Source of the DNA: Nitrospira sp.
GTDB taxonomy: Bacteria > Nitrospirota > Nitrospiria > Nitrospirales > Nitrospiraceae
Direction of reading: 5' to 3'
NCBI GenBank assembly: GCA_030653545.1
Contig: JAURZE010000036.1
Location: 1 to 49,763 of the forward strand
Length of the DNA: 49,763 nt
Below the pieces are notes generated by a model. That model had not been told where the DNA came from. It saw only the letters and a list, made by a program, of their open reading frames with translations, and did no database searches. Shown in pieces: positions 1 through 49,763 of this stretch; the stretch's first letter is position 1, and each line of letters opens with the position of its first letter. The position numbers and the translations under genes are program-made.

Positions 1-85
1 CAATATCCGCGGCCATTCCTACCGGCTCAAGGAGAAGCTCAAAGCCGGACTCGTGCGGGTGGACGACGCCTCAACGGCGACCTAA
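1..85 (+). CDS. 3' end of an IS21-type helper ATPase (IstB-like), partial
   Basis: The window opens inside a reading frame (frame starting at base 2) ending in TAA at 83-85. The 27 visible codons include IRGHSYRLKEK, which resembles the C-terminal tail of IstB-type transposition helper ATPases of IS21 elements. The IS-like end just downstream agrees with this. Only the tail is visible, so neither the Walker motifs nor intactness can be judged. The call rests on a short motif and on context. Confidence 0.5.
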   Translation, partial: NIRGHSYRLKEKLKAGLVRVDDASTAT

Positions 86-90
86 CCAGG

Positions 91-141
91 GTGGGGAATT
101 TTCGATGACCATAACTGGGGAAATTTGGGTGACCCTTGACA
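91..141. repeat. Probable right end of the IS21-type element
   Basis: Two related 18-base direct repeats, both beginning GGGGAA and ending TGACC, lie at 93-110 and 117-134, and the segment finishes with CCCTTGACA at 133-141. Multiple internal repeats next to a TGTCA-type tip are typical of IS21-family ends. The outer boundary at about 141 is inferred, since the other end of the element is outside the window. Confidence 0.45.
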
Positions 142-398
142 GCTGTGCTTCACACTAGCAGTACGCAGCGCTTAGTGCAAACTTCATGGACGTTTTGATG
201 AGGTAGGAAACGATTCCTGAAATCATATAGCAGCGCATGGAGCGTAGAGCACACGTCACCAACGGAGCAGGGTCGCACAGCCTTACCTTCCTTTCCTAAA
301 TTCAGGCCTTGCCATCTAATTGACTCTCGACCTCCTGACACAGCAACAGTCTTAGCTGCCCCTCGTGTACTTCGCCAGAAACAATGGGCTCGGTAGAC
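142..398. other. Gap without a recognised gene
   Basis: This stretch lies between the IS21-like end and the stop codon of the antitoxin gene. I see no convincing reading frame, RNA or repeat in it. Confidence 0.5.
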
Positions 399-710
399 CT
401 AGACTGCGCCTTTGCGCGGTTCACGGTGCAGGGCTTCGGCTACCGCACGGGGGTTCCGAGACGCAACGCGCAGAAGCGCGAGCGCCGGACCATCAGGGGT
501 TCGCCTTCCCTGCTCCCAGTTACGCAACGTCGCCACGCTCACGCCAATCATCAAGGCAAATTCGGTTTGTGACGCCTTGAGCTTTCCTCGAACGCTCTTC
601 ACATCAGTCGGACGAAAGGTCGTCACCCGAGCAGGCTTCAGGGTGCCTCGCCGTATCTTCCCCGCCTGTCGGATGCTCGTCAGTAATTCCTGAAACGCCG
701 TATCCTTCAT
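399..710 (-). CDS. NadS-family helix-turn-helix antitoxin
   Basis: A 103-residue protein from the ATG at 708-710. The C-terminal half is an XRE-type helix-turn-helix: LKASQTEFALMIGVSVATL followed by NWEQGRRTPDGPALALLRV, the hallmark of NadS/HigA-like antitoxins. These bind their own promoter and neutralise the toxin. The start was chosen because its ATG overlaps the stop of the upstream toxin gene by four bases (ATGA), which implies translational coupling. Longer in-frame starts would only add sequence shadowing the toxin. The toxin-first order is that of higBA-type loci. Autoregulation is expected from the family, but no operator was identified. Confidence 0.85.
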   Translation of the reverse strand: MKDTAFQELLTSIRQAGKIRRGTLKPARVTTFRPTDVKSVRGKLKASQTEFALMIGVSVATLRNWEQGRRTPDGPALALLRVASRNPRAVAEALHREPRKGAV

Positions 711-1024
711 GAGAATTCCTCCCGAACGAGTTTTGCCAGTCCCTTGAGCTGTGCGGCCGTCAAATCGCCTTGCTCGTTCTTCGCATAGAGATACAACATA
801 TAAAATGTCTGGCCTGCTGGCTCCCAATAATAGATGAGACGAACTCCCCCGCGCTTCCCCCGACCCGGTGCCGCCCAACGAAGCTTTCTCAATCCCGCAC
901 CGCTCTGAATTAGGGGGCCTTGTGCGGGCCGAAGCAGCATGGCCAACTGAAGCGCTCGATACGCCTCATCGTCAAGATGACGGCGAAGCGCCGTTGTAAA
1001 TACCGGAGTCTCGACGAACCGCAT
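707..1024 (-). CDS. RelE/HigB-type toxin of a type II toxin-antitoxin pair
   Basis: A 105-residue protein of the RelE/ParE-fold toxin size. It contains a basic centre (LRKLRWAAPGRGKRGGVRLIYY) and the aromatic strand TFYMLYLYAKNEQGDLT that is typical of this group, ending in a short C-terminal helix. Family members are ribosome-dependent mRNA interferases. The gene is cotranscribed with the NadS-like antitoxin, which it overlaps by four bases. It lies beside an IS21-type end, in keeping with the mobile habit of such modules. Catalytic residues vary in this group and were not assigned. Confidence 0.83.
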   Translation of the reverse strand: MRFVETPVFTTALRRHLDDEAYRALQLAMLLRPAQGPLIQSGAGLRKLRWAAPGRGKRGGVRLIYYWEPAGQTFYMLYLYAKNEQGDLTAAQLKGLAKLVREEFS

Positions 1025-1479
1025 GCCCGATCATACGCCATTGGCGCAGCCATCTGCAAGATGGTTTCATCTCATCACTCAGAACTAACACAGGCAATCA
1101 AACTCTTTACCTCATTCGAACGACACCGCCCCCCCTGCTCCAGAAAATTGGCGCGCCTACCTGCGACTTGTACGAAGGCGTATCTCTTCACCCTTCTCTC
1201 CCTAAGGGGCCGGGGCTTAATGCGAACGTCACCGGAGGAGCGGGAACCCTTCGAGGCTGCGCTAAGAAGGAAAGCGGAAACTGACCGAGTCTGCGAGGGA
1301 ATTTCCGAAGGCTTCCGCTGAGCGGAGCCCGAATGGGTCCCTCCGGGAGGTGCGAGAGCAGTTGAGCCCCAGCCCCACATCCACTCTCCTTGCCCTTCCG
1401 TATGGCCTTATGTAAGGATTACCCCTGCTATCCGACAGACCTGCACATTCCCTCTTCAGACCGATAAAGGAGAAGCTCT
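1025..1479. other. Gap without a recognised gene
   Basis: About 455 bases between the start of the toxin gene and msrB. Short open frames exist on both strands, but their composition is arginine/serine-rich and no family motif or good ribosome binding site supports them. The promoters of the toxin-antitoxin operon and of msrB should lie here. An AAAGGAGAAG ribosome binding site sits just before msrB. Confidence 0.5.
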
Positions 1480-1899
1480 ATGCCTCCCAAAGTTGAAATC
1501 CCCTCCATTGTCAAAGTGACGAAGGCCGACGAGGAATGGAAGAAGCTCTTGTCGCCGGCGGCCTATCAAGTCTTGCGCCATGAAGACACGGAACGGGCGT
1601 TTACGAGCCCGCTCCATGAGAATCACGCCTCCGGCATCTATTACTGCGCAGGCTGCGATCTCCCCGCCTATTCGTCGGAGCATAAATTCGACAGCGGCAC
1701 CGGCTGGCCCAGCTTCTGGCAGCCGATCGATCCGAAGGTGATCGAGACGCGCACCGATTCGAAATTCTTCATGACCCGCGTCGAAGTCCACTGCGCCCGC
1801 TGCGGCGGCCATCAGGGCCATGTCTTCGATGATGGTCCGAAGCCGACCGGACTCCGCTACTGCATCAACGGCGTCTCGCTAAAATTCATCGCAAGCTAA
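1480..1899 (+). CDS. msrB: Peptide-methionine (R)-S-oxide reductase
   Basis: MsrB reduces the R epimer of methionine sulfoxide in oxidised proteins. The 139-residue length fits the free-standing enzyme. Two CxxC pairs (C56/C59 in YCAGC, C105/C108 in CARC) form the structural zinc site. The core signature FDSGTGWPSFWQPI is present, and the catalytic Cys128 sits in RYCINGVSL. No signal peptide is visible, so it should be cytosolic. The start has a strong AAGGAG-type ribosome binding site. It stands alone rather than fused to MsrA. Confidence 0.97.
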   Translation: MPPKVEIPSIVKVTKADEEWKKLLSPAAYQVLRHEDTERAFTSPLHENHASGIYYCAGCDLPAYSSEHKFDSGTGWPSFWQPIDPKVIETRTDSKFFMTRVEVHCARCGGHQGHVFDDGPKPTGLRYCINGVSLKFIAS

Positions 1900-1956
1900 T
1901 CGTCTGCTCCTTGTTCGTCATTGGCGTGAACCTCCCTAGGTTAATCCTCTCAGGCA

Positions 1957-1985
1957 CTACCCGCTCCCCCCAATGGAGCGGGTAG
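1957..1985. terminator. Perfect 11-bp hairpin after msrB
   Basis: Bases 1957-1967 (CTACCCGCTCC) pair perfectly with 1975-1985 (GGAGCGGGTAG) around a 7-base loop. It lies about 60 bases after msrB and before the next plus-strand gene. No T-run follows, so intrinsic termination is uncertain; it could instead protect an mRNA end. Confidence 0.5.
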
Positions 1986-2043
1986 CACATGCCCCGCGAT
2001 CCATGTACAATCCCATTCACATCTCTCTGGAGCCTGTGTCTGT

Positions 2044-3342
2044 ATGTCTCGCTGGTTCTCGTTCGGCAGTCTGTGCCTCTCTAGTCTGACCCTCATCTCC
2101 TGCGGGAACGGCCTCTCGCCGTTCGCCTGGAACACCGACCCCTGTGCCCTGATTACGTCGGCAGAGGCCGAACGCGCGCTGGGCGAACCGGCCCAGGAAG
2201 GCCAGCGCACCGATGCGACCACCTGCGTCTTCAAATCAACCCGCGACAGCGCCAATGCCGTGACGGTGCAAGTGGACGAAACCCCGGGCAAGGACCGGCG
2301 CGCCGGATTCAACAAGGACCGGCTCAGACGCGACAGCGTGCTCGTGGCGGGCCTGGGAGACGGCGCCATTCGAATCGACTCCCCGCCCTCGTTATCGCGA
2401 CTGACCTTTTTGAGCAGCGACAATCTCATCACCGTCATGGTCTCCTCCATTCATGCGACGAACCTTTCAGATTCCGTGATGACCATCGGCAGAAGCGCGG
2501 CGGAACGGTATGGAGCTGCCGTCGTGGCGTCCCGGATTCCACCGGCCTCTCCCGCGGCCTCCACGAATGCGGCCATGGCCGATCGCCAGACCGGATCCTC
2601 GTCGCTCTTGCGCACGTCGCCGGTGACGGTCACGCAGACACGACATGTGGGTGAAACGGACTCGACCGGCCCCACTAAAGCCTCGGCGATCGACACCGGC
2701 ACACTGGTGGGCACCTGGCAGGCGCACGTCCTCCAGGGCACGACGAAGCATGACTACCTGTTGGTTATTGGGCAAAATCACTCCTGGACGCTCTCGTCCC
2801 TGACGCAGTTCGACGGGGTGCTGGATGCCGAGTCCGGCCGTTGGTCGCTCGACCGCGCGAACACGTTCAAGGGCCAATCGTGGAAGGGCACCTACGTCAC
2901 GGGGCAGCCTGATTCGTTTGTAACCACCGGTAGTCTCCATAGCACCTGGACCAGGCTGGATGGCGATCAGCCCCCCAGCAAAATCCCGGCTGAATTGTGG
3001 AGCCTGCGGAAGAACACCACGAGCGTCCCGGTGTTTCAACTCAAGAGCGTGGATCGCGCGCTGGTCGGAGTCTGGGAAAGCACGGGCACCTATGCCGGAG
3101 GGCCGGCCACCTTTGTCTGGACCATTAAACCCTCCGCGGCCACGGATCTGTTCATCATGGATCAAACCCGCGGCACGGTGGTGACGAAGAGCGGTCTCGT
3201 GCAGTTGCAGCCCACGCAGAAGCGGCAGCGGAGTTTGGGCATCGTCGCCACGCAGGAAGGCGGCTTCACCACCAGCGACGGGAAAACCAGCCTGCGCTGG
3301 ACCCGCCTCGCGCCGCCACCGGAAACCCCACAACCACTCTAG
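2044..3342 (+). CDS. Lipoprotein with DUF3558-like domain and lipocalin-like repeats
   Basis: A 432-residue protein with a lipoprotein signal (LTLISC, lipidated Cys20). The N-terminal domain, residues ~30-155, begins DPCALITSAEAERALG, the typical opening of DUF3558-like domains, with a second Cys (TTCVF) suggesting a disulfide. A Thr/Ser/Ala-rich linker follows. The C-terminal part has two copies of a lipocalin/META-like strand pattern starting LVGTWQAH and LVGVWEST. Function is unknown; it is probably anchored in the outer membrane facing the periplasm. The same N-terminal domain recurs in the frameshifted gene at 29863 and in a fragment at 31788, inside the exported-protein array. Confidence 0.8.
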   Translation: MSRWFSFGSLCLSSLTLISCGNGLSPFAWNTDPCALITSAEAERALGEPAQEGQRTDATTCVFKSTRDSANAVTVQVDETPGKDRRAGFNKDRLRRDSVLVAGLGDGAIRIDSPPSLSRLTFLSSDNLITVMVSSIHATNLSDSVMTIGRSAAERYGAAVVASRIPPASPAASTNAAMADRQTGSSSLLRTSPVTVTQTRHVGETDSTGPTKASAIDTGTLVGTWQAHVLQGTTKHDYLLVIGQNHSWTLSSLTQFDGVLDAESGRWSLDRANTFKGQSWKGTYVTGQPDSFVTTGSLHSTWTRLDGDQPPSKIPAELWSLRKNTTSVPVFQLKSVDRALVGVWESTGTYAGGPATFVWTIKPSAATDLFIMDQTRGTVVTKSGLVQLQPTQKRQRSLGIVATQEGGFTTSDGKTSLRWTRLAPPPETPQPL

Positions 3343-3349
3343 TCATACC

Positions 3350-3371
3350 GGGCACGCGAGATCCCGTGCCC
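3350..3371. terminator. 7-bp hairpin between two plus-strand genes
   Basis: GGGCACG at 3350-3356 pairs with CGTGCCC at 3365-3371 around an 8-base loop, immediately after the lipoprotein stop. No T-run follows. It may attenuate read-through into the dehydrogenase gene. Confidence 0.4.
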
Positions 3372-3389
3372 CTGTAGGGAGCTACTGCG

Positions 3390-4286
3390 ATGTCCAACAC
3401 GCATGAGACGATCGGATTTGTCGGCGTCGGTCGCATGGGCGCGAACATGGCGCGCCGCCTGAAAGACTTCGGCTTTCCCATCTCCGCCGTCTACGACCGG
3501 AATACGGCCGTCGCGACGGAACTGGCCAAGGAACTCGGCTGTCAGGTCGCCGCCAATCCGGCGGCCGTCGCCGAATCCTCGCAGACCGTCATCACGGTCG
3601 TCACCGACGATGCGGCGATGGATCAGATCTTTGCCGTGAACGATGCCACCGGCCTTCTCGCCCACGCGAAGGACCGGCTCTTCATCAATTGCGCCACCGT
3701 CTCTCCATCGATCCATCGCGACGTGGAACAGCGGGTGACCGCACTCGGCGGCGCTTCGCTCGAAGCCTGTATGGCGAGCAGTATTCCGCAAGCGCGGCAG
3801 GGCACGCTCTATCTGATGTGCGCGGGCCGGAAAATGACGTTCGAACGGGCGAAGCCCATGCTGCAGACGCTGGGGAAGACCGTCCGCTACGTCGGGGCCA
3901 GCGGAACGGCGGCAGAAGTAAAGGCGCTGGTGAATATGGTGATGAACTGCAATACGGCGGCGCTGGCGGAAGGATTGGGGTTAGGCCAGGCGCTCGGGCT
4001 GGATCTGACGATGCTCCGCGAGGTCTTCAGCCAGACCGGCGCGAACTCGCGCGTCCTGGAGACCGACGGAGAAGATATGCAACAGCGGGCCCATGACTGC
4101 TACTTCTCTGCGGCCCACGCCGCGAAAGATTCCGGCATCGCGGTGGCCTTGGGCCGTGCCGCCGGTCTTTCACTCCCCGTGGCTGACGCAACGCTGGCGC
4201 AATATCAACGGCTGGTGGCGAGCGGGAAAGGCGAGCTGGATAAATCGGCCGTCGCCGAACTCACCTTCAAGGACCGGCTGGGCTAG
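3390..4286 (+). CDS. Beta-hydroxyacid dehydrogenase (3-hydroxyisobutyrate dehydrogenase family)
   Basis: A 298-residue NAD(P)-dependent oxidoreductase of normal family length. The Rossmann signature IGFVGVGRMGANMARRL lies at residues 8-24. The conserved catalytic Lys178 is in the EVKALVNMVMN segment of the all-helical domain. Members reduce or oxidise small beta-hydroxyacids such as hydroxyisobutyrate, tartronate semialdehyde or succinic semialdehyde; the substrate cannot be read from the sequence. No signal peptide is seen. The 3' end overlaps the convergent response-regulator gene by four bases. Confidence 0.88.
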   Translation: MSNTHETIGFVGVGRMGANMARRLKDFGFPISAVYDRNTAVATELAKELGCQVAANPAAVAESSQTVITVVTDDAAMDQIFAVNDATGLLAHAKDRLFINCATVSPSIHRDVEQRVTALGGASLEACMASSIPQARQGTLYLMCAGRKMTFERAKPMLQTLGKTVRYVGASGTAAEVKALVNMVMNCNTAALAEGLGLGQALGLDLTMLREVFSQTGANSRVLETDGEDMQQRAHDCYFSAAHAAKDSGIAVALGRAAGLSLPVADATLAQYQRLVASGKGELDKSAVAELTFKDRLG

Positions 4287-4717
4287 GAGGCCATCTCGGA
4301 CTTCGATTCGACTGTCGCTAACACATCGCGGACTTTCGACGCCAGCATCGAGGGAGAATAGGGCTTCTTCAGCATCCATCCACCCATGACACCCTCAAAA
4401 TTCGAGTACGATACCAGACCCGACACAAACAGGACCGGCAACTCCGGCCGCTGGATGCGTAACAGATGGGCCAATTGCGGTCCGGACATCTTCGGCATCA
4501 CGATATCCGCCACCAGAATGGATATCTGATCGCTATTTTCATCGAACAACGCCATCGCCTGTTCGCCGTTTTCAGCATAGAGCACCCGATACCCGTGCAT
4601 CTCTAACATCTGGCCGGTCACATGGCACACGGCTGCGTCGTCATCGACGACCAAGACCGTCCCCTGCGTGGTGGATTCTCCCGTCGCACTCGGCTGCACA
4701 CAACCCGAACCGTTCAT
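4283..4717 (-). CDS. Single-domain response regulator (receiver only)
   Basis: A 144-residue receiver domain without an output domain. Residues ~20-135 carry the acidic pair (VVDDDAAV), the phospho-acceptor Asp in VADIVMPKMSG and the conserved Lys in LKKPYS. The start is set by a GGAGGTGCC ribosome binding site directly before the ATG at 4717. Such proteins relay phosphoryl groups or bind partner proteins. No cognate kinase adjoins it; the hybrid kinase at 8629 already has its own receiver. Confidence 0.9.
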   Translation of the reverse strand: MNGSGCVQPSATGESTTQGTVLVVDDDAAVCHVTGQMLEMHGYRVLYAENGEQAMALFDENSDQISILVADIVMPKMSGPQLAHLLRIQRPELPVLFVSGLVSYSNFEGVMGGWMLKKPYSPSMLASKVRDVLATVESKSEMAS

Positions 4718-4806
4718 GGCACCTCCTTGCGTAAACCGCTCAACATGTACCATGGAAGCCAGGAGGAACCAAGGACAAGATGGGTTTTGACCGGCACGGA
4801 CTCGCG

Positions 4807-5325
4807 CTACTGGATTCCGGCAAACCGGCTCCAGAGGCTGATCGCCATCCACAGCACGAAGGCGACGAGACCGAGGAGCAACCCCACTGTCCCGGCGATG
4901 ATGCCAACGACATAGGACCAATCGGCGTGGGTGCCCCTGGCTGCTTGCGTCGCCGCCTGACGCAGCAAATCCGCATTCCGGCTATTGCTGCGAAACCAGA
5001 CGGAGAAGAGATCGCCGAGGATGGGAATCGCGCCGATGACGCCGTTGATCAGCAGATTCAGGCTCATTCGGGCGATGACGATGCGCGGCACTTCCAGACG
5101 CGCGGCCATCCCCAGGATGACCGTCCCGATTAGATTCGCCAACACATCGCCGATGCCCGGAATGAGCCCGATGAGGGGATCGAGTCCGAGGTAGAGCGAG
5201 GTCCCGGGAATCTTAACCGTGGTATCCAACACTTTGGCCAATAATTCCGCCGCCTCGACCAACGCCTGGCGGTGGAGGGCCTCTCCTGAGGGCTCTGGCG
5301 GAGGGATCGCTGAGGAATTATTCAT
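4807..5325 (-). CDS. DUF4112 small membrane protein
   Basis: A 172-residue protein with the DUF4112 pattern: LDTTVKIPGTSLYLGLDPL followed by IGLIPGIGDVLANLIGT, then INGVIGAIPILGDLFSVWFRSN. It has a C-terminal hydrophobic segment (YVVGIIAGTVGLLLGLVAF). The repeated GxIPxxGD elements are the family hallmark. Function is unknown; location in the inner membrane is inferred. Its start overlaps the end of the upstream CoA-binding gene by eight bases, so the two form an operon. Confidence 0.85.
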   Translation of the reverse strand: MNNSSAIPPPEPSGEALHRQALVEAAELLAKVLDTTVKIPGTSLYLGLDPLIGLIPGIGDVLANLIGTVILGMAARLEVPRIVIARMSLNLLINGVIGAIPILGDLFSVWFRSNSRNADLLRQAATQAARGTHADWSYVVGIIAGTVGLLLGLVAFVLWMAISLWSRFAGIQ

Positions 5326-5734
5326 GCGCTCGCCACGCCAGATGGTCTTTTAGCCAGCAGCGATCCATCACGACCGCGAGGCCGGCCTCTCGCGCGAGCT
5401 GCGCCGCGGCTTCGTTGACGACACCCTCCTGCATCCAGATGGCTTTCGCGCCACGCGCGATCGCTTCTTCGACGATCGGCCGGACGTCTTCGGACTTCCG
5501 AAAGATATCGACCAGCTCGATCGGACCCGGCACAGCCGTGAGCGACGGATAGGCCGGCTCGCCGACGACGGTCTGTTCGTTGGGATTCACTGGAATGACC
5601 CGGTAGCCTTGCGCCTTCATGTAGGCCGCCACATGATTGGATGCGCGAGCGGGATTGGATGACGCGCCGACCACGGCAATCGTCCGGCAGTCCGCCAGAA
5701 TCTGCCGAATGGTTTCGCCTTCTGACTTGTTCAT
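5318..5734 (-). CDS. CoA-binding domain protein (YccU-like)
   Basis: A 138-residue Rossmann-like protein. It shows the glycine-rich start IAVVGASSNPARASN, the internal VIPVNPNEQ strand, the PIELVDIFRKSEDV segment and AIWMQEGVVNEAAA, all typical of the small stand-alone CoA-binding (YccU) family. The biochemical role is unknown in most bacteria. The start at 5734 was chosen over an ATG eight codons upstream because GGGTGGGGG lies just before it. It is the first gene of a two-gene operon with the DUF4112 gene. Confidence 0.85.
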   Translation of the reverse strand: MNKSEGETIRQILADCRTIAVVGASSNPARASNHVAAYMKAQGYRVIPVNPNEQTVVGEPAYPSLTAVPGPIELVDIFRKSEDVRPIVEEAIARGAKAIWMQEGVVNEAAAQLAREAGLAVVMDRCWLKDHLAWRAHE

Positions 5735-5876
5735 GGCCCCCACCCTACCATGAGCCACGGACTGCGGAAAACGGGTGAAAGGATCGGCCCCTTGACGACA
5801 TATCCGGGATAGGTCATATCACCTACGCCCCGGATCGGATCGATCCAGGGTGACACTCTTGACGATGGAGGCTCCC

Positions 5877-7970
5877 ATGCGACGTGGCTGGCGTGCAGTG
5901 TTCACTTCGGTCCTGCTCTCCTGTGCCGGGTTCTCCGCCCTGCTGGCTCCTGCGCCAAGCCCGGCCGCAGACACGGCGGTTGCACTGCCGTTATCCAAGA
6001 TCGTCCTCTACTCCAGCGGGGTCGGCTATTTCCAGCATGACGGCACGGTGACCGACCGAACGCAGTGGGAGCTGCGGCTCCAGACCAATCAGATCAACGA
6101 TCTCTTGAAGAGCCTCGTGGTCCAGGATTTTGGCGGCGGGAAGGTTTCTACCGTCACCTACGGATCACGCGACCCGGTGACGAAGACCCTCGGCAGCTTC
6201 GGCATCAATCTCAACGGACACCCGACCCTGGGCCAGATCCTGACACAGGTGCGCGGCGAACGGGTCGAGGTGACGGCGCCCAATGCCCTGCTGGGCACTA
6301 TCCTGGGCGTGGAAAAGAAAACGGAATCCCTGAGTGACGGCCAAACTCGTCGAACGATCGAGCAGGAATATCTCAACCTTCTGACGGACGAGGGCTTTCG
6401 CTCGCTCCCCTTCGCGCAGATCCAGCGGGTCAAATTATTGGATGCGGCCTTGAATGCCGAACTGCAGCAGGCGCTGGCCACCCTGGCGACCAACCACGAT
6501 GCCCAACATAAGACGGTCTCCATTGAGTTCGACGGCACGGGTAGCCGCCAGGCTCGCGTCGCCTATCTGACCGAAACGCCGGTCTGGAAAACGACCTACC
6601 GTCTGGTGCTCGATGAGGAGAAAGCGCCCTACCTGCAAGGCTGGGCCATCGTGGAGAATCAGACGCATCAGGACTGGCAGAATGTGAAGCTCTCGCTCAT
6701 TTCCGGTCGGCCCATTTCCTTCACGATGGATCTCTATCAGCCGCTCTACAATCCCCGACCGGTCGTACAACCGGAGCTCTATGCGAACCTAAAACCCCAC
6801 ACTTACGGGGACGCCATGGATGAGGCGAAGCCCTCCTCCCCCGCTGCCGCCGCTCCGGCCCGAAGCGAGACGAAGAAGGATCGGTTACTGGGAAAGCTGG
6901 CCGAAGGCTTTGCCGGCGGCCGCGCCAACGCGCCGGCTGAACTGGCCATGGCCGCGGACATGGAGATGGGGCGCCTCGACCAGGGCGTCGCCGCGATGGC
7001 GATGGCCGAAGACAAGGGAGAGCTGTTCGAGTATCGTCTGGATCAACCGGTGACGCTGGGCAAACATCAGAGCGCGCTGCTGCCGATCATCGGCCAATCG
7101 CTCCAGGGCCAGAAACTCGCCGTCTATAACCAGTCCGTGAATGCCACACATCCGCTCAACGGCTACCGCCTCACAAACAATTCCACCCTCCATCTCATGC
7201 AAGGCCCCATCACCGTATTCGATGGCGGCGCCTACGCCGGGGATGCGCAGATCCACGATCTGGCGCCGGGACAGGATCGGCTGATCAGTTATGCGCTCGA
7301 CTTGAAAACGGAAGTCGAGCCCAAGCTCGAAGGCGGCACCCAGGAGCTCGCGACCGCCTCGCTCAAGAGAGGCACGATGTTGGTCTCTCGCCGGCTGGTT
7401 GAGGATCGGACCTATCTCGTCAGGAATCGCGACCACAAAGCCAGGACGGTCTTGATCGAGCAACCCTCTCGTCCCGATTGGAAACTGGTCGAGCCGAAGG
7501 AGGCGACGGAACGGACCAGAGATCTCTATCGCTTCAGCGTCGCCGTGGATGCGGGAAAAACCGCGACCTTGCGCGTGAAAGAGACGCTCCCGATCCAGGA
7601 ATCGATTCTCTTGATGGAAAGCGGCCTCGACCAGATCGTCTATTTTCAACAGGCCAAAGAGGTCAGCGCCAAAGTGAAAGAGGCCCTGCAACGGGTCGTG
7701 CACCTCCGCAGCAAACTCGATGACACCCGCGCGCAACGCACCAGACTCGAACAGCGGATCGGCGAGATCACCGCAGAGCACGGCCGCATTCGCGAGAACA
7801 TGCAGCGGCTCCAGCAGAACTCCGATCTGTACAATCGCTATGTCAAAAAGCTGGATGGACAGGAAACGGAACTGGAGAAACTCCGGAAAGAGATCGAGTC
7901 GCTGAAAGGAACGGAAGAAGAACACCGGCGGGACTTGCAGACCTACGTCATGACGCTCGACATCGGGTGA
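5877..7970 (+). CDS. Exported DUF4139 domain protein with C-terminal coiled coil
   Basis: A 697-residue protein. The start at 5877 is chosen because a GGAGG lies six bases upstream; in-frame starts at 5850 (GTG) and 5865 are less likely. A signal peptide (about residues 1-33, ending SPAA) precedes the domain opening ALPLSKIVLYSSGVGYFQHDG. The middle has the ETPVWKTTYRLVL motif of DUF4139 proteins and an Ala/Met-rich linker around residues 320-375. Residues ~600-695 are strongly heptad-like (TRLEQRIGEI, RLQQNSDLYN, ETELEKLRKEIESLK), so a coiled coil is likely. DUF4139 proteins have mucoidy-inhibitor-like relatives, but the function here is unknown. The gene ends two bases from a convergent gene. 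Confidence 0.8.
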   Translation: MRRGWRAVFTSVLLSCAGFSALLAPAPSPAADTAVALPLSKIVLYSSGVGYFQHDGTVTDRTQWELRLQTNQINDLLKSLVVQDFGGGKVSTVTYGSRDPVTKTLGSFGINLNGHPTLGQILTQVRGERVEVTAPNALLGTILGVEKKTESLSDGQTRRTIEQEYLNLLTDEGFRSLPFAQIQRVKLLDAALNAELQQALATLATNHDAQHKTVSIEFDGTGSRQARVAYLTETPVWKTTYRLVLDEEKAPYLQGWAIVENQTHQDWQNVKLSLISGRPISFTMDLYQPLYNPRPVVQPELYANLKPHTYGDAMDEAKPSSPAAAAPARSETKKDRLLGKLAEGFAGGRANAPAELAMAADMEMGRLDQGVAAMAMAEDKGELFEYRLDQPVTLGKHQSALLPIIGQSLQGQKLAVYNQSVNATHPLNGYRLTNNSTLHLMQGPITVFDGGAYAGDAQIHDLAPGQDRLISYALDLKTEVEPKLEGGTQELATASLKRGTMLVSRRLVEDRTYLVRNRDHKARTVLIEQPSRPDWKLVEPKEATERTRDLYRFSVAVDAGKTATLRVKETLPIQESILLMESGLDQIVYFQQAKEVSAKVKEALQRVVHLRSKLDDTRAQRTRLEQRIGEITAEHGRIRENMQRLQQNSDLYNRYVKKLDGQETELEKLRKEIESLKGTEEEHRRDLQTYVMTLDIG

Positions 7971-7972
7971 TG

Positions 7973-8524
7973 TCAGTTCGGCAAACTGAAGAACGCCTGA
8001 ATCTGCTCGGTCGGCACACACCCGACCAGCACAACGCCTCCCGGTGAAACCACCAGGGGAACTCCGGCCTGGCCAGTCTCGTGCCAGGCCGCTTCCCACT
8101 CCCCCATTACCTGGTCGAGATCACTCCCGTCTGGAATCCCGAATTCATCTAGAACGAGGGGGTTCGAGATGTCTTGTCCTTTCACCCAGAATGCGTGGTA
8201 CAAGGCGCGCACCATCTGCATTCCTGCCTCACGATCGCGCTGGAACAGCGATGCGGCCAGGGCAATTGCCGGTCCGGTGTTCGGTTTGCCGGGCGGCAGC
8301 GCGATCGGCAGTCCCGGGGCCAACCGCTGCACGACGGCCACCTCATGGCGCAACTCCGCCCCTAACGACCCTCCCCACGCCTTCATCGGGCGCGGCAGAT
8401 GCGGCGCATGTTGCACGCCCCGCCACGCACAACGATCGAGCAATTGCAGCTCATGCAGTCGTTCATGCAGCGCATAGCAGAACGGGCAATTGAAGTCGCC
8501 ATACAGCAGATAGTCGTGCGCCAT
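7973..8524 (-). CDS. DsbA/FrnE-family thioredoxin-fold protein
   Basis: A 183-residue thioredoxin-fold protein. It has a CxxC active site (CPFC) in LYGDFNCPFCYALHERL, a helical insertion, and the cis-Pro region GVPLVVSPGGVVLVG near the C-terminus. This matches the FrnE/2-hydroxychromene-2-carboxylate isomerase branch of the DsbA superfamily. No signal peptide is visible, so it acts in the cytosol, unlike the lipoprotein DsbA at 32499. The substrate is unknown. Confidence 0.82.
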   Translation of the reverse strand: MAHDYLLYGDFNCPFCYALHERLHELQLLDRCAWRGVQHAPHLPRPMKAWGGSLGAELRHEVAVVQRLAPGLPIALPPGKPNTGPAIALAASLFQRDREAGMQMVRALYHAFWVKGQDISNPLVLDEFGIPDGSDLDQVMGEWEAAWHETGQAGVPLVVSPGGVVLVGCVPTEQIQAFFSLPN

Positions 8525-8628
8525 CGGTTACCCCCCATTCCGATGGGCGAACGTACCCGATGAAGACGCGATGCGTCCAGTGGCCTGAGGAGGATGAGGT
8601 TATTGGGAGGATGCGAGCGAGACGATCC

Positions 8629-10557
8629 CTATTCGCGCCGAAGAATCCGGTCGAGGATCCCGCGCAGCGCCGGGAGCGTGACCGGCTTCGTGAGGACGCC
8701 ATCCATCCCGGCATCCAAGCAGACTCGTTCGTCGTCTGCGGAGGCATGACCCGTCAGGGCGATGACGGGAATGTGTCTGCCTTGGCCGGTCTCCCGTTGC
8801 CGGATCGCACGGGTGGCGTCATAGCCGTCCATCTCCGGCATCTCGCAGTCCATCAGGATCGCGTCGTAGGGTGTTCTCGACGCGGCTTCCAGCGCTTCAC
8901 GGCCATTCCGAGCGACCTCCACTTCGAAGCCGAGCTTCTGGAGAAATTTGCACGCGACCACCTGGTTGATCTCGTTATCGTCGGCGACCAGGATGCGTTT
9001 CGGACCGTTGGCTCCTGCTTCAGACTTGCTCACCGTTTTGATGACGGGTTCGACCTGTTCTCGCTGGATCGCCGGTAATACCAGAGTGGTGTAACGGAAT
9101 GTTGTCCCCTTCCCGGCCTGGCTTTCGACCGCGATCTCGCCCCCCATCAGTTCGACAAGCTGGCGGCAGATCATCAGCCCGAGGCCCGTCCCGCCGAACT
9201 TCCTGGCGGTCGACGCCTCCGCCTGCGAGTAGGCCTGAAACAGTCTGGCCTGCTGTACCTCTGTCATGCCAATGCCCGTATCCGTGATGCTCCATGCCAG
9301 GAGGATGCTCTCCGGCAGATGCGAGGGCGCTTGCTGCAACGTCACGGCAACCGCCACGCGGCCACGCTCGGTAAATTTGATCGCATTGCCGACCAGATTG
9401 AAGAGAATCTGGCGCAGGCGCACCGGATCTCCTCGCAGACTTTCCGGGACCTCCGGCGCAACCTCCACCGTTAATTCCAGGGATTTCTTCTTCGCCAGTC
9501 CAGAGACGAGGGTCAACACATCGTCGATGAGGGAACGAAGATGCACGTCCGCTGTTTCCAGGGACATCTTGCCGGCTTCGATCTTTGAGAAATCCAAGAT
9601 GTCATTCACCAATACCAAGAGCGCTTCGGCAGACCGATGCATGGTTTGAAGCAGTTGCCGTTGCGCATCGGTCAATGACGTGTCCTGTAACAACTGTGTG
9701 CAGCCCAACACGCCGTTCATCGGCGTCCGGAGTTCGTGACTCATGGTGGCGAGAAAGATCCCCTTGGCACGGGCAGATTCTTCGGCCACGTCCTTCGCTC
9801 GACGCAGCGCCACGTCGGCCGTCACATCCAACCCATAGGCTCGAATCTGATCAAGGTCACCCAGGGGGAAAAACGACCAGGCAAGGATTCGCTCGGCGAT
9901 CACATGCTCAATACGACAGGTCGCCGAGCGGGTGCGCAGACACTCCTTGAGAATGCCTTCAAGATCGGGAGGAAGCATTGCCTCGATCCCACGCTCCAGC
10001 GCCCCGCAGACGGTCAGAAGCTCGACCATCGCCGTGTTGGCATAGAGCATTCCGCCGGCGCCATCGAATTCGACAATCGGATTCGGTGAATCCTCGGCCA
10101 GTCGCGCTACGCGCTGCACATCCCGCTGCACTTCCATCGCAGAGGTCAGATCCCGCGTGACGATGACCGCTCCCACTCGCTCGGTCAGCTGCACTCGGGG
10201 CCAAAACGTCGTCGAGAGCTCGAACCGGGTCCCATCCCCTCGCGTCCACTGGTGGGATGGCACCATCGTGACTTCGCCGGTTTTCATCATCTGTTGGAAC
10301 GGAGCTCCGCCCAATCCATTCGGCTCCGGTAACCGGCAATCCATCAGCTCCTGAAACGACTGGCCGATCACATCGCGGGTACGTCCGACCAGTTGCTGGG
10401 CCATCGGATTCACGGACAGGATCCGCCCGCTTCGGTCGGTGACGAAGACTGCGTCGCCCGACGCTTCCATCAAGAGAAAGCTATCTTCTCGCGTGGGCAA
10501 CCAGGACATCTGACCCGCCCCGCGCGCGTTCGGCTCCGGTTGAGGCCGGGCGCTCAT
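8629..10557 (-). CDS. Hybrid sensor histidine kinase (PAS-PAS-HisKA-HATPase-REC)
   Basis: A 642-residue cytosolic hybrid kinase with no membrane segment. PAS1 (~25-135) includes AVFVTDRSGRILSVNPMAQ. PAS2 (~145-250) includes PIVEFDGAGGMLYANTAM. The HisKA H-box is FLATMSHELRTPMNG, and the HATPase carries N (LFNLVGNAIKFTERG), G1 (DTGIGM) and G2 (GTGLGL) boxes. The C-terminal receiver (~520-635) has ADDNEIN, the phospho-Asp in LMDCEMPEMDG and Lys in LTKPV. It overlaps the upstream HD-GYP gene by four bases (ATGA), so the two are translationally coupled and probably form one pathway controlling c-di-GMP. The final phosphoryl acceptor is not evident. Confidence 0.95.
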   Translation of the reverse strand: MSARPQPEPNARGAGQMSWLPTREDSFLLMEASGDAVFVTDRSGRILSVNPMAQQLVGRTRDVIGQSFQELMDCRLPEPNGLGGAPFQQMMKTGEVTMVPSHQWTRGDGTRFELSTTFWPRVQLTERVGAVIVTRDLTSAMEVQRDVQRVARLAEDSPNPIVEFDGAGGMLYANTAMVELLTVCGALERGIEAMLPPDLEGILKECLRTRSATCRIEHVIAERILAWSFFPLGDLDQIRAYGLDVTADVALRRAKDVAEESARAKGIFLATMSHELRTPMNGVLGCTQLLQDTSLTDAQRQLLQTMHRSAEALLVLVNDILDFSKIEAGKMSLETADVHLRSLIDDVLTLVSGLAKKKSLELTVEVAPEVPESLRGDPVRLRQILFNLVGNAIKFTERGRVAVAVTLQQAPSHLPESILLAWSITDTGIGMTEVQQARLFQAYSQAEASTARKFGGTGLGLMICRQLVELMGGEIAVESQAGKGTTFRYTTLVLPAIQREQVEPVIKTVSKSEAGANGPKRILVADDNEINQVVACKFLQKLGFEVEVARNGREALEAASRTPYDAILMDCEMPEMDGYDATRAIRQRETGQGRHIPVIALTGHASADDERVCLDAGMDGVLTKPVTLPALRGILDRILRRE

Positions 10558-11795
10558 GCGGCCACCTGCCTCAGAATGTCTTCCACATCGATTCCTTCCC
10601 GTCGTGGATCCCGAATGTCATGAATACTTCGTCCGCCTTCCGGTTCTTGAGCAAGATCCAATTCCTGGGGCGGGGCACAAGACACACCTCTCGCATCCCG
10701 ACAGAGATACAGGATTGGAAGGTGAGCCTTGCCGGGGGTAATGGATCCCACGACGCCGACCTCCCCTGATTTCAACGCCACGAGACTGTAGAGGGGAAAC
10801 ACGCCGATCGCTCTGATCAGATACGACACGTGATCGAGCAAATAGGGCTGATCACGGTAGCGTTGATACAACTGCGTCATCGCTTGATTGGACGACAGCG
10901 GTGGCCCGCCCGTTTGGCCGGTCAGCAATTCGTCATACTGGTCGACAATCCCCACCAGCGCAGCATAGGCCCAGTCTTGTCCTGCCTCCCCTTCGGTACC
11001 GACCGGACCTGTCGGTGCGGCATGATGGTGCTTGACGATGGACAGGACCTCCGCATCGCGGACCCCGCTTTTCTCCAACAACACGAGGCCCTGCGCCGGA
11101 TGGCTATCGTAGAGAGCTTGCTGGGCCGGAGGCATTGCCTTGGTGCGTTTCAGCAGGTTCTTGGGAAGACGGACAAGACCCACATCATGGAGCAGCGCGG
11201 CCACGCCCACGTGTTGCAGCACTTCTCGAGGATAGGATAACGCCTGCCCGATAATGACGGACAGCGTGCACACGGTGAGTCCATGCTCATGCAACGTCGG
11301 GTCTTGCTCCCGCAGGCCCATGACGGCGTAACAGGCGGCTTGGCGTTCGAAGATGAAACCGATCATCTCATCAACGAGCTGACTGGCTTCTGCGTATGAC
11401 ACCAGCCCTGTCGCCCGCGTGCCGTCAAAAATGTGATTGAGCCGATTGATCCACTCCGTCCGCCGCTGCTTCGCCAGCGCAAGATTGTCCGCCAGCATCA
11501 CCGCCGTCCGTTCCAGCGAGACGGGATGCGTAGCCGACGGACTGGGCCCTTCCAGCTGAGACTCGGACACAGGGACGGGATCGGACGGTCTCACCTCAGG
11601 AATCGTCACATCAAGGCCCCGGCCGGTATCGATGGTCACCTGAGCAATGCCCGATGCCCGCAAGGTGTCGATTTCCGATTGCGCGCTGATTTCAAATTTA
11701 TGCCGAAGAAAGGGCGTGTGAAGCCAAGAGCGGTCCACCCCGATCAGGTACATCCCGACTTTCAGGTCGGAGAGCGGAATTGTGCGATGCGCCAT
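10554..11795 (-). CDS. DUF3391/HD-GYP protein lacking the GYP motif
   Basis: A 413-residue protein. Residues ~1-110 form a DUF3391 domain (PLSDLKVGMYLIGVDRSW). The HD domain follows, with its metal motif in AALLHDVGLVRLPKNLL. Where HD-GYP phosphodiesterases read HHExxDGxGYP, this protein has VKHHHAAPTGPVGTEG, so the DG-GYP signature is missing. The downstream IRAIGVFPLYSLVALKSGEVGVV block is family-typical. It may therefore have lost c-di-GMP hydrolysis, or act as a sensor or on another nucleotide. It is the first gene of an operon with the hybrid kinase. It lies 1.5 kb from a c-di-GMP-I riboswitch. Confidence 0.88.
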   Translation of the reverse strand: MAHRTIPLSDLKVGMYLIGVDRSWLHTPFLRHKFEISAQSEIDTLRASGIAQVTIDTGRGLDVTIPEVRPSDPVPVSESQLEGPSPSATHPVSLERTAVMLADNLALAKQRRTEWINRLNHIFDGTRATGLVSYAEASQLVDEMIGFIFERQAACYAVMGLREQDPTLHEHGLTVCTLSVIIGQALSYPREVLQHVGVAALLHDVGLVRLPKNLLKRTKAMPPAQQALYDSHPAQGLVLLEKSGVRDAEVLSIVKHHHAAPTGPVGTEGEAGQDWAYAALVGIVDQYDELLTGQTGGPPLSSNQAMTQLYQRYRDQPYLLDHVSYLIRAIGVFPLYSLVALKSGEVGVVGSITPGKAHLPILYLCRDARGVSCAPPQELDLAQEPEGGRSIHDIRDPRREGIDVEDILRQVAA

Positions 11796-12023
11796 ATCGA
11801 ACTGTATCCTTCACGCGGACCACAAACGTTCAGCTCTCATGTTTCGGTTGATTCAGGCACAAACTTGAGGGTCTTCCCTTAGTGTTCATGGCCGTCTGTA
11901 TCCGTCTTTACAGAGTGCTGTGCGTTCTGTTGGATTCGGGGATTTACGCGTTCTCGACAGACACGTATGATGACCGACGCACATGCCTCACCAGCAGAGC
12001 TTCGTAATATCGGGAGAACGACG

Positions 12024-13169
12024 ATGCATGAACATAGGCTGTCGGGGGACCGCTTTTCGGTCGAGTACCATCTCACGGGGACTGAGTCGCAGGGGCGGAA
12101 CATGGCCGAGCGCCTGTGCGCCGATCAGACCATAGAAGCCCCGCTGTCCCTGCTACGCACCTGCCCAATTCCCGAAGGACTCCTGGGCCGGGTCGAGGAT
12201 TTCTCACGAGTGGAGGAAACGCGGCATCGAGCCCGGATCAGTTTTCCCGTTGAACTGTTTGGCCATTCGTTCGCGCAGATGCTGCACACCCTGTTCGGCA
12301 CGGCCAGTCTCAGCCCCCAGGTCCAAGTCGCCGATATTCATCTCCCCACCCAGCTGCCGGAAAGCTGGCCCGGCCCTCGGCACGGTATCTCAGGCATCCG
12401 TACAATGACTGACGTGGCCCATCGTCCATTGGCCTGTGCCGTCTTGAAGCCACTAGGGCTCTCTCCTGAGGCGCTGGCGGAATTGGCCCACAGTTTCGCA
12501 CTCGGCGGCGTGGACATCATCAAGGATGACCAGGGTCTTGGAGATCATGCCTTCTGCCCCTCCGAAGAACGCGTCCAGCGCTGCCTTGCCGCCATTCGTG
12601 ATGCCAGCCGCTCCACTGGCCGCAGATGCCTTTACTTTACTCACGTCGTCGGATCGCTCGAAGACATCCGGACACAAACACAATTCGCCAGGCAGGCAGG
12701 CGCGGATGGAATCCTCCTCTCACCGGGGCTGGTGGGATACCAGGCGCTTCACGATCTGAATCGTCACGCGTCTGACGCGCTGCCCATCATGTCTCATCCG
12801 GCATTCCTCGGCACCTACGCCATGGCTCCGACACAGGGGCTCGCTCCAAGCGTGCTCTACGGTCGCCTTCCCCGACTCGCCGGCGCAGACATCACCATCT
12901 ATCCAACCTACGGCCTCAATTTTACGATCAGCCGCCGAGACTGCACGCAGATCGCGGCGGCCTGCACAGAGTCCTGGGGATCACTGCGGCCCATCTTCCC
13001 CACCGCCGCGGGTCGCATGGGAGAAGACCGCATCAGAGAGATGTGCGAGGTCTACGGCCGTGATTGTGTCTTCGTTCTAGGAAGCCAGATACGGGAATCA
13101 CCGGAAGGCATCGCTGCATCCTGCGAGCATTTCATGCAACGTCTCAATAACTTTTCCGCTGCTCATTGA
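12024..13169 (+). CDS. RuBisCO-like protein (type IV / form IV RuBisCO large-chain homologue)
   Basis: A 381-residue homologue of the RuBisCO large chain. The start at 12024 has a GGGAGAACG ribosome binding site; an ATG at 11967 would add 19 residues but lacks one. Family features include SGDRFSVEYHLTG at the N-terminus, SGIRTMTDVAHRPLACAVLKPLGLS, the GGVDIIKDDQGLGD block containing the carbamylatable Lys, YFTHVVGS, and a C-terminal barrel half (MSHPAFLGTYA, LPRLAGADITIYPTYG). The KDDE of true RuBisCO is KDDQ here, so a catalytic acidic metal ligand position is changed. Carboxylase activity is therefore unlikely. Type IV proteins act in methionine salvage or other enolase/isomerase reactions, but no salvage genes adjoin. 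Confidence 0.88.
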   Translation: MHEHRLSGDRFSVEYHLTGTESQGRNMAERLCADQTIEAPLSLLRTCPIPEGLLGRVEDFSRVEETRHRARISFPVELFGHSFAQMLHTLFGTASLSPQVQVADIHLPTQLPESWPGPRHGISGIRTMTDVAHRPLACAVLKPLGLSPEALAELAHSFALGGVDIIKDDQGLGDHAFCPSEERVQRCLAAIRDASRSTGRRCLYFTHVVGSLEDIRTQTQFARQAGADGILLSPGLVGYQALHDLNRHASDALPIMSHPAFLGTYAMAPTQGLAPSVLYGRLPRLAGADITIYPTYGLNFTISRRDCTQIAAACTESWGSLRPIFPTAAGRMGEDRIREMCEVYGRDCVFVLGSQIRESPEGIAASCEHFMQRLNNFSAAH

Positions 13170-13282
13170 GGCTGGTTGTTGCTGCTTCCTCGCCGGTCAG
13201 CTGCACTGCGATCCCGCAGAATCTGCTACACTTAAGCCAGTTGAAACAGAGGCCAGGTTGATCAATCCCGATCAATGCCGGC

Positions 13283-13375
13283 CACGTGACAAGGGCAAAC
13301 CACTCGAGAGGGTGGGACGCAAAGCCAAGGGACCTAACGAGGGACGTATGTTCCAGGGTCAGCCTAGCCGCCACA
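13283..13375 (+). promoter_or_regulatory. Cyclic di-GMP-I (GEMM-I) riboswitch
   Basis: The segment holds the GEMM-I core: AGGGCAAACC, then a hairpin CCACTC-GAGA-GGGTGG closed by a GNRA tetraloop (13300-13315), then GGGACGCAAAGCC (13314-13326), then the receptor-like CCTAAC (13333-13338) and a second helix ending GGTCAGCCTAGCCGCC. It lies about 110 bases before the FlgC-like gene on the same strand. Between aptamer and start, CCTCC at 13434-13438 could pair with the GGAGG ribosome binding site near 13472, which would fit translational control. The expression platform is an inference. Confidence 0.88.
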
Positions 13376-13481
13376 ACGCAGTCCTCTTCCAGCGCCACTG
13401 GCGTGCCAGCTCTCTCCCGGAACAGTATTCCCTCCGCAGGCACCGAGGCGGTTATCTCGGAACGGGACTGGGAGGTGCTTT

Positions 13482-13835
13482 ATGATGTCCGCAATCGACA
13501 CAGCCTTATCGGGCCTGACGAATTTCGCCAAGAAGCTCGATGTCTCCGCCCATAACGTGGCGAATGTGAATACCGACGGATTCCATAAATCAAGGGTTGA
13601 GTCCGTCGAGGTCGGAACCGGCGGCGTGTTGCCGGTCGTCCAAAAAGACGATTCCGCCGGACCGAGCGTGCTGAAAGACCGCGGATACGGTGCGGCCCAG
13701 GTCGAATTGTCCAATGTCGATCTCGGAGAAGAAGCCGTCAGCCAGATCGTCGCCCAGCGCGGATTCGAAGCCAATCTCCGCACGCTGAAAACCGCCGACG
13801 ATATGCTGGGGAGCATTATCGACACGAAGCGGTAA
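13482..13835 (+). CDS. Orphan FlgC-like flagellar rod protein, short
   Basis: A 117-residue protein. The N-terminus (SAIDTALSGLTNFAKKLDVS then AHNVANVNTDGFHKSRV) is the flagellar basal-body rod signature. The C-terminus (NVDLGEEAVSQIVAQRGFEANLRTLKTADDML) is the matching rod C-terminal domain. The middle is shorter than in canonical FlgC. No other flagellar gene is in the window, so it stands as an orphan. A GGGAGGTG ribosome binding site precedes the ATG. The upstream c-di-GMP-I riboswitch implies control by c-di-GMP. It may be a rod component encoded away from the main flagellar clusters, or a repurposed rod-like protein. Confidence 0.87.
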   Translation: MMSAIDTALSGLTNFAKKLDVSAHNVANVNTDGFHKSRVESVEVGTGGVLPVVQKDDSAGPSVLKDRGYGAAQVELSNVDLGEEAVSQIVAQRGFEANLRTLKTADDMLGSIIDTKR

Positions 13836-13911
13836 GTTCCAGCGCCAGCCATCCGTGCCATCAGGCCCGGCGACATAGCATTCCCGCCTGACAGTATGCT
13901 ATGTCGAGGTC

Positions 13912-16089
13912 ATGACCGCGCCCCGAGTCCTGTTACTGATTCCCCCGCTGACCCAGCTCAATACCCCGTACCCGTCCACCGCCTATCTCACCGGATTCTT
14001 GCAGTCTCAGGGAATCGCTTCTGAACAGGCCGATCTTGGGATCGAGATGGTGTTGCGGCTGTTCAGTCCCGATGGACTTCGGGATGTCTTTCGTCTTGTG
14101 CGGCAACAGTCAGACGATCTTCCCCCACAAGCCCTCGCCATGCTCGCGGACGAAGACGCGTACCTGAGTACGATCGACACGGTGGTGACGTTCCTGCAGG
14201 GCAAGACTCCAGAGGCAGCGAGTCTGCTCATCGATCCTGGATTTCTTCCGCAAGGTCCGCGGTTCGACGGCAAGACGAGATTTCCGAAATCTGTTCCGAT
14301 GGAAGATCGAGCGAAGCACTGGGGCACGCTGTATCTCGAAGACCTCGCCGACCTGGTCCAAGCCACGGTCAGCCCATCCTTCGCCCTCAGCCGCTACGCC
14401 GAACATCTGGCTCACTCCGCATCCTCATTCGACCGATTAGCCTCGGCTCTCGCCGAGCCGCTCAGCCTGACGGATGAATTCCTGCTGGATGCCCTGTGGC
14501 CACACCTCGACCGTGTGGATCCGACCCTCGTGGGTCTGTCAGTCCCCTTTCCCGGCAATCTCTACGGCGCATTTCGGATTGCCCAGGCGATGAAGCAGCG
14601 GAGGCCGAACCTCCCGATTGTGCTCGGCGGCGGCTATGCGAATACGGAGTTGCGTCGTGTCCGCGATCCTCGCGTGTTCGACTACGTGGACTTCATCACC
14701 TTGGACGACGGGGAACGACCGCTTCTCTCGCTCCTCGAACATCTTGCGGACCAACGCCCGCGAACCAGGCTCTGCCGGACGTTTTACAGAGACGAGCATC
14801 ACGTCCGCTTCGCCGACGATCGGTCCGTGTCCAATTTCAGCATGAATGACGTCGGATGTCCGACCTATCGGGGCTTGCCGCTGGATCGCTACCTGACAAT
14901 CCTCGACAGCACGAATCCCATGCATCGCCTCTGGTCCGAAGGTCATTGGAACAAACTGACCGTCGCGCACGGCTGTTATTGGAAGCAGTGCACGTTTTGC
15001 GATGTCGGGCTCGACTACATCAGCCGGTATGAAATGACGCCAACCGAACGGCTGATCCAACAAATCGAGCAACTGATCGCCGAAACCGGGCAACGCGGAT
15101 TCCACTTTGTGGATGAAGCCGCCCCGCCTGCGGCGCTGAAGGCGCTGGCACTGGGATTACTGGAACGGAAGCTCGCGATCACCTGGTGGGGAAACATCCG
15201 GTTCGAAGAGGCCTTTTCACCGGATCTATGCAAACTCTTAGCCGCCTCCGGCTGTATCGCCGTGACAGCAGGACTGGAAGCGGCCTCGGATCGTCTGCTC
15301 GACAAGATGAAAAAAGGGATCACCGTCGATCAGACCGCACTCGTTGCGGCCGCCTTCAAAGAGGCCGGCATTATGATTCATGCGTATCTCATGTACGGAT
15401 TCCCCTCGGAAACGATCCAAGAGGCAGTGGATGCTCTCGAACGCGTGCGGCAACTCTTCAAAGCGGACCTGATGCAATCGGCCTTCTGGCATCGCTTTAC
15501 CACGACGGCCCACAGCCCGGTCGGCCTTGACCCCAAAGCCCATGGACTCCGCATCCTCGGACCGACATTTGAAGGTTTTGCTGATAACGATCTGATTCAC
15601 CGCGACCCTGTCGGAAAGACACCGGCCTGGCTGGGCGAAGGCTTGCGTCGCTCCATGCTGAACTTTCTGGAAGGGCGAGGGCTCACGATGGATGTTCGGC
15701 AGTGGTTCGACCATGACGTACCTGAGCCGCACGTCCCCAAGACCTGGGTACGGAGCCTTCTCCGCAAACGAATAGAGCCTGACCATCTACCGCTTGAACG
15801 CCGATTGGTGTGGCTCGGCAATCCGCCGGTCTCAGTGACACAAACCCGACAAGTCAAACTGACACTGCAAGGACGATTTGCCAAGGCGGTCATCCAGCTC
15901 CCCCACTCACAGGGGCAGTGGTTTCAAACCGTCATCAAGCAAGCGACCCCGCGCAAGAATAAAACAACACCTTATCCCTGGGTTCGAGACATACAAGCCA
16001 GCTTTCCAGGCACAGCGAACGATTTCGTCACATTTTTAGACAGTCCCGGCTGGAGAAACGCCCGTACCGCTGGTCTGTTATTGGTCTAG
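13912..16089 (+). CDS. B12-binding radical SAM protein
   Basis: A 725-residue protein. The N-terminus (LLIPPLTQLNTPYPSTAYL, then TGFLQSQGI) is typical of B12-binding radical SAM enzymes. A cobalamin-binding-like Rossmann region follows, with LVGLSVPFPGNLYGAFRIAQ and VLGGGYANTELR. The radical SAM cluster loop is HGCYWKQCTFCDVGLDYI, a C-x4-C-x2-C spacing rather than C-x3-C-x2-C. FHFVDEAAPP and GLEAASDRLLDKMKKGI match later barrel strands. It probably performs a SAM- and cobalamin-dependent radical modification; the substrate is unknown. It starts 76 bases after the FlgC-like gene and could be cotranscribed under the same riboswitch. Confidence 0.87.
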   Translation: MTAPRVLLLIPPLTQLNTPYPSTAYLTGFLQSQGIASEQADLGIEMVLRLFSPDGLRDVFRLVRQQSDDLPPQALAMLADEDAYLSTIDTVVTFLQGKTPEAASLLIDPGFLPQGPRFDGKTRFPKSVPMEDRAKHWGTLYLEDLADLVQATVSPSFALSRYAEHLAHSASSFDRLASALAEPLSLTDEFLLDALWPHLDRVDPTLVGLSVPFPGNLYGAFRIAQAMKQRRPNLPIVLGGGYANTELRRVRDPRVFDYVDFITLDDGERPLLSLLEHLADQRPRTRLCRTFYRDEHHVRFADDRSVSNFSMNDVGCPTYRGLPLDRYLTILDSTNPMHRLWSEGHWNKLTVAHGCYWKQCTFCDVGLDYISRYEMTPTERLIQQIEQLIAETGQRGFHFVDEAAPPAALKALALGLLERKLAITWWGNIRFEEAFSPDLCKLLAASGCIAVTAGLEAASDRLLDKMKKGITVDQTALVAAAFKEAGIMIHAYLMYGFPSETIQEAVDALERVRQLFKADLMQSAFWHRFTTTAHSPVGLDPKAHGLRILGPTFEGFADNDLIHRDPVGKTPAWLGEGLRRSMLNFLEGRGLTMDVRQWFDHDVPEPHVPKTWVRSLLRKRIEPDHLPLERRLVWLGNPPVSVTQTRQVKLTLQGRFAKAVIQLPHSQGQWFQTVIKQATPRKNKTTPYPWVRDIQASFPGTANDFVTFLDSPGWRNARTAGLLLV

Positions 16090-16116
16090 CGTTTCACCAG
16101 ACTGATCGCCCCCATA

Positions 16117-16150
16117 CAAAAGGGCGGAAGATGCTCAGCACCTCCCGCCC
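16117..16150 (-). terminator. Rho-independent terminator of the peroxiredoxin gene
   Basis: On the minus strand, GGGCGGGA and TTCCGCCC form an 8-bp stem with one G-U pair around a short loop, followed by TTTTG. It lies 24 bases after the peroxiredoxin stop codon, as expected for an intrinsic terminator. The plus-strand reading has no T-run. Confidence 0.75.
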
Positions 16151-16173
16151 CCTGCATCACATATGGACGCTCG

Positions 16174-16809
16174 TTACTTATTCGGTTGCGGCGTATAGCG
16201 CAGGTACGGCTTCACTGTCTTAAACCCCTTCGGGAAGAGAGTCTTGGCTTCCGCGTCATTGACGGCCGGAGTGATGATGCAATCTTCGCCATCTTTCCAG
16301 TTCGCCGGAGTCGCGACCTTGAACTTCGAGGTCAGCTGGAGCGAATCGATCACGCGCAACAACTCATCAAAGTTACGGCCACATGATGCAGGATAGGTCA
16401 AGGTCAGCTTCACCTTCTTGTCGGGTCCGACAATGAACACCGAACGGACAGTCATGTTGTCGATCGCATTCGGATGGATCATGTCGTAGAGGGTCGCCAC
16501 CTTCTTATCCGGATCGGCGATGATGGGATAATTCATCGTGGTGTGCTGAGTTTCGTTGATGTCGTTGATCCAGCCCTTATGGGAGTCCAACGGATCGACA
16601 CTGACCGCAATGACTTTCACTCCCCGCTTCTTAAACTCAGGAGTGATCTTGGCCACGGTCCCTAATTCAGTCGTACAGACCGGCGTATAGTCTTTCGGAT
16701 GCGAGAACAAAATCCCCCACCCTCCGCCAAGCCATTCGTGAAAGTTGATCGGGCCTTCGGTCGTATCGGCTGTAAAATTCGGGGCTTCATCTCCTAAGCG
16801 GATCGCCAT
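16174..16809 (-). CDS. 1-Cys peroxiredoxin (Prx6/AhpC-TSA family)
   Basis: A 211-residue peroxiredoxin that reduces hydrogen and organic peroxides. The start MAIRLGDEAPNFTADTTEG is family-typical. The peroxidatic Cys45 lies in the PxxxTxxC motif DYTPVCTTELG. The long C-terminal arm (ITPAVNDAEAKTLFPKG, then LRYTPQP) is the Prx6-type dimerisation extension. No second canonical resolving Cys of 2-Cys enzymes is obvious. No signal peptide is seen. An AGGAGT ribosome binding site precedes the start and an intrinsic terminator follows. Confidence 0.95.
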   Translation of the reverse strand: MAIRLGDEAPNFTADTTEGPINFHEWLGGGWGILFSHPKDYTPVCTTELGTVAKITPEFKKRGVKVIAVSVDPLDSHKGWINDINETQHTTMNYPIIADPDKKVATLYDMIHPNAIDNMTVRSVFIVGPDKKVKLTLTYPASCGRNFDELLRVIDSLQLTSKFKVATPANWKDGEDCIITPAVNDAEAKTLFPKGFKTVKPYLRYTPQPNK

Positions 16810-17001
16810 ATGACACTCCTTTCATTAACTCAGAGACCTACAAGTTCGTTTATTGAACAACACGCCTAATGCTCTACATTACTGAGTTCAGACCAAAGAG
16901 TTCAACCCCTCCCCCGTCAGGCAGACCAACAGGCCTTCTCCGCTTAAGCATTCACCTGCCGCATCCGATATAGGCCAGAGCCCACCGGCATAGGAGGATA
17001 T

Positions 17002-17364
17002 ATGGAGCAGGCAAAGCCTAGTCCGATCGCACTGCGGATCTCAAACGACCCGATGTACAAATTGCTCCGCGAAGGCTGCATTAAGGAGTTCAACGTCAAG
17101 AAATCCGCAGGCGACAAGTGCGACTTGAAAAGCTGCGATCTGCGAGGCCTGGATCTCCGCGGCCTGGATGCCACCGGGCTGGATTTCAGCGATTGCTATT
17201 TCCGCCAATCCGATCTTCGCGGCATCGATTTCAGCCAATCCAACTTGCGGGGCGCCTCCATCAACGCCTGCAAGATCTCCGGCGTCCTCTTTCCTGAAGA
17301 GCTTTCCGCCTCAGAGATCGAGCTCTCGCTCTTGCAGGGCATCCGGATGCGGTACTCGAAGTAG
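17002..17364 (+). CDS. Pentapeptide-repeat protein
   Basis: A 120-residue protein with a short N-terminal region and about eight A(D/N)Lxx-type pentapeptide repeats at residues ~40-95 (CDLKS CDLRG LDLRG LDATG LDFSD and so on), which should fold as a right-handed quadrilateral beta-helix. The role is unknown; relatives bind gyrase or act as structural modules. The start is supported by TAGGAGGAT, five to eight bases before the ATG. It is divergent from the peroxiredoxin gene across a 190-base region that must hold both promoters. Confidence 0.82.
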   Translation: MEQAKPSPIALRISNDPMYKLLREGCIKEFNVKKSAGDKCDLKSCDLRGLDLRGLDATGLDFSDCYFRQSDLRGIDFSQSNLRGASINACKISGVLFPEELSASEIELSLLQGIRMRYSK

Positions 17365-17418
17365 CCACTTGCCTCGATGTAGCCACTCCAGCGCTAACAA
17401 GGCGTGGCGCCGCCTAGC

Positions 17419-20358
17419 CTAGTGCGCGGCCAGCGCGAGGGGCGTTGGCACGGTCGCTCCGCTCCCGTCCTTGAACCCTGTCTCCAGGATGAAGACTCGC
17501 GCCTCTTCGACCTGCCCCTGCTGCGTGAGCCACTCCCTGATCCGTTCCGCTCGGCGTTGGGCTAGAAGGCGGAGTGTCCCCTCTTCGATCGTGATCGTCT
17601 GGAGCAAGCGAGTTTTCATCTCAGCCGTTGAGGGCGGCGGCGCGTCCGGCTGACCCGCCATCGGAGGGAATTGCTTGGCATACCAGGCAATCGTCAGGCG
17701 TGATTCATCCTCCGGTGAGAGCGCAGGTGCAGGAACCGGCTCTTTGCCTGCCGGCTTACCGGCCTCCTCAAGCTTGAGCTGCCGCAACCGCTCAAGGAAC
17801 TGCTCTTCGGCCAGCACCCGCCCATCGACCTGCTTATCGGCCATGCCTGCCACATCCAAGGACAGAGCCGGACGTTCCGTGAGCACCGTCACCAGCGTCG
17901 TCAGCTTTTTCGTTTCGGCTTCCGAAAGGTCATTGCGGCCGGGCACAAAGTCGATCGCGTGCAACTCTTCACCGCCGCCTCCGACAAGCGACCCAATCAG
18001 GGCAAACGGCGAAGTCACGGCCTTGCCCAGCAGATTCAGCACCGTATTCAACAGGAGCTTCCCGTACTTGAAGTCCGGATCCTTCAGATTTCCGCGCACC
18101 GGCAGATCGATCGCAATCTGGCCTTTTCGATCCTTGAGCAGCGCGACGACCAGGGGAACCGGCAGCGAGGTGGCATCGGGACTCTCGGTCTTCTCACCAA
18201 AGCCCAATTGATCGATGAGCACCTTGTTCTCCGCCTCCAGCTCATGCTGCGACAGCTTGTACGCTAGATCCAGGAAGAGCTTGCCCTTCCTGATGGAATA
18301 GCCCACATACTTCCCGCTATAGGGACCAGCCGTGGTCAGATCGATATTGTCGAACTTCACTGAGAGGTCAGTGTACGCGTCCTCGCTGAGCGGATTGATC
18401 TTGCCCACAATCCGTAGTGGGGCCACCCGGCCGAGCTTGCCCGACAAGTCGACGTCCGCCTTCGCCACCTGCTTCGAGGACAACCCTTTCACCGTCCCGG
18501 TCAATTCTTCGAGCCCCGTCCGCACCGACGGTACGATGGAGTCATCTTGAAACGTGACGGCCCCCTTCATCAGCTTCACCGTTTTAATCGTGATCTCTGG
18601 CGCCGGCTTTGACTTGCCCGGAGACGGTTCAGGCGCTGGCGCCGGCTTCGCCTCAGTCTCCTTTTGGGCTTTGACCAGGTGCGCCAGATTCATCGTGCCA
18701 TCCGACTGCACCACCAGTTGAACACGCAGCTGCTCGAGTCCGACTTCGTCCAACGCCACCGTCGTCGGATCGACGGTCAGCGCAATCTGCTTCAGCAGAA
18801 GATGCTTCCAGGAGGCAAACGGGAGCCCCTCCTCCCGGTTCACCAGCGCCAACGATTTCACGCCAAGATTTCCCCGAAAGGTCATCAGCGGAGCCTTCGG
18901 ATGTTCGACCGCCAGATGAAGGGAGCCCTCGATATCCAACGCCCCGTCGTCGATTCCGACGCGGGTCGCCTGCTCCAGATAGGGTTCGAACGGCGCCAAT
19001 CCCAGGTTCTTCAATGCCAGCGTAAAGTCCGCCTGAAAGGGCGACGCCACCATCTGACCATCGAGCGTGAAGGTGCCGGTGTCATTGATGGTCTGGTCGA
19101 CGGTGAGCGGAATCGGTCCTGTGATCGGCCAGGCCAGATCATGTGACCGCGCAGATTTCACGACGACCTTGGCCTGCATGGTGGAAGGAAGAGAGCGATC
19201 CTCAAACCGAATCGTATGATTCTTGATTTGCACTTCTTTGACGGCCACCGACCAGGGAGGAGCTTCCTTAGCCGGCTCTTTAGGCAAGGATGCCGGAGCA
19301 GGCTTCCCGGCCGCCGGCGCGCTCTCGAGTGGCGCGAAGAGCGCTTGCAGATTCAGACTCTTATCGGGATTCAGCCAAACCCGGTCCGAAGCGTTCGCCA
19401 CGCTGATCGATGCAATTGACACCTTGTGCTGCCGCAGATCCACCTGAATGCCGTCGATTCCAAACGCCGGGACGGAGATCACCGGATCCACATCGCCTTT
19501 TTCAACCAGGCTGACATCCGCGAGGTGCAGAAACCCTTCCGAGACGGTGAAGTCCATCGGAGCCGCCCCCATATCAAGCCGGTACGGCACCTTCGCATCG
19601 ATCGTGCCGGTGGGAATGTCGAAATTGAATTGGCCTTCCACAGACTGAAAGACGGTGGGGATCTTGACTCCGCTCAAGGCCAACGTGCCCTCAGAGCGAA
19701 TCGGCTCCAAGGTGATGGTGCCTTTCCAGTCCAGCACTTCTCCTTTGGCCAATTCCGCGGCAAACGAATAGGTATTGTCTCCACCCGGCTTCGTATGAAA
19801 ATTCCTCAGCACAATGCCGATCGGCACAATATCGATCGCCACCGGCCTGGGTTTGGATTCATCTCGGAATTCCACGATGCCCTGGGCAATCTCAAACACC
19901 CCGATCTGTACGGCAGGAATTCCTCCCGGCTGCTCCAGCGTCTTGGCAGGAGGCGGTTGGTCCGCGGGCGCATCCGGAGGAACCAGGTCGAGCAAATTCA
20001 GGTGGCCGTTCGGCGCCACCTTCACCGCCACATAAGGCATCGTCAGACGGATGGCATCGAATACGTAGGCCAGACGGAACAACGAGACCGCCTGGAAATT
20101 CACGAAGAACTCCTCAAACCCGACCATGGGCGTCTGATCGGGCTCACGAATTTCCAATCCGGCGATCCGCAAAGACAATTCAAAGGGATTCACCGCCACC
20201 TCTCTCACGACCACCGGGTGGCGAATCGTCTCGGCGACCTTCGGCACCGCGTAGGTCGTGATGAGGTACGGCAGCAGGAAAAAGCCGAGCAGTGTATAGA
20301 GCAGCAGTGCGACGCCACCGATGACAGCGAGAGGAAGAGGACGGAAGATTCTACGCAT
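17419..20358 (-). CDS. DUF748 AsmA-like envelope protein
   Basis: A 979-residue protein with an N-terminal membrane anchor (LAVIGGVALLLYTLLGFFLLP). It has the DUF748/AsmA architecture of repeated amphipathic beta-strands (NPFELSLRIAGLEIREPDQT, MPYVAVKVAPNGHLNLLDL, AYKLSQHELEAENKVLIDQL). The DLPVRGNLKDPDFKYGKLLL block is typical of the C-terminal region of AsmA-superfamily members. The last ~150 residues (LSLDVAGMADKQVDGRVLAE, RAERIREWL) resemble an OmpA-like periplasmic tail. AsmA-like proteins bridge inner and outer membranes and move phospholipids; that role is inferred for this one. A Pro/Ala/Glu linker occurs near residue 570. Confidence 0.85.
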   Translation of the reverse strand: MRRIFRPLPLAVIGGVALLLYTLLGFFLLPYLITTYAVPKVAETIRHPVVVREVAVNPFELSLRIAGLEIREPDQTPMVGFEEFFVNFQAVSLFRLAYVFDAIRLTMPYVAVKVAPNGHLNLLDLVPPDAPADQPPPAKTLEQPGGIPAVQIGVFEIAQGIVEFRDESKPRPVAIDIVPIGIVLRNFHTKPGGDNTYSFAAELAKGEVLDWKGTITLEPIRSEGTLALSGVKIPTVFQSVEGQFNFDIPTGTIDAKVPYRLDMGAAPMDFTVSEGFLHLADVSLVEKGDVDPVISVPAFGIDGIQVDLRQHKVSIASISVANASDRVWLNPDKSLNLQALFAPLESAPAAGKPAPASLPKEPAKEAPPWSVAVKEVQIKNHTIRFEDRSLPSTMQAKVVVKSARSHDLAWPITGPIPLTVDQTINDTGTFTLDGQMVASPFQADFTLALKNLGLAPFEPYLEQATRVGIDDGALDIEGSLHLAVEHPKAPLMTFRGNLGVKSLALVNREEGLPFASWKHLLLKQIALTVDPTTVALDEVGLEQLRVQLVVQSDGTMNLAHLVKAQKETEAKPAPAPEPSPGKSKPAPEITIKTVKLMKGAVTFQDDSIVPSVRTGLEELTGTVKGLSSKQVAKADVDLSGKLGRVAPLRIVGKINPLSEDAYTDLSVKFDNIDLTTAGPYSGKYVGYSIRKGKLFLDLAYKLSQHELEAENKVLIDQLGFGEKTESPDATSLPVPLVVALLKDRKGQIAIDLPVRGNLKDPDFKYGKLLLNTVLNLLGKAVTSPFALIGSLVGGGGEELHAIDFVPGRNDLSEAETKKLTTLVTVLTERPALSLDVAGMADKQVDGRVLAEEQFLERLRQLKLEEAGKPAGKEPVPAPALSPEDESRLTIAWYAKQFPPMAGQPDAPPPSTAEMKTRLLQTITIEEGTLRLLAQRRAERIREWLTQQGQVEEARVFILETGFKDGSGATVPTPLALAAH

Positions 20359-20374
20359 GAATGGCTGACCAACG

Positions 20375-20451
20375 TGGTGCGCCCGGCTGGAATCGAACCA
20401 GCGACCTACGGCTTAGAAGGCCGTTGCTCTATCCAACTGAGCTACGGGCGC
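20375..20451 (-). tRNA. tRNA-Arg (anticodon TCT)
   Basis: The reverse complement gives a complete cloverleaf. The acceptor GCGCCCG pairs with CGGGCGC, the D-arm is GCTCAGTTGGATAGAGC, and the anticodon loop CTTCTAA carries TCT (Arg, AGA codon). The T-arm is CTGGTTCGATTCCAG. The discriminator A and an encoded CCA occupy 20375-20378. The gene is on the strand opposite to the exported-protein array that begins 280 bases further on. Confidence 0.97.
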
Positions 20452-20730
20452 GCAGAAAACCAGGGATACGGAGCACTTCGTTCAAAAGACCTGAAACGGG
20501 ACCATCGAAACACGATAATTGCGTTGCAAGTGTTATGCTTTTCACCCCCATCCGTCAAGTGTTGAGGCCCCGCTGAGGATCAATCTGCCGTGCCCTCCTT
20601 AAGAAGGGTTCGGCCGCTGGCCTTTGACATTGATCCAATAGAGTACATAGACTACCCCCCTCAGTTGAACCGAATGCAGTTGACACTCGACCTACCGGAC
20701 AATGGCGGACGCTCTGGCAAGGAGATTCTC

Positions 20731-23700
20731 ATGACTAGACCGCACCCGGTCGAAGTCCTGGGCAGGTCGCAGTTCTTTCTCTTGTGGCTACTCATCATCC
20801 TGGTGAGCAGCCCTGCCACCGTCACATGCGCGACAGAAACGGCACCCCGCCTCTTAGCCGGCCACAGTAGCGAAGTGCTGGCGGTTGCCTCATCGCCAGA
20901 CGGACGCCTGATCGCATCGGCCGGAACCGATCAAACCATTCGCCTATGGGAAACCGAGACCGGGCGCGATCTGCGCGTCCTCCGCGGCCACGTCGGCTCC
21001 ATTCATGCCCTGGCCTTTTCACCGGACAGCAAGGTCCTGGCTTCGGGCAGCGCTGATACCTCGATTCGAATCTGGGAGGTCGACAGCGGACGAGAACTGA
21101 AGGCCGTCACGACCAGCTTTGGAGCCGTTCGCTCTGTGACCTTTTCAAAAGACGGCAAGATGCTCGCAACGGGTGGCAACGACGGGAGTTTTCGTCTGTG
21201 GGACGCCGGCTCAGGAAAGGAGCTGAAGTCCGTCAGGGGAGCCTTTGGCATTGTGTTCGCGATTGCCTTTTCGCCCGATGGCAAGCTACTCGCCACCGGC
21301 ACCAGCGACATGCAGATTCATCTGTGGGACCTGGCGACGGCGCAGCGCCGCGGCGTCCTCGCCGGTCATACCGGCGCCGTTCGAAGCCTCGCCTTTTCGC
21401 CGAGCGCCTCCCTCATGGCCAGCGCTTCATCTGACGGCACGATCCGCCTGTGGGATCTGGAAACAGGACAGGAACATCTGACCCTGAGTGGCCACAAGGG
21501 CGACGTCAATACCATTGCCTTCACCGCCGATGGGCACTCGCTGGTTTCAGGAGGCGCCGACGGAACGCTGCGTGTCTGGGATGTGGGCACCGGCAATGAG
21601 CGCTATGCACTCAGCGGCCACAAAGGCCCGGTCTGGTCGGTCGCCTTGTCTCCCGATGGCACCGTCTTGGTTTCAGGCGGCCGGGATCGAGCCGTCAAGC
21701 TCCAACCGGTCGTGCCCGCGGCCGTCACCGCCATGTTGCATGACAAGATCAAACAGCGCGGGAATGACATAGGCGCCCCCCCCTCTCCTCCGCCCCTTCC
21801 GGAAACGGAACTGGCCATTCACCCGATGGAACTCCGCGCAGGAGGTACCGTAACCCTTACGCTCACCGCACGGAACAAAGGAAAGGGACCGCTCTACCGC
21901 TTCCAGGCAAAAACGAAGAGTGCCGACCCGGTGCTTGATGGCCACCTCTTTTATTTTGGAAGACTTGAGGGCGGTCAGTCCGCAGAAGATTCCGTCACCG
22001 TTCAAATTCCCTCCGACCATCCGGACGGCGATATCCCGGTTGGGTTGGTATTCGAAGAATATAATAGCTTTGTGCCGGAGCCGCTGAAGGCGATCCTGGC
22101 CCTCAAAGGACTTCCCCGTCCGCGGTTTGCCTATACTGTGCAGATCCTCGACGATGGGTCTGGCACCTCGGTCGGAAACGGCGACGGCCGCATCCAAAAA
22201 GGCGAAGCGGTCGATGTGCTCCTGACCATCAAGAACGTCGGCGCGACCGTGGCCCAGCACACCACCGTCGATCTTTCCGTGCCGCCTACCCAGCACCTGC
22301 GACTTGGAAAAAGCCAACTCGATCTGGGCGTTCTGAAACCGGACGAAACCAAGCAAGCTCGGGTCAATCTGTTCGTCGGACGCGATATTAAAGACGACCA
22401 ACTGCCCCTCCGCCTCTTTATCCGCGAGCGGAGTGTCAACAGCTCGCTGGATGAGACCGTCAAGATGGCGATCGATCACCGGCTCGCGCCGCAGGTCGTG
22501 GCCACGAATAAGCTCGTGACCATCGGCCCGGCCGCCGCCAAAATCCATAGCGGCGCGGGAACGGAAACCAGCGTCATCGCCTCAGCCGTCAAAGACCAGG
22601 CGCTTGCGGCGACCGGCGAACTGAATGAGTGGTATCGGGTGCAAATCTCCGGCAGCGAGACCGGCTGGATCGCCAAACGCGATGTCGTAGAGACTCCCTT
22701 ACAAGCCAAGGGAGAAATTCCGATACCCGCGATCAGCGGCGCTCCCGTCGTCAAACTATTCCAGAAGGCGCCGCCTGTCATCGCACTGGCCACCCCCAGC
22801 GACGGTGTGGACGTCAACACCGACCGCCTCAGCATCACCGGTGCCGCCGCCAGTGAACGGGGCGTCGCGCGCGTCGAAATTCGTGTAAACGGACAGGTCG
22901 TGACCCAACGGGAAAGCCGCGGGATCACCGTGAAGCCGGGTGAATCCGCGATCCAGACGAACCTCGAATTCACCGAGCGCGTGGTCCTGCACGAAGGAAA
23001 GAATCAGATCGTCATCACCGCCGTCGATCACGAGAATCTTTCAGCCAGCCGCACTCTCACCGTCAACCGAGTCCTGGACCGCGGCAAGATTTGGGGAGTC
23101 GTGATCGGGATTTCACAATATAAAGGCGTGCAACCGCTCCGCTACGCCGACAAAGATGCGCTCGCGTTTTATGACTATCTGACACAGCACATCGGCGTGC
23201 CCAAAGAGCAAATCACCCTGCTCCTCAACGACCATGCCACGCTGATGGCCCTCAAGCGAACACTCGGCACGGAGCTCAAGCGGAAGGCGGGAGAAAAAGA
23301 CACGGTCATCGTTTATTATGCCGGCCACGGCGCACCGGAAGCCGACGCTTCGGCCGGTGACGACGACGGACTCGAAAAATACATTGTTCCCTACGACGCC
23401 GATCCGCGCGACCTCTATTCTACGGGATTACCCATGCGCGAAGTTGAAACGATTTTCCAACGCCTCAGCCCTGAACGCATCATCTTCATTTCGGATTCTT
23501 GCTATAGCGGGGCCACCGCCGGCCGGACATTTGCGACGGCGTCACGCCGCGCCGTCGTCTCAGAGACGTTCCTCTCCCGTCTCTCAAAAGGCAAAGGCCG
23601 CGTCGTGCTGACCGCGAGCAAGGCGAGCGAAGTGAGCGAAGAACGGGAAGACCTGGGTCACGGCGTCTTCACCTACTATCTCCTCGAGGGATTGAAGGGC

Positions 23701-23850
23701 AAAGCCGATGCCGACAAAGACGGCATCGTCACCGTGGATGAAGCCTACAGCTACGTCTCGAAGAAAGTTCCGGAAGCGACCGGCCAGAACCAGCATCCGG
23801 TTAAAAAGGGAGAAGTCGAGGGCCAGCTGGTCCTCGGCCAGGTGCACTAA
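20731..23850 (+). CDS. Exported WD40-repeat caspase-like peptidase (C14, clan CD)
   Basis: A 1039-residue protein; the start has an AAGGAG ribosome binding site. Order: signal peptide (1-~35); seven WD40 repeats (~40-326), each with GHxxxV...SPDG...IRLWD; two CARDB-like beta-sandwiches (~359-577), the second with DDGSGTSVGNGDGRIQKGE; a bacterial SH3 domain (~593-653); an Ig/FlgD-like domain (~683-783); a caspase domain (~785-986). His866 (YYAGHGAPE) and Cys924 (SDSCYSG) form the dyad. Asp922, two before the Cys, matches the residue that gives metacaspases Arg/Lys specificity. A DADKDGIVTVDEA loop near 992-1003 looks like an EF-hand, so calcium activation is possible. It heads the exported-protein array and is the best candidate to cleave the recurrent Arg-Gly motif there. 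Confidence 0.93.
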   Translation: MTRPHPVEVLGRSQFFLLWLLIILVSSPATVTCATETAPRLLAGHSSEVLAVASSPDGRLIASAGTDQTIRLWETETGRDLRVLRGHVGSIHALAFSPDSKVLASGSADTSIRIWEVDSGRELKAVTTSFGAVRSVTFSKDGKMLATGGNDGSFRLWDAGSGKELKSVRGAFGIVFAIAFSPDGKLLATGTSDMQIHLWDLATAQRRGVLAGHTGAVRSLAFSPSASLMASASSDGTIRLWDLETGQEHLTLSGHKGDVNTIAFTADGHSLVSGGADGTLRVWDVGTGNERYALSGHKGPVWSVALSPDGTVLVSGGRDRAVKLQPVVPAAVTAMLHDKIKQRGNDIGAPPSPPPLPETELAIHPMELRAGGTVTLTLTARNKGKGPLYRFQAKTKSADPVLDGHLFYFGRLEGGQSAEDSVTVQIPSDHPDGDIPVGLVFEEYNSFVPEPLKAILALKGLPRPRFAYTVQILDDGSGTSVGNGDGRIQKGEAVDVLLTIKNVGATVAQHTTVDLSVPPTQHLRLGKSQLDLGVLKPDETKQARVNLFVGRDIKDDQLPLRLFIRERSVNSSLDETVKMAIDHRLAPQVVATNKLVTIGPAAAKIHSGAGTETSVIASAVKDQALAATGELNEWYRVQISGSETGWIAKRDVVETPLQAKGEIPIPAISGAPVVKLFQKAPPVIALATPSDGVDVNTDRLSITGAAASERGVARVEIRVNGQVVTQRESRGITVKPGESAIQTNLEFTERVVLHEGKNQIVITAVDHENLSASRTLTVNRVLDRGKIWGVVIGISQYKGVQPLRYADKDALAFYDYLTQHIGVPKEQITLLLNDHATLMALKRTLGTELKRKAGEKDTVIVYYAGHGAPEADASAGDDDGLEKYIVPYDADPRDLYSTGLPMREVETIFQRLSPERIIFISDSCYSGATAGRTFATASRRAVVSETFLSRLSKGKGRVVLTASKASEVSEEREDLGHGVFTYYLLEGLKGKADADKDGIVTVDEAYSYVSKKVPEATGQNQHPVKKGEVEGQLVLGQVH

Positions 23851-23882
23851 TAAAGAGCATGACTGTTACCAATGGAGGAATC

Positions 23883-24917
23883 ATGAGGCCATTATCATAT
23901 CATCGTCTTCTTTCTCTGCTGATTGCACCGCTCGCCATGACGTTCGCCGGCTGCGCCGATTCCCTGCAGCCTGCAAAGATCGGCTCGTATGCCCTCAAGC
24001 AGGACACCGTGCAATCCATACCGCCCAGGATTTACGTCGCCAACGAAAGCACCAACGACGTCAGCGTCATCGATGCCACCAGCTTTCAGCCGATCGGAAC
24101 CATTCCTTCCCTGAACCACTCAACCCATGACCTGGCTGTGAGTCGGGACGGTCGCCGGCTGTATGCGTCAAACCTGGCCTCCGGCCGCGTCTCCGTCATC
24201 GATACGGTCAAGCGTGAGACCATCGCGTCCATTTATACCGGCGAACGGTGCCATGTCGTAGCCCTCAGCAACGACGATGCCCAACTCTGGGTGGCGAACA
24301 TCGGCGAGAACACCATTTCGATCGTCGACACCAAGACCTTCAGAATTCTGGGAACGATCCCTGTGGGCAAAGGCCCGACCGGACTCACCTTCTCACACGA
24401 TGGCCGATTTGCCTTCGTGAGCGGCCAGGGAGATAAGAGCGTCGGCGTCGTGGACACGGCCACCCATCAAACCGTAAAAACAATTCCCGTCGGTGCCAAT
24501 CCTCACTTCATGGTCGTTGCCCGAGACGGGCATGTCTGGGGTGTGAACACGGGACAAAACGACATCTACGTCCTGGATCCTGAGACCCATGAGAAGGTCG
24601 GAAGTTTCGTCGTCGGCGATAAGCCCCAGCAGATTGCCTTCGCTTACAAAGGGACCACGGGCCCGTTGGCCTATGTGACGGTCGGAAGCCTGAACAAGGT
24701 GATCGGCCTGGCGGGCGATCCGAAAGAACTCAAGATTGTCGATGAGATCGCGGTTGGCGAAGGGCCCAACGGCATCTGGTCGAATCAGGAAGGCACGCGT
24801 CTCTTCGTCGCCCATGACAAGGGCAACGAAATCCGTGTCATCGACACCGGCACGGGACAGACCATCGCGACAGTCCCGGTGGGACGGAAGCCCATTCGGG
24901 TCGTTGTGTCACGCTAA
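23883..24917 (+). CDS. YVTN beta-propeller lipoprotein
   Basis: A 344-residue lipoprotein. The start is set by GGAGG ahead of the ATG at 23883, and the lipobox is MTFAGC. The body is a run of seven or so propeller blades of the YVTN type: RIYVANESTNDVSVIDATSF, LYASNLASGRVSVIDTVKR, LWVANIGENTISIVDTKTF, and a last blade LFVAHDKGNEIRVIDTGTG. Such propellers bind proteins or small ligands at the cell surface. It begins 32 bases after the caspase gene and is probably cotranscribed with it. Confidence 0.88.
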   Translation: MRPLSYHRLLSLLIAPLAMTFAGCADSLQPAKIGSYALKQDTVQSIPPRIYVANESTNDVSVIDATSFQPIGTIPSLNHSTHDLAVSRDGRRLYASNLASGRVSVIDTVKRETIASIYTGERCHVVALSNDDAQLWVANIGENTISIVDTKTFRILGTIPVGKGPTGLTFSHDGRFAFVSGQGDKSVGVVDTATHQTVKTIPVGANPHFMVVARDGHVWGVNTGQNDIYVLDPETHEKVGSFVVGDKPQQIAFAYKGTTGPLAYVTVGSLNKVIGLAGDPKELKIVDEIAVGEGPNGIWSNQEGTRLFVAHDKGNEIRVIDTGTGQTIATVPVGRKPIRVVVSR

Positions 24918-24966
24918 CCAACCGAACCACTAACGACAAGAGTGTATAGAAGAAGGAGTCACGGTC

Positions 24967-25590
24967 ATGACCCTAAGACAACTATCAGCAACCACTGCCA
25001 TCCTGTGCCTCAGTCTCAGCCCACTCGTCCACGCGCAGAATGCGCCGGTCGGGAACGCCACCAATGCCATCGGTGAGCTCGTGATCGTTCGCACTGATGG
25101 CGTGCAGCAACGATTGCAGGGAAAGGGCAACGTGCCGCTATACGAAGGCGATATCGTCAAGACCGACAGCAGCAGTCAGGCTATGATCGAATTCGTCGAC
25201 GGCGTCACGGTCGCCCTCAATGAGAACACAAGCTTTAAGCTCCTGTCACGCTGGGAAAAGGACATGCCCGTCGTCCGGATTCTCCGTTTGAAGCAAGGCG
25301 AAGTCTGGGCCAAGACCAATGGCGGCCCCAAGCGGTTTGAAGTCGAAACGCCAGTCGCCACCGCGGCGGTCAAAGAAACCGAGTTCAATCTGAAAGTCCA
25401 GGACGACGGCCAGAGCATCCTCACCGTCATTGAAGGCGTCGTGTCTTTCGGCACCCCCTTCGGCACCTGCCCGATCCGGACCGATACCATCAGCTACGGC
25501 GTGCGCGGAAAGAAATGCACCAAGCCGGCGGCGACGGATGCGAAGGCGGCTAAATCGTGGATGGAGGCATTGCGGACTCCTGCGAAGTAA
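24967..25590 (+). CDS. Exported FecR-domain protein
   Basis: A 207-residue protein with a signal peptide ending at about residue 24 (PLVHAQ). A FecR-type domain follows (~30-140): AIGELVIVRTDGVQQ, VPLYEGDIVKTDSSSQAMI, VALNENTSFKLLS, then ETPVATAAVKETEF. Stand-alone FecR domains without a sigma-regulator helix are periplasmic and of unknown function. The tail (CPIRTDTISYGVRGKKC) contains a Cys pair. This tail exists a second time as a fragment at 26730, showing duplication. An AAGGAG ribosome binding site precedes the start. Confidence 0.87.
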   Translation: MTLRQLSATTAILCLSLSPLVHAQNAPVGNATNAIGELVIVRTDGVQQRLQGKGNVPLYEGDIVKTDSSSQAMIEFVDGVTVALNENTSFKLLSRWEKDMPVVRILRLKQGEVWAKTNGGPKRFEVETPVATAAVKETEFNLKVQDDGQSILTVIEGVVSFGTPFGTCPIRTDTISYGVRGKKCTKPAATDAKAAKSWMEALRTPAK

Positions 25591-25672
25591 AGAATTGAAC
25601 CTTTCGCAGCGTTCGCTCGACTCAGTACCAGAGAAGCGCGCGACAAGGGTACAAATTCGCGAAGGAGGCGAC

Positions 25673-26668
25673 ATGAGACGGGCACAGAGAGGGGCAGCTC
25701 TGATTGCGACAGGAGTCTTCATGGCATTGGCCATCATGGCCATAAACCAGGTTCGGGCCGAAGAAACTAGCCCGCCGGTTCAGGCTGAAACCGATGTCCA
25801 ATCGCGCGGGCTGACATTACCGAAACCGACGCTGCCGCCACCCCCTGCTACGCAACCGCTGAATATCCGGACCACCGGCGAGGGAGCAGGAAAAGTCGTC
25901 AGCATGCCTTCGGCCTACAACTGCCCTCCCGCCTGTTCACTCAGCTATCCGCAAGGTGTACCGGCGGTCTTGACCGCTGTTCCCGCACCGGGTTCGACTT
26001 TCGCTGGATGGGGCGGCGATTGCCGTGGCACAACGCCTTGCACATTAAGAATGGATCGGGGCTTCACAGTGGAGGCAAAATTCAACAAGATCCAAGCCTC
26101 TGCTGCCCCGATTCCCTCAACAGTCCCTGTGGTCGAATCCTTCAAGTTCACCCGCCGTCCGCCGTGTGACACGCGGCAACTGCAAACCTACCAAGCGGCT
26201 AAACCTTGCGTCCGCACCACACCCACGTCCAGCACTTCTGAGCCATCCGCCTTTCATGAACTCCAAATCAAAGGGAAAAATCTTCTTGGAGCAACAGTCG
26301 GCATTGCTGCCGGCCCACCCGATATCCCCGTGAGACCGGGACGCATCCCCGGCGTGGGCTCACAGATCGTTGATTGTCCGGCTGGCAGCTGCATTGAGGT
26401 CTATCTGGAAACCTTCCAAGCCACACAACGTGGACAGAGAATTCTTGCCGTGCGTAACCCACAGGGACAAAGCACCACATTTCAGATTGAAGTGATCGAT
26501 GGTATCGTGATCGCCTTACCGGCCGCAGGCCCGCGCACCGGACCCGCAGCGCCAGCCCAGCTTCCGAAGTGTGCCAATACCCCCTATATAGGGGCAAATC
26601 CTAACACGTCATCTCCCCCAAGCGGGTCGATTGTAACCGGGCCACGCGGCAGCTGTATTGTTCCTTAA
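25673..26668 (+). CDS. Exported InlB-repeat-like protein with N-terminal RG motif
   Basis: A 331-residue protein; the start has GAAGGAGG upstream. A signal peptide of about 29 residues is followed by VQSRGL at 42-47, an example of the recurrent RG motif, and then a Pro-rich spacer (PKPTLPPPPATQP). Residues ~60-140 form an InlB/Bacteroides-type beta-repeat with paired Cys (NCPPACSLSYPQGV, STFAGWGGDCRGTTPCTLRM). The rest has further Cys pairs and a beta-rich region (IVDCPAGSCIEVYLE). The first 140 residues are strongly paralogous to the gene at 42857, while the C-termini are unrelated. Function is unknown; surface exposure is inferred. Confidence 0.82.
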   Translation: MRRAQRGAALIATGVFMALAIMAINQVRAEETSPPVQAETDVQSRGLTLPKPTLPPPPATQPLNIRTTGEGAGKVVSMPSAYNCPPACSLSYPQGVPAVLTAVPAPGSTFAGWGGDCRGTTPCTLRMDRGFTVEAKFNKIQASAAPIPSTVPVVESFKFTRRPPCDTRQLQTYQAAKPCVRTTPTSSTSEPSAFHELQIKGKNLLGATVGIAAGPPDIPVRPGRIPGVGSQIVDCPAGSCIEVYLETFQATQRGQRILAVRNPQGQSTTFQIEVIDGIVIALPAAGPRTGPAAPAQLPKCANTPYIGANPNTSSPPSGSIVTGPRGSCIVP

Positions 26669-26729
26669 AAAAAAGAGGTCTACCCGGGCCTATGACATCT
26701 CGTCCATTTTTGTAGGACAGAAACTCCCA

Positions 26730-26858
26730 GGGACCATTCCGATTTTGGCGGATACTCTTGCGTACGGCGTGCGCGGAAAGAAATGCACCATGCCGGCAGC
26801 GACAGAGGCGAAGGTGGCCAACTCATGGACCGATGCATTACAGACGACCGTGAAGTAA
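26730..26858 (+). pseudogene. 3'-terminal fragment of a FecR-like gene
   Basis: The frame GTIPILADTLAYGVRGKKC plus about 20 further residues to the stop at 26858 matches the tail of the FecR protein at 24967 (GTCPIRTDTISYGVRGKKC). Similarity begins abruptly and only the 3' end is present. The fragment sits 60 bases after the InlB-like gene, so it appears to be a duplication scar, not a gene. Confidence 0.88.
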
Positions 26859-26913
26859 TTTCTTGGGACCTACGAAGGCGTGGTCACGACTCACTGTCAA
26901 CGAGGAGGGTGCC

Positions 26914-27861
26914 ATGGTGAAGTGGAAGGTCTTGCTCGCGTTGTTCCTGGCGGTAGGGATCGCCGGATGCGCGGCGCAACATTTCGACCATTCCGCCGAG
27001 GCCGAATCGTCGTCAACGACGATCCCGTCGACCATGATCATGATGGAACAACCGGTGCACTTTGCCACAATTGATGGCGGGGCGGTCGTTGTCGAGCCGG
27101 ATGAGTATCGAGTCGAGCAGACGACGGAATCGCAACTTCGGCTGGTTCCCCAAAAGGGTGACCGGCCGTTCCTCCTTGCCGCAGCCCTGACGACACATGA
27201 CATCGAGGTATCAAAACCATTTCCTCTCCTGCTAGCCCTCAACGAAGATGCCCGCAATCTGGTGTTGCTGCTTCCTGATGGCACGGCGCTCGATGCCGCC
27301 GGCTCCCTGAGCGGTATTCAGTCACGCGACCTCGTCCGGCCACGCCGGCACTATCACCTCGCCTACCAACTCGATCAGACAACCGGTCAGGTGCAATTCG
27401 GCGACGGTGTCGCTGGACAGCGGCCCCCGGCAAGCCCCTCGCAAGCGATGTCCCGTTCTCGCGTCGGCGCCGGGGCACTGAGCACCGTCGGCACCGTTCA
27501 ACGAGAATCCGAGCTTGAGATGATCAACCTCCAATCACTCCTCTCACAGCGCCAACAGATTGTGCAGCTCACCACGAATATTACCGCCGCGCAGAACGAA
27601 CCATTCCATCTTGAATACAACACCGACCGTCCCGGTGGAGATTTCGGACATCGGACCACGGTCAGCCCGGAAGCCTGTCGAGTGATCTGTTCGGCTGATA
27701 ATACCTGTCAGGCCTTCACCTTTGTGAAACCGCCAGCCGGCACCTCGGCAGGACAATGCTATCTCAAGCGAGCGGTGCCGGCTCAGACGGGAAATCCCTG
27801 CTGCATTTCTGCCAAACGAAAAAGCGTACAGGAGGAGCTGGTCGGCAATATCGGAAAGTAG
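26914..27861 (+). CDS. Lipoprotein with LPDGT domain and C-terminal PAN/Apple domain
   Basis: A 315-residue lipoprotein (lipobox GIAGC, Cys19); the start is set by GAGGAGGG before the ATG at 26914. Residues ~45-140 form a domain (QPVHFATIDGGAVVVEPDEY, then LVLLLPDGTALDAAGSLSG) shared with the protein at 45131 and ending IQSRDL, a weak form of the RG motif. Residues ~235-310 form a PAN/Apple domain: EYNTDRPGGDFG, CRVICSADNTCQAFTFVKP, GQCYLKRAVP and CCISAKR, with six Cys in family spacing. PAN domains bind proteins or carbohydrates. Disulfides here would need oxidative folding, plausibly by the DsbA at 32499. Confidence 0.85.
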   Translation: MVKWKVLLALFLAVGIAGCAAQHFDHSAEAESSSTTIPSTMIMMEQPVHFATIDGGAVVVEPDEYRVEQTTESQLRLVPQKGDRPFLLAAALTTHDIEVSKPFPLLLALNEDARNLVLLLPDGTALDAAGSLSGIQSRDLVRPRRHYHLAYQLDQTTGQVQFGDGVAGQRPPASPSQAMSRSRVGAGALSTVGTVQRESELEMINLQSLLSQRQQIVQLTTNITAAQNEPFHLEYNTDRPGGDFGHRTTVSPEACRVICSADNTCQAFTFVKPPAGTSAGQCYLKRAVPAQTGNPCCISAKRKSVQEELVGNIGK

Positions 27862-28322
27862 GCCGAACCTTTTCGGTCAAGAAGACAAGAGGCAGAGAAA
27901 CAGTGGAAATGCTCCAGGCACTACGCCTGGGGCAATTCCATCACCCTGAAGGAAGATAGACTTGAGGGGACACGCTCTACCCCCGTCAGACGACTGGACG
28001 CCAAGACTCATGAGGCTGTGTTGAAGCAAACACGAATCACTAACTCAGCCGTTTCCCGTTCAAACCCATGTGCTCGCAACCGCTTGAACCTTGACGCATG
28101 AACAGACGACTCATGGTTGTAATGCAAGGGCTGAGAACGCGAGGCGCCTTCTCTCGCGTCAATCGTGGTTCCCGGAGAGTGTCATGCATCGCAGGAACAG
28201 AAGGCAATCACAGGGTGAATGCGCCTCTGAGGGCGACAAGGAGCCGTAACGAGGCCTGCTTTTACTTGATCGATCGGTAGGCGGATGTACGAAAGGAATC
28301 GGAATATGGGAGGAGCCGACGT
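27862..28322. other. 460-base gap with a weak hairpin
   Basis: A 9-bp stem with one G-U pair (27911-27919 with 27925-27933) lies about 50 bases after the PAN-domain gene. No T-run follows, so it is at best a weak terminator. The rest holds no convincing reading frame. A ribosome binding site GGGAGGAG at 28308-28315 serves the next gene, whose promoter may lie here. Confidence 0.45.
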
Positions 28323-29807
28323 ATGAGATTCACACGGTCTTGTCGGGGAGGATATCTGTTTTTTGTCTGTGCCCTGTCGTTCTGTCTTGTGTTGATGCTT
28401 TCGAATACGAGGGCCGGTGCCCAAACCGGATTTGGCTCGATCGAAATCATCGTCTCCGACACGAATAACGTTCCCCTGCCCGGAGCGAAACTCTGCCTGC
28501 AGATGTCAAACCAGGTGATGGAGAGGCAAGCCGACCAGGACGGGCGCTACGTGACCTCTCTCCCTGCGGGCCAAACCACGGTCTATGCGAAGAAAGATGG
28601 ATACGAGAACCGGCAAGAGACTGTCGCCATGGCCAATGGGCAGCAGCTGGTGCGGCAACTCCGGCTGCCCCCAGGTCAAACTCAGCCGTTCCCGATTGAT
28701 TGCGGCACAACGACGGCCACGACAACCACTCCGGCCGAGGATCCCTGCGATACAATCGCCTCGCTCCTGCCGGCTATCGGAACGCGCGTCACCAATCGGG
28801 AAGTCGCCGTCACGCTGAATTTCAAGAATTCAACGAACGCCTATCGGATTACGGAATTCTCCCCGCAAGAAGTCCTTGCCGGCTCAAATCCGTCAGGCTG
28901 GCTCGATCCCGGAGAGGCTTTCACGAAGAAGAACGTGAAGTGGACGCCGGTTATTAATCCGGCTTCAACCTCGGCCACCATCAACTTCACTTTGACCGAA
29001 CCGGGATACGGAAACCATACCATTTATGTCCAAACCCGGCGGTACAGCAATGGGTGCGTGGCTCGTCGAACCCAACTGGTGACGGTAGTCCTGGCGCCGT
29101 CCAACTTCCAGACTCACACGCTCAAAGGACCGGCTCTTGAGCAATTTGTCACGGAAGCCAAAGCACGGGGGTACGAATTCCGAACGCAGATGAATGTGTT
29201 CCAACGCGCCGATCGGTGCCGACCAGGGTTTTACAGCCTGTGGCCGGAGAATTTTAATAATCCGAGAGCTCCCTTGGGGGGCGACAAGAACAGACTTGAC
29301 CAGGAGGTCACGGCTAAATTTGAAGTCTTTGGGGGACCTCTGCTTCTGAGACCCTTCTGGACGATTGAGCAAAGCAAAGCCGAACACCCGAACTTTCCCA
29401 ATTACGTTCCACCCGGTCCGCTCGATCCCAATCGGAACAATACGGTCATGGTGTATGAGAAGTTCGGCCAGAGCGGCTGTCCGCACGGCTGCCAGCAATC
29501 GCCGACGAGAGAATTTTCCTGGGTGAGAAAAATCTACGGTTATGTTGCTCTGTCAGGAACGAGAGCGCAGGGAGGCACCGAATTTTGTGATCGAGAGCGG
29601 GATGCCAGCCTCACTGAATTGGTTCTCAGAGGGCCGGCCGGAGACAACCCTGTCAGCGCCTTGGAGGATCTCCGCATACAACGCCCGTTCCAGCTCCGAC
29701 CCATTCCCCCACCCAAGCTCATCATCCCGCGTGGGATCGAGGGTGAACAAGGGACAGACGGCAGTCAGCCTATGGATCAGCCGGTAGAACCGGGAAAGAA
29801 CCCGTGA
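28323..29807 (+). CDS. Exported carboxypeptidase-regulatory-domain protein with C-terminal RG motif
   Basis: A 494-residue protein. The signal peptide ends about residue 36 (TRAGAQ). Residues ~38-120 are a carboxypeptidase regulatory-like beta-sandwich (GSIEIIVSDTNNVPLPGAKL, YVTSLPAGQTTVYAKKDGY). The remainder is not recognised; it contains a beta-rich CARDB-like stretch (~135-250) and a Cys/Pro-rich region (FGQSGCPHGCQQS). Near the C-terminus, IPRGIEGEQ (residues 468-476) is followed by an 18-residue Pro/Gln/Asp-rich tail, matching the RG-motif tails of the smaller array proteins. A GGGAGGAG ribosome binding site supports the start. Confidence 0.8.
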   Translation: MRFTRSCRGGYLFFVCALSFCLVLMLSNTRAGAQTGFGSIEIIVSDTNNVPLPGAKLCLQMSNQVMERQADQDGRYVTSLPAGQTTVYAKKDGYENRQETVAMANGQQLVRQLRLPPGQTQPFPIDCGTTTATTTTPAEDPCDTIASLLPAIGTRVTNREVAVTLNFKNSTNAYRITEFSPQEVLAGSNPSGWLDPGEAFTKKNVKWTPVINPASTSATINFTLTEPGYGNHTIYVQTRRYSNGCVARRTQLVTVVLAPSNFQTHTLKGPALEQFVTEAKARGYEFRTQMNVFQRADRCRPGFYSLWPENFNNPRAPLGGDKNRLDQEVTAKFEVFGGPLLLRPFWTIEQSKAEHPNFPNYVPPGPLDPNRNNTVMVYEKFGQSGCPHGCQQSPTREFSWVRKIYGYVALSGTRAQGGTEFCDRERDASLTELVLRGPAGDNPVSALEDLRIQRPFQLRPIPPPKLIIPRGIEGEQGTDGSQPMDQPVEPGKNP

Positions 29808-29862
29808 CAAGGGGAACCTGTCTGACTGGCTTCATAAAGTGCATCATGAATCGGGAGACCGT

Positions 29863-30329
29863 ATGAATTCGGCAAGGTGTCCATGTGCGCTGGCGTTCGC
29901 TGTTCTTTCATTATCATCTCTGGCAATTAGCTTACCGGTTGGTGCCGCACCTCCAAGCATCGACCCGTGCAGTCTCGTCACCAAGGCTGAAGCCGAGCAG
30001 ACGGTCGGCAAGATGACGGGCAATCCAAAGCTGGAGCGCGAAGGCGGCGCCGCCTGGTGCATCTACGAATTCGCGAACGGCAAAGACTCGATGGAGGTCT
30101 GGGTGTTTCCCGCCGAGGGATTGGAGCGCGGACGGAAATATGCCAAGAAAGCGGTAACCTTAAAAGGATTCGGCGAGGACGCCTTTATGGACCGTGGCAA
30201 TCATGGAGTCGATTCTCTGGACTTCTTCATCAAAAAGGCGCCGTGACCATCGAACTCTCCATGAGAGAATCGCCCGGCGACGAAGATAAGCTCAAGACCC
30301 TGGCAAAGAAGGCCCTGGGACGTTTCTGA
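29863..30329 (+). pseudogene. Exported DUF3558-like protein, frameshifted near its 3' end
   Basis: The frame opens at the ATG at 29863 with a signal peptide (ending PVGA). The DUF3558-like start DPCSLVTKAEAEQTVG and a partner Cys (AWCIYEF) follow. It stops at 30246 after DFFIKKAP. The adjacent frame continues directly with KGAVTIELSMRESPGDED and ends KALGRF at 30329, which restores the expected family C-terminus. One extra G in AAAAAGGCGCC (about 30231-30241) would join both parts. This is a one-base deletion, a sequencing error at a homopolymer, or programmed slippage; the first two are likelier. The domain matches that of the lipoprotein at 2044. Confidence 0.82.
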
Positions 30330-30503
30330 TACTCCGATCCTTTTCGCTTGCTCAATCGCATCCAGTAGAGAGCCTAAGATGTTCAAAGGTGTTCAGATGA
30401 AGATCGCACGCACGAGGGCAACGATCCATGTGATGGCGTCTCCCTTGATAACATTGAACGTCTTCTTGGCAAGAACCGACTCACATTTGGGAGCACGATC
30501 ACG

Positions 30504-31763
30504 ATGATTCAACGTCTGATTATTGGGCTACTGGTGTGGGGATTCGTTGGAGGCGATGTGACGATCCTCGACCAGACAGTCGCACAGGCTCAGGGCGTTG
30601 CAAATAACCGGATGCCCGCTCGGGACTTTGCGCAGAAAGCCGTGGCTCCCTATCGGATCGACGTAAGTCCGCCCACGCGCGGTGTCGATAGCGCCACAAT
30701 TACATTGAAGCCCGTTCCCACGGGGACGGCTGCGATTGCTGAGAAGATGTGTGCGCTGTCAGTGCGTCCGGCCAACGGGACAGGCAGCACCTGGCAAGGG
30801 CCAGCGGATCCCACCTGCGCGCTGGACGCTTTCGTGCGCTTGCCCATCGGGCAATACGTTATTCGTCTCGCCATCCTGTGGAAGGTGTCCGGAAATACAG
30901 CGGGCCTCAATCAAGTTCAGGAGCTCCCCTATGAGGTGCGGGCGGGCGATCGGCTCAAGGTTCGATCGCTGACGCTCGACCGAGGCCCCCTTGCGACGAA
31001 TTCTGACGGAAAGGTCATTGTAGAGATCGCCAATATCGGTCCGGTGGCGGCGCCACGTTTTTCGGTCAAAGGCATATTCAGGTCCGCCAATGGATCAAAG
31101 GTCGTCATGGAGAAACAAATCGCTCCGCTTCAGCCCGGAGCGGTGTATCGTGATGGCATCAGTCTTTTTCCTGTTCGCAGTGGGCGGTCAGCCCTTGCCA
31201 TCGAGGTGGATATGGCGAATGTTGCCGGGGAAGGGAGCGAATTCCTGACCAATAACAAATTTGAACTATCCTTTGATGTCACGCCTGGCTCGCCGCCGAA
31301 ACCGTTCATCGCGACAGGATCCACTCGTGTGCAGGAGGTCCCTCACATGAATAGCTGGGAAATCCCCTATGCGGTCTGCAATGTTGACCCTGAGGCGTCC
31401 TACGCCGTGACTCTCCGCTGCCTCGACAATTGTGCGGATCCCGGCCTGAGTCTCAATGCCGCTGCACCATCCATTCCGATGTGCACACCTCTCGGTGATT
31501 GCGGCGGGGGATATCTTCCAGACGGCGGTGGCCTCTGCCCACCGAATCTCCCTTTTCCCGGTGCGATCCAACCTCCGCGTCTGAAAAGATTCATTAGCCC
31601 CCATGCGGCGCATGATTACGAATTGGCCGTCCAAGCTGAAAAAGTCCGCGGCCCCCTCGGATTTACCCGAGACGTTCGAATCATCCATGTTCCAAAGATC
31701 TGTGACTTTCCTCCTTGCACACGCACCGAAGGCTATCGGTACGAAGGGATTTCCGTGCGCTGA
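30504..31763 (+). CDS. Exported CARDB-like protein, Cys-rich C-terminus
   Basis: A 419-residue protein with a signal peptide of about 28 residues (ending VAQA). Residues ~155-260 resemble a CARDB/NEW3-type beta-sandwich (DGKVIVEIANIGPVAAPRFS, then LFPVRSGRSALAIEVDMANV). The C-terminal ~140 residues hold ten or so Cys (VTLRCLDNCADPG, CTPLGDCGGGYLPDGGGLC, KICDFPPCTR), suggesting several disulfides. No family was recognised for the whole. It carries no clear RG motif. A fragment of another DUF3558-like gene follows its stop by 24 bases. Confidence 0.75.
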   Translation: MIQRLIIGLLVWGFVGGDVTILDQTVAQAQGVANNRMPARDFAQKAVAPYRIDVSPPTRGVDSATITLKPVPTGTAAIAEKMCALSVRPANGTGSTWQGPADPTCALDAFVRLPIGQYVIRLAILWKVSGNTAGLNQVQELPYEVRAGDRLKVRSLTLDRGPLATNSDGKVIVEIANIGPVAAPRFSVKGIFRSANGSKVVMEKQIAPLQPGAVYRDGISLFPVRSGRSALAIEVDMANVAGEGSEFLTNNKFELSFDVTPGSPPKPFIATGSTRVQEVPHMNSWEIPYAVCNVDPEASYAVTLRCLDNCADPGLSLNAAAPSIPMCTPLGDCGGGYLPDGGGLCPPNLPFPGAIQPPRLKRFISPHAAHDYELAVQAEKVRGPLGFTRDVRIIHVPKICDFPPCTRTEGYRYEGISVR

Positions 31764-31787
31764 ACCGGTGGACCGTCGCCGTTCCTG

Positions 31788-31842
31788 CAGCGACGAAGAA
31801 AAGCTGCAAACTATGGCGCAGAACGTCGCCAGAGCTTCATGA
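31788..31842 (+). pseudogene. 3'-terminal fragment of a DUF3558-like gene
   Basis: The frame SDEEKLQTMAQNVARAS to the stop at 31842 matches the tail of the DUF3558-like gene at 29863 (GDEDKLKTLAKKALGRF). Only the last ~17 codons are recognisable. As with the other array fragments, just the 3' end survives, directly after an intact gene. Shortness limits confidence. Confidence 0.6.
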
Positions 31843-31907
31843 CTCAGGCGACAAACTCATTGACTCGCCGCTCGAACTCGCTCCACACCACAGCGAGACG
31901 CACCTTG

Positions 31908-32125
31908 TGCTGGCATTCCCCATTTCCGTGATTGACCCGCTGCCCCTTTCTCCCCTATCCTGATCGCCCTCGCCAGATTTTCGCAGAGGTGAAATTTGGT
32001 CGATCTTCTCGGCGGCACGGAGGCTAGGCTTGAGAGTGAGACCCTATACGCAGTCTGCGCTCCTCCTTTCCTCAGCACGCTCTCGTTCATTGAACCTTCC
32101 CGACCATCCCTTCGACGTACCCCCA
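31908..32125 (+). repeat. Diverged upstream repeat, copy A
   Basis: This intergenic stretch aligns with 39262-39450. Shared blocks in order are CCGTGATTGACCC, CGG-ACGGAGGCT, TTGAGAG, CGCTC and ATTGAACCTT. It lies upstream of the small secreted gene and the dsbA-like gene. It is probably a duplicated promoter or leader region, since no common reading frame explains the conservation. Confidence 0.7.
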
Positions 32126-32163
32126 GAACGCATCGCGGTTGTCGTCACACAGCAGGAAGAAAC

Positions 32164-32502
32164 ATGAAACTATCGACTATCCTCACCATCATCCTCACGG
32201 CACTCCTGACGGAAGGTCACGCGACCTTTACGTTGGCGGATTCCCCTCCTGCCGCTATCACCGACTCACAAGCCTCACAATCCTTGAATGCCGCATCGAA
32301 GAACAATGGCGCCGGCTGGTCGAGCACTCCCGCACCCGTTTCACAAGGCAAGGCTCCCGACTGCGAAGGCACGGTTCCATCCAATGGGGTCGTGACCGCT
32401 CTTCTCAGCCGGATCGTCCGCTCGCCCGGCAACACCCAGGGAAAACAATGTCCTATTCCACCGGTCCCGGACCATCCTTCATCACAGGAGCCCCACGAAT
32501 GA
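32164..32502 (+). CDS. Small exported protein, unrecognised
   Basis: A 112-residue protein with a signal peptide (TILTIILTALLTEGHATFTLA) and a Ser/Asn/Pro-rich mature part with two Cys (APDCEGTVPSNG, GKQCPIPPVP). No family was recognised and there is no RG motif. An AGGAAG ribosome binding site precedes the start. The stop overlaps the start of the dsbA-like gene by four bases (ATGA), so the two are translationally coupled and the peptide may assist or regulate that gene. Homology to known families would be needed to say more. Confidence 0.62.
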   Translation: MKLSTILTIILTALLTEGHATFTLADSPPAAITDSQASQSLNAASKNNGAGWSSTPAPVSQGKAPDCEGTVPSNGVVTALLSRIVRSPGNTQGKQCPIPPVPDHPSSQEPHE

Positions 32503-33296
32503 TCATGCAATCTCAGATGTTCCTCCATCGCCTACAGCACTTCTGCACTACAGTCGCTGTCATTGGCCTGGCAACGATGATCGGCTGCGCGGGACCAGCG
32601 ACACCCGCGCATCAGGCCAACCACCAGTCTCTCGACCCTATCATCGAGCGCTACATCCAAACGCATCCGGAGGTCATTGAACAATCGCTCCAGGCACTGG
32701 AGGCCAAACGAGAAGCGGAAGAGAAGACACGGCAGAAGGCCGCCCTCGCCACCAAGCAAAATGAGTTGCTCAACGATCCGGGCTCCCCTATCAGCGGTAA
32801 TCTCTCCGGCAATGTCACTCTGGTGGAGTTCTTCGATTATCGCTGTGGCTTCTGCAAGCGCGCCGCCAGCGCCGTGACCCAATTGCAGCAGGAAGATCCG
32901 CGCGTACGCGTTGTCTATAAAGATCTCCCCATTCTAGGCGAAGCCTCGGAACTCGCCGCAAAGGCGGCCCTCGCCTCGAGGAACCAAGGCAAGCACCAGG
33001 CCTTCCATGAAGCCTTACTGGCCTCCAAGGGCGACATAACCAGAGAATCGATCTTGGCCATCGCCACTGAAGTCGGGCTCGACGCTAAACAGCTGGATGC
33101 CGACATGGCCACACCCGATCTTCAAACAATCATCGACCGCAACCGGGCCCTGGCCAAAGACCTTGGCATCAGTGGAACGCCGGGCTTCATCGTCGGAACG
33201 GAACTCGTGCCGGGAGCGTTGGATCTGAAGGGATTGAAGGACTTAATCGCGCGGGCGGGAATGTCATCCTCAATAGGCGGGGTGAATGCTCGATGA
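32499..33296 (+). CDS. DsbA-family thiol:disulfide oxidoreductase lipoprotein
   Basis: A 265-residue protein with a lipoprotein signal (LATMIGC, Cys30). An alpha-helical stretch (~45-95, IIERYIQTHPEVIEQSLQAL) of the kind found in Com1/DsbA-like proteins follows. The thioredoxin fold has the active site CGFC (Cys116/Cys119) in VEFFDYRCGFCKRAA and the cis-Pro loop GISGTPGFIVG. It should oxidise or isomerise disulfides outside the cytoplasm. Many neighbours are Cys-rich exported proteins, so it is the likely folding catalyst of the array. Its 3' end is duplicated twice downstream (33828 and 35035), each copy just before another array gene. Confidence 0.93.
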   Translation: MIMQSQMFLHRLQHFCTTVAVIGLATMIGCAGPATPAHQANHQSLDPIIERYIQTHPEVIEQSLQALEAKREAEEKTRQKAALATKQNELLNDPGSPISGNLSGNVTLVEFFDYRCGFCKRAASAVTQLQQEDPRVRVVYKDLPILGEASELAAKAALASRNQGKHQAFHEALLASKGDITRESILAIATEVGLDAKQLDADMATPDLQTIIDRNRALAKDLGISGTPGFIVGTELVPGALDLKGLKDLIARAGMSSSIGGVNAR

Positions 33297-33351
33297 TAGA
33301 GCCAGCACTTTCTATGACAACACCACCCAATTTCACTAGATGGAGGCCTCT

Positions 33352-33810
33352 ATGACAAAGAAACAGACTACGGCTGCAATTGTTTTTGGATTGCTCTTTT
33401 GGGCATATGGCCTGCCGGCCGATGTCTCAGCCAAGCCCAAACGACCCAGCGTCTTCGGATGTACGACGGAAGATCTCAACACCGGCTTCGGCAGTTCATG
33501 CGTTAGCCAGGCTGAACAGGACATTATGAAGGGCAATTCTTATACGCACGTCATGATCTGCGAGGGAGGTCAACAGAAGTGTTGCACGGTCAGTAACGGT
33601 TCAGGACAAATTCTCAATTGCCGAAGGCCGGCCGGGTCCGCCGCCATGAGGCAGCCGCTTCAACAGTTGACTCCTATGACTCCGCAACCTGGATCTATAC
33701 AGAGCCGTGGCGTTGAAGGCGCGGAGGATGTCGGTGAAGAGACTCCGGTGCCGTCGTGGCTGACGGAATCGTGGCTGAAAGAGCATGAAGGTGCGAAACC
33801 GTCTAAGTGA
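33352..33810 (+). CDS. Small exported Cys-rich protein with C-terminal RG motif
   Basis: A 152-residue protein; the start at 33352 has TGGAGG upstream. The signal peptide ends about residue 26 (ADVSA), and the mature part opens KPKRPSVFGC, like the KPKQP opening of the next gene. A CC pair with a downstream Cys (QQKCCTVSNGSGQILNC) is shared with the genes at 34506 and 36698. SIQSRGVE at 115-122 is the RG motif, followed by a 30-residue acidic/Trp-containing tail. Function is unknown. It begins 55 bases after the intact dsbA-like gene. Confidence 0.78.
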   Translation: MTKKQTTAAIVFGLLFWAYGLPADVSAKPKRPSVFGCTTEDLNTGFGSSCVSQAEQDIMKGNSYTHVMICEGGQQKCCTVSNGSGQILNCRRPAGSAAMRQPLQQLTPMTPQPGSIQSRGVEGAEDVGEETPVPSWLTESWLKEHEGAKPSK

Positions 33811-33827
33811 CCGGGCCGCGAACATTC

Positions 33828-33939
33828 TTCCCAGAAGCAAACCGGCGCTCATCGTCGGCATGGAATTGGTGCGGGGGGGGCGTTGGACCTGAAAGAGCTC
33901 AAAGCCCTGATTCCACAGGCAAGCTCACACCGTCGATAG
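33828..33939 (+). pseudogene. 3'-terminal fragment of a dsbA-like gene (copy 1)
   Basis: PALIVGMELV, then after a two-base insertion in a G-run (33872-33879) LDLKELKALIPQAS, matches the end of the DsbA at 32499 (PGFIVGTELVPGALDLKGLK). It ends at the stop at 33939, 35 bases before the next Cys-rich gene. No upstream part of dsbA remains. Confidence 0.87.
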
Positions 33940-33974
33940 CATTGGTCTCTCAACCTTAAATAACGGAGACGATC

Positions 33975-34397
33975 ATGACAATCGGAACACTGGGGACAGG
34001 CCGGAAGCAGCACCTCATATTCTTTGCCCTGATCGTAGGGCTCGGTGCCGTCATGGCGTTTGCAACCGAAAGCTTCGCCAAGCCCAAGCAACCGATCTAC
34101 AACCAATGCGCCTGCCGATGCGTGGCTCCGGGAGATATCGTCGGCAGCATTTCGCACTTCAACAACAACGCCGGGGTGTCATGCGGAGTCTATCTTGGCA
34201 AGACCTGCAACTACACCAACTCGCAAACCGGAGGAGTGAGCACGGGAACATTAAAGAATTGTGGAGGCTACAAACCTGGTGGAACTCAGGCACTCCAGCA
34301 AACCGTTCCCCAAGTGAACGCGCCTATCATGCGGCGCGGCGTCGAGGACGAGCAGCCGGAGCCGTCGACAACTGCGCCGAAGGAGAAAGGACAGTGA
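33975..34397 (+). CDS. Small exported Cys-rich protein with NAPIMRRGVE tail
   Basis: A 140-residue protein with a signal peptide ending about residue 34 (ATESFA). Mature KPKQPIYNQCACRCVAPGD follows, with six Cys in all (also VSCGVYLGKTCNY and LKNCGG). The C-terminus carries NAPIMRRGVEDEQ (115-127) and a 13-residue Pro/Thr/Lys tail. The mature opening resembles that of the protein at 33352, suggesting shared ancestry by tandem duplication. A CGGAGAC ribosome binding site is present. Function is unknown. Confidence 0.78.
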   Translation: MTIGTLGTGRKQHLIFFALIVGLGAVMAFATESFAKPKQPIYNQCACRCVAPGDIVGSISHFNNNAGVSCGVYLGKTCNYTNSQTGGVSTGTLKNCGGYKPGGTQALQQTVPQVNAPIMRRGVEDEQPEPSTTAPKEKGQ

Positions 34398-34505
34398 ACG
34401 GCGATGCCAAAGAGATGGGTCTGCTCCATCTGACCAGTCTTGCCGAACAATTGAGAAAGGTCCTGATAACTGCTCCATCAGTCGATAACACAAAGGAGAG
34501 ACACC

Positions 34506-34958
34506 ATGAGAATCATGCGCCGAACAGCACACGGTAAGGGCAACACCCTGTTCCTAGCCTTGACCGTCGGATTCACCACATTGCTTGTCACGTCCGGAAT
34601 CAGCCTGGCTGTACCAAAACAAGGGGCGACTTGCTCAGCCACAGGGCGAGAAAAAGGACTGAACGCCTGTGCCGACAGTCCAGGGCATACGATTCGGTGT
34701 TTACCAAGCGGAGATTACATGTGCTGCGTTCAGACCCAGACGGGCACGGAGTGTGAAGAAATCGAAAAAGATGATGCCAAGAGTGCCATAGGTAGAGCGG
34801 GACAAACTCAGAGAGGCCAGCTCCAGGTCGCGCCGACGAACCCTCCACCAAGAACTTCCCCATTCCAAAGAGGGGGAACGAACGCGCCTATCATGCGGCG
34901 CGGCGTCGAGGGCGAGCAGCCGGCTGAGCCGGCGGTGCCTACCGAAAAAGGAAAGTAG
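34506..34958 (+). CDS. Small exported Cys-rich protein with NAPIMRRGVE tail
   Basis: A 150-residue protein; AAAGGAGAG precedes the ATG. The signal peptide ends about residue 35 (SLA), and the mature part begins VPKQGATCSATGREKG. The CC motif GDYMCCVQTQTGTEC parallels GDWMCC in the gene at 36698. A Gln/Pro/Thr-rich linker leads to NAPIMRRGVEGEQ (126-138) and the tail PAEPAVPTEKGK. The tag and tail are nearly identical, also at DNA level, to those of the gene at 33975. Function is unknown. Confidence 0.78.
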   Translation: MRIMRRTAHGKGNTLFLALTVGFTTLLVTSGISLAVPKQGATCSATGREKGLNACADSPGHTIRCLPSGDYMCCVQTQTGTECEEIEKDDAKSAIGRAGQTQRGQLQVAPTNPPPRTSPFQRGGTNAPIMRRGVEGEQPAEPAVPTEKGK

Positions 34959-35034
34959 GCGCGGCAAAGAACTGCCGGCCGGAGTGGTTGCCATGGCAGC
35001 TATGGGGCGTGGAATACGAGCGATCGCCATTGAG

Positions 35035-35159
35035 CTCTCCCACGTGGCCTCGGCATCTCCGGGACACCCGGTTTCATTGTCTCTACCGGACTCCTCCCGG
35101 GAGTGTTGGACCTGAAAGGACTGAAGGACCTTGTGGCAAGATCGTACACGACCAAGTGA
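35035..35159 (+). pseudogene. 3'-terminal fragment of a dsbA-like gene (copy 2)
   Basis: The frame LGISGTPGFIV, LLPGVLDLKGLKDLVARS and then a stop at 35159 closely matches the DsbA C-terminus at 32499, including the cis-Pro loop. Upstream the similarity continues as SDRH-stop-ALPRG (DsbA: IDRNRALAKD) with an in-frame stop, so it is not translated as such. It ends 43 bases before the protease gene. Confidence 0.9.
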
Positions 35160-35202
35160 CCAAGCAGCATCGCAATTCATCTCATACTCACAGGAGCGCA
35201 AT

Positions 35203-36624
35203 ATGACTAGCCATCGGACAACATTTAGGATTTTCCGTCTTTTGCTAATCGCAGGAGTCGTTGGCATTAGTTCTGCCGCGCTCGGATGGGCTGCCGAGTC
35301 GTCAGCGCCTACCGCGAGCGCCCCGGACATGCAGAAGCCGGAAGGTAATCCTGCCGACGTCCAGGAGCGCGCGGTAATTCGAGATAGGGAAGTCTTCCGA
35401 AAACCAGGTGCCACCATGACCCCGGTCGCACCACCGCCTGCCCCTGCTGCCTCGGGGCCTACGGGACCTTTGCCTGTTGTAGGCGGCACCTTTGAGCCCA
35501 ACTACAAATACCCATGGGTTGTGCGGATGAACGGCTGCGGTGGGGTGCTCCTCGATGCAGAATGGGTTCTGACCGCCGCGCATTGCGTCACGCCCGGAAT
35601 CGGATTTGGCAAGCTCATATACACTCGGACTGATCCCTACACCGGTTCCGTCAGCACGGAAACTCGCGCGCCTGCTGCTGTTGGGGCTCGGCGCGACGGC
35701 GTGTTCATCCACCCAAATTACACGCCGAGCAACGATCAGGCCAACGACATCGCACTGATTAAGCTGGCAAGTCCATTCACGATCAGCCCTTACCTTCAGA
35801 CTGTCGGATTGCCGAGAATTTCGCGCAACCCGGGGATGGTGGGGACGGTTGCGTCGTTCAGTCACACAGGCACACTCCCTGCGGGACAAGCCGCTATCTT
35901 CCGCGGCCCCGTCTCCCAACTTGACTCCCCGACAAAACTTTTTGTTCAGGCCATTGCTGCCGGTGCTTCGTTGTGCCCGGGAGATAGCGGATCGGGTTTC
36001 GTGACGGTCGAGTCCGGCCGCGCGATTGTGCGCGGGGTAGCCTCGCAAGGCTCAGTCGGCACCTGCATGACGCCCTCCGGTGAAGCCGTGTTCACCGACG
36101 TCTTTGCCTTCCGGGGGTGGATCCTCCAAACGATGGGCAAGAGCGACAACTGGAACACCCGGGTCCGCTGGGGTGGCCGGACGGCACGCGGCGTGATGGG
36201 TCTCGGCTGCCTCCCGAATCCCACGATATGGGGCCCGCTCAATGTGGTCGGCGTTGAGGAAGGCAACATGTGCGAAACCGGTCAAACGCAGACGGTCATG
36301 TGCAACTTGGATAAGAACCAGGGAGACGTGGGAAAGCTGGTGCCGGTGCTCTCCGGCCTCACTGTAAGGACGACCGTGAACGGTGCAGCCCAGGTGCAAA
36401 CAATTCCCGCTTCCGGAAACACCGCCAGCTTCTTCGGGGTGCTTCCAGCAGGAGCGTCCCGTGAATTCACCTGCCAGATCGGGAACGTATTGACCGCGGG
36501 GACCCTTGGAAACTTAGGAGGGAACATGGCGATCATGAGTCGCGGTATTGAGGAAGAGCAATCCGCGGAACCGATCGTGGAACAACCCAGTCCTTTTGAC
36601 CCAGCGGATGGAGCCAAACCATAG
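35203..36624 (+). CDS. Exported chymotrypsin-fold serine protease carrying RG motifs at both ends
   Basis: A 473-residue protein; the start at 35203 has CAGGAGCG upstream. Order: signal peptide (~1-30), VQERAV (53-58), Pro/Ala-rich propeptide, then the S1 protease domain from VVGGTFEPNYKYPWVV (residue 92). The triad is His127 (LTAAHCV), Asp182 (NDIALIKL) and Ser262 (CPGDSGSGF). The residue equivalent to trypsin Asp189 is Ser256, so trypsin-like Arg preference is not predicted; chymotrypsin-like is more likely. A beta-rich C-terminal domain with Cys (~330-435) precedes IMSRGIEEEQ (444-453) and a 20-residue acidic tail. It is the only array protein with the motif at both termini. Its substrate is unknown. 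Confidence 0.9.
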   Translation: MTSHRTTFRIFRLLLIAGVVGISSAALGWAAESSAPTASAPDMQKPEGNPADVQERAVIRDREVFRKPGATMTPVAPPPAPAASGPTGPLPVVGGTFEPNYKYPWVVRMNGCGGVLLDAEWVLTAAHCVTPGIGFGKLIYTRTDPYTGSVSTETRAPAAVGARRDGVFIHPNYTPSNDQANDIALIKLASPFTISPYLQTVGLPRISRNPGMVGTVASFSHTGTLPAGQAAIFRGPVSQLDSPTKLFVQAIAAGASLCPGDSGSGFVTVESGRAIVRGVASQGSVGTCMTPSGEAVFTDVFAFRGWILQTMGKSDNWNTRVRWGGRTARGVMGLGCLPNPTIWGPLNVVGVEEGNMCETGQTQTVMCNLDKNQGDVGKLVPVLSGLTVRTTVNGAAQVQTIPASGNTASFFGVLPAGASREFTCQIGNVLTAGTLGNLGGNMAIMSRGIEEEQSAEPIVEQPSPFDPADGAKP

Positions 36625-36697
36625 ATACCCTGTGCCTCATTCTCGGGATGCAGACTGAGCCGAACCAACAACGATCGAACTGGAAAGGACGGAGGCC

Positions 36698-37144
36698 ATG
36701 CACATATTGCAACAAAGCCTTTGGGGGGTATTAGGGGTCATCAGCTTGCTTGGAATCGTGAGTCCAGTAGCTGCCCTCCCCATCATCAGAGACCAGTGCA
36801 ACCAAACGTCTGGCGACGGCCAGGGACACAGTTGTCCTGGGGCCAACGATCTGCTCATCCGGCCCAAGTACTCCGACGGGACCTGCGGCGATTGGATGTG
36901 CTGCCCGCCGAACGGGGATGGAACGTATAACTGTGCGAGCCCAACCAATCCCACGAACAGTGCCATCAGCGGAGCACTCAAGAACCTCTTAGGTCCCCGT
37001 GCCACCGTGCTCGAACCCGGGAGAAACCCCGTCACGAAGAATCCGTCGATCTTCCAACAACAGAATGCGCCAATCATGCGGCGCGGGGTCGAGGGAGATT
37101 CCTCAACTCCGTCACCGACAGTCCCTACGGAAGCAGGAAAGTAG
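36698..37144 (+). CDS. Small exported Cys-rich protein with NAPIMRRGVE tail
   Basis: A 148-residue protein. The signal peptide (~1-27, ending AALP) is followed by four to five Cys in IIRDQCNQTSGDG, HSCPG and CGDWMCCPPNGDGTYNC. The CC motif is shared with the genes at 33352 and 34506. NAPIMRRGVEGD (123-134) and the tail STPSPTVPTEAGK close the protein. The tag codons differ from those at 33975 and 34506 by synonymous changes only (AAT, CCA, GGG). An AAAGGACGGAGG sequence precedes the ATG. Function is unknown. Confidence 0.78.
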   Translation: MHILQQSLWGVLGVISLLGIVSPVAALPIIRDQCNQTSGDGQGHSCPGANDLLIRPKYSDGTCGDWMCCPPNGDGTYNCASPTNPTNSAISGALKNLLGPRATVLEPGRNPVTKNPSIFQQQNAPIMRRGVEGDSSTPSPTVPTEAGK

Positions 37145-37271
37145 GAATAGGCCGGATGGTCTGACTCCTTCAATGGATCGGGCCTACAACCGAGACTGCC
37201 TGGAATGCCGGAGAGTTGAGTTCCCCGCAAGAGAACAAATGATGAACACTATTGCTGCGAGAGGAAGAATC

Positions 37272-37745
37272 ATGAGAACAAACCAGAGCGTCTTCGCCGT
37301 AAGAGCCCTTGGGCTGGCCGTGCTGTTGGGAATCGCCGGACTGGCCACATCACCGGTGACCATCGCCGCGCCGAACACCGGAAGCACTCCAAAGACTGAA
37401 AAAGAGTGCAAAGCGGACTTGGCCAATTGCAAGACCAAGTGCGACAAGACAATGATCGACATCGACAATAATATCCAACGCTGCAAGGATCTGTGCATGG
37501 ACGGCTACATCATCTGCACGCCGGCCCGCTCGTCGGGCCAGCCCGGTGGCAACCTCGGGGGTGTGAGCCAACCGGTCCGTCCCGGTGTGCTTCAGCCGAT
37601 GCAACCGACACGGAAGAGTTCCCCGTACTCACAACCGGGCATGAACGCCCCGATCATGCGTCGCGGCGTCGAGGAGGGTCAGGCAGCCGAGCCAAGCCCA
37701 GAGGCACCCACAGCACCGACACCATCGAGTGGAACGACCAAGTAA
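37272..37745 (+). CDS. Small exported helical Cys-rich protein with NAPIMRRGVE tail
   Basis: A 157-residue protein; GAGGAAG precedes the ATG at 37272, while in-frame ATGs at 37241/37244 would add about ten residues. The signal peptide ends about residue 33 (VTIAA). The mature core KECKADLANCKTKCDKTM, followed by QRCKDLCMDGYIIC, has six Cys in CxxxC-like pairs within predicted helices, as in twin-Cys helical hairpin proteins. A Pro/Gly-rich linker leads to NAPIMRRGVEEGQ (125-137) and a 20-residue Pro/Thr/Ser tail. The tag uses different synonymous codons (GCC, CCG, CGT) from its neighbours. Function is unknown. Confidence 0.78.
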   Translation: MRTNQSVFAVRALGLAVLLGIAGLATSPVTIAAPNTGSTPKTEKECKADLANCKTKCDKTMIDIDNNIQRCKDLCMDGYIICTPARSSGQPGGNLGGVSQPVRPGVLQPMQPTRKSSPYSQPGMNAPIMRRGVEEGQAAEPSPEAPTAPTPSSGTTK

Positions 37746-37800
37746 TGAGATCAGTCCCTGTGCAGTTATTGCCACAACACTTGTCGCGAGAAGGAAGCAT

Positions 37801-39021
37801 ATGAATATCCGCATACTCACACCGAGACTCATATATGGCCTGTGCCTCCTCATCGCCGGGTGCTCGACCGCGGAGCGACCTCCTGCCGTGACCCAAGCGG
37901 TCACGGAATCGCCGATGGAAGTCCCCGTGATTCCAGACGAGCCGGGACCCGACCAACTCGCTCCATCCGAGGGAATCGGAACAGAGGTGCAAGAACGTGG
38001 AGTGTCTTCGAAGCTGTTGGGCCAGAACCTGGCTATGCTCAATATCGCTCCCATCCAAGCCATAGCAGCGCTGCCGGGCCAGTTCGCCTTCCGCACCACA
38101 AAAGGTTACTACGTTACCGGACTTGACGGGGGCGGACGCACAGCTGATCCCGTCCTCGTCACCGCCTCGGTGTCCGCGGGGGCCTATGAGAAATTCCGCA
38201 TCGCACTGACGTACCCCAACACCCCCCACGACAAGAGCTTTCAAACCAGCCGCGGCAATTATCTCACCTCCATGAACGGAGGGGGACTCACCGGAGGCGC
38301 CTTTCATACCGATGCAACGCAAGCCAAAGATTGGGAACGGTTTCGTCTGCTCGACCTCAGCGTCAACAATTTTGCACCCAGCTACTATGCCTTTCAAACC
38401 TTCAAAGGATCCTACGTCACAGCCGTCGGGGCCGGAGGTAAATACGCGGATGCCTTCCACACCGACGCCAAGCAAATCCAGGATTGGGAGAAGTTTCGAG
38501 TCGTCAAGTGCGGCGATATCGGCTCAGGACTGGAGTACGGCATCCTGGCGGCGAATGGATCGTTTCTCAAAGCAGAGCTTGCAGCGGGAAGAGCACAAGG
38601 AGACCTTTGGCTCGATTCCTATGCAGGGCCACAGACCCGATTCAAGTTCATCAGGCAAGGCGACGGAACCTATGCACTGCAGACCTCAAACGGCGCGAAC
38701 TTCGTTACCGCCCTCGGCGGAGGGGGACAAGTTCAGAAATATCAAAAATGCGACGTAGGGTTATCTGGCGCCTGCCTCGAGGGCTACTCGACGATCTTCC
38801 ATACCGATGCGAAGCAGGTACAAGCCTGGGAGAAATTCAGAGTGCTCGATCAGGGCAACTGCACCTATGCCCTTCAAACGACGAGCGGCTTCGTCATGGG
38901 CATCTACAAAGACTCAGGGGGACGCACTCTGCTGACGACACGGAGAGACGGCGCCTCGACGGCCAATGAGAAGTTCCAATTAGTCGTGTATGGCTTGGCG
39001 TCTCCGCTGAGCTTGCAGTGA
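37801..39021 (+). CDS. Beta-trefoil (fascin/actin-crosslinker-like) lipoprotein with RG motif
   Basis: A 406-residue lipoprotein (lipobox LLIAGC, Cys21). VQERGV at 63-68 lies between the lipid anchor and the folded part. The body (~90-400) has at least five repeats of the pattern YALQTxxGxYVTAxxGGG, and three copies of FHTDAxQxxxWEKFRV, which is the fascin/FRG1-like beta-trefoil signature. Two trefoils fit the length. Such folds bind sugars or proteins. If the Arg-Gly bond is cut, the trefoil part would be released from the membrane anchor. An AGAAGGAAG ribosome binding site supports the start. Confidence 0.82.
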   Translation: MNIRILTPRLIYGLCLLIAGCSTAERPPAVTQAVTESPMEVPVIPDEPGPDQLAPSEGIGTEVQERGVSSKLLGQNLAMLNIAPIQAIAALPGQFAFRTTKGYYVTGLDGGGRTADPVLVTASVSAGAYEKFRIALTYPNTPHDKSFQTSRGNYLTSMNGGGLTGGAFHTDATQAKDWERFRLLDLSVNNFAPSYYAFQTFKGSYVTAVGAGGKYADAFHTDAKQIQDWEKFRVVKCGDIGSGLEYGILAANGSFLKAELAAGRAQGDLWLDSYAGPQTRFKFIRQGDGTYALQTSNGANFVTALGGGGQVQKYQKCDVGLSGACLEGYSTIFHTDAKQVQAWEKFRVLDQGNCTYALQTTSGFVMGIYKDSGGRTLLTTRRDGASTANEKFQLVVYGLASPLSLQ

Positions 39022-39664
39022 ACCGGGCCAGGGGGGAGCAACCGCTCGAAAACCAACACCTTGCGACCCCCGAAACACCGGACTGACACCGGCGCGCAGC
39101 GGCAATCAGATTAGTGAGCGGTGGGGGGCAACTGCCTGAGACAACCTTGTCATGCCAGTCTGCCGAAAGTCCGGAGGAGGGTGCGAAGGAACGCCATCCT
39201 GTGAACCAACATGTTCACGCTGTAGCTGCGTATTCCCCAAACAATCGCACCGAAGGCCCTCTTGCTTGTGTTTCCCATTCCGTGATTGACCCGGCCCCTG
39301 TTTGTCGCATACCCTTGTCGCGCCTTGCAGACACAGGTTTGGCCGGTACGGAGGCTCAGATTGAGAGGCTGCCCCTCTATCAAACCATTCTTCCCCGCTC
39401 TTGCACGCTCCCCAATTGAACCTTTTCCAACATCCGCTCGACTGACTTCACAGATTCGCTCGTCTGTTTCAGGTCACGCTGAGGGGTCGTTGATGCGCAC
39501 CAGTCCAGCACCACTCGTCGTCAAGAGCATCGTATGCGGAATTCCTGCCGCCAGGGTGAATTTCCGCACCCATCTGGAAGTCCTCGAACGATCCACGCGG
39601 GCTCTGACGAGCAATCCAGCAAAGATCACTTCACTTAAATCATTCACCAGATCCCGGAGGGCAC
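39022..39664. other. 640-base gap between array genes
   Basis: This gap contains the upstream repeat copy B (39262-39450) and no gene I can support. An open frame over 39286-39672 shows no family motif or signal peptide. The last bases hold a CCCGGAGGG ribosome binding site for the short frame at 39665. Promoters for the second half of the array probably lie here. Confidence 0.5.
39262..39450 (+). repeat. Diverged upstream repeat, copy B
   Basis: This is the second copy of the element at 31908-32125, sharing in order CCGTGATTGACCC, CGGTACGGAGGCT, TTGAGAG, CGCTC and ATTGAACCTT, with small gaps. It precedes the haem-protein genes. Conservation outside any common frame suggests a regulatory role or recent duplication. 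Confidence 0.7.
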
Positions 39665-39787
39665 ATGAATAGTCATGACATTCGCCTGTGGTCGGAACAC
39701 CTCAGGGTCTTCGGTGGATCCGGTCCGCCGGTATCCTTGGCTTCTCCAACGAAAACTTACATCCGTCTGAGAAGGAGGCAACCATGA
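39665..39787 (+). CDS. Possible 40-codon leader ORF overlapping the haem-protein start
   Basis: An ATG behind CCCGGAGGG opens a 40-residue frame (MNSHDIRLWSEHLRVFGG...). Its stop overlaps the ATG of the next gene by four bases (ATGA). It has no signal peptide and no recognised family. It could be a leader peptide coupling translation, or chance. The same ATGA arrangement occurs before the dsbA-like gene, downstream of the other copy of the upstream repeat. Confidence 0.35.
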   Translation: MNSHDIRLWSEHLRVFGGSGPPVSLASPTKTYIRLRRRQP

Positions 39788-40254
39788 GAAGGACGATCCT
39801 ATTGGCCCTCGCAATACTGGCGATTTTCACGGCTGTCAAGGCGGCAGCCGATACCTACATCTACGAGGTTGGTTTTTTTGGAAACATCAAACAAGTGGGA
39901 CGAGTCTCAGGTGGCTCTGATTCAGCCATCCTGTGCGGAGGAGGCCAGTGCATCCCAATCGTCAATTGCAATGCTTGCCATACCCAGCCAGCTGACCAGA
40001 AACGTTACGCCAAGGACAAGGAAAATAGTCATCAAAAGATCCACTTCCCTAAAGCCGCGTTGCAGATCAGGGAAGGCCAACAGGCCACCATGGGATCAGC
40101 GTTAGTGACGCGAATAAAAGGTATCCTGGTCATACAAGAGCCGAAGGGAGCTCGATTCCCATTACCTGCTGACGCATACCTGGTGAAGGGGAAAGACGGC
40201 AAGCCAGCCTTTATCACGTATGTGGGAAGCAGGCCCCCGCAACCGATTAAATGA
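39784..40254 (+). CDS. Small exported protein with one CxxCH haem motif
   Basis: A 156-residue protein; the start has AGAAGGAGGCAA upstream. The signal peptide ends about residue 21 (VKAAA). A single c-type haem site lies in IVNCNACHTQPADQKR. The rest is beta-rich (AALQIREGQQATMGSALVTRI, ILVIQEPKGARFP). One Met (TMGSAL) could be the axial ligand, but this is not certain. No known cytochrome family was recognised. It adjoins the dihaem-like gene at 40329, and both may carry electrons in the periplasm. Confidence 0.75.
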   Translation: MRRTILLALAILAIFTAVKAAADTYIYEVGFFGNIKQVGRVSGGSDSAILCGGGQCIPIVNCNACHTQPADQKRYAKDKENSHQKIHFPKAALQIREGQQATMGSALVTRIKGILVIQEPKGARFPLPADAYLVKGKDGKPAFITYVGSRPPQPIK

Positions 40255-40328
40255 AGATGACTATCCTTTGGGTGCACTGGAAGCAGTCATGGGATTGCCG
40301 GAGAGCGATCTTCACTGAGGAGGAAACG

Positions 40329-41645
40329 ATGAAATCATGCTTGGCATGGCTGTTGGCATTAGGCGGACTCTTCACTCTGATCACTGGAACGTCCACGGCC
40401 CTCGCGCAGAATCCCCTTCCACCGCCGACACTCCTTCGCCCCCTCACCAACGGTATTCCCAACGTGCCGGGCAGCGACGCGATATCAACTGGCGATGGAG
40501 CACGGGTGGCGTTTACCCATGTCGCCGGCGCCACCTTCTACCATATTTGCTTTCGAGCGCCAGGGAACATCTGCCAGGATCAATTCAACCCGCCTCTGCA
40601 GTCGATGTTTGCCGTCACGGCAAGGATCAATCCAAGCGCACCCCAACCGCTCCCTCCAGCCACGCCTGGAGAGACCATCGAGTTCTTTCTTCCGATTCCC
40701 AACGGATTCCAGGGCGGAAGAATTCAATGGGAAGTGAAATCTTGCACCGGTCCGAACCCGACGCAATGTGGGCAAGCTTCTCCTTTCCAGCAAGTCATTG
40801 TGCTCTTGCCCTCAGCGACACTTTCTCCCAATGTTCCTTCCATCATCCCGAACAACCGACGCGTCACCTTCCAATGGACCAACCATGAGCAGGCGGACGC
40901 AGGACCGCAACTGATCGTCCTTCCGGATGGCATCCCTACGAACCAGATATCCGTCTTCACAATGAGCAACCCCACCGTCGCGAATCCTCCAGGCCTCAGC
41001 ATGTCATTGAATCCTGGAGTGAGCAATCAGGCGGTGGACCTGCCTCTTGGGCTCGGCCCGGCGATCAAATGGACGGTCGCCAACTGCCGCAATTTCCCCA
41101 ACAAGGGCCGCCGCTGCAGCCAGCTTCTGACCTCATGGAGATCCATGCGAGTGCCTAATTTCTTTTCGACGGTCATCGCACCGACATTTCGGCATCCCCG
41201 CTGCGTCAACTGCCACGCGGTCGCCACCGAGAATTTCCAAAACGATCCGACGAACAATCCGAACGGGGGATTGCCCAGCAATCACCCGCAAGTCAACGCC
41301 AACATGGACAACAGTGGCGGATGCGCCAACTGCCACACCAACAACTTGTTACCTGCTCAAGGCACCATCAATCCCGGCTGGCACGCGGCTCCTGCCGCCA
41401 TGGATTTCCGCAACCGAACCAATGCTGAACTCTGTTCGATGGCGCAGCAAAATGCCGGCGGAGCGTCGGGATTCCAGCATCTGACCCAAGACAAGCTGAT
41501 CTTGTGGGCCATCAACCCAAATCAACAGGGCAATGTGCAGCTCCCAGGAGGGCCAGGGCGCCCGGCCGCACCACCGGCCAATATCGCTGCCTGGCAAAAC
41601 GCAGTCTATGTCTGGTGGTTCAAGACACAGAAAGCTTGCGATTAA
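40329..41645 (+). CDS. Exported protein with two CxxCH haem motifs (isoquinoline oxidoreductase-subunit-like)
   Basis: A 438-residue protein; GAGGAGGAAACG precedes the ATG. A signal peptide (~1-27, ending TALA) is followed by about 250 residues of fibronectin/Ig-like beta structure (GARVAFTHVAGATFYHICFR, RRVTFQWTNHEQADAG). The C-terminal ~150 residues hold FRHPRCVNCHAVATENF and CANCHTNN, two haem attachment sites, plus the WHAAPAAMDFRNRTNAELC pattern. This pattern is seen in proteins annotated as isoquinoline 1-oxidoreductase subunits. An exported dihaem cytochrome-like role is likely; the substrate is unknown. Confidence 0.82.
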   Translation: MKSCLAWLLALGGLFTLITGTSTALAQNPLPPPTLLRPLTNGIPNVPGSDAISTGDGARVAFTHVAGATFYHICFRAPGNICQDQFNPPLQSMFAVTARINPSAPQPLPPATPGETIEFFLPIPNGFQGGRIQWEVKSCTGPNPTQCGQASPFQQVIVLLPSATLSPNVPSIIPNNRRVTFQWTNHEQADAGPQLIVLPDGIPTNQISVFTMSNPTVANPPGLSMSLNPGVSNQAVDLPLGLGPAIKWTVANCRNFPNKGRRCSQLLTSWRSMRVPNFFSTVIAPTFRHPRCVNCHAVATENFQNDPTNNPNGGLPSNHPQVNANMDNSGGCANCHTNNLLPAQGTINPGWHAAPAAMDFRNRTNAELCSMAQQNAGGASGFQHLTQDKLILWAINPNQQGNVQLPGGPGRPAAPPANIAAWQNAVYVWWFKTQKACD

Positions 41646-41759
41646 AAAAGGGGCCTTGTGAATTTATGGTGCCCTGAAAGGAAGAGGGATGTGAAGGGGG
41701 ATCGTGCTGAACACAGAACGACAACGGGAAATAGCATTTATCACTGAGAAGGAGTCTCT

Positions 41760-42812
41760 ATGAGCAAGTCCAAGGATCATCCCTCCAAGAATGTCGAGTC
41801 GGGATTGTCCCGCCGGGATCTCTTCCGCACCGCTGGCCTCGCGGCTGGCGGTGCCGTACTCCTCGGTCTGCCTAAGTTCGTAGGCGGATGGGCCGGCGAT
41901 GCGGAGGCCGCCGTGGACACCCGTGTCTACGCTGGAACGACCAGCCTGGCCTTGGAACTCGATGGTCAGTCCATCCCTCTGTTTTCCGTTGAAGGAGGTC
42001 ATGCCGTGGCCGACGTCATTTCGGAGCCGGTCGGCCCGGAAGGGATCGCGGTCAAGCGACCGGGGGCGGTTCGATACGAGGATCTATTGGTCACCCTGCC
42101 GATGGGCACCGGCTCGAAAGCGCTCGGCGACTGGCTCACCAACTCCTTGAGCAAACCGGGTCCATCGGCCAAGAACGGGGCCATCATTTACGGTGGACCG
42201 GACGGCAAAGAGATAAAGCGACTGGGGTTTACCGGCACACTTCTTTCGGAAGTGGTGGTCCCCCAAGCCTCGGCGGCAGACACAACCCAGGCCATGCTGT
42301 TTCTGCGCCTCACTCCGCAAAGCACCCAACTTCTCGGACCATCAGGAGGCGCTCTCAAGGCCCCGCTCGGCGCGAAACAAGCGAATGTCCTCTCGAGCAA
42401 TTTCCGGCTGAACGTGCAAGGACTGGAACAGGCCTGTGGACGCATTGCGAAAGTGCACCCGCTGATTACCCGTCGATTCACCGGCAGCAATTCAGTCGGA
42501 GACTTTCGCCAGCCGAAGAATCCGCTGGGCCCTTGGAACTGCGCCAACGTCAGCGTCATTCTCCCGGAAGCCGATGCCGGTCCTTTCTATCAGTGGTTCG
42601 ATGACCTGGTCGTGAAAGCAAAGCCTGGCGGCGAGCGCAAAGGTCTCCTGGAATGGATGGACCAGTCAATGAAGGTCGCAGCCTCCGTGCAGCTCGACGG
42701 GCTTGGCATTGTTCGCTATGCCCCGGAACCGGTGATCCTCGGATCATCGCAAAAGGCCGGCGGCATGGTGCAGGTCGATCTGTATTGCGAGACGATGAAG
42801 ATCAACCTGTAA
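41760..42812 (+). CDS. Tat-exported tail-tube-like (gp19-type) protein
   Basis: A 350-residue protein with a twin-arginine signal (SRRDLFRTAGLAAGGAVLLG). The rest resembles two tandem domains of the phage T4 gp19/tail-tube type. Domain 1 (~60-210) has RPGAVRYEDLLVTLPM, LGDWLTNSL, KNGAIIYGGPDGKEIKRLGF and a TLLSEVVVPQASAADTTQAM block. Domain 2 (~215-350) has SSNFRLNVQGLEQACGRIAK, VSVILPEADAGPFYQWFDDL, KGLLEWMDQSM and a terminal VDLYCETMKINL. These match uncharacterised bacterial gp19-like tail proteins I know. Export of such a fold is unexpected. A paralogue lies at 46922 and a 3' fragment of one at 46738. The start has GAAGGAG upstream. Confidence 0.72.
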   Translation: MSKSKDHPSKNVESGLSRRDLFRTAGLAAGGAVLLGLPKFVGGWAGDAEAAVDTRVYAGTTSLALELDGQSIPLFSVEGGHAVADVISEPVGPEGIAVKRPGAVRYEDLLVTLPMGTGSKALGDWLTNSLSKPGPSAKNGAIIYGGPDGKEIKRLGFTGTLLSEVVVPQASAADTTQAMLFLRLTPQSTQLLGPSGGALKAPLGAKQANVLSSNFRLNVQGLEQACGRIAKVHPLITRRFTGSNSVGDFRQPKNPLGPWNCANVSVILPEADAGPFYQWFDDLVVKAKPGGERKGLLEWMDQSMKVAASVQLDGLGIVRYAPEPVILGSSQKAGGMVQVDLYCETMKINL

Positions 42813-42856
42813 TCCCATCTACAATGATCGCTCTTCACGGAGCGATGGAGTGCGCT

Positions 42857-43717
42857 ATGACTACGACACGACAAATTCTCCTGCTCGCGTCAATGAGCCT
42901 GCTCAGCCTCGCCAGTTTGAGCGATTCCGGACAAGCCGCGACGGAAGATTCTATTGAATCACGCGGACTGAATCTCCCGCGCGTTTCAGTTCCCGCCCCA
43001 CCGCCTCCGCCAATCATGCAACCCCTTGCAGTACGCATAGTAGGAGATGGGCGCGGCACAGTGACCCTGCCGCCGGCCAAAGCCTGCCCTCCTGCCTGCT
43101 CAGCAACCTATCCGCAGGGAATTCCAGTCGTCCTTGCAGCCGTCCCGGCGCCTGGCTCCACATTCGCCGGATGGGGTGGCGCCTGCCGAGGGACGGCTCC
43201 TTGTACGTTGAGAATGGACCGGCCCTATACCGTCGAAGCCAAATTCAATCCCGCGCAAGCCCCGCCATCAACCACTCAATCGCCTGTGGGGACACAAATG
43301 ACACCAGCCGCACCGGCATCCATTCCAGTTCCCTATCCAAATATCGGAATCACCCCGCTCAGCCCTGAACTTGAGCCCATCAGTGTCATGATGGCCGACG
43401 GAAAACCGGATGAGCAGATTCTCGACGCCTGGAAGACCTTTGTCACAAGACGCATTCAGAACAAACAGCCGCTCGACGTCCGGAGTATGGTTGAGCAGAT
43501 CCGGCTACGAGCAGATGTGCATAATCAGACACAACGACGCACACTGACAGAAAACTTCCGCAAACAACAGGCTGCGCTTGGGCAGGCCAGTCAGGACATG
43601 TCCGTTGCCCTCCAAGATGCCATGACGAGAATCAATCAACTCATGCAAGCGCGCGCCAACATCACGGCGAAAATGTCCGCTGCCGCAGACGCCATCATTC
43701 GGAATATGAGAGGGTGA
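42857..43717 (+). CDS. Exported InlB-repeat-like protein with RG and PVPYPN motifs
   Basis: A 286-residue protein. The start at 42857 has GGAG six bases upstream; an ATG at 42845 is an alternative. The signal peptide ends about residue 28 (GQAA) and IESRGL lies at 33-38. A Pro-rich spacer and the InlB-like Cys repeat (ACPPACSATYPQGI, STFAGWGGACRGTAPCTLRM) are paralogous to the gene at 25673. After that the proteins differ: here SIPVPYPNIG (~156-165) matches the PAAR-like DUF4150 signature. The last 110 residues are strongly helical (IRLRADVHNQTQRRTLTENF, then RINQLMQARANITAKMSAAA), probably a coiled coil. Confidence 0.8.
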   Translation: MTTTRQILLLASMSLLSLASLSDSGQAATEDSIESRGLNLPRVSVPAPPPPPIMQPLAVRIVGDGRGTVTLPPAKACPPACSATYPQGIPVVLAAVPAPGSTFAGWGGACRGTAPCTLRMDRPYTVEAKFNPAQAPPSTTQSPVGTQMTPAAPASIPVPYPNIGITPLSPELEPISVMMADGKPDEQILDAWKTFVTRRIQNKQPLDVRSMVEQIRLRADVHNQTQRRTLTENFRKQQAALGQASQDMSVALQDAMTRINQLMQARANITAKMSAAADAIIRNMRG

Positions 43718-43825
43718 GGTGATTCGTATGGTCATCAGCGTCCATCGATATATTCGGAACAAGCCTTCCTCGGCGATGGTATTCTCAAATCGTCATACCC
43801 AACCCAACACGAAAGCGAGACCCCT

Positions 43826-44323
43826 ATGAGACCCATCCTCTTGGCGTCAGCATTGACATGGATCGTTGCAGTTCTACCGGCTGTTGCTGGTGCTGCGGAC
43901 GAGGTGACCGAGCGGGCGGTCCCGAACTCATCCATGATAGTTCAGCAGCCCGCGCAGCCTTCAGGGACGACCATCCCTCCCCTCACGGTGGACCAGCGGC
44001 TTGCCGCAATGCAGCAACAGATTCAAGCACTGCAGATGCAGGTGTCCGCATTGCAGGCGATTGTGAATATCACGCCAAGCGCCGTCACCATTCACAGCAA
44101 TGGTTCCCTCGTCATTCAGGCCGCCAAGGGCGTCTCCATCGGAGCCGGCCAAAATGTGGCCATACAAAGCAATGGAGGAGTGCTCGTCGAGGGGAAAGGC
44201 CCGCTTGATCTGAAAGCCCCGTTGATCACAATGAACGGCGGCACCAAACCACTTGCGACGGTCGGCAGCGCGGTCGGCAACGGGAAGGTGCTGACCGGAA
44301 GCGGGACAATTCTAGGGAACTAA
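43826..44323 (+). CDS. Exported VgrG/gp5-tip-like beta-helix protein with RG motif
   Basis: A 165-residue protein. The signal peptide ends about residue 24 (VAGAA), followed at once by VTERAV (27-32). Residues ~52-82 are a heptad-rich coiled coil (RLAAMQQQIQALQMQVSALQ). Residues ~83-165 repeat short strands (VTIHSNGSLVIQAAKGVSIG, GVLVEGKGPLDLKAPLITMN) and end GNGKVLTGSGTILGN. Alternating-residue strands of this sort form the triple beta-helix spikes of gp5/VgrG tips, and the ending resembles their VGD...GSxTVL tails. A trimer is likely. The signal peptide sets it apart from cytosolic spike proteins. Confidence 0.68.
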   Translation: MRPILLASALTWIVAVLPAVAGAADEVTERAVPNSSMIVQQPAQPSGTTIPPLTVDQRLAAMQQQIQALQMQVSALQAIVNITPSAVTIHSNGSLVIQAAKGVSIGAGQNVAIQSNGGVLVEGKGPLDLKAPLITMNGGTKPLATVGSAVGNGKVLTGSGTILGN

Positions 44324-44416
44324 CCGGGCTCTGCTTTAGAGCGAACGAGTAGTTCAGCGATCGAGCATGAGGACGGAAAGATTACCGACCATCACATTGT
44401 CTTGAAGGAGGACCCT

Positions 44417-45088
44417 ATGCGCCCATGGTTATCAGGCTTCTTAATAGGATTTATGTTCACCATGACATCGGCCGCGCTGGCTAACGACCCTGCTCCCGAG
44501 AGTACAGGTCAACCAGCCACTCAAACCGAGTCCGTCTCTGCTCTTCCCGACAATGAAGGTGTTGAATCAAGGGGAGTCCCGAAGATGCGCACGCTTCTAC
44601 CAGATGAAATCGCAGTGGCGAAGAGCGTGTTTCAGAACACCCTCAACTACAGCATGGTGAGGGTAACGAACACACTCGGCCTCGGCGGGAGGCCTTGGAC
44701 GACCAATAGCCCGCCGCTCTACATGCTGAATGTTGGCGGAGATTACCCTAACCTTGCCGCGGACGACGACCGGAGGCGTCTTTTGATCCACGAACTGACT
44801 CATGTCTGGCAAGCGCAACACCTCGTGCCGATCACCCTGAATTCCGCGGCACATCAAACATTGAGCGCCATTCAGAACGGAGGAGATGTCTCCGCCGCCT
44901 ATGCCTATACCGTCGGAAAATCCTGGGGGCAGTACAACATCGAACAGCAAGCCAGCATCGTGGCGCACTGGTTCATGCCGTCGAATAAGTGTTTCGTCAA
45001 CGGGGGCCCTTGTGGGGGCGGAATGAAGACCACGGATGCGCGGTACCCCTACATCCGGGACAACATCAGGCAGAATAAGGCGTTTTGA
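44417..45088 (+). CDS. Exported HELTH metallopeptidase-like protein (VgrG-associated type) with RG motif
   Basis: A 223-residue protein; AAGGAGGA precedes the ATG at 44417. The signal peptide ends about residue 22 (AALA). VESRGV occurs at 49-54. The domain starts LLPDEIAVAKSVFQNTLNY and contains the zinc-binding HELTH at 125-129 (LLIHELTHVWQAQHLV), then YNIEQQASIVAHWF. This arrangement matches the VgrG-related/DUF4157-like family found near type VI and eCIS genes. There the role is often unknown and some members may be inactive. Its place directly after the spike-like gene fits that association. Confidence 0.78.
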   Translation: MRPWLSGFLIGFMFTMTSAALANDPAPESTGQPATQTESVSALPDNEGVESRGVPKMRTLLPDEIAVAKSVFQNTLNYSMVRVTNTLGLGGRPWTTNSPPLYMLNVGGDYPNLAADDDRRRLLIHELTHVWQAQHLVPITLNSAAHQTLSAIQNGGDVSAAYAYTVGKSWGQYNIEQQASIVAHWFMPSNKCFVNGGPCGGGMKTTDARYPYIRDNIRQNKAF

Positions 45089-45130
45089 TTTTTTTACAAC
45101 CTGTTGCCTTCGGACACAGAAAGGTGCCTC

Positions 45131-46696
45131 ATGCGAACACGAACAACAGCGAGACTCGTATTCATCGTCATGGCCTTGGTGTCATCGTTGGCATCAATCG
45201 TCAGCCAGGCCTTGGCTGACACAACGCTGAAATTGGACCAACCGGCCCACTTCTCGACGGCAGAAGGCGCGGACGTCGTGCTCGACGCAGGGTCCTACGC
45301 GATTGAGGCAGCCGACACATCGATTCGAGTCCTGCCTGCTGATGATCGCGCTCGAACCGACGGATGGTTACTGCAGGCTTTTAAAACGCGGCACACAGAA
45401 TCGCTAGAACAATCTGTCGCAATGTCAGTCCTCGAAAACACGGACGACGTACATCTGCTCATCCTGCTTCCCGATGGAACAGGCTTGGAAGCCATCGGTT
45501 CGATCAGTGGTCTCCGGTCACGAGCCGCTGCTCCGGCTCAAACCCTGTCTCAAACTCAAGTTAGCAAGCACCTCACGGTGCAGCAGACTACATTGCTAAC
45601 TCCCCCTCAGATAACGGCCTATACCATCTCCCCCGCGGTTTTTCCCGTCTCGACAATGCTGCCATCTGTCTGGCCTGCCCAGCCGGTTCCCTACCTGAAC
45701 CTTATACTCAAGCTGACTTTTACGATGAATGGAGGGGCCGCGACTCCCTATAAGCAAATTCGAGTGCTCGGATTTGAGCCCCCGCTGATGGCAGCGGGGC
45801 AACAGGGCTATACGGGTTGCTTTTTCCAGACGAAGCAACATAAAAGCCCAGTGAACCCGTTCCAAGTCAATGCCTCTTATCCTCTGATCGATTCTCAAGG
45901 ACGCGCGGAACTGATGATCGCCGGATGGTTTGAGGGTCAAGGAACATCCCCGGGACATGGAAACTGCGCGGTGCGCGCCCGCGTTCAACTGGCTCAACAG
46001 AATGGGGTATTCGGCAATACGTTCGATGTCGTCTATCTCGGCGTACCTATTGCGGCACCTACCGTGTACACCATCTCCAACACTTGGTCATGGAAGAATC
46101 TGCTGGGCTTTGAAAATACCGGAGCTGTTGGTGTCTGCTCGGGAACTTCTATGGGTGTCAAGATGAACAATTTCGGGCCTCCCTCGACAGTTTCCTATCC
46201 GGTGGGTGTCGTCGAAAGCAACAACGACCTATCACTGAATGTTCGGAGCGGGCCGGCCGGCCCGGATTGCCAATTCCAATCAAAAGTGAGGCTCCTTCCG
46301 AACGGAACTCGCCTTCTCGGCTTGACCTGGAAAACGGCCAAGTCGGGGGTCCAGGAAAGCACGTGTCGAGTCTGCCCCAGCCGAGACGGCTGTACCTACG
46401 GAGGGCCCTCTCACATGGGAGAGCCGTTCAACCGGGGCGCCGCGATCATCTTGAACCCCGAATCGTGGCCGGGCGGAAGCAATGGCGTCGGCTATTCCAT
46501 CACAAGCCACAATCTGCCTATTCTTACACCCGACAACACCCTCGCCTATGACGGAACGTCAGGGGGATTGTTCACCGTTCTCCTCCCGATGTGGACCAGA
46601 TTACAATGCGGCAACACTGCCACGAACGACCATGGGGTACGGTTGATCCTTGATTCCATCCAATTGGTGGGCCCTCCCGGCTTGAATTTTCCTTAA
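45131..46696 (+). CDS. Exported protein with LPDGT domain and large beta-rich C-terminus
   Basis: A 521-residue protein; AAAGG lies seven bases before the ATG at 45131. The signal peptide ends about residue 29 (SQALA). Residues ~33-125 (QPAHFSTAEGADVVLDAGSY, HLLILLPDGTGLEAIGSISG) are paralogous to the lipoprotein at 26914. The domain ends GLRSRAA, a weak form of the RG motif. The remaining ~390 residues are beta-rich with scattered Cys pairs (TCRVCPSRDGC) and contain no recognised family. The shared N-domain with different C-domains suggests a modular anchor or sorting domain. Confidence 0.75.
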   Translation: MRTRTTARLVFIVMALVSSLASIVSQALADTTLKLDQPAHFSTAEGADVVLDAGSYAIEAADTSIRVLPADDRARTDGWLLQAFKTRHTESLEQSVAMSVLENTDDVHLLILLPDGTGLEAIGSISGLRSRAAAPAQTLSQTQVSKHLTVQQTTLLTPPQITAYTISPAVFPVSTMLPSVWPAQPVPYLNLILKLTFTMNGGAATPYKQIRVLGFEPPLMAAGQQGYTGCFFQTKQHKSPVNPFQVNASYPLIDSQGRAELMIAGWFEGQGTSPGHGNCAVRARVQLAQQNGVFGNTFDVVYLGVPIAAPTVYTISNTWSWKNLLGFENTGAVGVCSGTSMGVKMNNFGPPSTVSYPVGVVESNNDLSLNVRSGPAGPDCQFQSKVRLLPNGTRLLGLTWKTAKSGVQESTCRVCPSRDGCTYGGPSHMGEPFNRGAAIILNPESWPGGSNGVGYSITSHNLPILTPDNTLAYDGTSGGLFTVLLPMWTRLQCGNTATNDHGVRLILDSIQLVGPPGLNFP

Positions 46697-46737
46697 TTCC
46701 GACCCGACTGACAGGACGTTCCGGAAGGCAAAGAAAG

Positions 46738-46881
46738 ATGGAGGTGCCACACACTCGCAGACTCGTACATCTCGTTGTAGCGACAGAACTTGGGGGCATG
46801 CGTGCGATACGAATTCCGAATACGCCAGGGTATCTGGCCGTGGAAATGTATTGCGAGAAGATCGTGCCGCAAGTCTTTTGA
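46738..46881 (+). pseudogene. 3'-terminal fragment of a tail-tube-like gene
   Basis: The frame ending RIPNTPGYLAVEMYCEKIVP, stop at 46881, matches the end of the protein at 46922 (RLPSKPGYVQAEMYCEKIVP). The conserved part covers only ~30 codons. An ATG at 46738 opens the frame but lacks family sequence and an export signal. It is best read as a scar of a duplicated third gp19-like gene. Confidence 0.85.
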
Positions 46882-46921
46882 GCAGGGGCAGGCAATGAAA
46901 AGGCTCTGATGGAGGGCACCT

Positions 46922-48052
46922 ATGGACCATCCGGAAACGATCGGCACCAAACCGCCGAACAGCTTCTCCCGCCGCAAGTTCTTAACGCAGGCCCGATCGC
47001 TTGGAATCGCCGCGGCGGCCCTCCCATGGCTGGCACACCGATGGGCCACGTCAGCCCTTGCCGCGGTTGAAATCCAGGATCTCTCCCTGGAGGCCACCTC
47101 GCTTCCCTCGGCGACAGCCCCTCCACCGCCCTCTGGTTCCGGCACATCGCCGGACTACAACCTGTTTCAATCGCCGCAGCAATATGCGTTAAGCCTGGGC
47201 ACCGGTCCCCCCGTACAAGTATTCGGATTTTACGGAGGCGAACCCGTCGCTCAGTTTATAACCGATCCTGCAGCCGCAGACGGCAGTTTTCCGAAGAAGC
47301 CTTCACGCATTCAGTACCGGGATATCGTGTTCTACTACCTGCCGGTGCAAGGGGCGGCGATCAACGTCTGGCTGCTCGACAGTCTGGCGGGAAAAGTTCC
47401 ACCTGTCGGCGGAGGCATCCACATCCGGGGCGGCCCATCGGGCGGGGTTGGAAACGTGCTTCCCAATTCTTACAGCAGCCATATGTCCTTTGCCGGAGCG
47501 TTCGTCAAACAGATTGTCTTCCCCGAGGCAGATCGCGCATCGGAGATGCCCGCTCCCCTGCGCATCACTCTCGCCATTCAGCAGGCGGAGTGGCACCCCG
47601 GAGCAAGTTGGAACATCGCCCCTTTGCAGGCCGACCCGTCGAAGGGGCCGTTGAAACACTTGTTTACCCTCAGCATTCAAAGCCTGTCGATCAACGACGT
47701 GACGCGCATCGACCCGATGGTGCTCTCCATGAACCTCATTCCGGCTCCCCAGGGCGGAGGCTATCAGGGAGCGACCCCTCGGGAATTGTCTACCCTCCGC
47801 TTCCAGCTCCCGGAATCGAAGGCCAGTGATCTCTACACCTGGCACAACGATGTTATCGTCAAAAGGCTCCCCGGCGGGGAACAAGAGCGGAACGGACTCA
47901 TTCAATGGATGAGTCCGCAGAACCCGTCAAAGGCCTCCCTGAAACTGAAACTGTTCGGTCTGGGTATTCTGAGCGTCGTACGGTTGCCCTCCAAACCGGG
48001 CTATGTCCAGGCGGAGATGTATTGCGAGAAAATCGTGCCGGAATTTCTGTGA
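46922..48052 (+). CDS. Tat-exported tail-tube-like (gp19-type) protein, second copy
   Basis: A 376-residue protein with a twin-arginine signal (SRRKFLTQARSLGIAAAALP). After a Pro/Ser spacer it shows the same two-domain plan as the protein at 41760. Domain 1 has SRIQYRDIVFYYLPVQGAA, VWLLDSLAGKV and FAGAFVKQIVFPEADRASEM. Domain 2 has LKHLFTLSIQSLSINDVTRI, STLRFQLPESKASDLYTWHN and EMYCEKIVPEFL. The two copies are well diverged, so the duplication is old and both are under constraint. An insertion of Gly-rich loops (HIRGGPSGGVGNV) distinguishes this one. Confidence 0.72.
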   Translation: MDHPETIGTKPPNSFSRRKFLTQARSLGIAAAALPWLAHRWATSALAAVEIQDLSLEATSLPSATAPPPPSGSGTSPDYNLFQSPQQYALSLGTGPPVQVFGFYGGEPVAQFITDPAAADGSFPKKPSRIQYRDIVFYYLPVQGAAINVWLLDSLAGKVPPVGGGIHIRGGPSGGVGNVLPNSYSSHMSFAGAFVKQIVFPEADRASEMPAPLRITLAIQQAEWHPGASWNIAPLQADPSKGPLKHLFTLSIQSLSINDVTRIDPMVLSMNLIPAPQGGGYQGATPRELSTLRFQLPESKASDLYTWHNDVIVKRLPGGEQERNGLIQWMSPQNPSKASLKLKLFGLGILSVVRLPSKPGYVQAEMYCEKIVPEFL

Positions 48053-48107
48053 TGGACAACGGCTGGCCACGTAGCCAGGCCTTGGCCGCATGTACAAGGA
48101 GAACACC

Positions 48108-48545
48108 ATGAACTGTCGTCAATACCCTCTCCGGTGGATCAAGGTTGCTGTCCTGTTCAGCTTCAGCCTCCTGTACGCACCCTTCATGAGCTGGGCTGCC
48201 AACGAATGCGCCGTCGAGTTCAAAGCAGGTAACCAAACGGTGACCAAATACGTCTCAGCAGGTCAAACCTTCACGTATTCGCCAGCCGCCCTCGGCCTGT
48301 CGTGGGTCCGCACCATAAAAGCTCGGCCGGTCGATGTACAGGTGACGAATCTGACGCCCAACGCGCCGAATCCCAAATGGATGACACTCTCACCGACGTA
48401 TCCGCGGGATCCGCTCTCAGGCAACTACTCCGGCAACGTCAAACTCTACAAGGTCCGTTGCGTGAGCCTCGCGTTTCCCGATACGAACAACACCCCAGCG
48501 CCTGGAGGATCCGTGCCCATTCCCTATCCGAATGTGGGGCAGTAG
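48108..48545 (+). CDS. Small exported protein ending in a PAAR-like PIPYPN motif
   Basis: A 145-residue protein; ACAAGGAGAAC precedes the ATG at 48108. The signal peptide ends about residue 31 (SWAA). A beta-rich core with three Cys follows (NECAVEFKAGNQTVTKYVS, LYKVRCVSLAFP). It ends FPDTNNTPAPGGSVPIPYPN and VGQ. That last segment matches the opening of DUF4150 PAAR-like proteins of type VI/eCIS loci (FPDVCxTPxxxxVPIPYPN), but the rest of that domain is absent. It is the last array gene before the IS remnant, so the array may be truncated here. Confidence 0.72.
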   Translation: MNCRQYPLRWIKVAVLFSFSLLYAPFMSWAANECAVEFKAGNQTVTKYVSAGQTFTYSPAALGLSWVRTIKARPVDVQVTNLTPNAPNPKWMTLSPTYPRDPLSGNYSGNVKLYKVRCVSLAFPDTNNTPAPGGSVPIPYPNVGQ

Positions 48546-48699
48546 TCGTGTATCCGTAAGCTTCAGAAACAGGCAGATGGAGAACATCAGCCCCGGATTA
48601 GCCCATCTCGTGACGCCAGGCTACGCGAGATATCAAAAGCGTCTTTATTGTTTGCTCAGAATGATTCCCACTCCCCCTTGACCGCGAGATCGAATGGAA

Positions 48700-49624
48700 C
48701 TGAGCTGGCCCCGATTTCATGGACACTGAGTTAGGACACATGAGCGGCTTCAAACTGCACTGGGCTGACATAGCCGAGAGCCTGATGGAGCCGCTGTCGA
48801 TTGTAGAACACTTCGATGAATTCAAACACTGAAGCCTGCGCCGCCTCGCGAGTCCAGAAGTCCTGGTCATGCACCAATTCATTCTTGAGCGTACTGAAGA
48901 AGCTCTCGACCACGGCGTTGTCGTAACAGTTGCCCTTCCGACTCATGCTCGCCACAAGCCCCGCCTGCCTCACCTGTCGTTGGTAGGCCAGGCTTGTATA
49001 CGTGGCCCCCTGGTCCGTGTGATGGATCAGCCCCGGTCGTGGGCGTCGGTGGGTGAGGGCCATCTGCAACGCCGTCAGCGCCACCTGCTGATCCGGGCGT
49101 GGACTCATGGCCCAGCCGATGACGCGGCGCGAGTACAGATCCAGGATCACGGCCAAATACACCCAGCCCGCGCGTGTCGCAATGGCGGTCAGATCGCCGG
49201 CCCAGATGCGATTGGGAGCTGCGGCCACAAACCGCTGCTGCAGCCGGTTGGGCGCCGGCGGCGCGAACTCATGGCGCGCGTGCATCACGCGGAATCGCCG
49301 GGTCCGCTTGGCGAGCAACCCCTGCTGACGACGCAGTCGCGCCACCCGATGGCGCCCACAGGGCACTCCGGCTGCCACCAATGTCCGCCACAGCTTGATC
49401 GCGCCATACCGTTCCTTCAGCTGCCGATGGAGCTGGATCATCCGTTCCACCAACCGAGCGTTGGCCTGGGCGCGCGGACTCGCCGGACGGTGGCGCCAGG
49501 CGTAGTACCCACTCCGACTGACGGCCAACACCTGACAGAGCCGTCCAATTCGATGGTGGTGCTGATGGATTTGAATGAATTGGTACTTCATGGCGACTCC
49601 CGCGCAAAGAATATCGCGGTGAGT
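48700..49624 (-). mobile_element. IS3-type element remnant lacking orfA
   Basis: The element contains an orfB transposase gene and, on its 3' side, a possible terminal repeat around 48700-48730 (TGAGCTGGCCCC ... GGACACTGAG). The expected orfA on the other side is missing, because an IS30 transposase end comes within 35 bases of orfB. I found no matching inverted repeat there. The boundaries are approximate. Confidence 0.6.
48731..49591 (-). CDS. IS3-family transposase OrfB (DDE integrase core)
   Basis: A 286-residue OrfB. The N-terminal HTH_21-type region has VSRSGYYAWRHRPASPRAQA and RYGAIKLWRTLVAAGV. The rve catalytic core follows, with the first Asp in WAGDLTAIATRAGWVYLAV, the second in HHTDQGATYTS and the Glu in NELVHDQDF or, by family spacing, ESFFSTLKNEL. 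The C-terminus NRQRLHQALGYVSPVQFE is typical. A GGGAG ribosome binding site precedes the ATG, although in IS3 elements OrfB is normally made by frameshifting from orfA, which is absent here. Transposition by itself is thus unlikely. Confidence 0.95.
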   Translation of the reverse strand: MKYQFIQIHQHHHRIGRLCQVLAVSRSGYYAWRHRPASPRAQANARLVERMIQLHRQLKERYGAIKLWRTLVAAGVPCGRHRVARLRRQQGLLAKRTRRFRVMHARHEFAPPAPNRLQQRFVAAAPNRIWAGDLTAIATRAGWVYLAVILDLYSRRVIGWAMSPRPDQQVALTALQMALTHRRPRPGLIHHTDQGATYTSLAYQRQVRQAGLVASMSRKGNCYDNAVVESFFSTLKNELVHDQDFWTREAAQASVFEFIEVFYNRQRLHQALGYVSPVQFEAAHVS

Positions 49625-49763
49625 TCAACCGGTGAGCGCAACACCTGCGTCCAATATAGCCGCTGGCGTCTGAAATCCCAAGGTCTTCCGCGGCCGTTGA
49701 TTCAATCGTAACGCGATCTTGTTCAAGTCTGTCTGCGAGTAGCGTGACAGGTCGGTGCCTTTC
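49625..49763 (-). CDS. C-terminal end of an IS30-family transposase, partial
   Basis: The minus-strand frame entering from the window edge reads KGTDLSRYSQTDLNKIALRL, then NQRPRKTLGFQTPAAILD, and stops at 49625-49627. This is the characteristic C-terminus of IS30 transposases. The remainder lies outside the window. It directly abuts the IS3-type orfB, showing a composite of two elements. Confidence 0.9.
   Translation of the reverse strand, partial: KGTDLSRYSQTDLNKIALRLNQRPRKTLGFQTPAAILDAGVALTG

Follow-up and report, generated by a model that had tools for sequence, protein, structure and literature searches.

Two short arginine-containing tags on exported proteins in loci of Nitrospira and relatives, and their association with an exported WD40-caspase

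One short tag on many unrelated exported proteins, served by a dedicated peptidase, is familiar from the PEP-CTERM/exosortase and GlyGly-CTERM/rhombosortase systems, and double-glycine leaders place a conserved site on diverse small secreted proteins, where it is cut by C39 peptidase-transporters (a dedicated cysteine protease). Caspase homologues are common in bacteria, and to our knowledge their natural substrates are seldom known. We know of no tag common to many unrelated exported proteins for the metacaspases, nor of a tag family of this kind for the gingipain RgpB. The Nitrospirae are named among the groups rich in caspase homologues (PMC3501461), and C14 members other than caspases are described as favoring Arg or Lys (PMC5756287). 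For MALT1, the reported cleavage consensus is hydrophobic-X-[PS]-R↓[GA] (PMC6125328; the arrow marks a cut, here and below also a proposed one), and a site mutant with Lys for Arg is reported to remain uncut save for a trace (PMC4659944). The Arabidopsis metacaspase AtMC4 is described as self-cleaving in its linker and cutting the Propep1 precursor at Arg69 (PMC7206013), and RgpB, of clan CD, as having Arg at P1 and processing itself at Arg (PMC4357240).

The locus compared here with these systems lies in a 49,763-nucleotide stretch of a Nitrospira sp. contig (JAURZE010000036.1), hereafter the window, and many of its exported proteins carry one or both of two tags. The N-tag follows the signal peptide and in related loci usually reads G-[DE]-[VI]-Q-[ES]-R-[GA]-[VIL]; the C-tag, usually [IV]-x-[RSP]-R-G-[VI]-[ED], lies ahead of an acidic tail. 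Conserved residues extend beyond the common core, often G-[DE] before the N-tag, and N-A-P before and G-E after the C-tag. PEP-CTERM and GlyGly-CTERM tags stand at the C-terminus and are accompanied by a transmembrane helix and a basic end, whereas the present tags occur at both ends and their tails are acidic; PEP-CTERM-like sorting was rejected because 40 of 43 C-tails, which reach 11-59 residues beyond the tag, carry a net negative charge, and those inspected lack a hydrophobic stretch. Compared with the double-glycine/C39 systems, the present cargo begins with a signal peptide, its proposed cleavage site is R↓G/A, and the N-terminal site has a C-terminal counterpart. The likeness to MALT1 comprises the C14 fold, a near structural match, and a hydrophobic P4, Arg at P1 and Gly/Ala at P1' in common with the tags, although these positions were fixed or restricted by the search patterns, so that the meaningful measures are the excess over shuffles and the residue at P1 when the rest of the consensus is kept (Arg in 94 tags, Lys in 0). 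MALT1 differs in preferring Ser/Pro at P2, which only a minority of tags have (N-tags: Glu 44, Ser 13, n=57; C-tags: Arg 21, Pro 12, Ser 7, n=43; 47 further loose-pattern matches in neither end zone, including sites in caspases, are omitted from these counts), and the predominance of Glu and Arg there counts against cleavage by a caspase. MALT1 is, moreover, a human intracellular signaling protease, whereas the enzyme here is bacterial, exported, fused to WD40 repeats and accompanied by a large tagged repertoire; a sequence search with the window caspase did not retrieve MALT1. Nearest to it by sequence and fold are the metacaspases (AtMC4, and metacaspase-1 of yeast and Candida), which differ in not being exported bacterial enzymes, while RgpB belongs to another family, C25.

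All genes of the locus described here are on the + strand. Its conserved head begins with the exported WD40-caspase (20674..23850; WD40 repeats, a middle region and a C-terminal C14 domain), the proposed processing protease, whose exact start is uncertain as the frame is open from a GTG at 20590. It continues with a YVTN-type beta-propeller protein (23859..24917; TIGR02276) and a FecR-domain protein (24967..25590; PF04773), each of which is present in 10 of the 15 other motif loci. A frequent partner, found in 13 of these 15 loci, is an untagged DsbA-like protein (32493..33296; PF01323). The cargo with N-tags comprises two InlB-like repeat proteins (25673..26668, VQSR↓GL at 25796-25813; 42857..43717, IESR↓GL at 42953-42970), a DUF7910 (beta-trefoil-like) protein (37801..39021, VQER↓GV at 37987-38004), a protein with weak, below cut-off DUF2345/VgrG-like matches (43826..44323, VTER↓AV at 43904-43921) and one with a HELTHVWQ zinc-site-like sequence (44417..45088, VESR↓GV at 44561-44578). 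C-tags are carried by a CarboxypepD_reg protein (28323..29807, IIPR↓GIE, core 29721-29738) and five Cys-rich proteins, one with IQSR↓GVE (33352..33810, core 33697-33714) and four with IMRR↓GVE (33975..34397, core 34326-34343; 34506..34958, core 34890-34907; 36698..37144, core 37073-37090; 37272..37745, core 37653-37670). An S1 (trypsin-fold) protease (35203..36624; PF00089) has both an N-tag (VQER↓AV, 35359-35376) and a C-tag (IMSR↓GIE, core 36532-36549).

Together these are 13 motif sites in 12 of the 25 listed proteins of the one-strand run 20590-48545, compared with a mean of 0.41 motif proteins (maximum 3) in 2000 shuffles of the same proteins with the first 25 residues excluded. None of 13 hand-picked upstream control genes has the motif, nor does the small frame 32164-32502, which is outside the 25-protein list, and the 9 additional matches in a six-frame scan of the window with a nearly identical pattern (22 in all) fall in frames not taken for genes. 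All 13 strong sites named in a preliminary description of this DNA, in 12 proteins, were thus recovered, and its placement of them near either protein end holds, as the N-terminal sites begin at residue 27-63 and the C-terminal sites end 16-31 residues ahead of the stop. The carriers, described there as at least 12 unrelated proteins, are mostly so, but those at 25673 and 42857 have an InlB-like domain in common, and a distant relationship is possible among some of the small Cys-rich ones; likewise, the six-residue motif is real but makes up no more than the core of two longer tags. The weak form IQSRDL, in an LPDGT/PAN-domain protein (26914..27861), is a degenerate copy, since two orthologues (in G014 and G023) read IQSRGL, and another LPDGT-domain protein (45131..46696) contains the weak form LRSRAA.

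The preliminary description would have been contradicted by a motif no more frequent than in shuffled sequences; instead, in 20 stretches fetched by N-tag matches the motif occurs in 71 of 177 exported proteins (3.14 expected). In the same N-tag-found stretches C-tags occur in 25 of 177 (0.02 expected), and in the controls they occur in 0/118, 0/94 and 0/126 (0/338 in total). The background, 400 kb from each of two genomes, has the motif in 1/118 and 2/94 exported proteins, with 2.28 and 1.52 expected. An earlier count on 16 of the 20 stretches, selected after inspection, gave 70/162 (2.74 expected), and the four omitted stretches gave 1/15. These counts depend on a gene caller that misses or truncates genes and on a crude hydrophobicity rule for signal peptides, and the tag profiles (A1-A4) match their own source sequences by construction. 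Because the tag-found stretches are enriched and the background is at or near expectation, the motif marks this type of locus rather than exported proteins in general; a chance origin was rejected on the shuffles, the background and the flanks. A profile search of the window's 3.94-Mb genome found no further good tag match outside this locus. Among 395 genomes of the phylum, N-tag profile A3 matched 10 at E 0.005, and the four outside the family (G455, G180, G225 and G229) were taken for chance because their recognizable motifs (in G180 and G229 only) are in frames without a signal peptide. Within related loci the tags sit on many cargo families: the 130 tagged frames form 48 clusters when the tags are masked (an upper estimate, as a few overlapping or antisense frames were kept), 23 of them with two or more members. 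Much of the secreted repertoire has no Pfam match in the samples scanned, and when plasmids were searched with the trypsin-fold cargo, the 29 records retrieved were all below 60% identity, those listed being distant proteases.

Orthologues of the WD40-caspase are present in 15 of 175 genomes of the family, and all 15 contain tags. An N-tag match was found in 14 of these 15 versus 13 of the 160 others (Fisher p 1.6e-12, inflated by gene linkage), and in the fifteenth (G084) both tags occur close to the caspase. A genome from another family of the same order (G395), found by its C-tag, also has the WD40-caspase. Among the 13 genomes that have an N-tag match but not this caspase, six were inspected; three show tags in several proteins (G041, G119 and G164) and three do not (G039, G087 and G166). 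Clear tags without a WD40-caspase orthologue are therefore seen in three genomes, of which G041 has an exported Sel1-type caspase directly upstream of the tagged genes and G119 and G164 are drafts (completeness 89 and 72). One tagged gene (G126, C1:172245) is about 200 kb from the WD40-caspase of its genome, and no caspase is present in the 40 kb fetched around it. Of 11 further caspase records, whose kinship is not given, only four have an N-tag match at E 0.02 or better, and Rokubacteria GWA2_70_23, which has the caspase, shows none at this threshold; these exceptions weigh against the caspase reading. Twenty stretches around other caspases, mostly in the same genus, contain no tag cluster (3 carriers among 126 exported proteins, 2.68 expected), so the motif as a general companion of caspases was rejected; the suggested link to a WD40-caspase stands for one exported family, with tags in 15/15 genomes, and not for other caspases. 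A C11-type caspase is not sufficient as the sole partner, since the copy in G000 (L063) lacks a cluster. One protein neighboring that copy has two PRG sites, and C11-type caspases lie near tag loci in several other genomes.

The catalytic domain, at about 22990-23847 of the window, matches PF00656 (C14) with 67.2 bits against a curated cut-off of 21.4, and its catalytic His (GHG) and Cys are invariant in 14/14 caspases. All 9 listed members of the WD40-caspase family have a signal peptide by the crude call. Sequence alignments, used without superposition, place Asp at both positions corresponding to the acidic S1 residues Asp95 and Asp211 described for TbMCA2 (PMC4357240); counterparts of TbMCA2 Cys92 and Ser156 are not conserved in the family. 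The predicted structure has a caspase-like fold of moderate confidence (mean pLDDT 68.8, pTM 0.72), for which the best structural match is a metacaspase (E 4e-9) and the nearest folds are metacaspases, GSU0716 and MALT1. An Arg-Ala pair, invariant in 14/14, follows the catalytic Cys within a stretch modeled at low confidence and may be where the enzyme cleaves itself; counting against the cleavage proposal, the residue four positions ahead of the cut in this linker is Ala. On the basis of alignment and model, the enzyme is a metacaspase/paracaspase-like member of C14 with a predicted Arg-cleaving activity.

The earlier suggestion that the motif serves a single system as a tag for processing, sorting or docking is supported by the confinement of the tags to such loci, their recurrence with one exported caspase and the drift of their flanks. 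Of the three functions, processing with cleavage is favored, and the tags are probably paired processing sites at which the exported caspase of the locus itself cuts between Arg and Gly/Ala; cleavage of the bond, the identity of this caspase as the cutter and the role of the freed proteins are inferred here. Cargo would leave the cytoplasm through its signal peptide, and the C14 caspase, outside the inner membrane, would cleave after the tag arginine. A cut at the N-tag (...[DE]-[VI]-Q-[ES]-R↓[GA]-[VIL]...) would free the cargo of an acidic, low-complexity pro-segment, one at the C-tag (...[IV]-x-[RSP]-R↓G-[VI]-[ED]...) would take off the acidic tail, and in tandem chains the acidic linker between C-tag and N-tag would be excised; the WD40, middle and EF-hand-like parts may, as a guess, time protease activity. 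The N-side pro-segments are net negative in 55 of 57 cases, the inner sides of the tags have a net charge of +0.04 per residue, and seven proteins from about four families contain C-tag, acidic linker and N-tag in a single chain. The tags are constant while their flanks drift: identity between genomes is 0.62-1.00 for the tags and 0.18-0.56 for the 25 residues on each side (for N-tags of four families, 0.80-1.00 versus 0.18-0.34), a contrast partly built in by choosing the sets by tag pattern. In these loci, a tag-like site is present in 75 of 77 homologues of eight tagged families, the two exceptions belonging to one cargo family. This constancy, together with two distinct tags at opposite ends and 48 clusters that persist with the tags masked, makes it very improbable that the tags are without function, as leaders and tails spread among neighbors by duplication and recombination, even though some neighbors have leader stretches in common. 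One gene (G014, L033:12389-14443), in which a tagged leader is joined to a receptor barrel that is truncated, would also fit such spreading but was set aside as evidence, as it resembles a chimera produced by deletion, with its plug cut short.

The main rival to cleavage by the caspase is an uncut docking or sorting tag, bound by an envelope partner (e.g., the WD40 part of the caspase or the YVTN propeller) that collects the cargo or hands it on for export. The tags do extend past a minimal cleavage site, propellers belong to the conserved locus head, and a WD40 propeller is able to hold an arginine motif, as in WDR5. Docking nevertheless gives no account of the acidic segments on the outer sides of the tags or of the tandem chains, and G041, a single case, has tags and an exported caspase with Sel1 repeats instead of WD40, with no YVTN/FecR-like gene found in the fetched locus; this reading is accordingly considered unlikely. 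Cleavage by another protease, either the trypsin-fold enzyme of the locus or an unlinked envelope protease, is more doubtful still. A trypsin-fold gene is present in 8 of the 15 other loci and its product would be exported with the cargo; however, this protease is one of the cargo proteins, did not turn up in 7 of the 15 loci (some incomplete), and at position 189 shows Ser in seven and Ala in one of the eight sequences read, a ninth being a fragment without this position. Arg-specific trypsins carry Asp at position 189, and the trypsin-fold protease is disfavored as the tag cutter on this account. Counting against the processing proposal, a cut at the tag of the trypsin-fold cargo would not yield the usual zymogen N-terminus, the VVGG sequence being further downstream. 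No other protease common to the loci surfaced among the subset of genes scanned.

A search of the published literature found no description of this combination of tag and caspase. There is about an even chance that these loci represent an exported caspase-based maturation system in Nitrospirota, in which paracaspase-like cuts at both ends of a large, fast-changing secreted repertoire, together with acidic-linker excision, would let a single regulated protease activate the whole exported arsenal simultaneously. The substrates of this caspase can seemingly be read from the genome, as many exported proteins with one site, which makes its specificity, activation and purpose directly testable, and the tag also offers a way into the repertoire of proteins secreted by Nitrospira and its relatives. 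If the proposal is true, a bacterial caspase fold would be used for protein maturation outside the cytoplasm and not for cell death.

A gene run listed on a single strand of the window (contig C36 of a 3.94-Mb genome in 39 contigs), from 20590 to 48545, begins immediately after a tRNA-Arg and has 25 proteins. Twelve of them carry the strict pattern [VI]x[SERP]R[GA][VIL], at 13 sites in all, compared with 0 of 13 upstream window genes. Shuffling the 25 proteins 2000 times gave a mean of 0.41 carriers and a maximum of 3. The preliminary description had proposed that unrelated exported proteins here share a short tag, and all of the strong sites that it named were found again in the run. The tRNA-Arg (20375-20451), directly upstream of the locus, possibly marks an island boundary. 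Near the contig end, a minus-strand frame (48731-49591) is transposase-like, and by eye we take it to be of IS3 type. CxxCH haem-binding-like sites are present in two untagged proteins without Pfam match (39778-40254 and 40326-41645). The proteins at 41760-42812 and 46922-48052 are 32% identical, have twin-arginine-type leaders and no Pfam match, have relatives in genomes G041 and G129, and are to our eye reminiscent of phage tail-tube proteins.

The tags take two forms, usually an N-tag after the signal peptide (G-[DE]-[VI]-Q-[ES]-R-[GA]-[VIL]) and a C-tag before an acidic tail ([IV]-x-[RSP]-R-G-[VI]-[ED]). With the tag Arg as P1 (fixed by the loose pattern used for the tally), the 57 N-tags have G at P6 in 28, D or E at P5 in 40, V (41) or I (16) at P4, Q at P3 in 46, E (44) or S (13) at P2, and G (33) or A (22) at P1', while the 43 C-tags have I (23) or V (18) at P4, M at P3 in 20, R (21), P (12) or S (7) at P2, G at P1' in 40, and E or D at P3' in 40. 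Where the rest of the consensus is kept, the P1 position holds Arg 94 times and Lys never. The outer segments are acidic: charge per residue is -0.141 in pro-segments and -0.128 in C-tails, compared with +0.04 in the 40 residues on the inner side, and 55/57 pro-segments and 40/43 C-tails are net negative. Between genomes, identity is 0.80-1.00 for N-tags versus 0.18-0.34 for their flanks, and 0.62-0.88 for C-tags versus 0.21-0.56, over four families for each tag, in sets chosen by the tag pattern; when the loci were then checked for homologues without a tag, a tag-like site was present in 75 of 77, in some cases bearing Asp at P2, the two exceptions belonging to one Cys-rich family. Seven proteins, representing about four families (one of three, another of two), join a C-tag, an acidic linker of 17-47 residues and an N-tag within a single chain. 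The first part of one such tandem chain is akin to proteins ending in a C-tag on their own, and the second part of another to proteins starting with an N-tag. The leaders of L099:5155 and L101:9016 contain two consecutive N-tags.

Beyond their source sequences, the best that profiles of seven C-terminal (A1) and six N-terminal (A2) window segments reached in the window's own genome was E 0.88 and E 0.30, respectively. Among 79 genus genomes, A1 matched in four (the window's own, G014, G023 and G015), the single G015 match, in a frame interrupted by a stop, being taken for noise. G041, located via the 41760 protein (present in 2/76 genomes), has a tag locus of its own; that locus also encodes an untagged Hcp (type VI secretion tube) protein (L043:10278-10838; PF05638, E 6e-19) with a signal peptide by crude rule. 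A wider N-tag profile (A3; 18 segments, four genomes) matched at E <=0.02 in 27/175 family genomes and 10/22 genera, several with clustered matches. The 20 stretches fetched around A3 matches contain clear tag clusters in G089, G152, G129, G154, G127, G124, G112, G119, G102 and G126, smaller sets in G164, G093 and G158, and no tag set in G087, G166 and G039. A C-tag profile (A4; 16 segments) matched at E <=0.001 in 11/395 phylum genomes, including G084 (same family) and G395 (another family of the same order).

Proteins were counted as exported if a crude rule gave them a signal peptide and no more than one hydrophobic segment followed it. The strict motif is carried by 8/25 exported proteins of the window (0.46 expected), where the gene caller used misses genes included in the tally of 12/25, and by 5/20 in G014 (0.64), 5/17 in G023 (0.24) and 4/15 in G041 (0.22). 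Across the 20 N-tag-found stretches it is carried by 71/177 (3.14 expected), an excess that is partly built in since the stretches were chosen by N-tag. Controls gave 3/126 in 20 stretches around other caspases (2.68 expected), 1/118 in 400 kb of G000 (2.28) and 2/94 in 400 kb of G124 (1.52). C-tags played no part in choosing the stretches, and 25/177 of their exported proteins have, in the last 75 residues, a C-tag with Glu/Asp after it (0.02 expected), compared with 0/118, 0/94 and 0/126 in the G000, G124 and other-caspase controls.

The window locus is headed by the exported WD40-caspase (20674..23850, plus strand), a YVTN propeller and a FecR-domain protein. Orthologues of the last 706 residues of the caspase (E <=1e-100) occur in 15/175 family genomes, and A3 matches in 14 of these 15 versus 13 of the 160 others (Fisher 1.6e-12); the fifteenth, G084, has clear tags. 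Caspase and tagged genes share a contig, at most ~25 kb apart, in 13/15, and lie on separate contigs in the drafts G152 and G093. G395, picked up by C-tag, also carries the caspase. Tags without a caspase orthologue occur in G041, G119 and G164, and in G041 an exported Sel1-caspase immediately precedes the tagged genes. A scan of named genomes found caspase relatives in Nitrospira sp. CG24D (97%), WB-IL-20, S2bin.16 and MAG_246, in other Nitrospirales or Nitrospirota, and in two Rokubacteria; on the strength of the CG24D relative we describe the window as Nitrospira-like. A3 matched at E <=0.02 in 4 of 11 such records (G462, G463, G467 and G468), in G463 and G462 within leaders of exported proteins, and not in the other seven; G463 has a further, weaker match, at E 0.08, within a subtilase leader. 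The coupling, tight within the family, therefore looks looser further out, or the tags have diverged. Separately, proteins with a conserved YPR[GS][IV] site (L102:5330-6967, the one scanned, which has DUF4384, L103:3791-5491, L105:2279-3988, L096:3949-5577 and L111:4361-6019) have as a neighbour a C11-type caspase with the sequence I[RL]TRS[VI] following its catalytic Cys, and this pair adjoins tag loci in several genomes.

In alignment A6, His113, Cys171, Asp54, Asp56, Asp169, Arg187 and Ala188 of the caspase are invariant (14/14). Arg-Ala (187-188) resembles a tag at the cut, though with Ala at P4. In the structural model, residues 173-188 after the Cys are of low confidence, as a flexible linker would be, but residues 115-147 are of low confidence too. 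Near the end of most sequences, towards the end of the caspase domain (23098-23802), is an EF-hand-like loop DxDxDGxxTxxE; its Asp240, Asp242, Asp244 and Glu251 are invariant (14/14), which suggests calcium control. Residues 376-799 of the 20674-23850 protein match the C-terminal half of TIGR03900, the model of the MXAN_5808 family serine peptidase (E 4e-66, below the model cut-off). The nearest relatives are metacaspases and GSU0716 by sequence, and these plus MALT1 by fold, the first Asp-specific caspase ranking 48 among the best 50 fold neighbours. Of the four S1 residues that the excerpt of PMC4357240 gives for TbMCA2, two are matched by invariant Asp residues here, and C14 members other than caspases favour Arg/Lys according to that of PMC5756287.

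The MALT1 consensus, as excerpted from PMC6125328, is hydrophobic-X-P/S-R-G/A, with which the tags agree except at P2, and the HOIL1 R165K mutant is cleaved in trace only (excerpt of PMC4659944). Acidic segments on the outer side, and tandem chains, are what one would expect if pro-segments, tails and linkers were removed. Processing by the exported caspase of the locus is therefore favoured, and we consider it reasonably probable that the tags are its processing sites. Judged by titles and abstract openings, no description of such a system appears in the literature searched on Nitrospira caspase/WD40/metacaspase or bacterial caspase-gasdermin, nor in that on secreted metacaspases with a propeptide (the 10 papers listed of 225), bacterial paracaspases with exported substrates, or the tag letters.

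Tag-masked BLAST of 130 listed frames gave 48 clusters, 23 with at least two members. Cargo domains include a trypsin fold, DUF7910, an InlB-like repeat, CarboxypepD_reg and a weak DUF2345, with a subtilase domain in a more distant relative, and several cargo proteins are small and Cys-rich without Pfam match. A DsbA-like protein was found in 13/15 other loci. In G014, a tagged leader of the 37801 family is fused to the barrel of a TonB-dependent receptor whose plug is truncated (L033:12389-14443), probably a deletion chimera. As the cargo combines small Cys-rich proteins with lectin-like folds and proteases, our guess is that the freed proteins may form a secreted arsenal or a surface coat.
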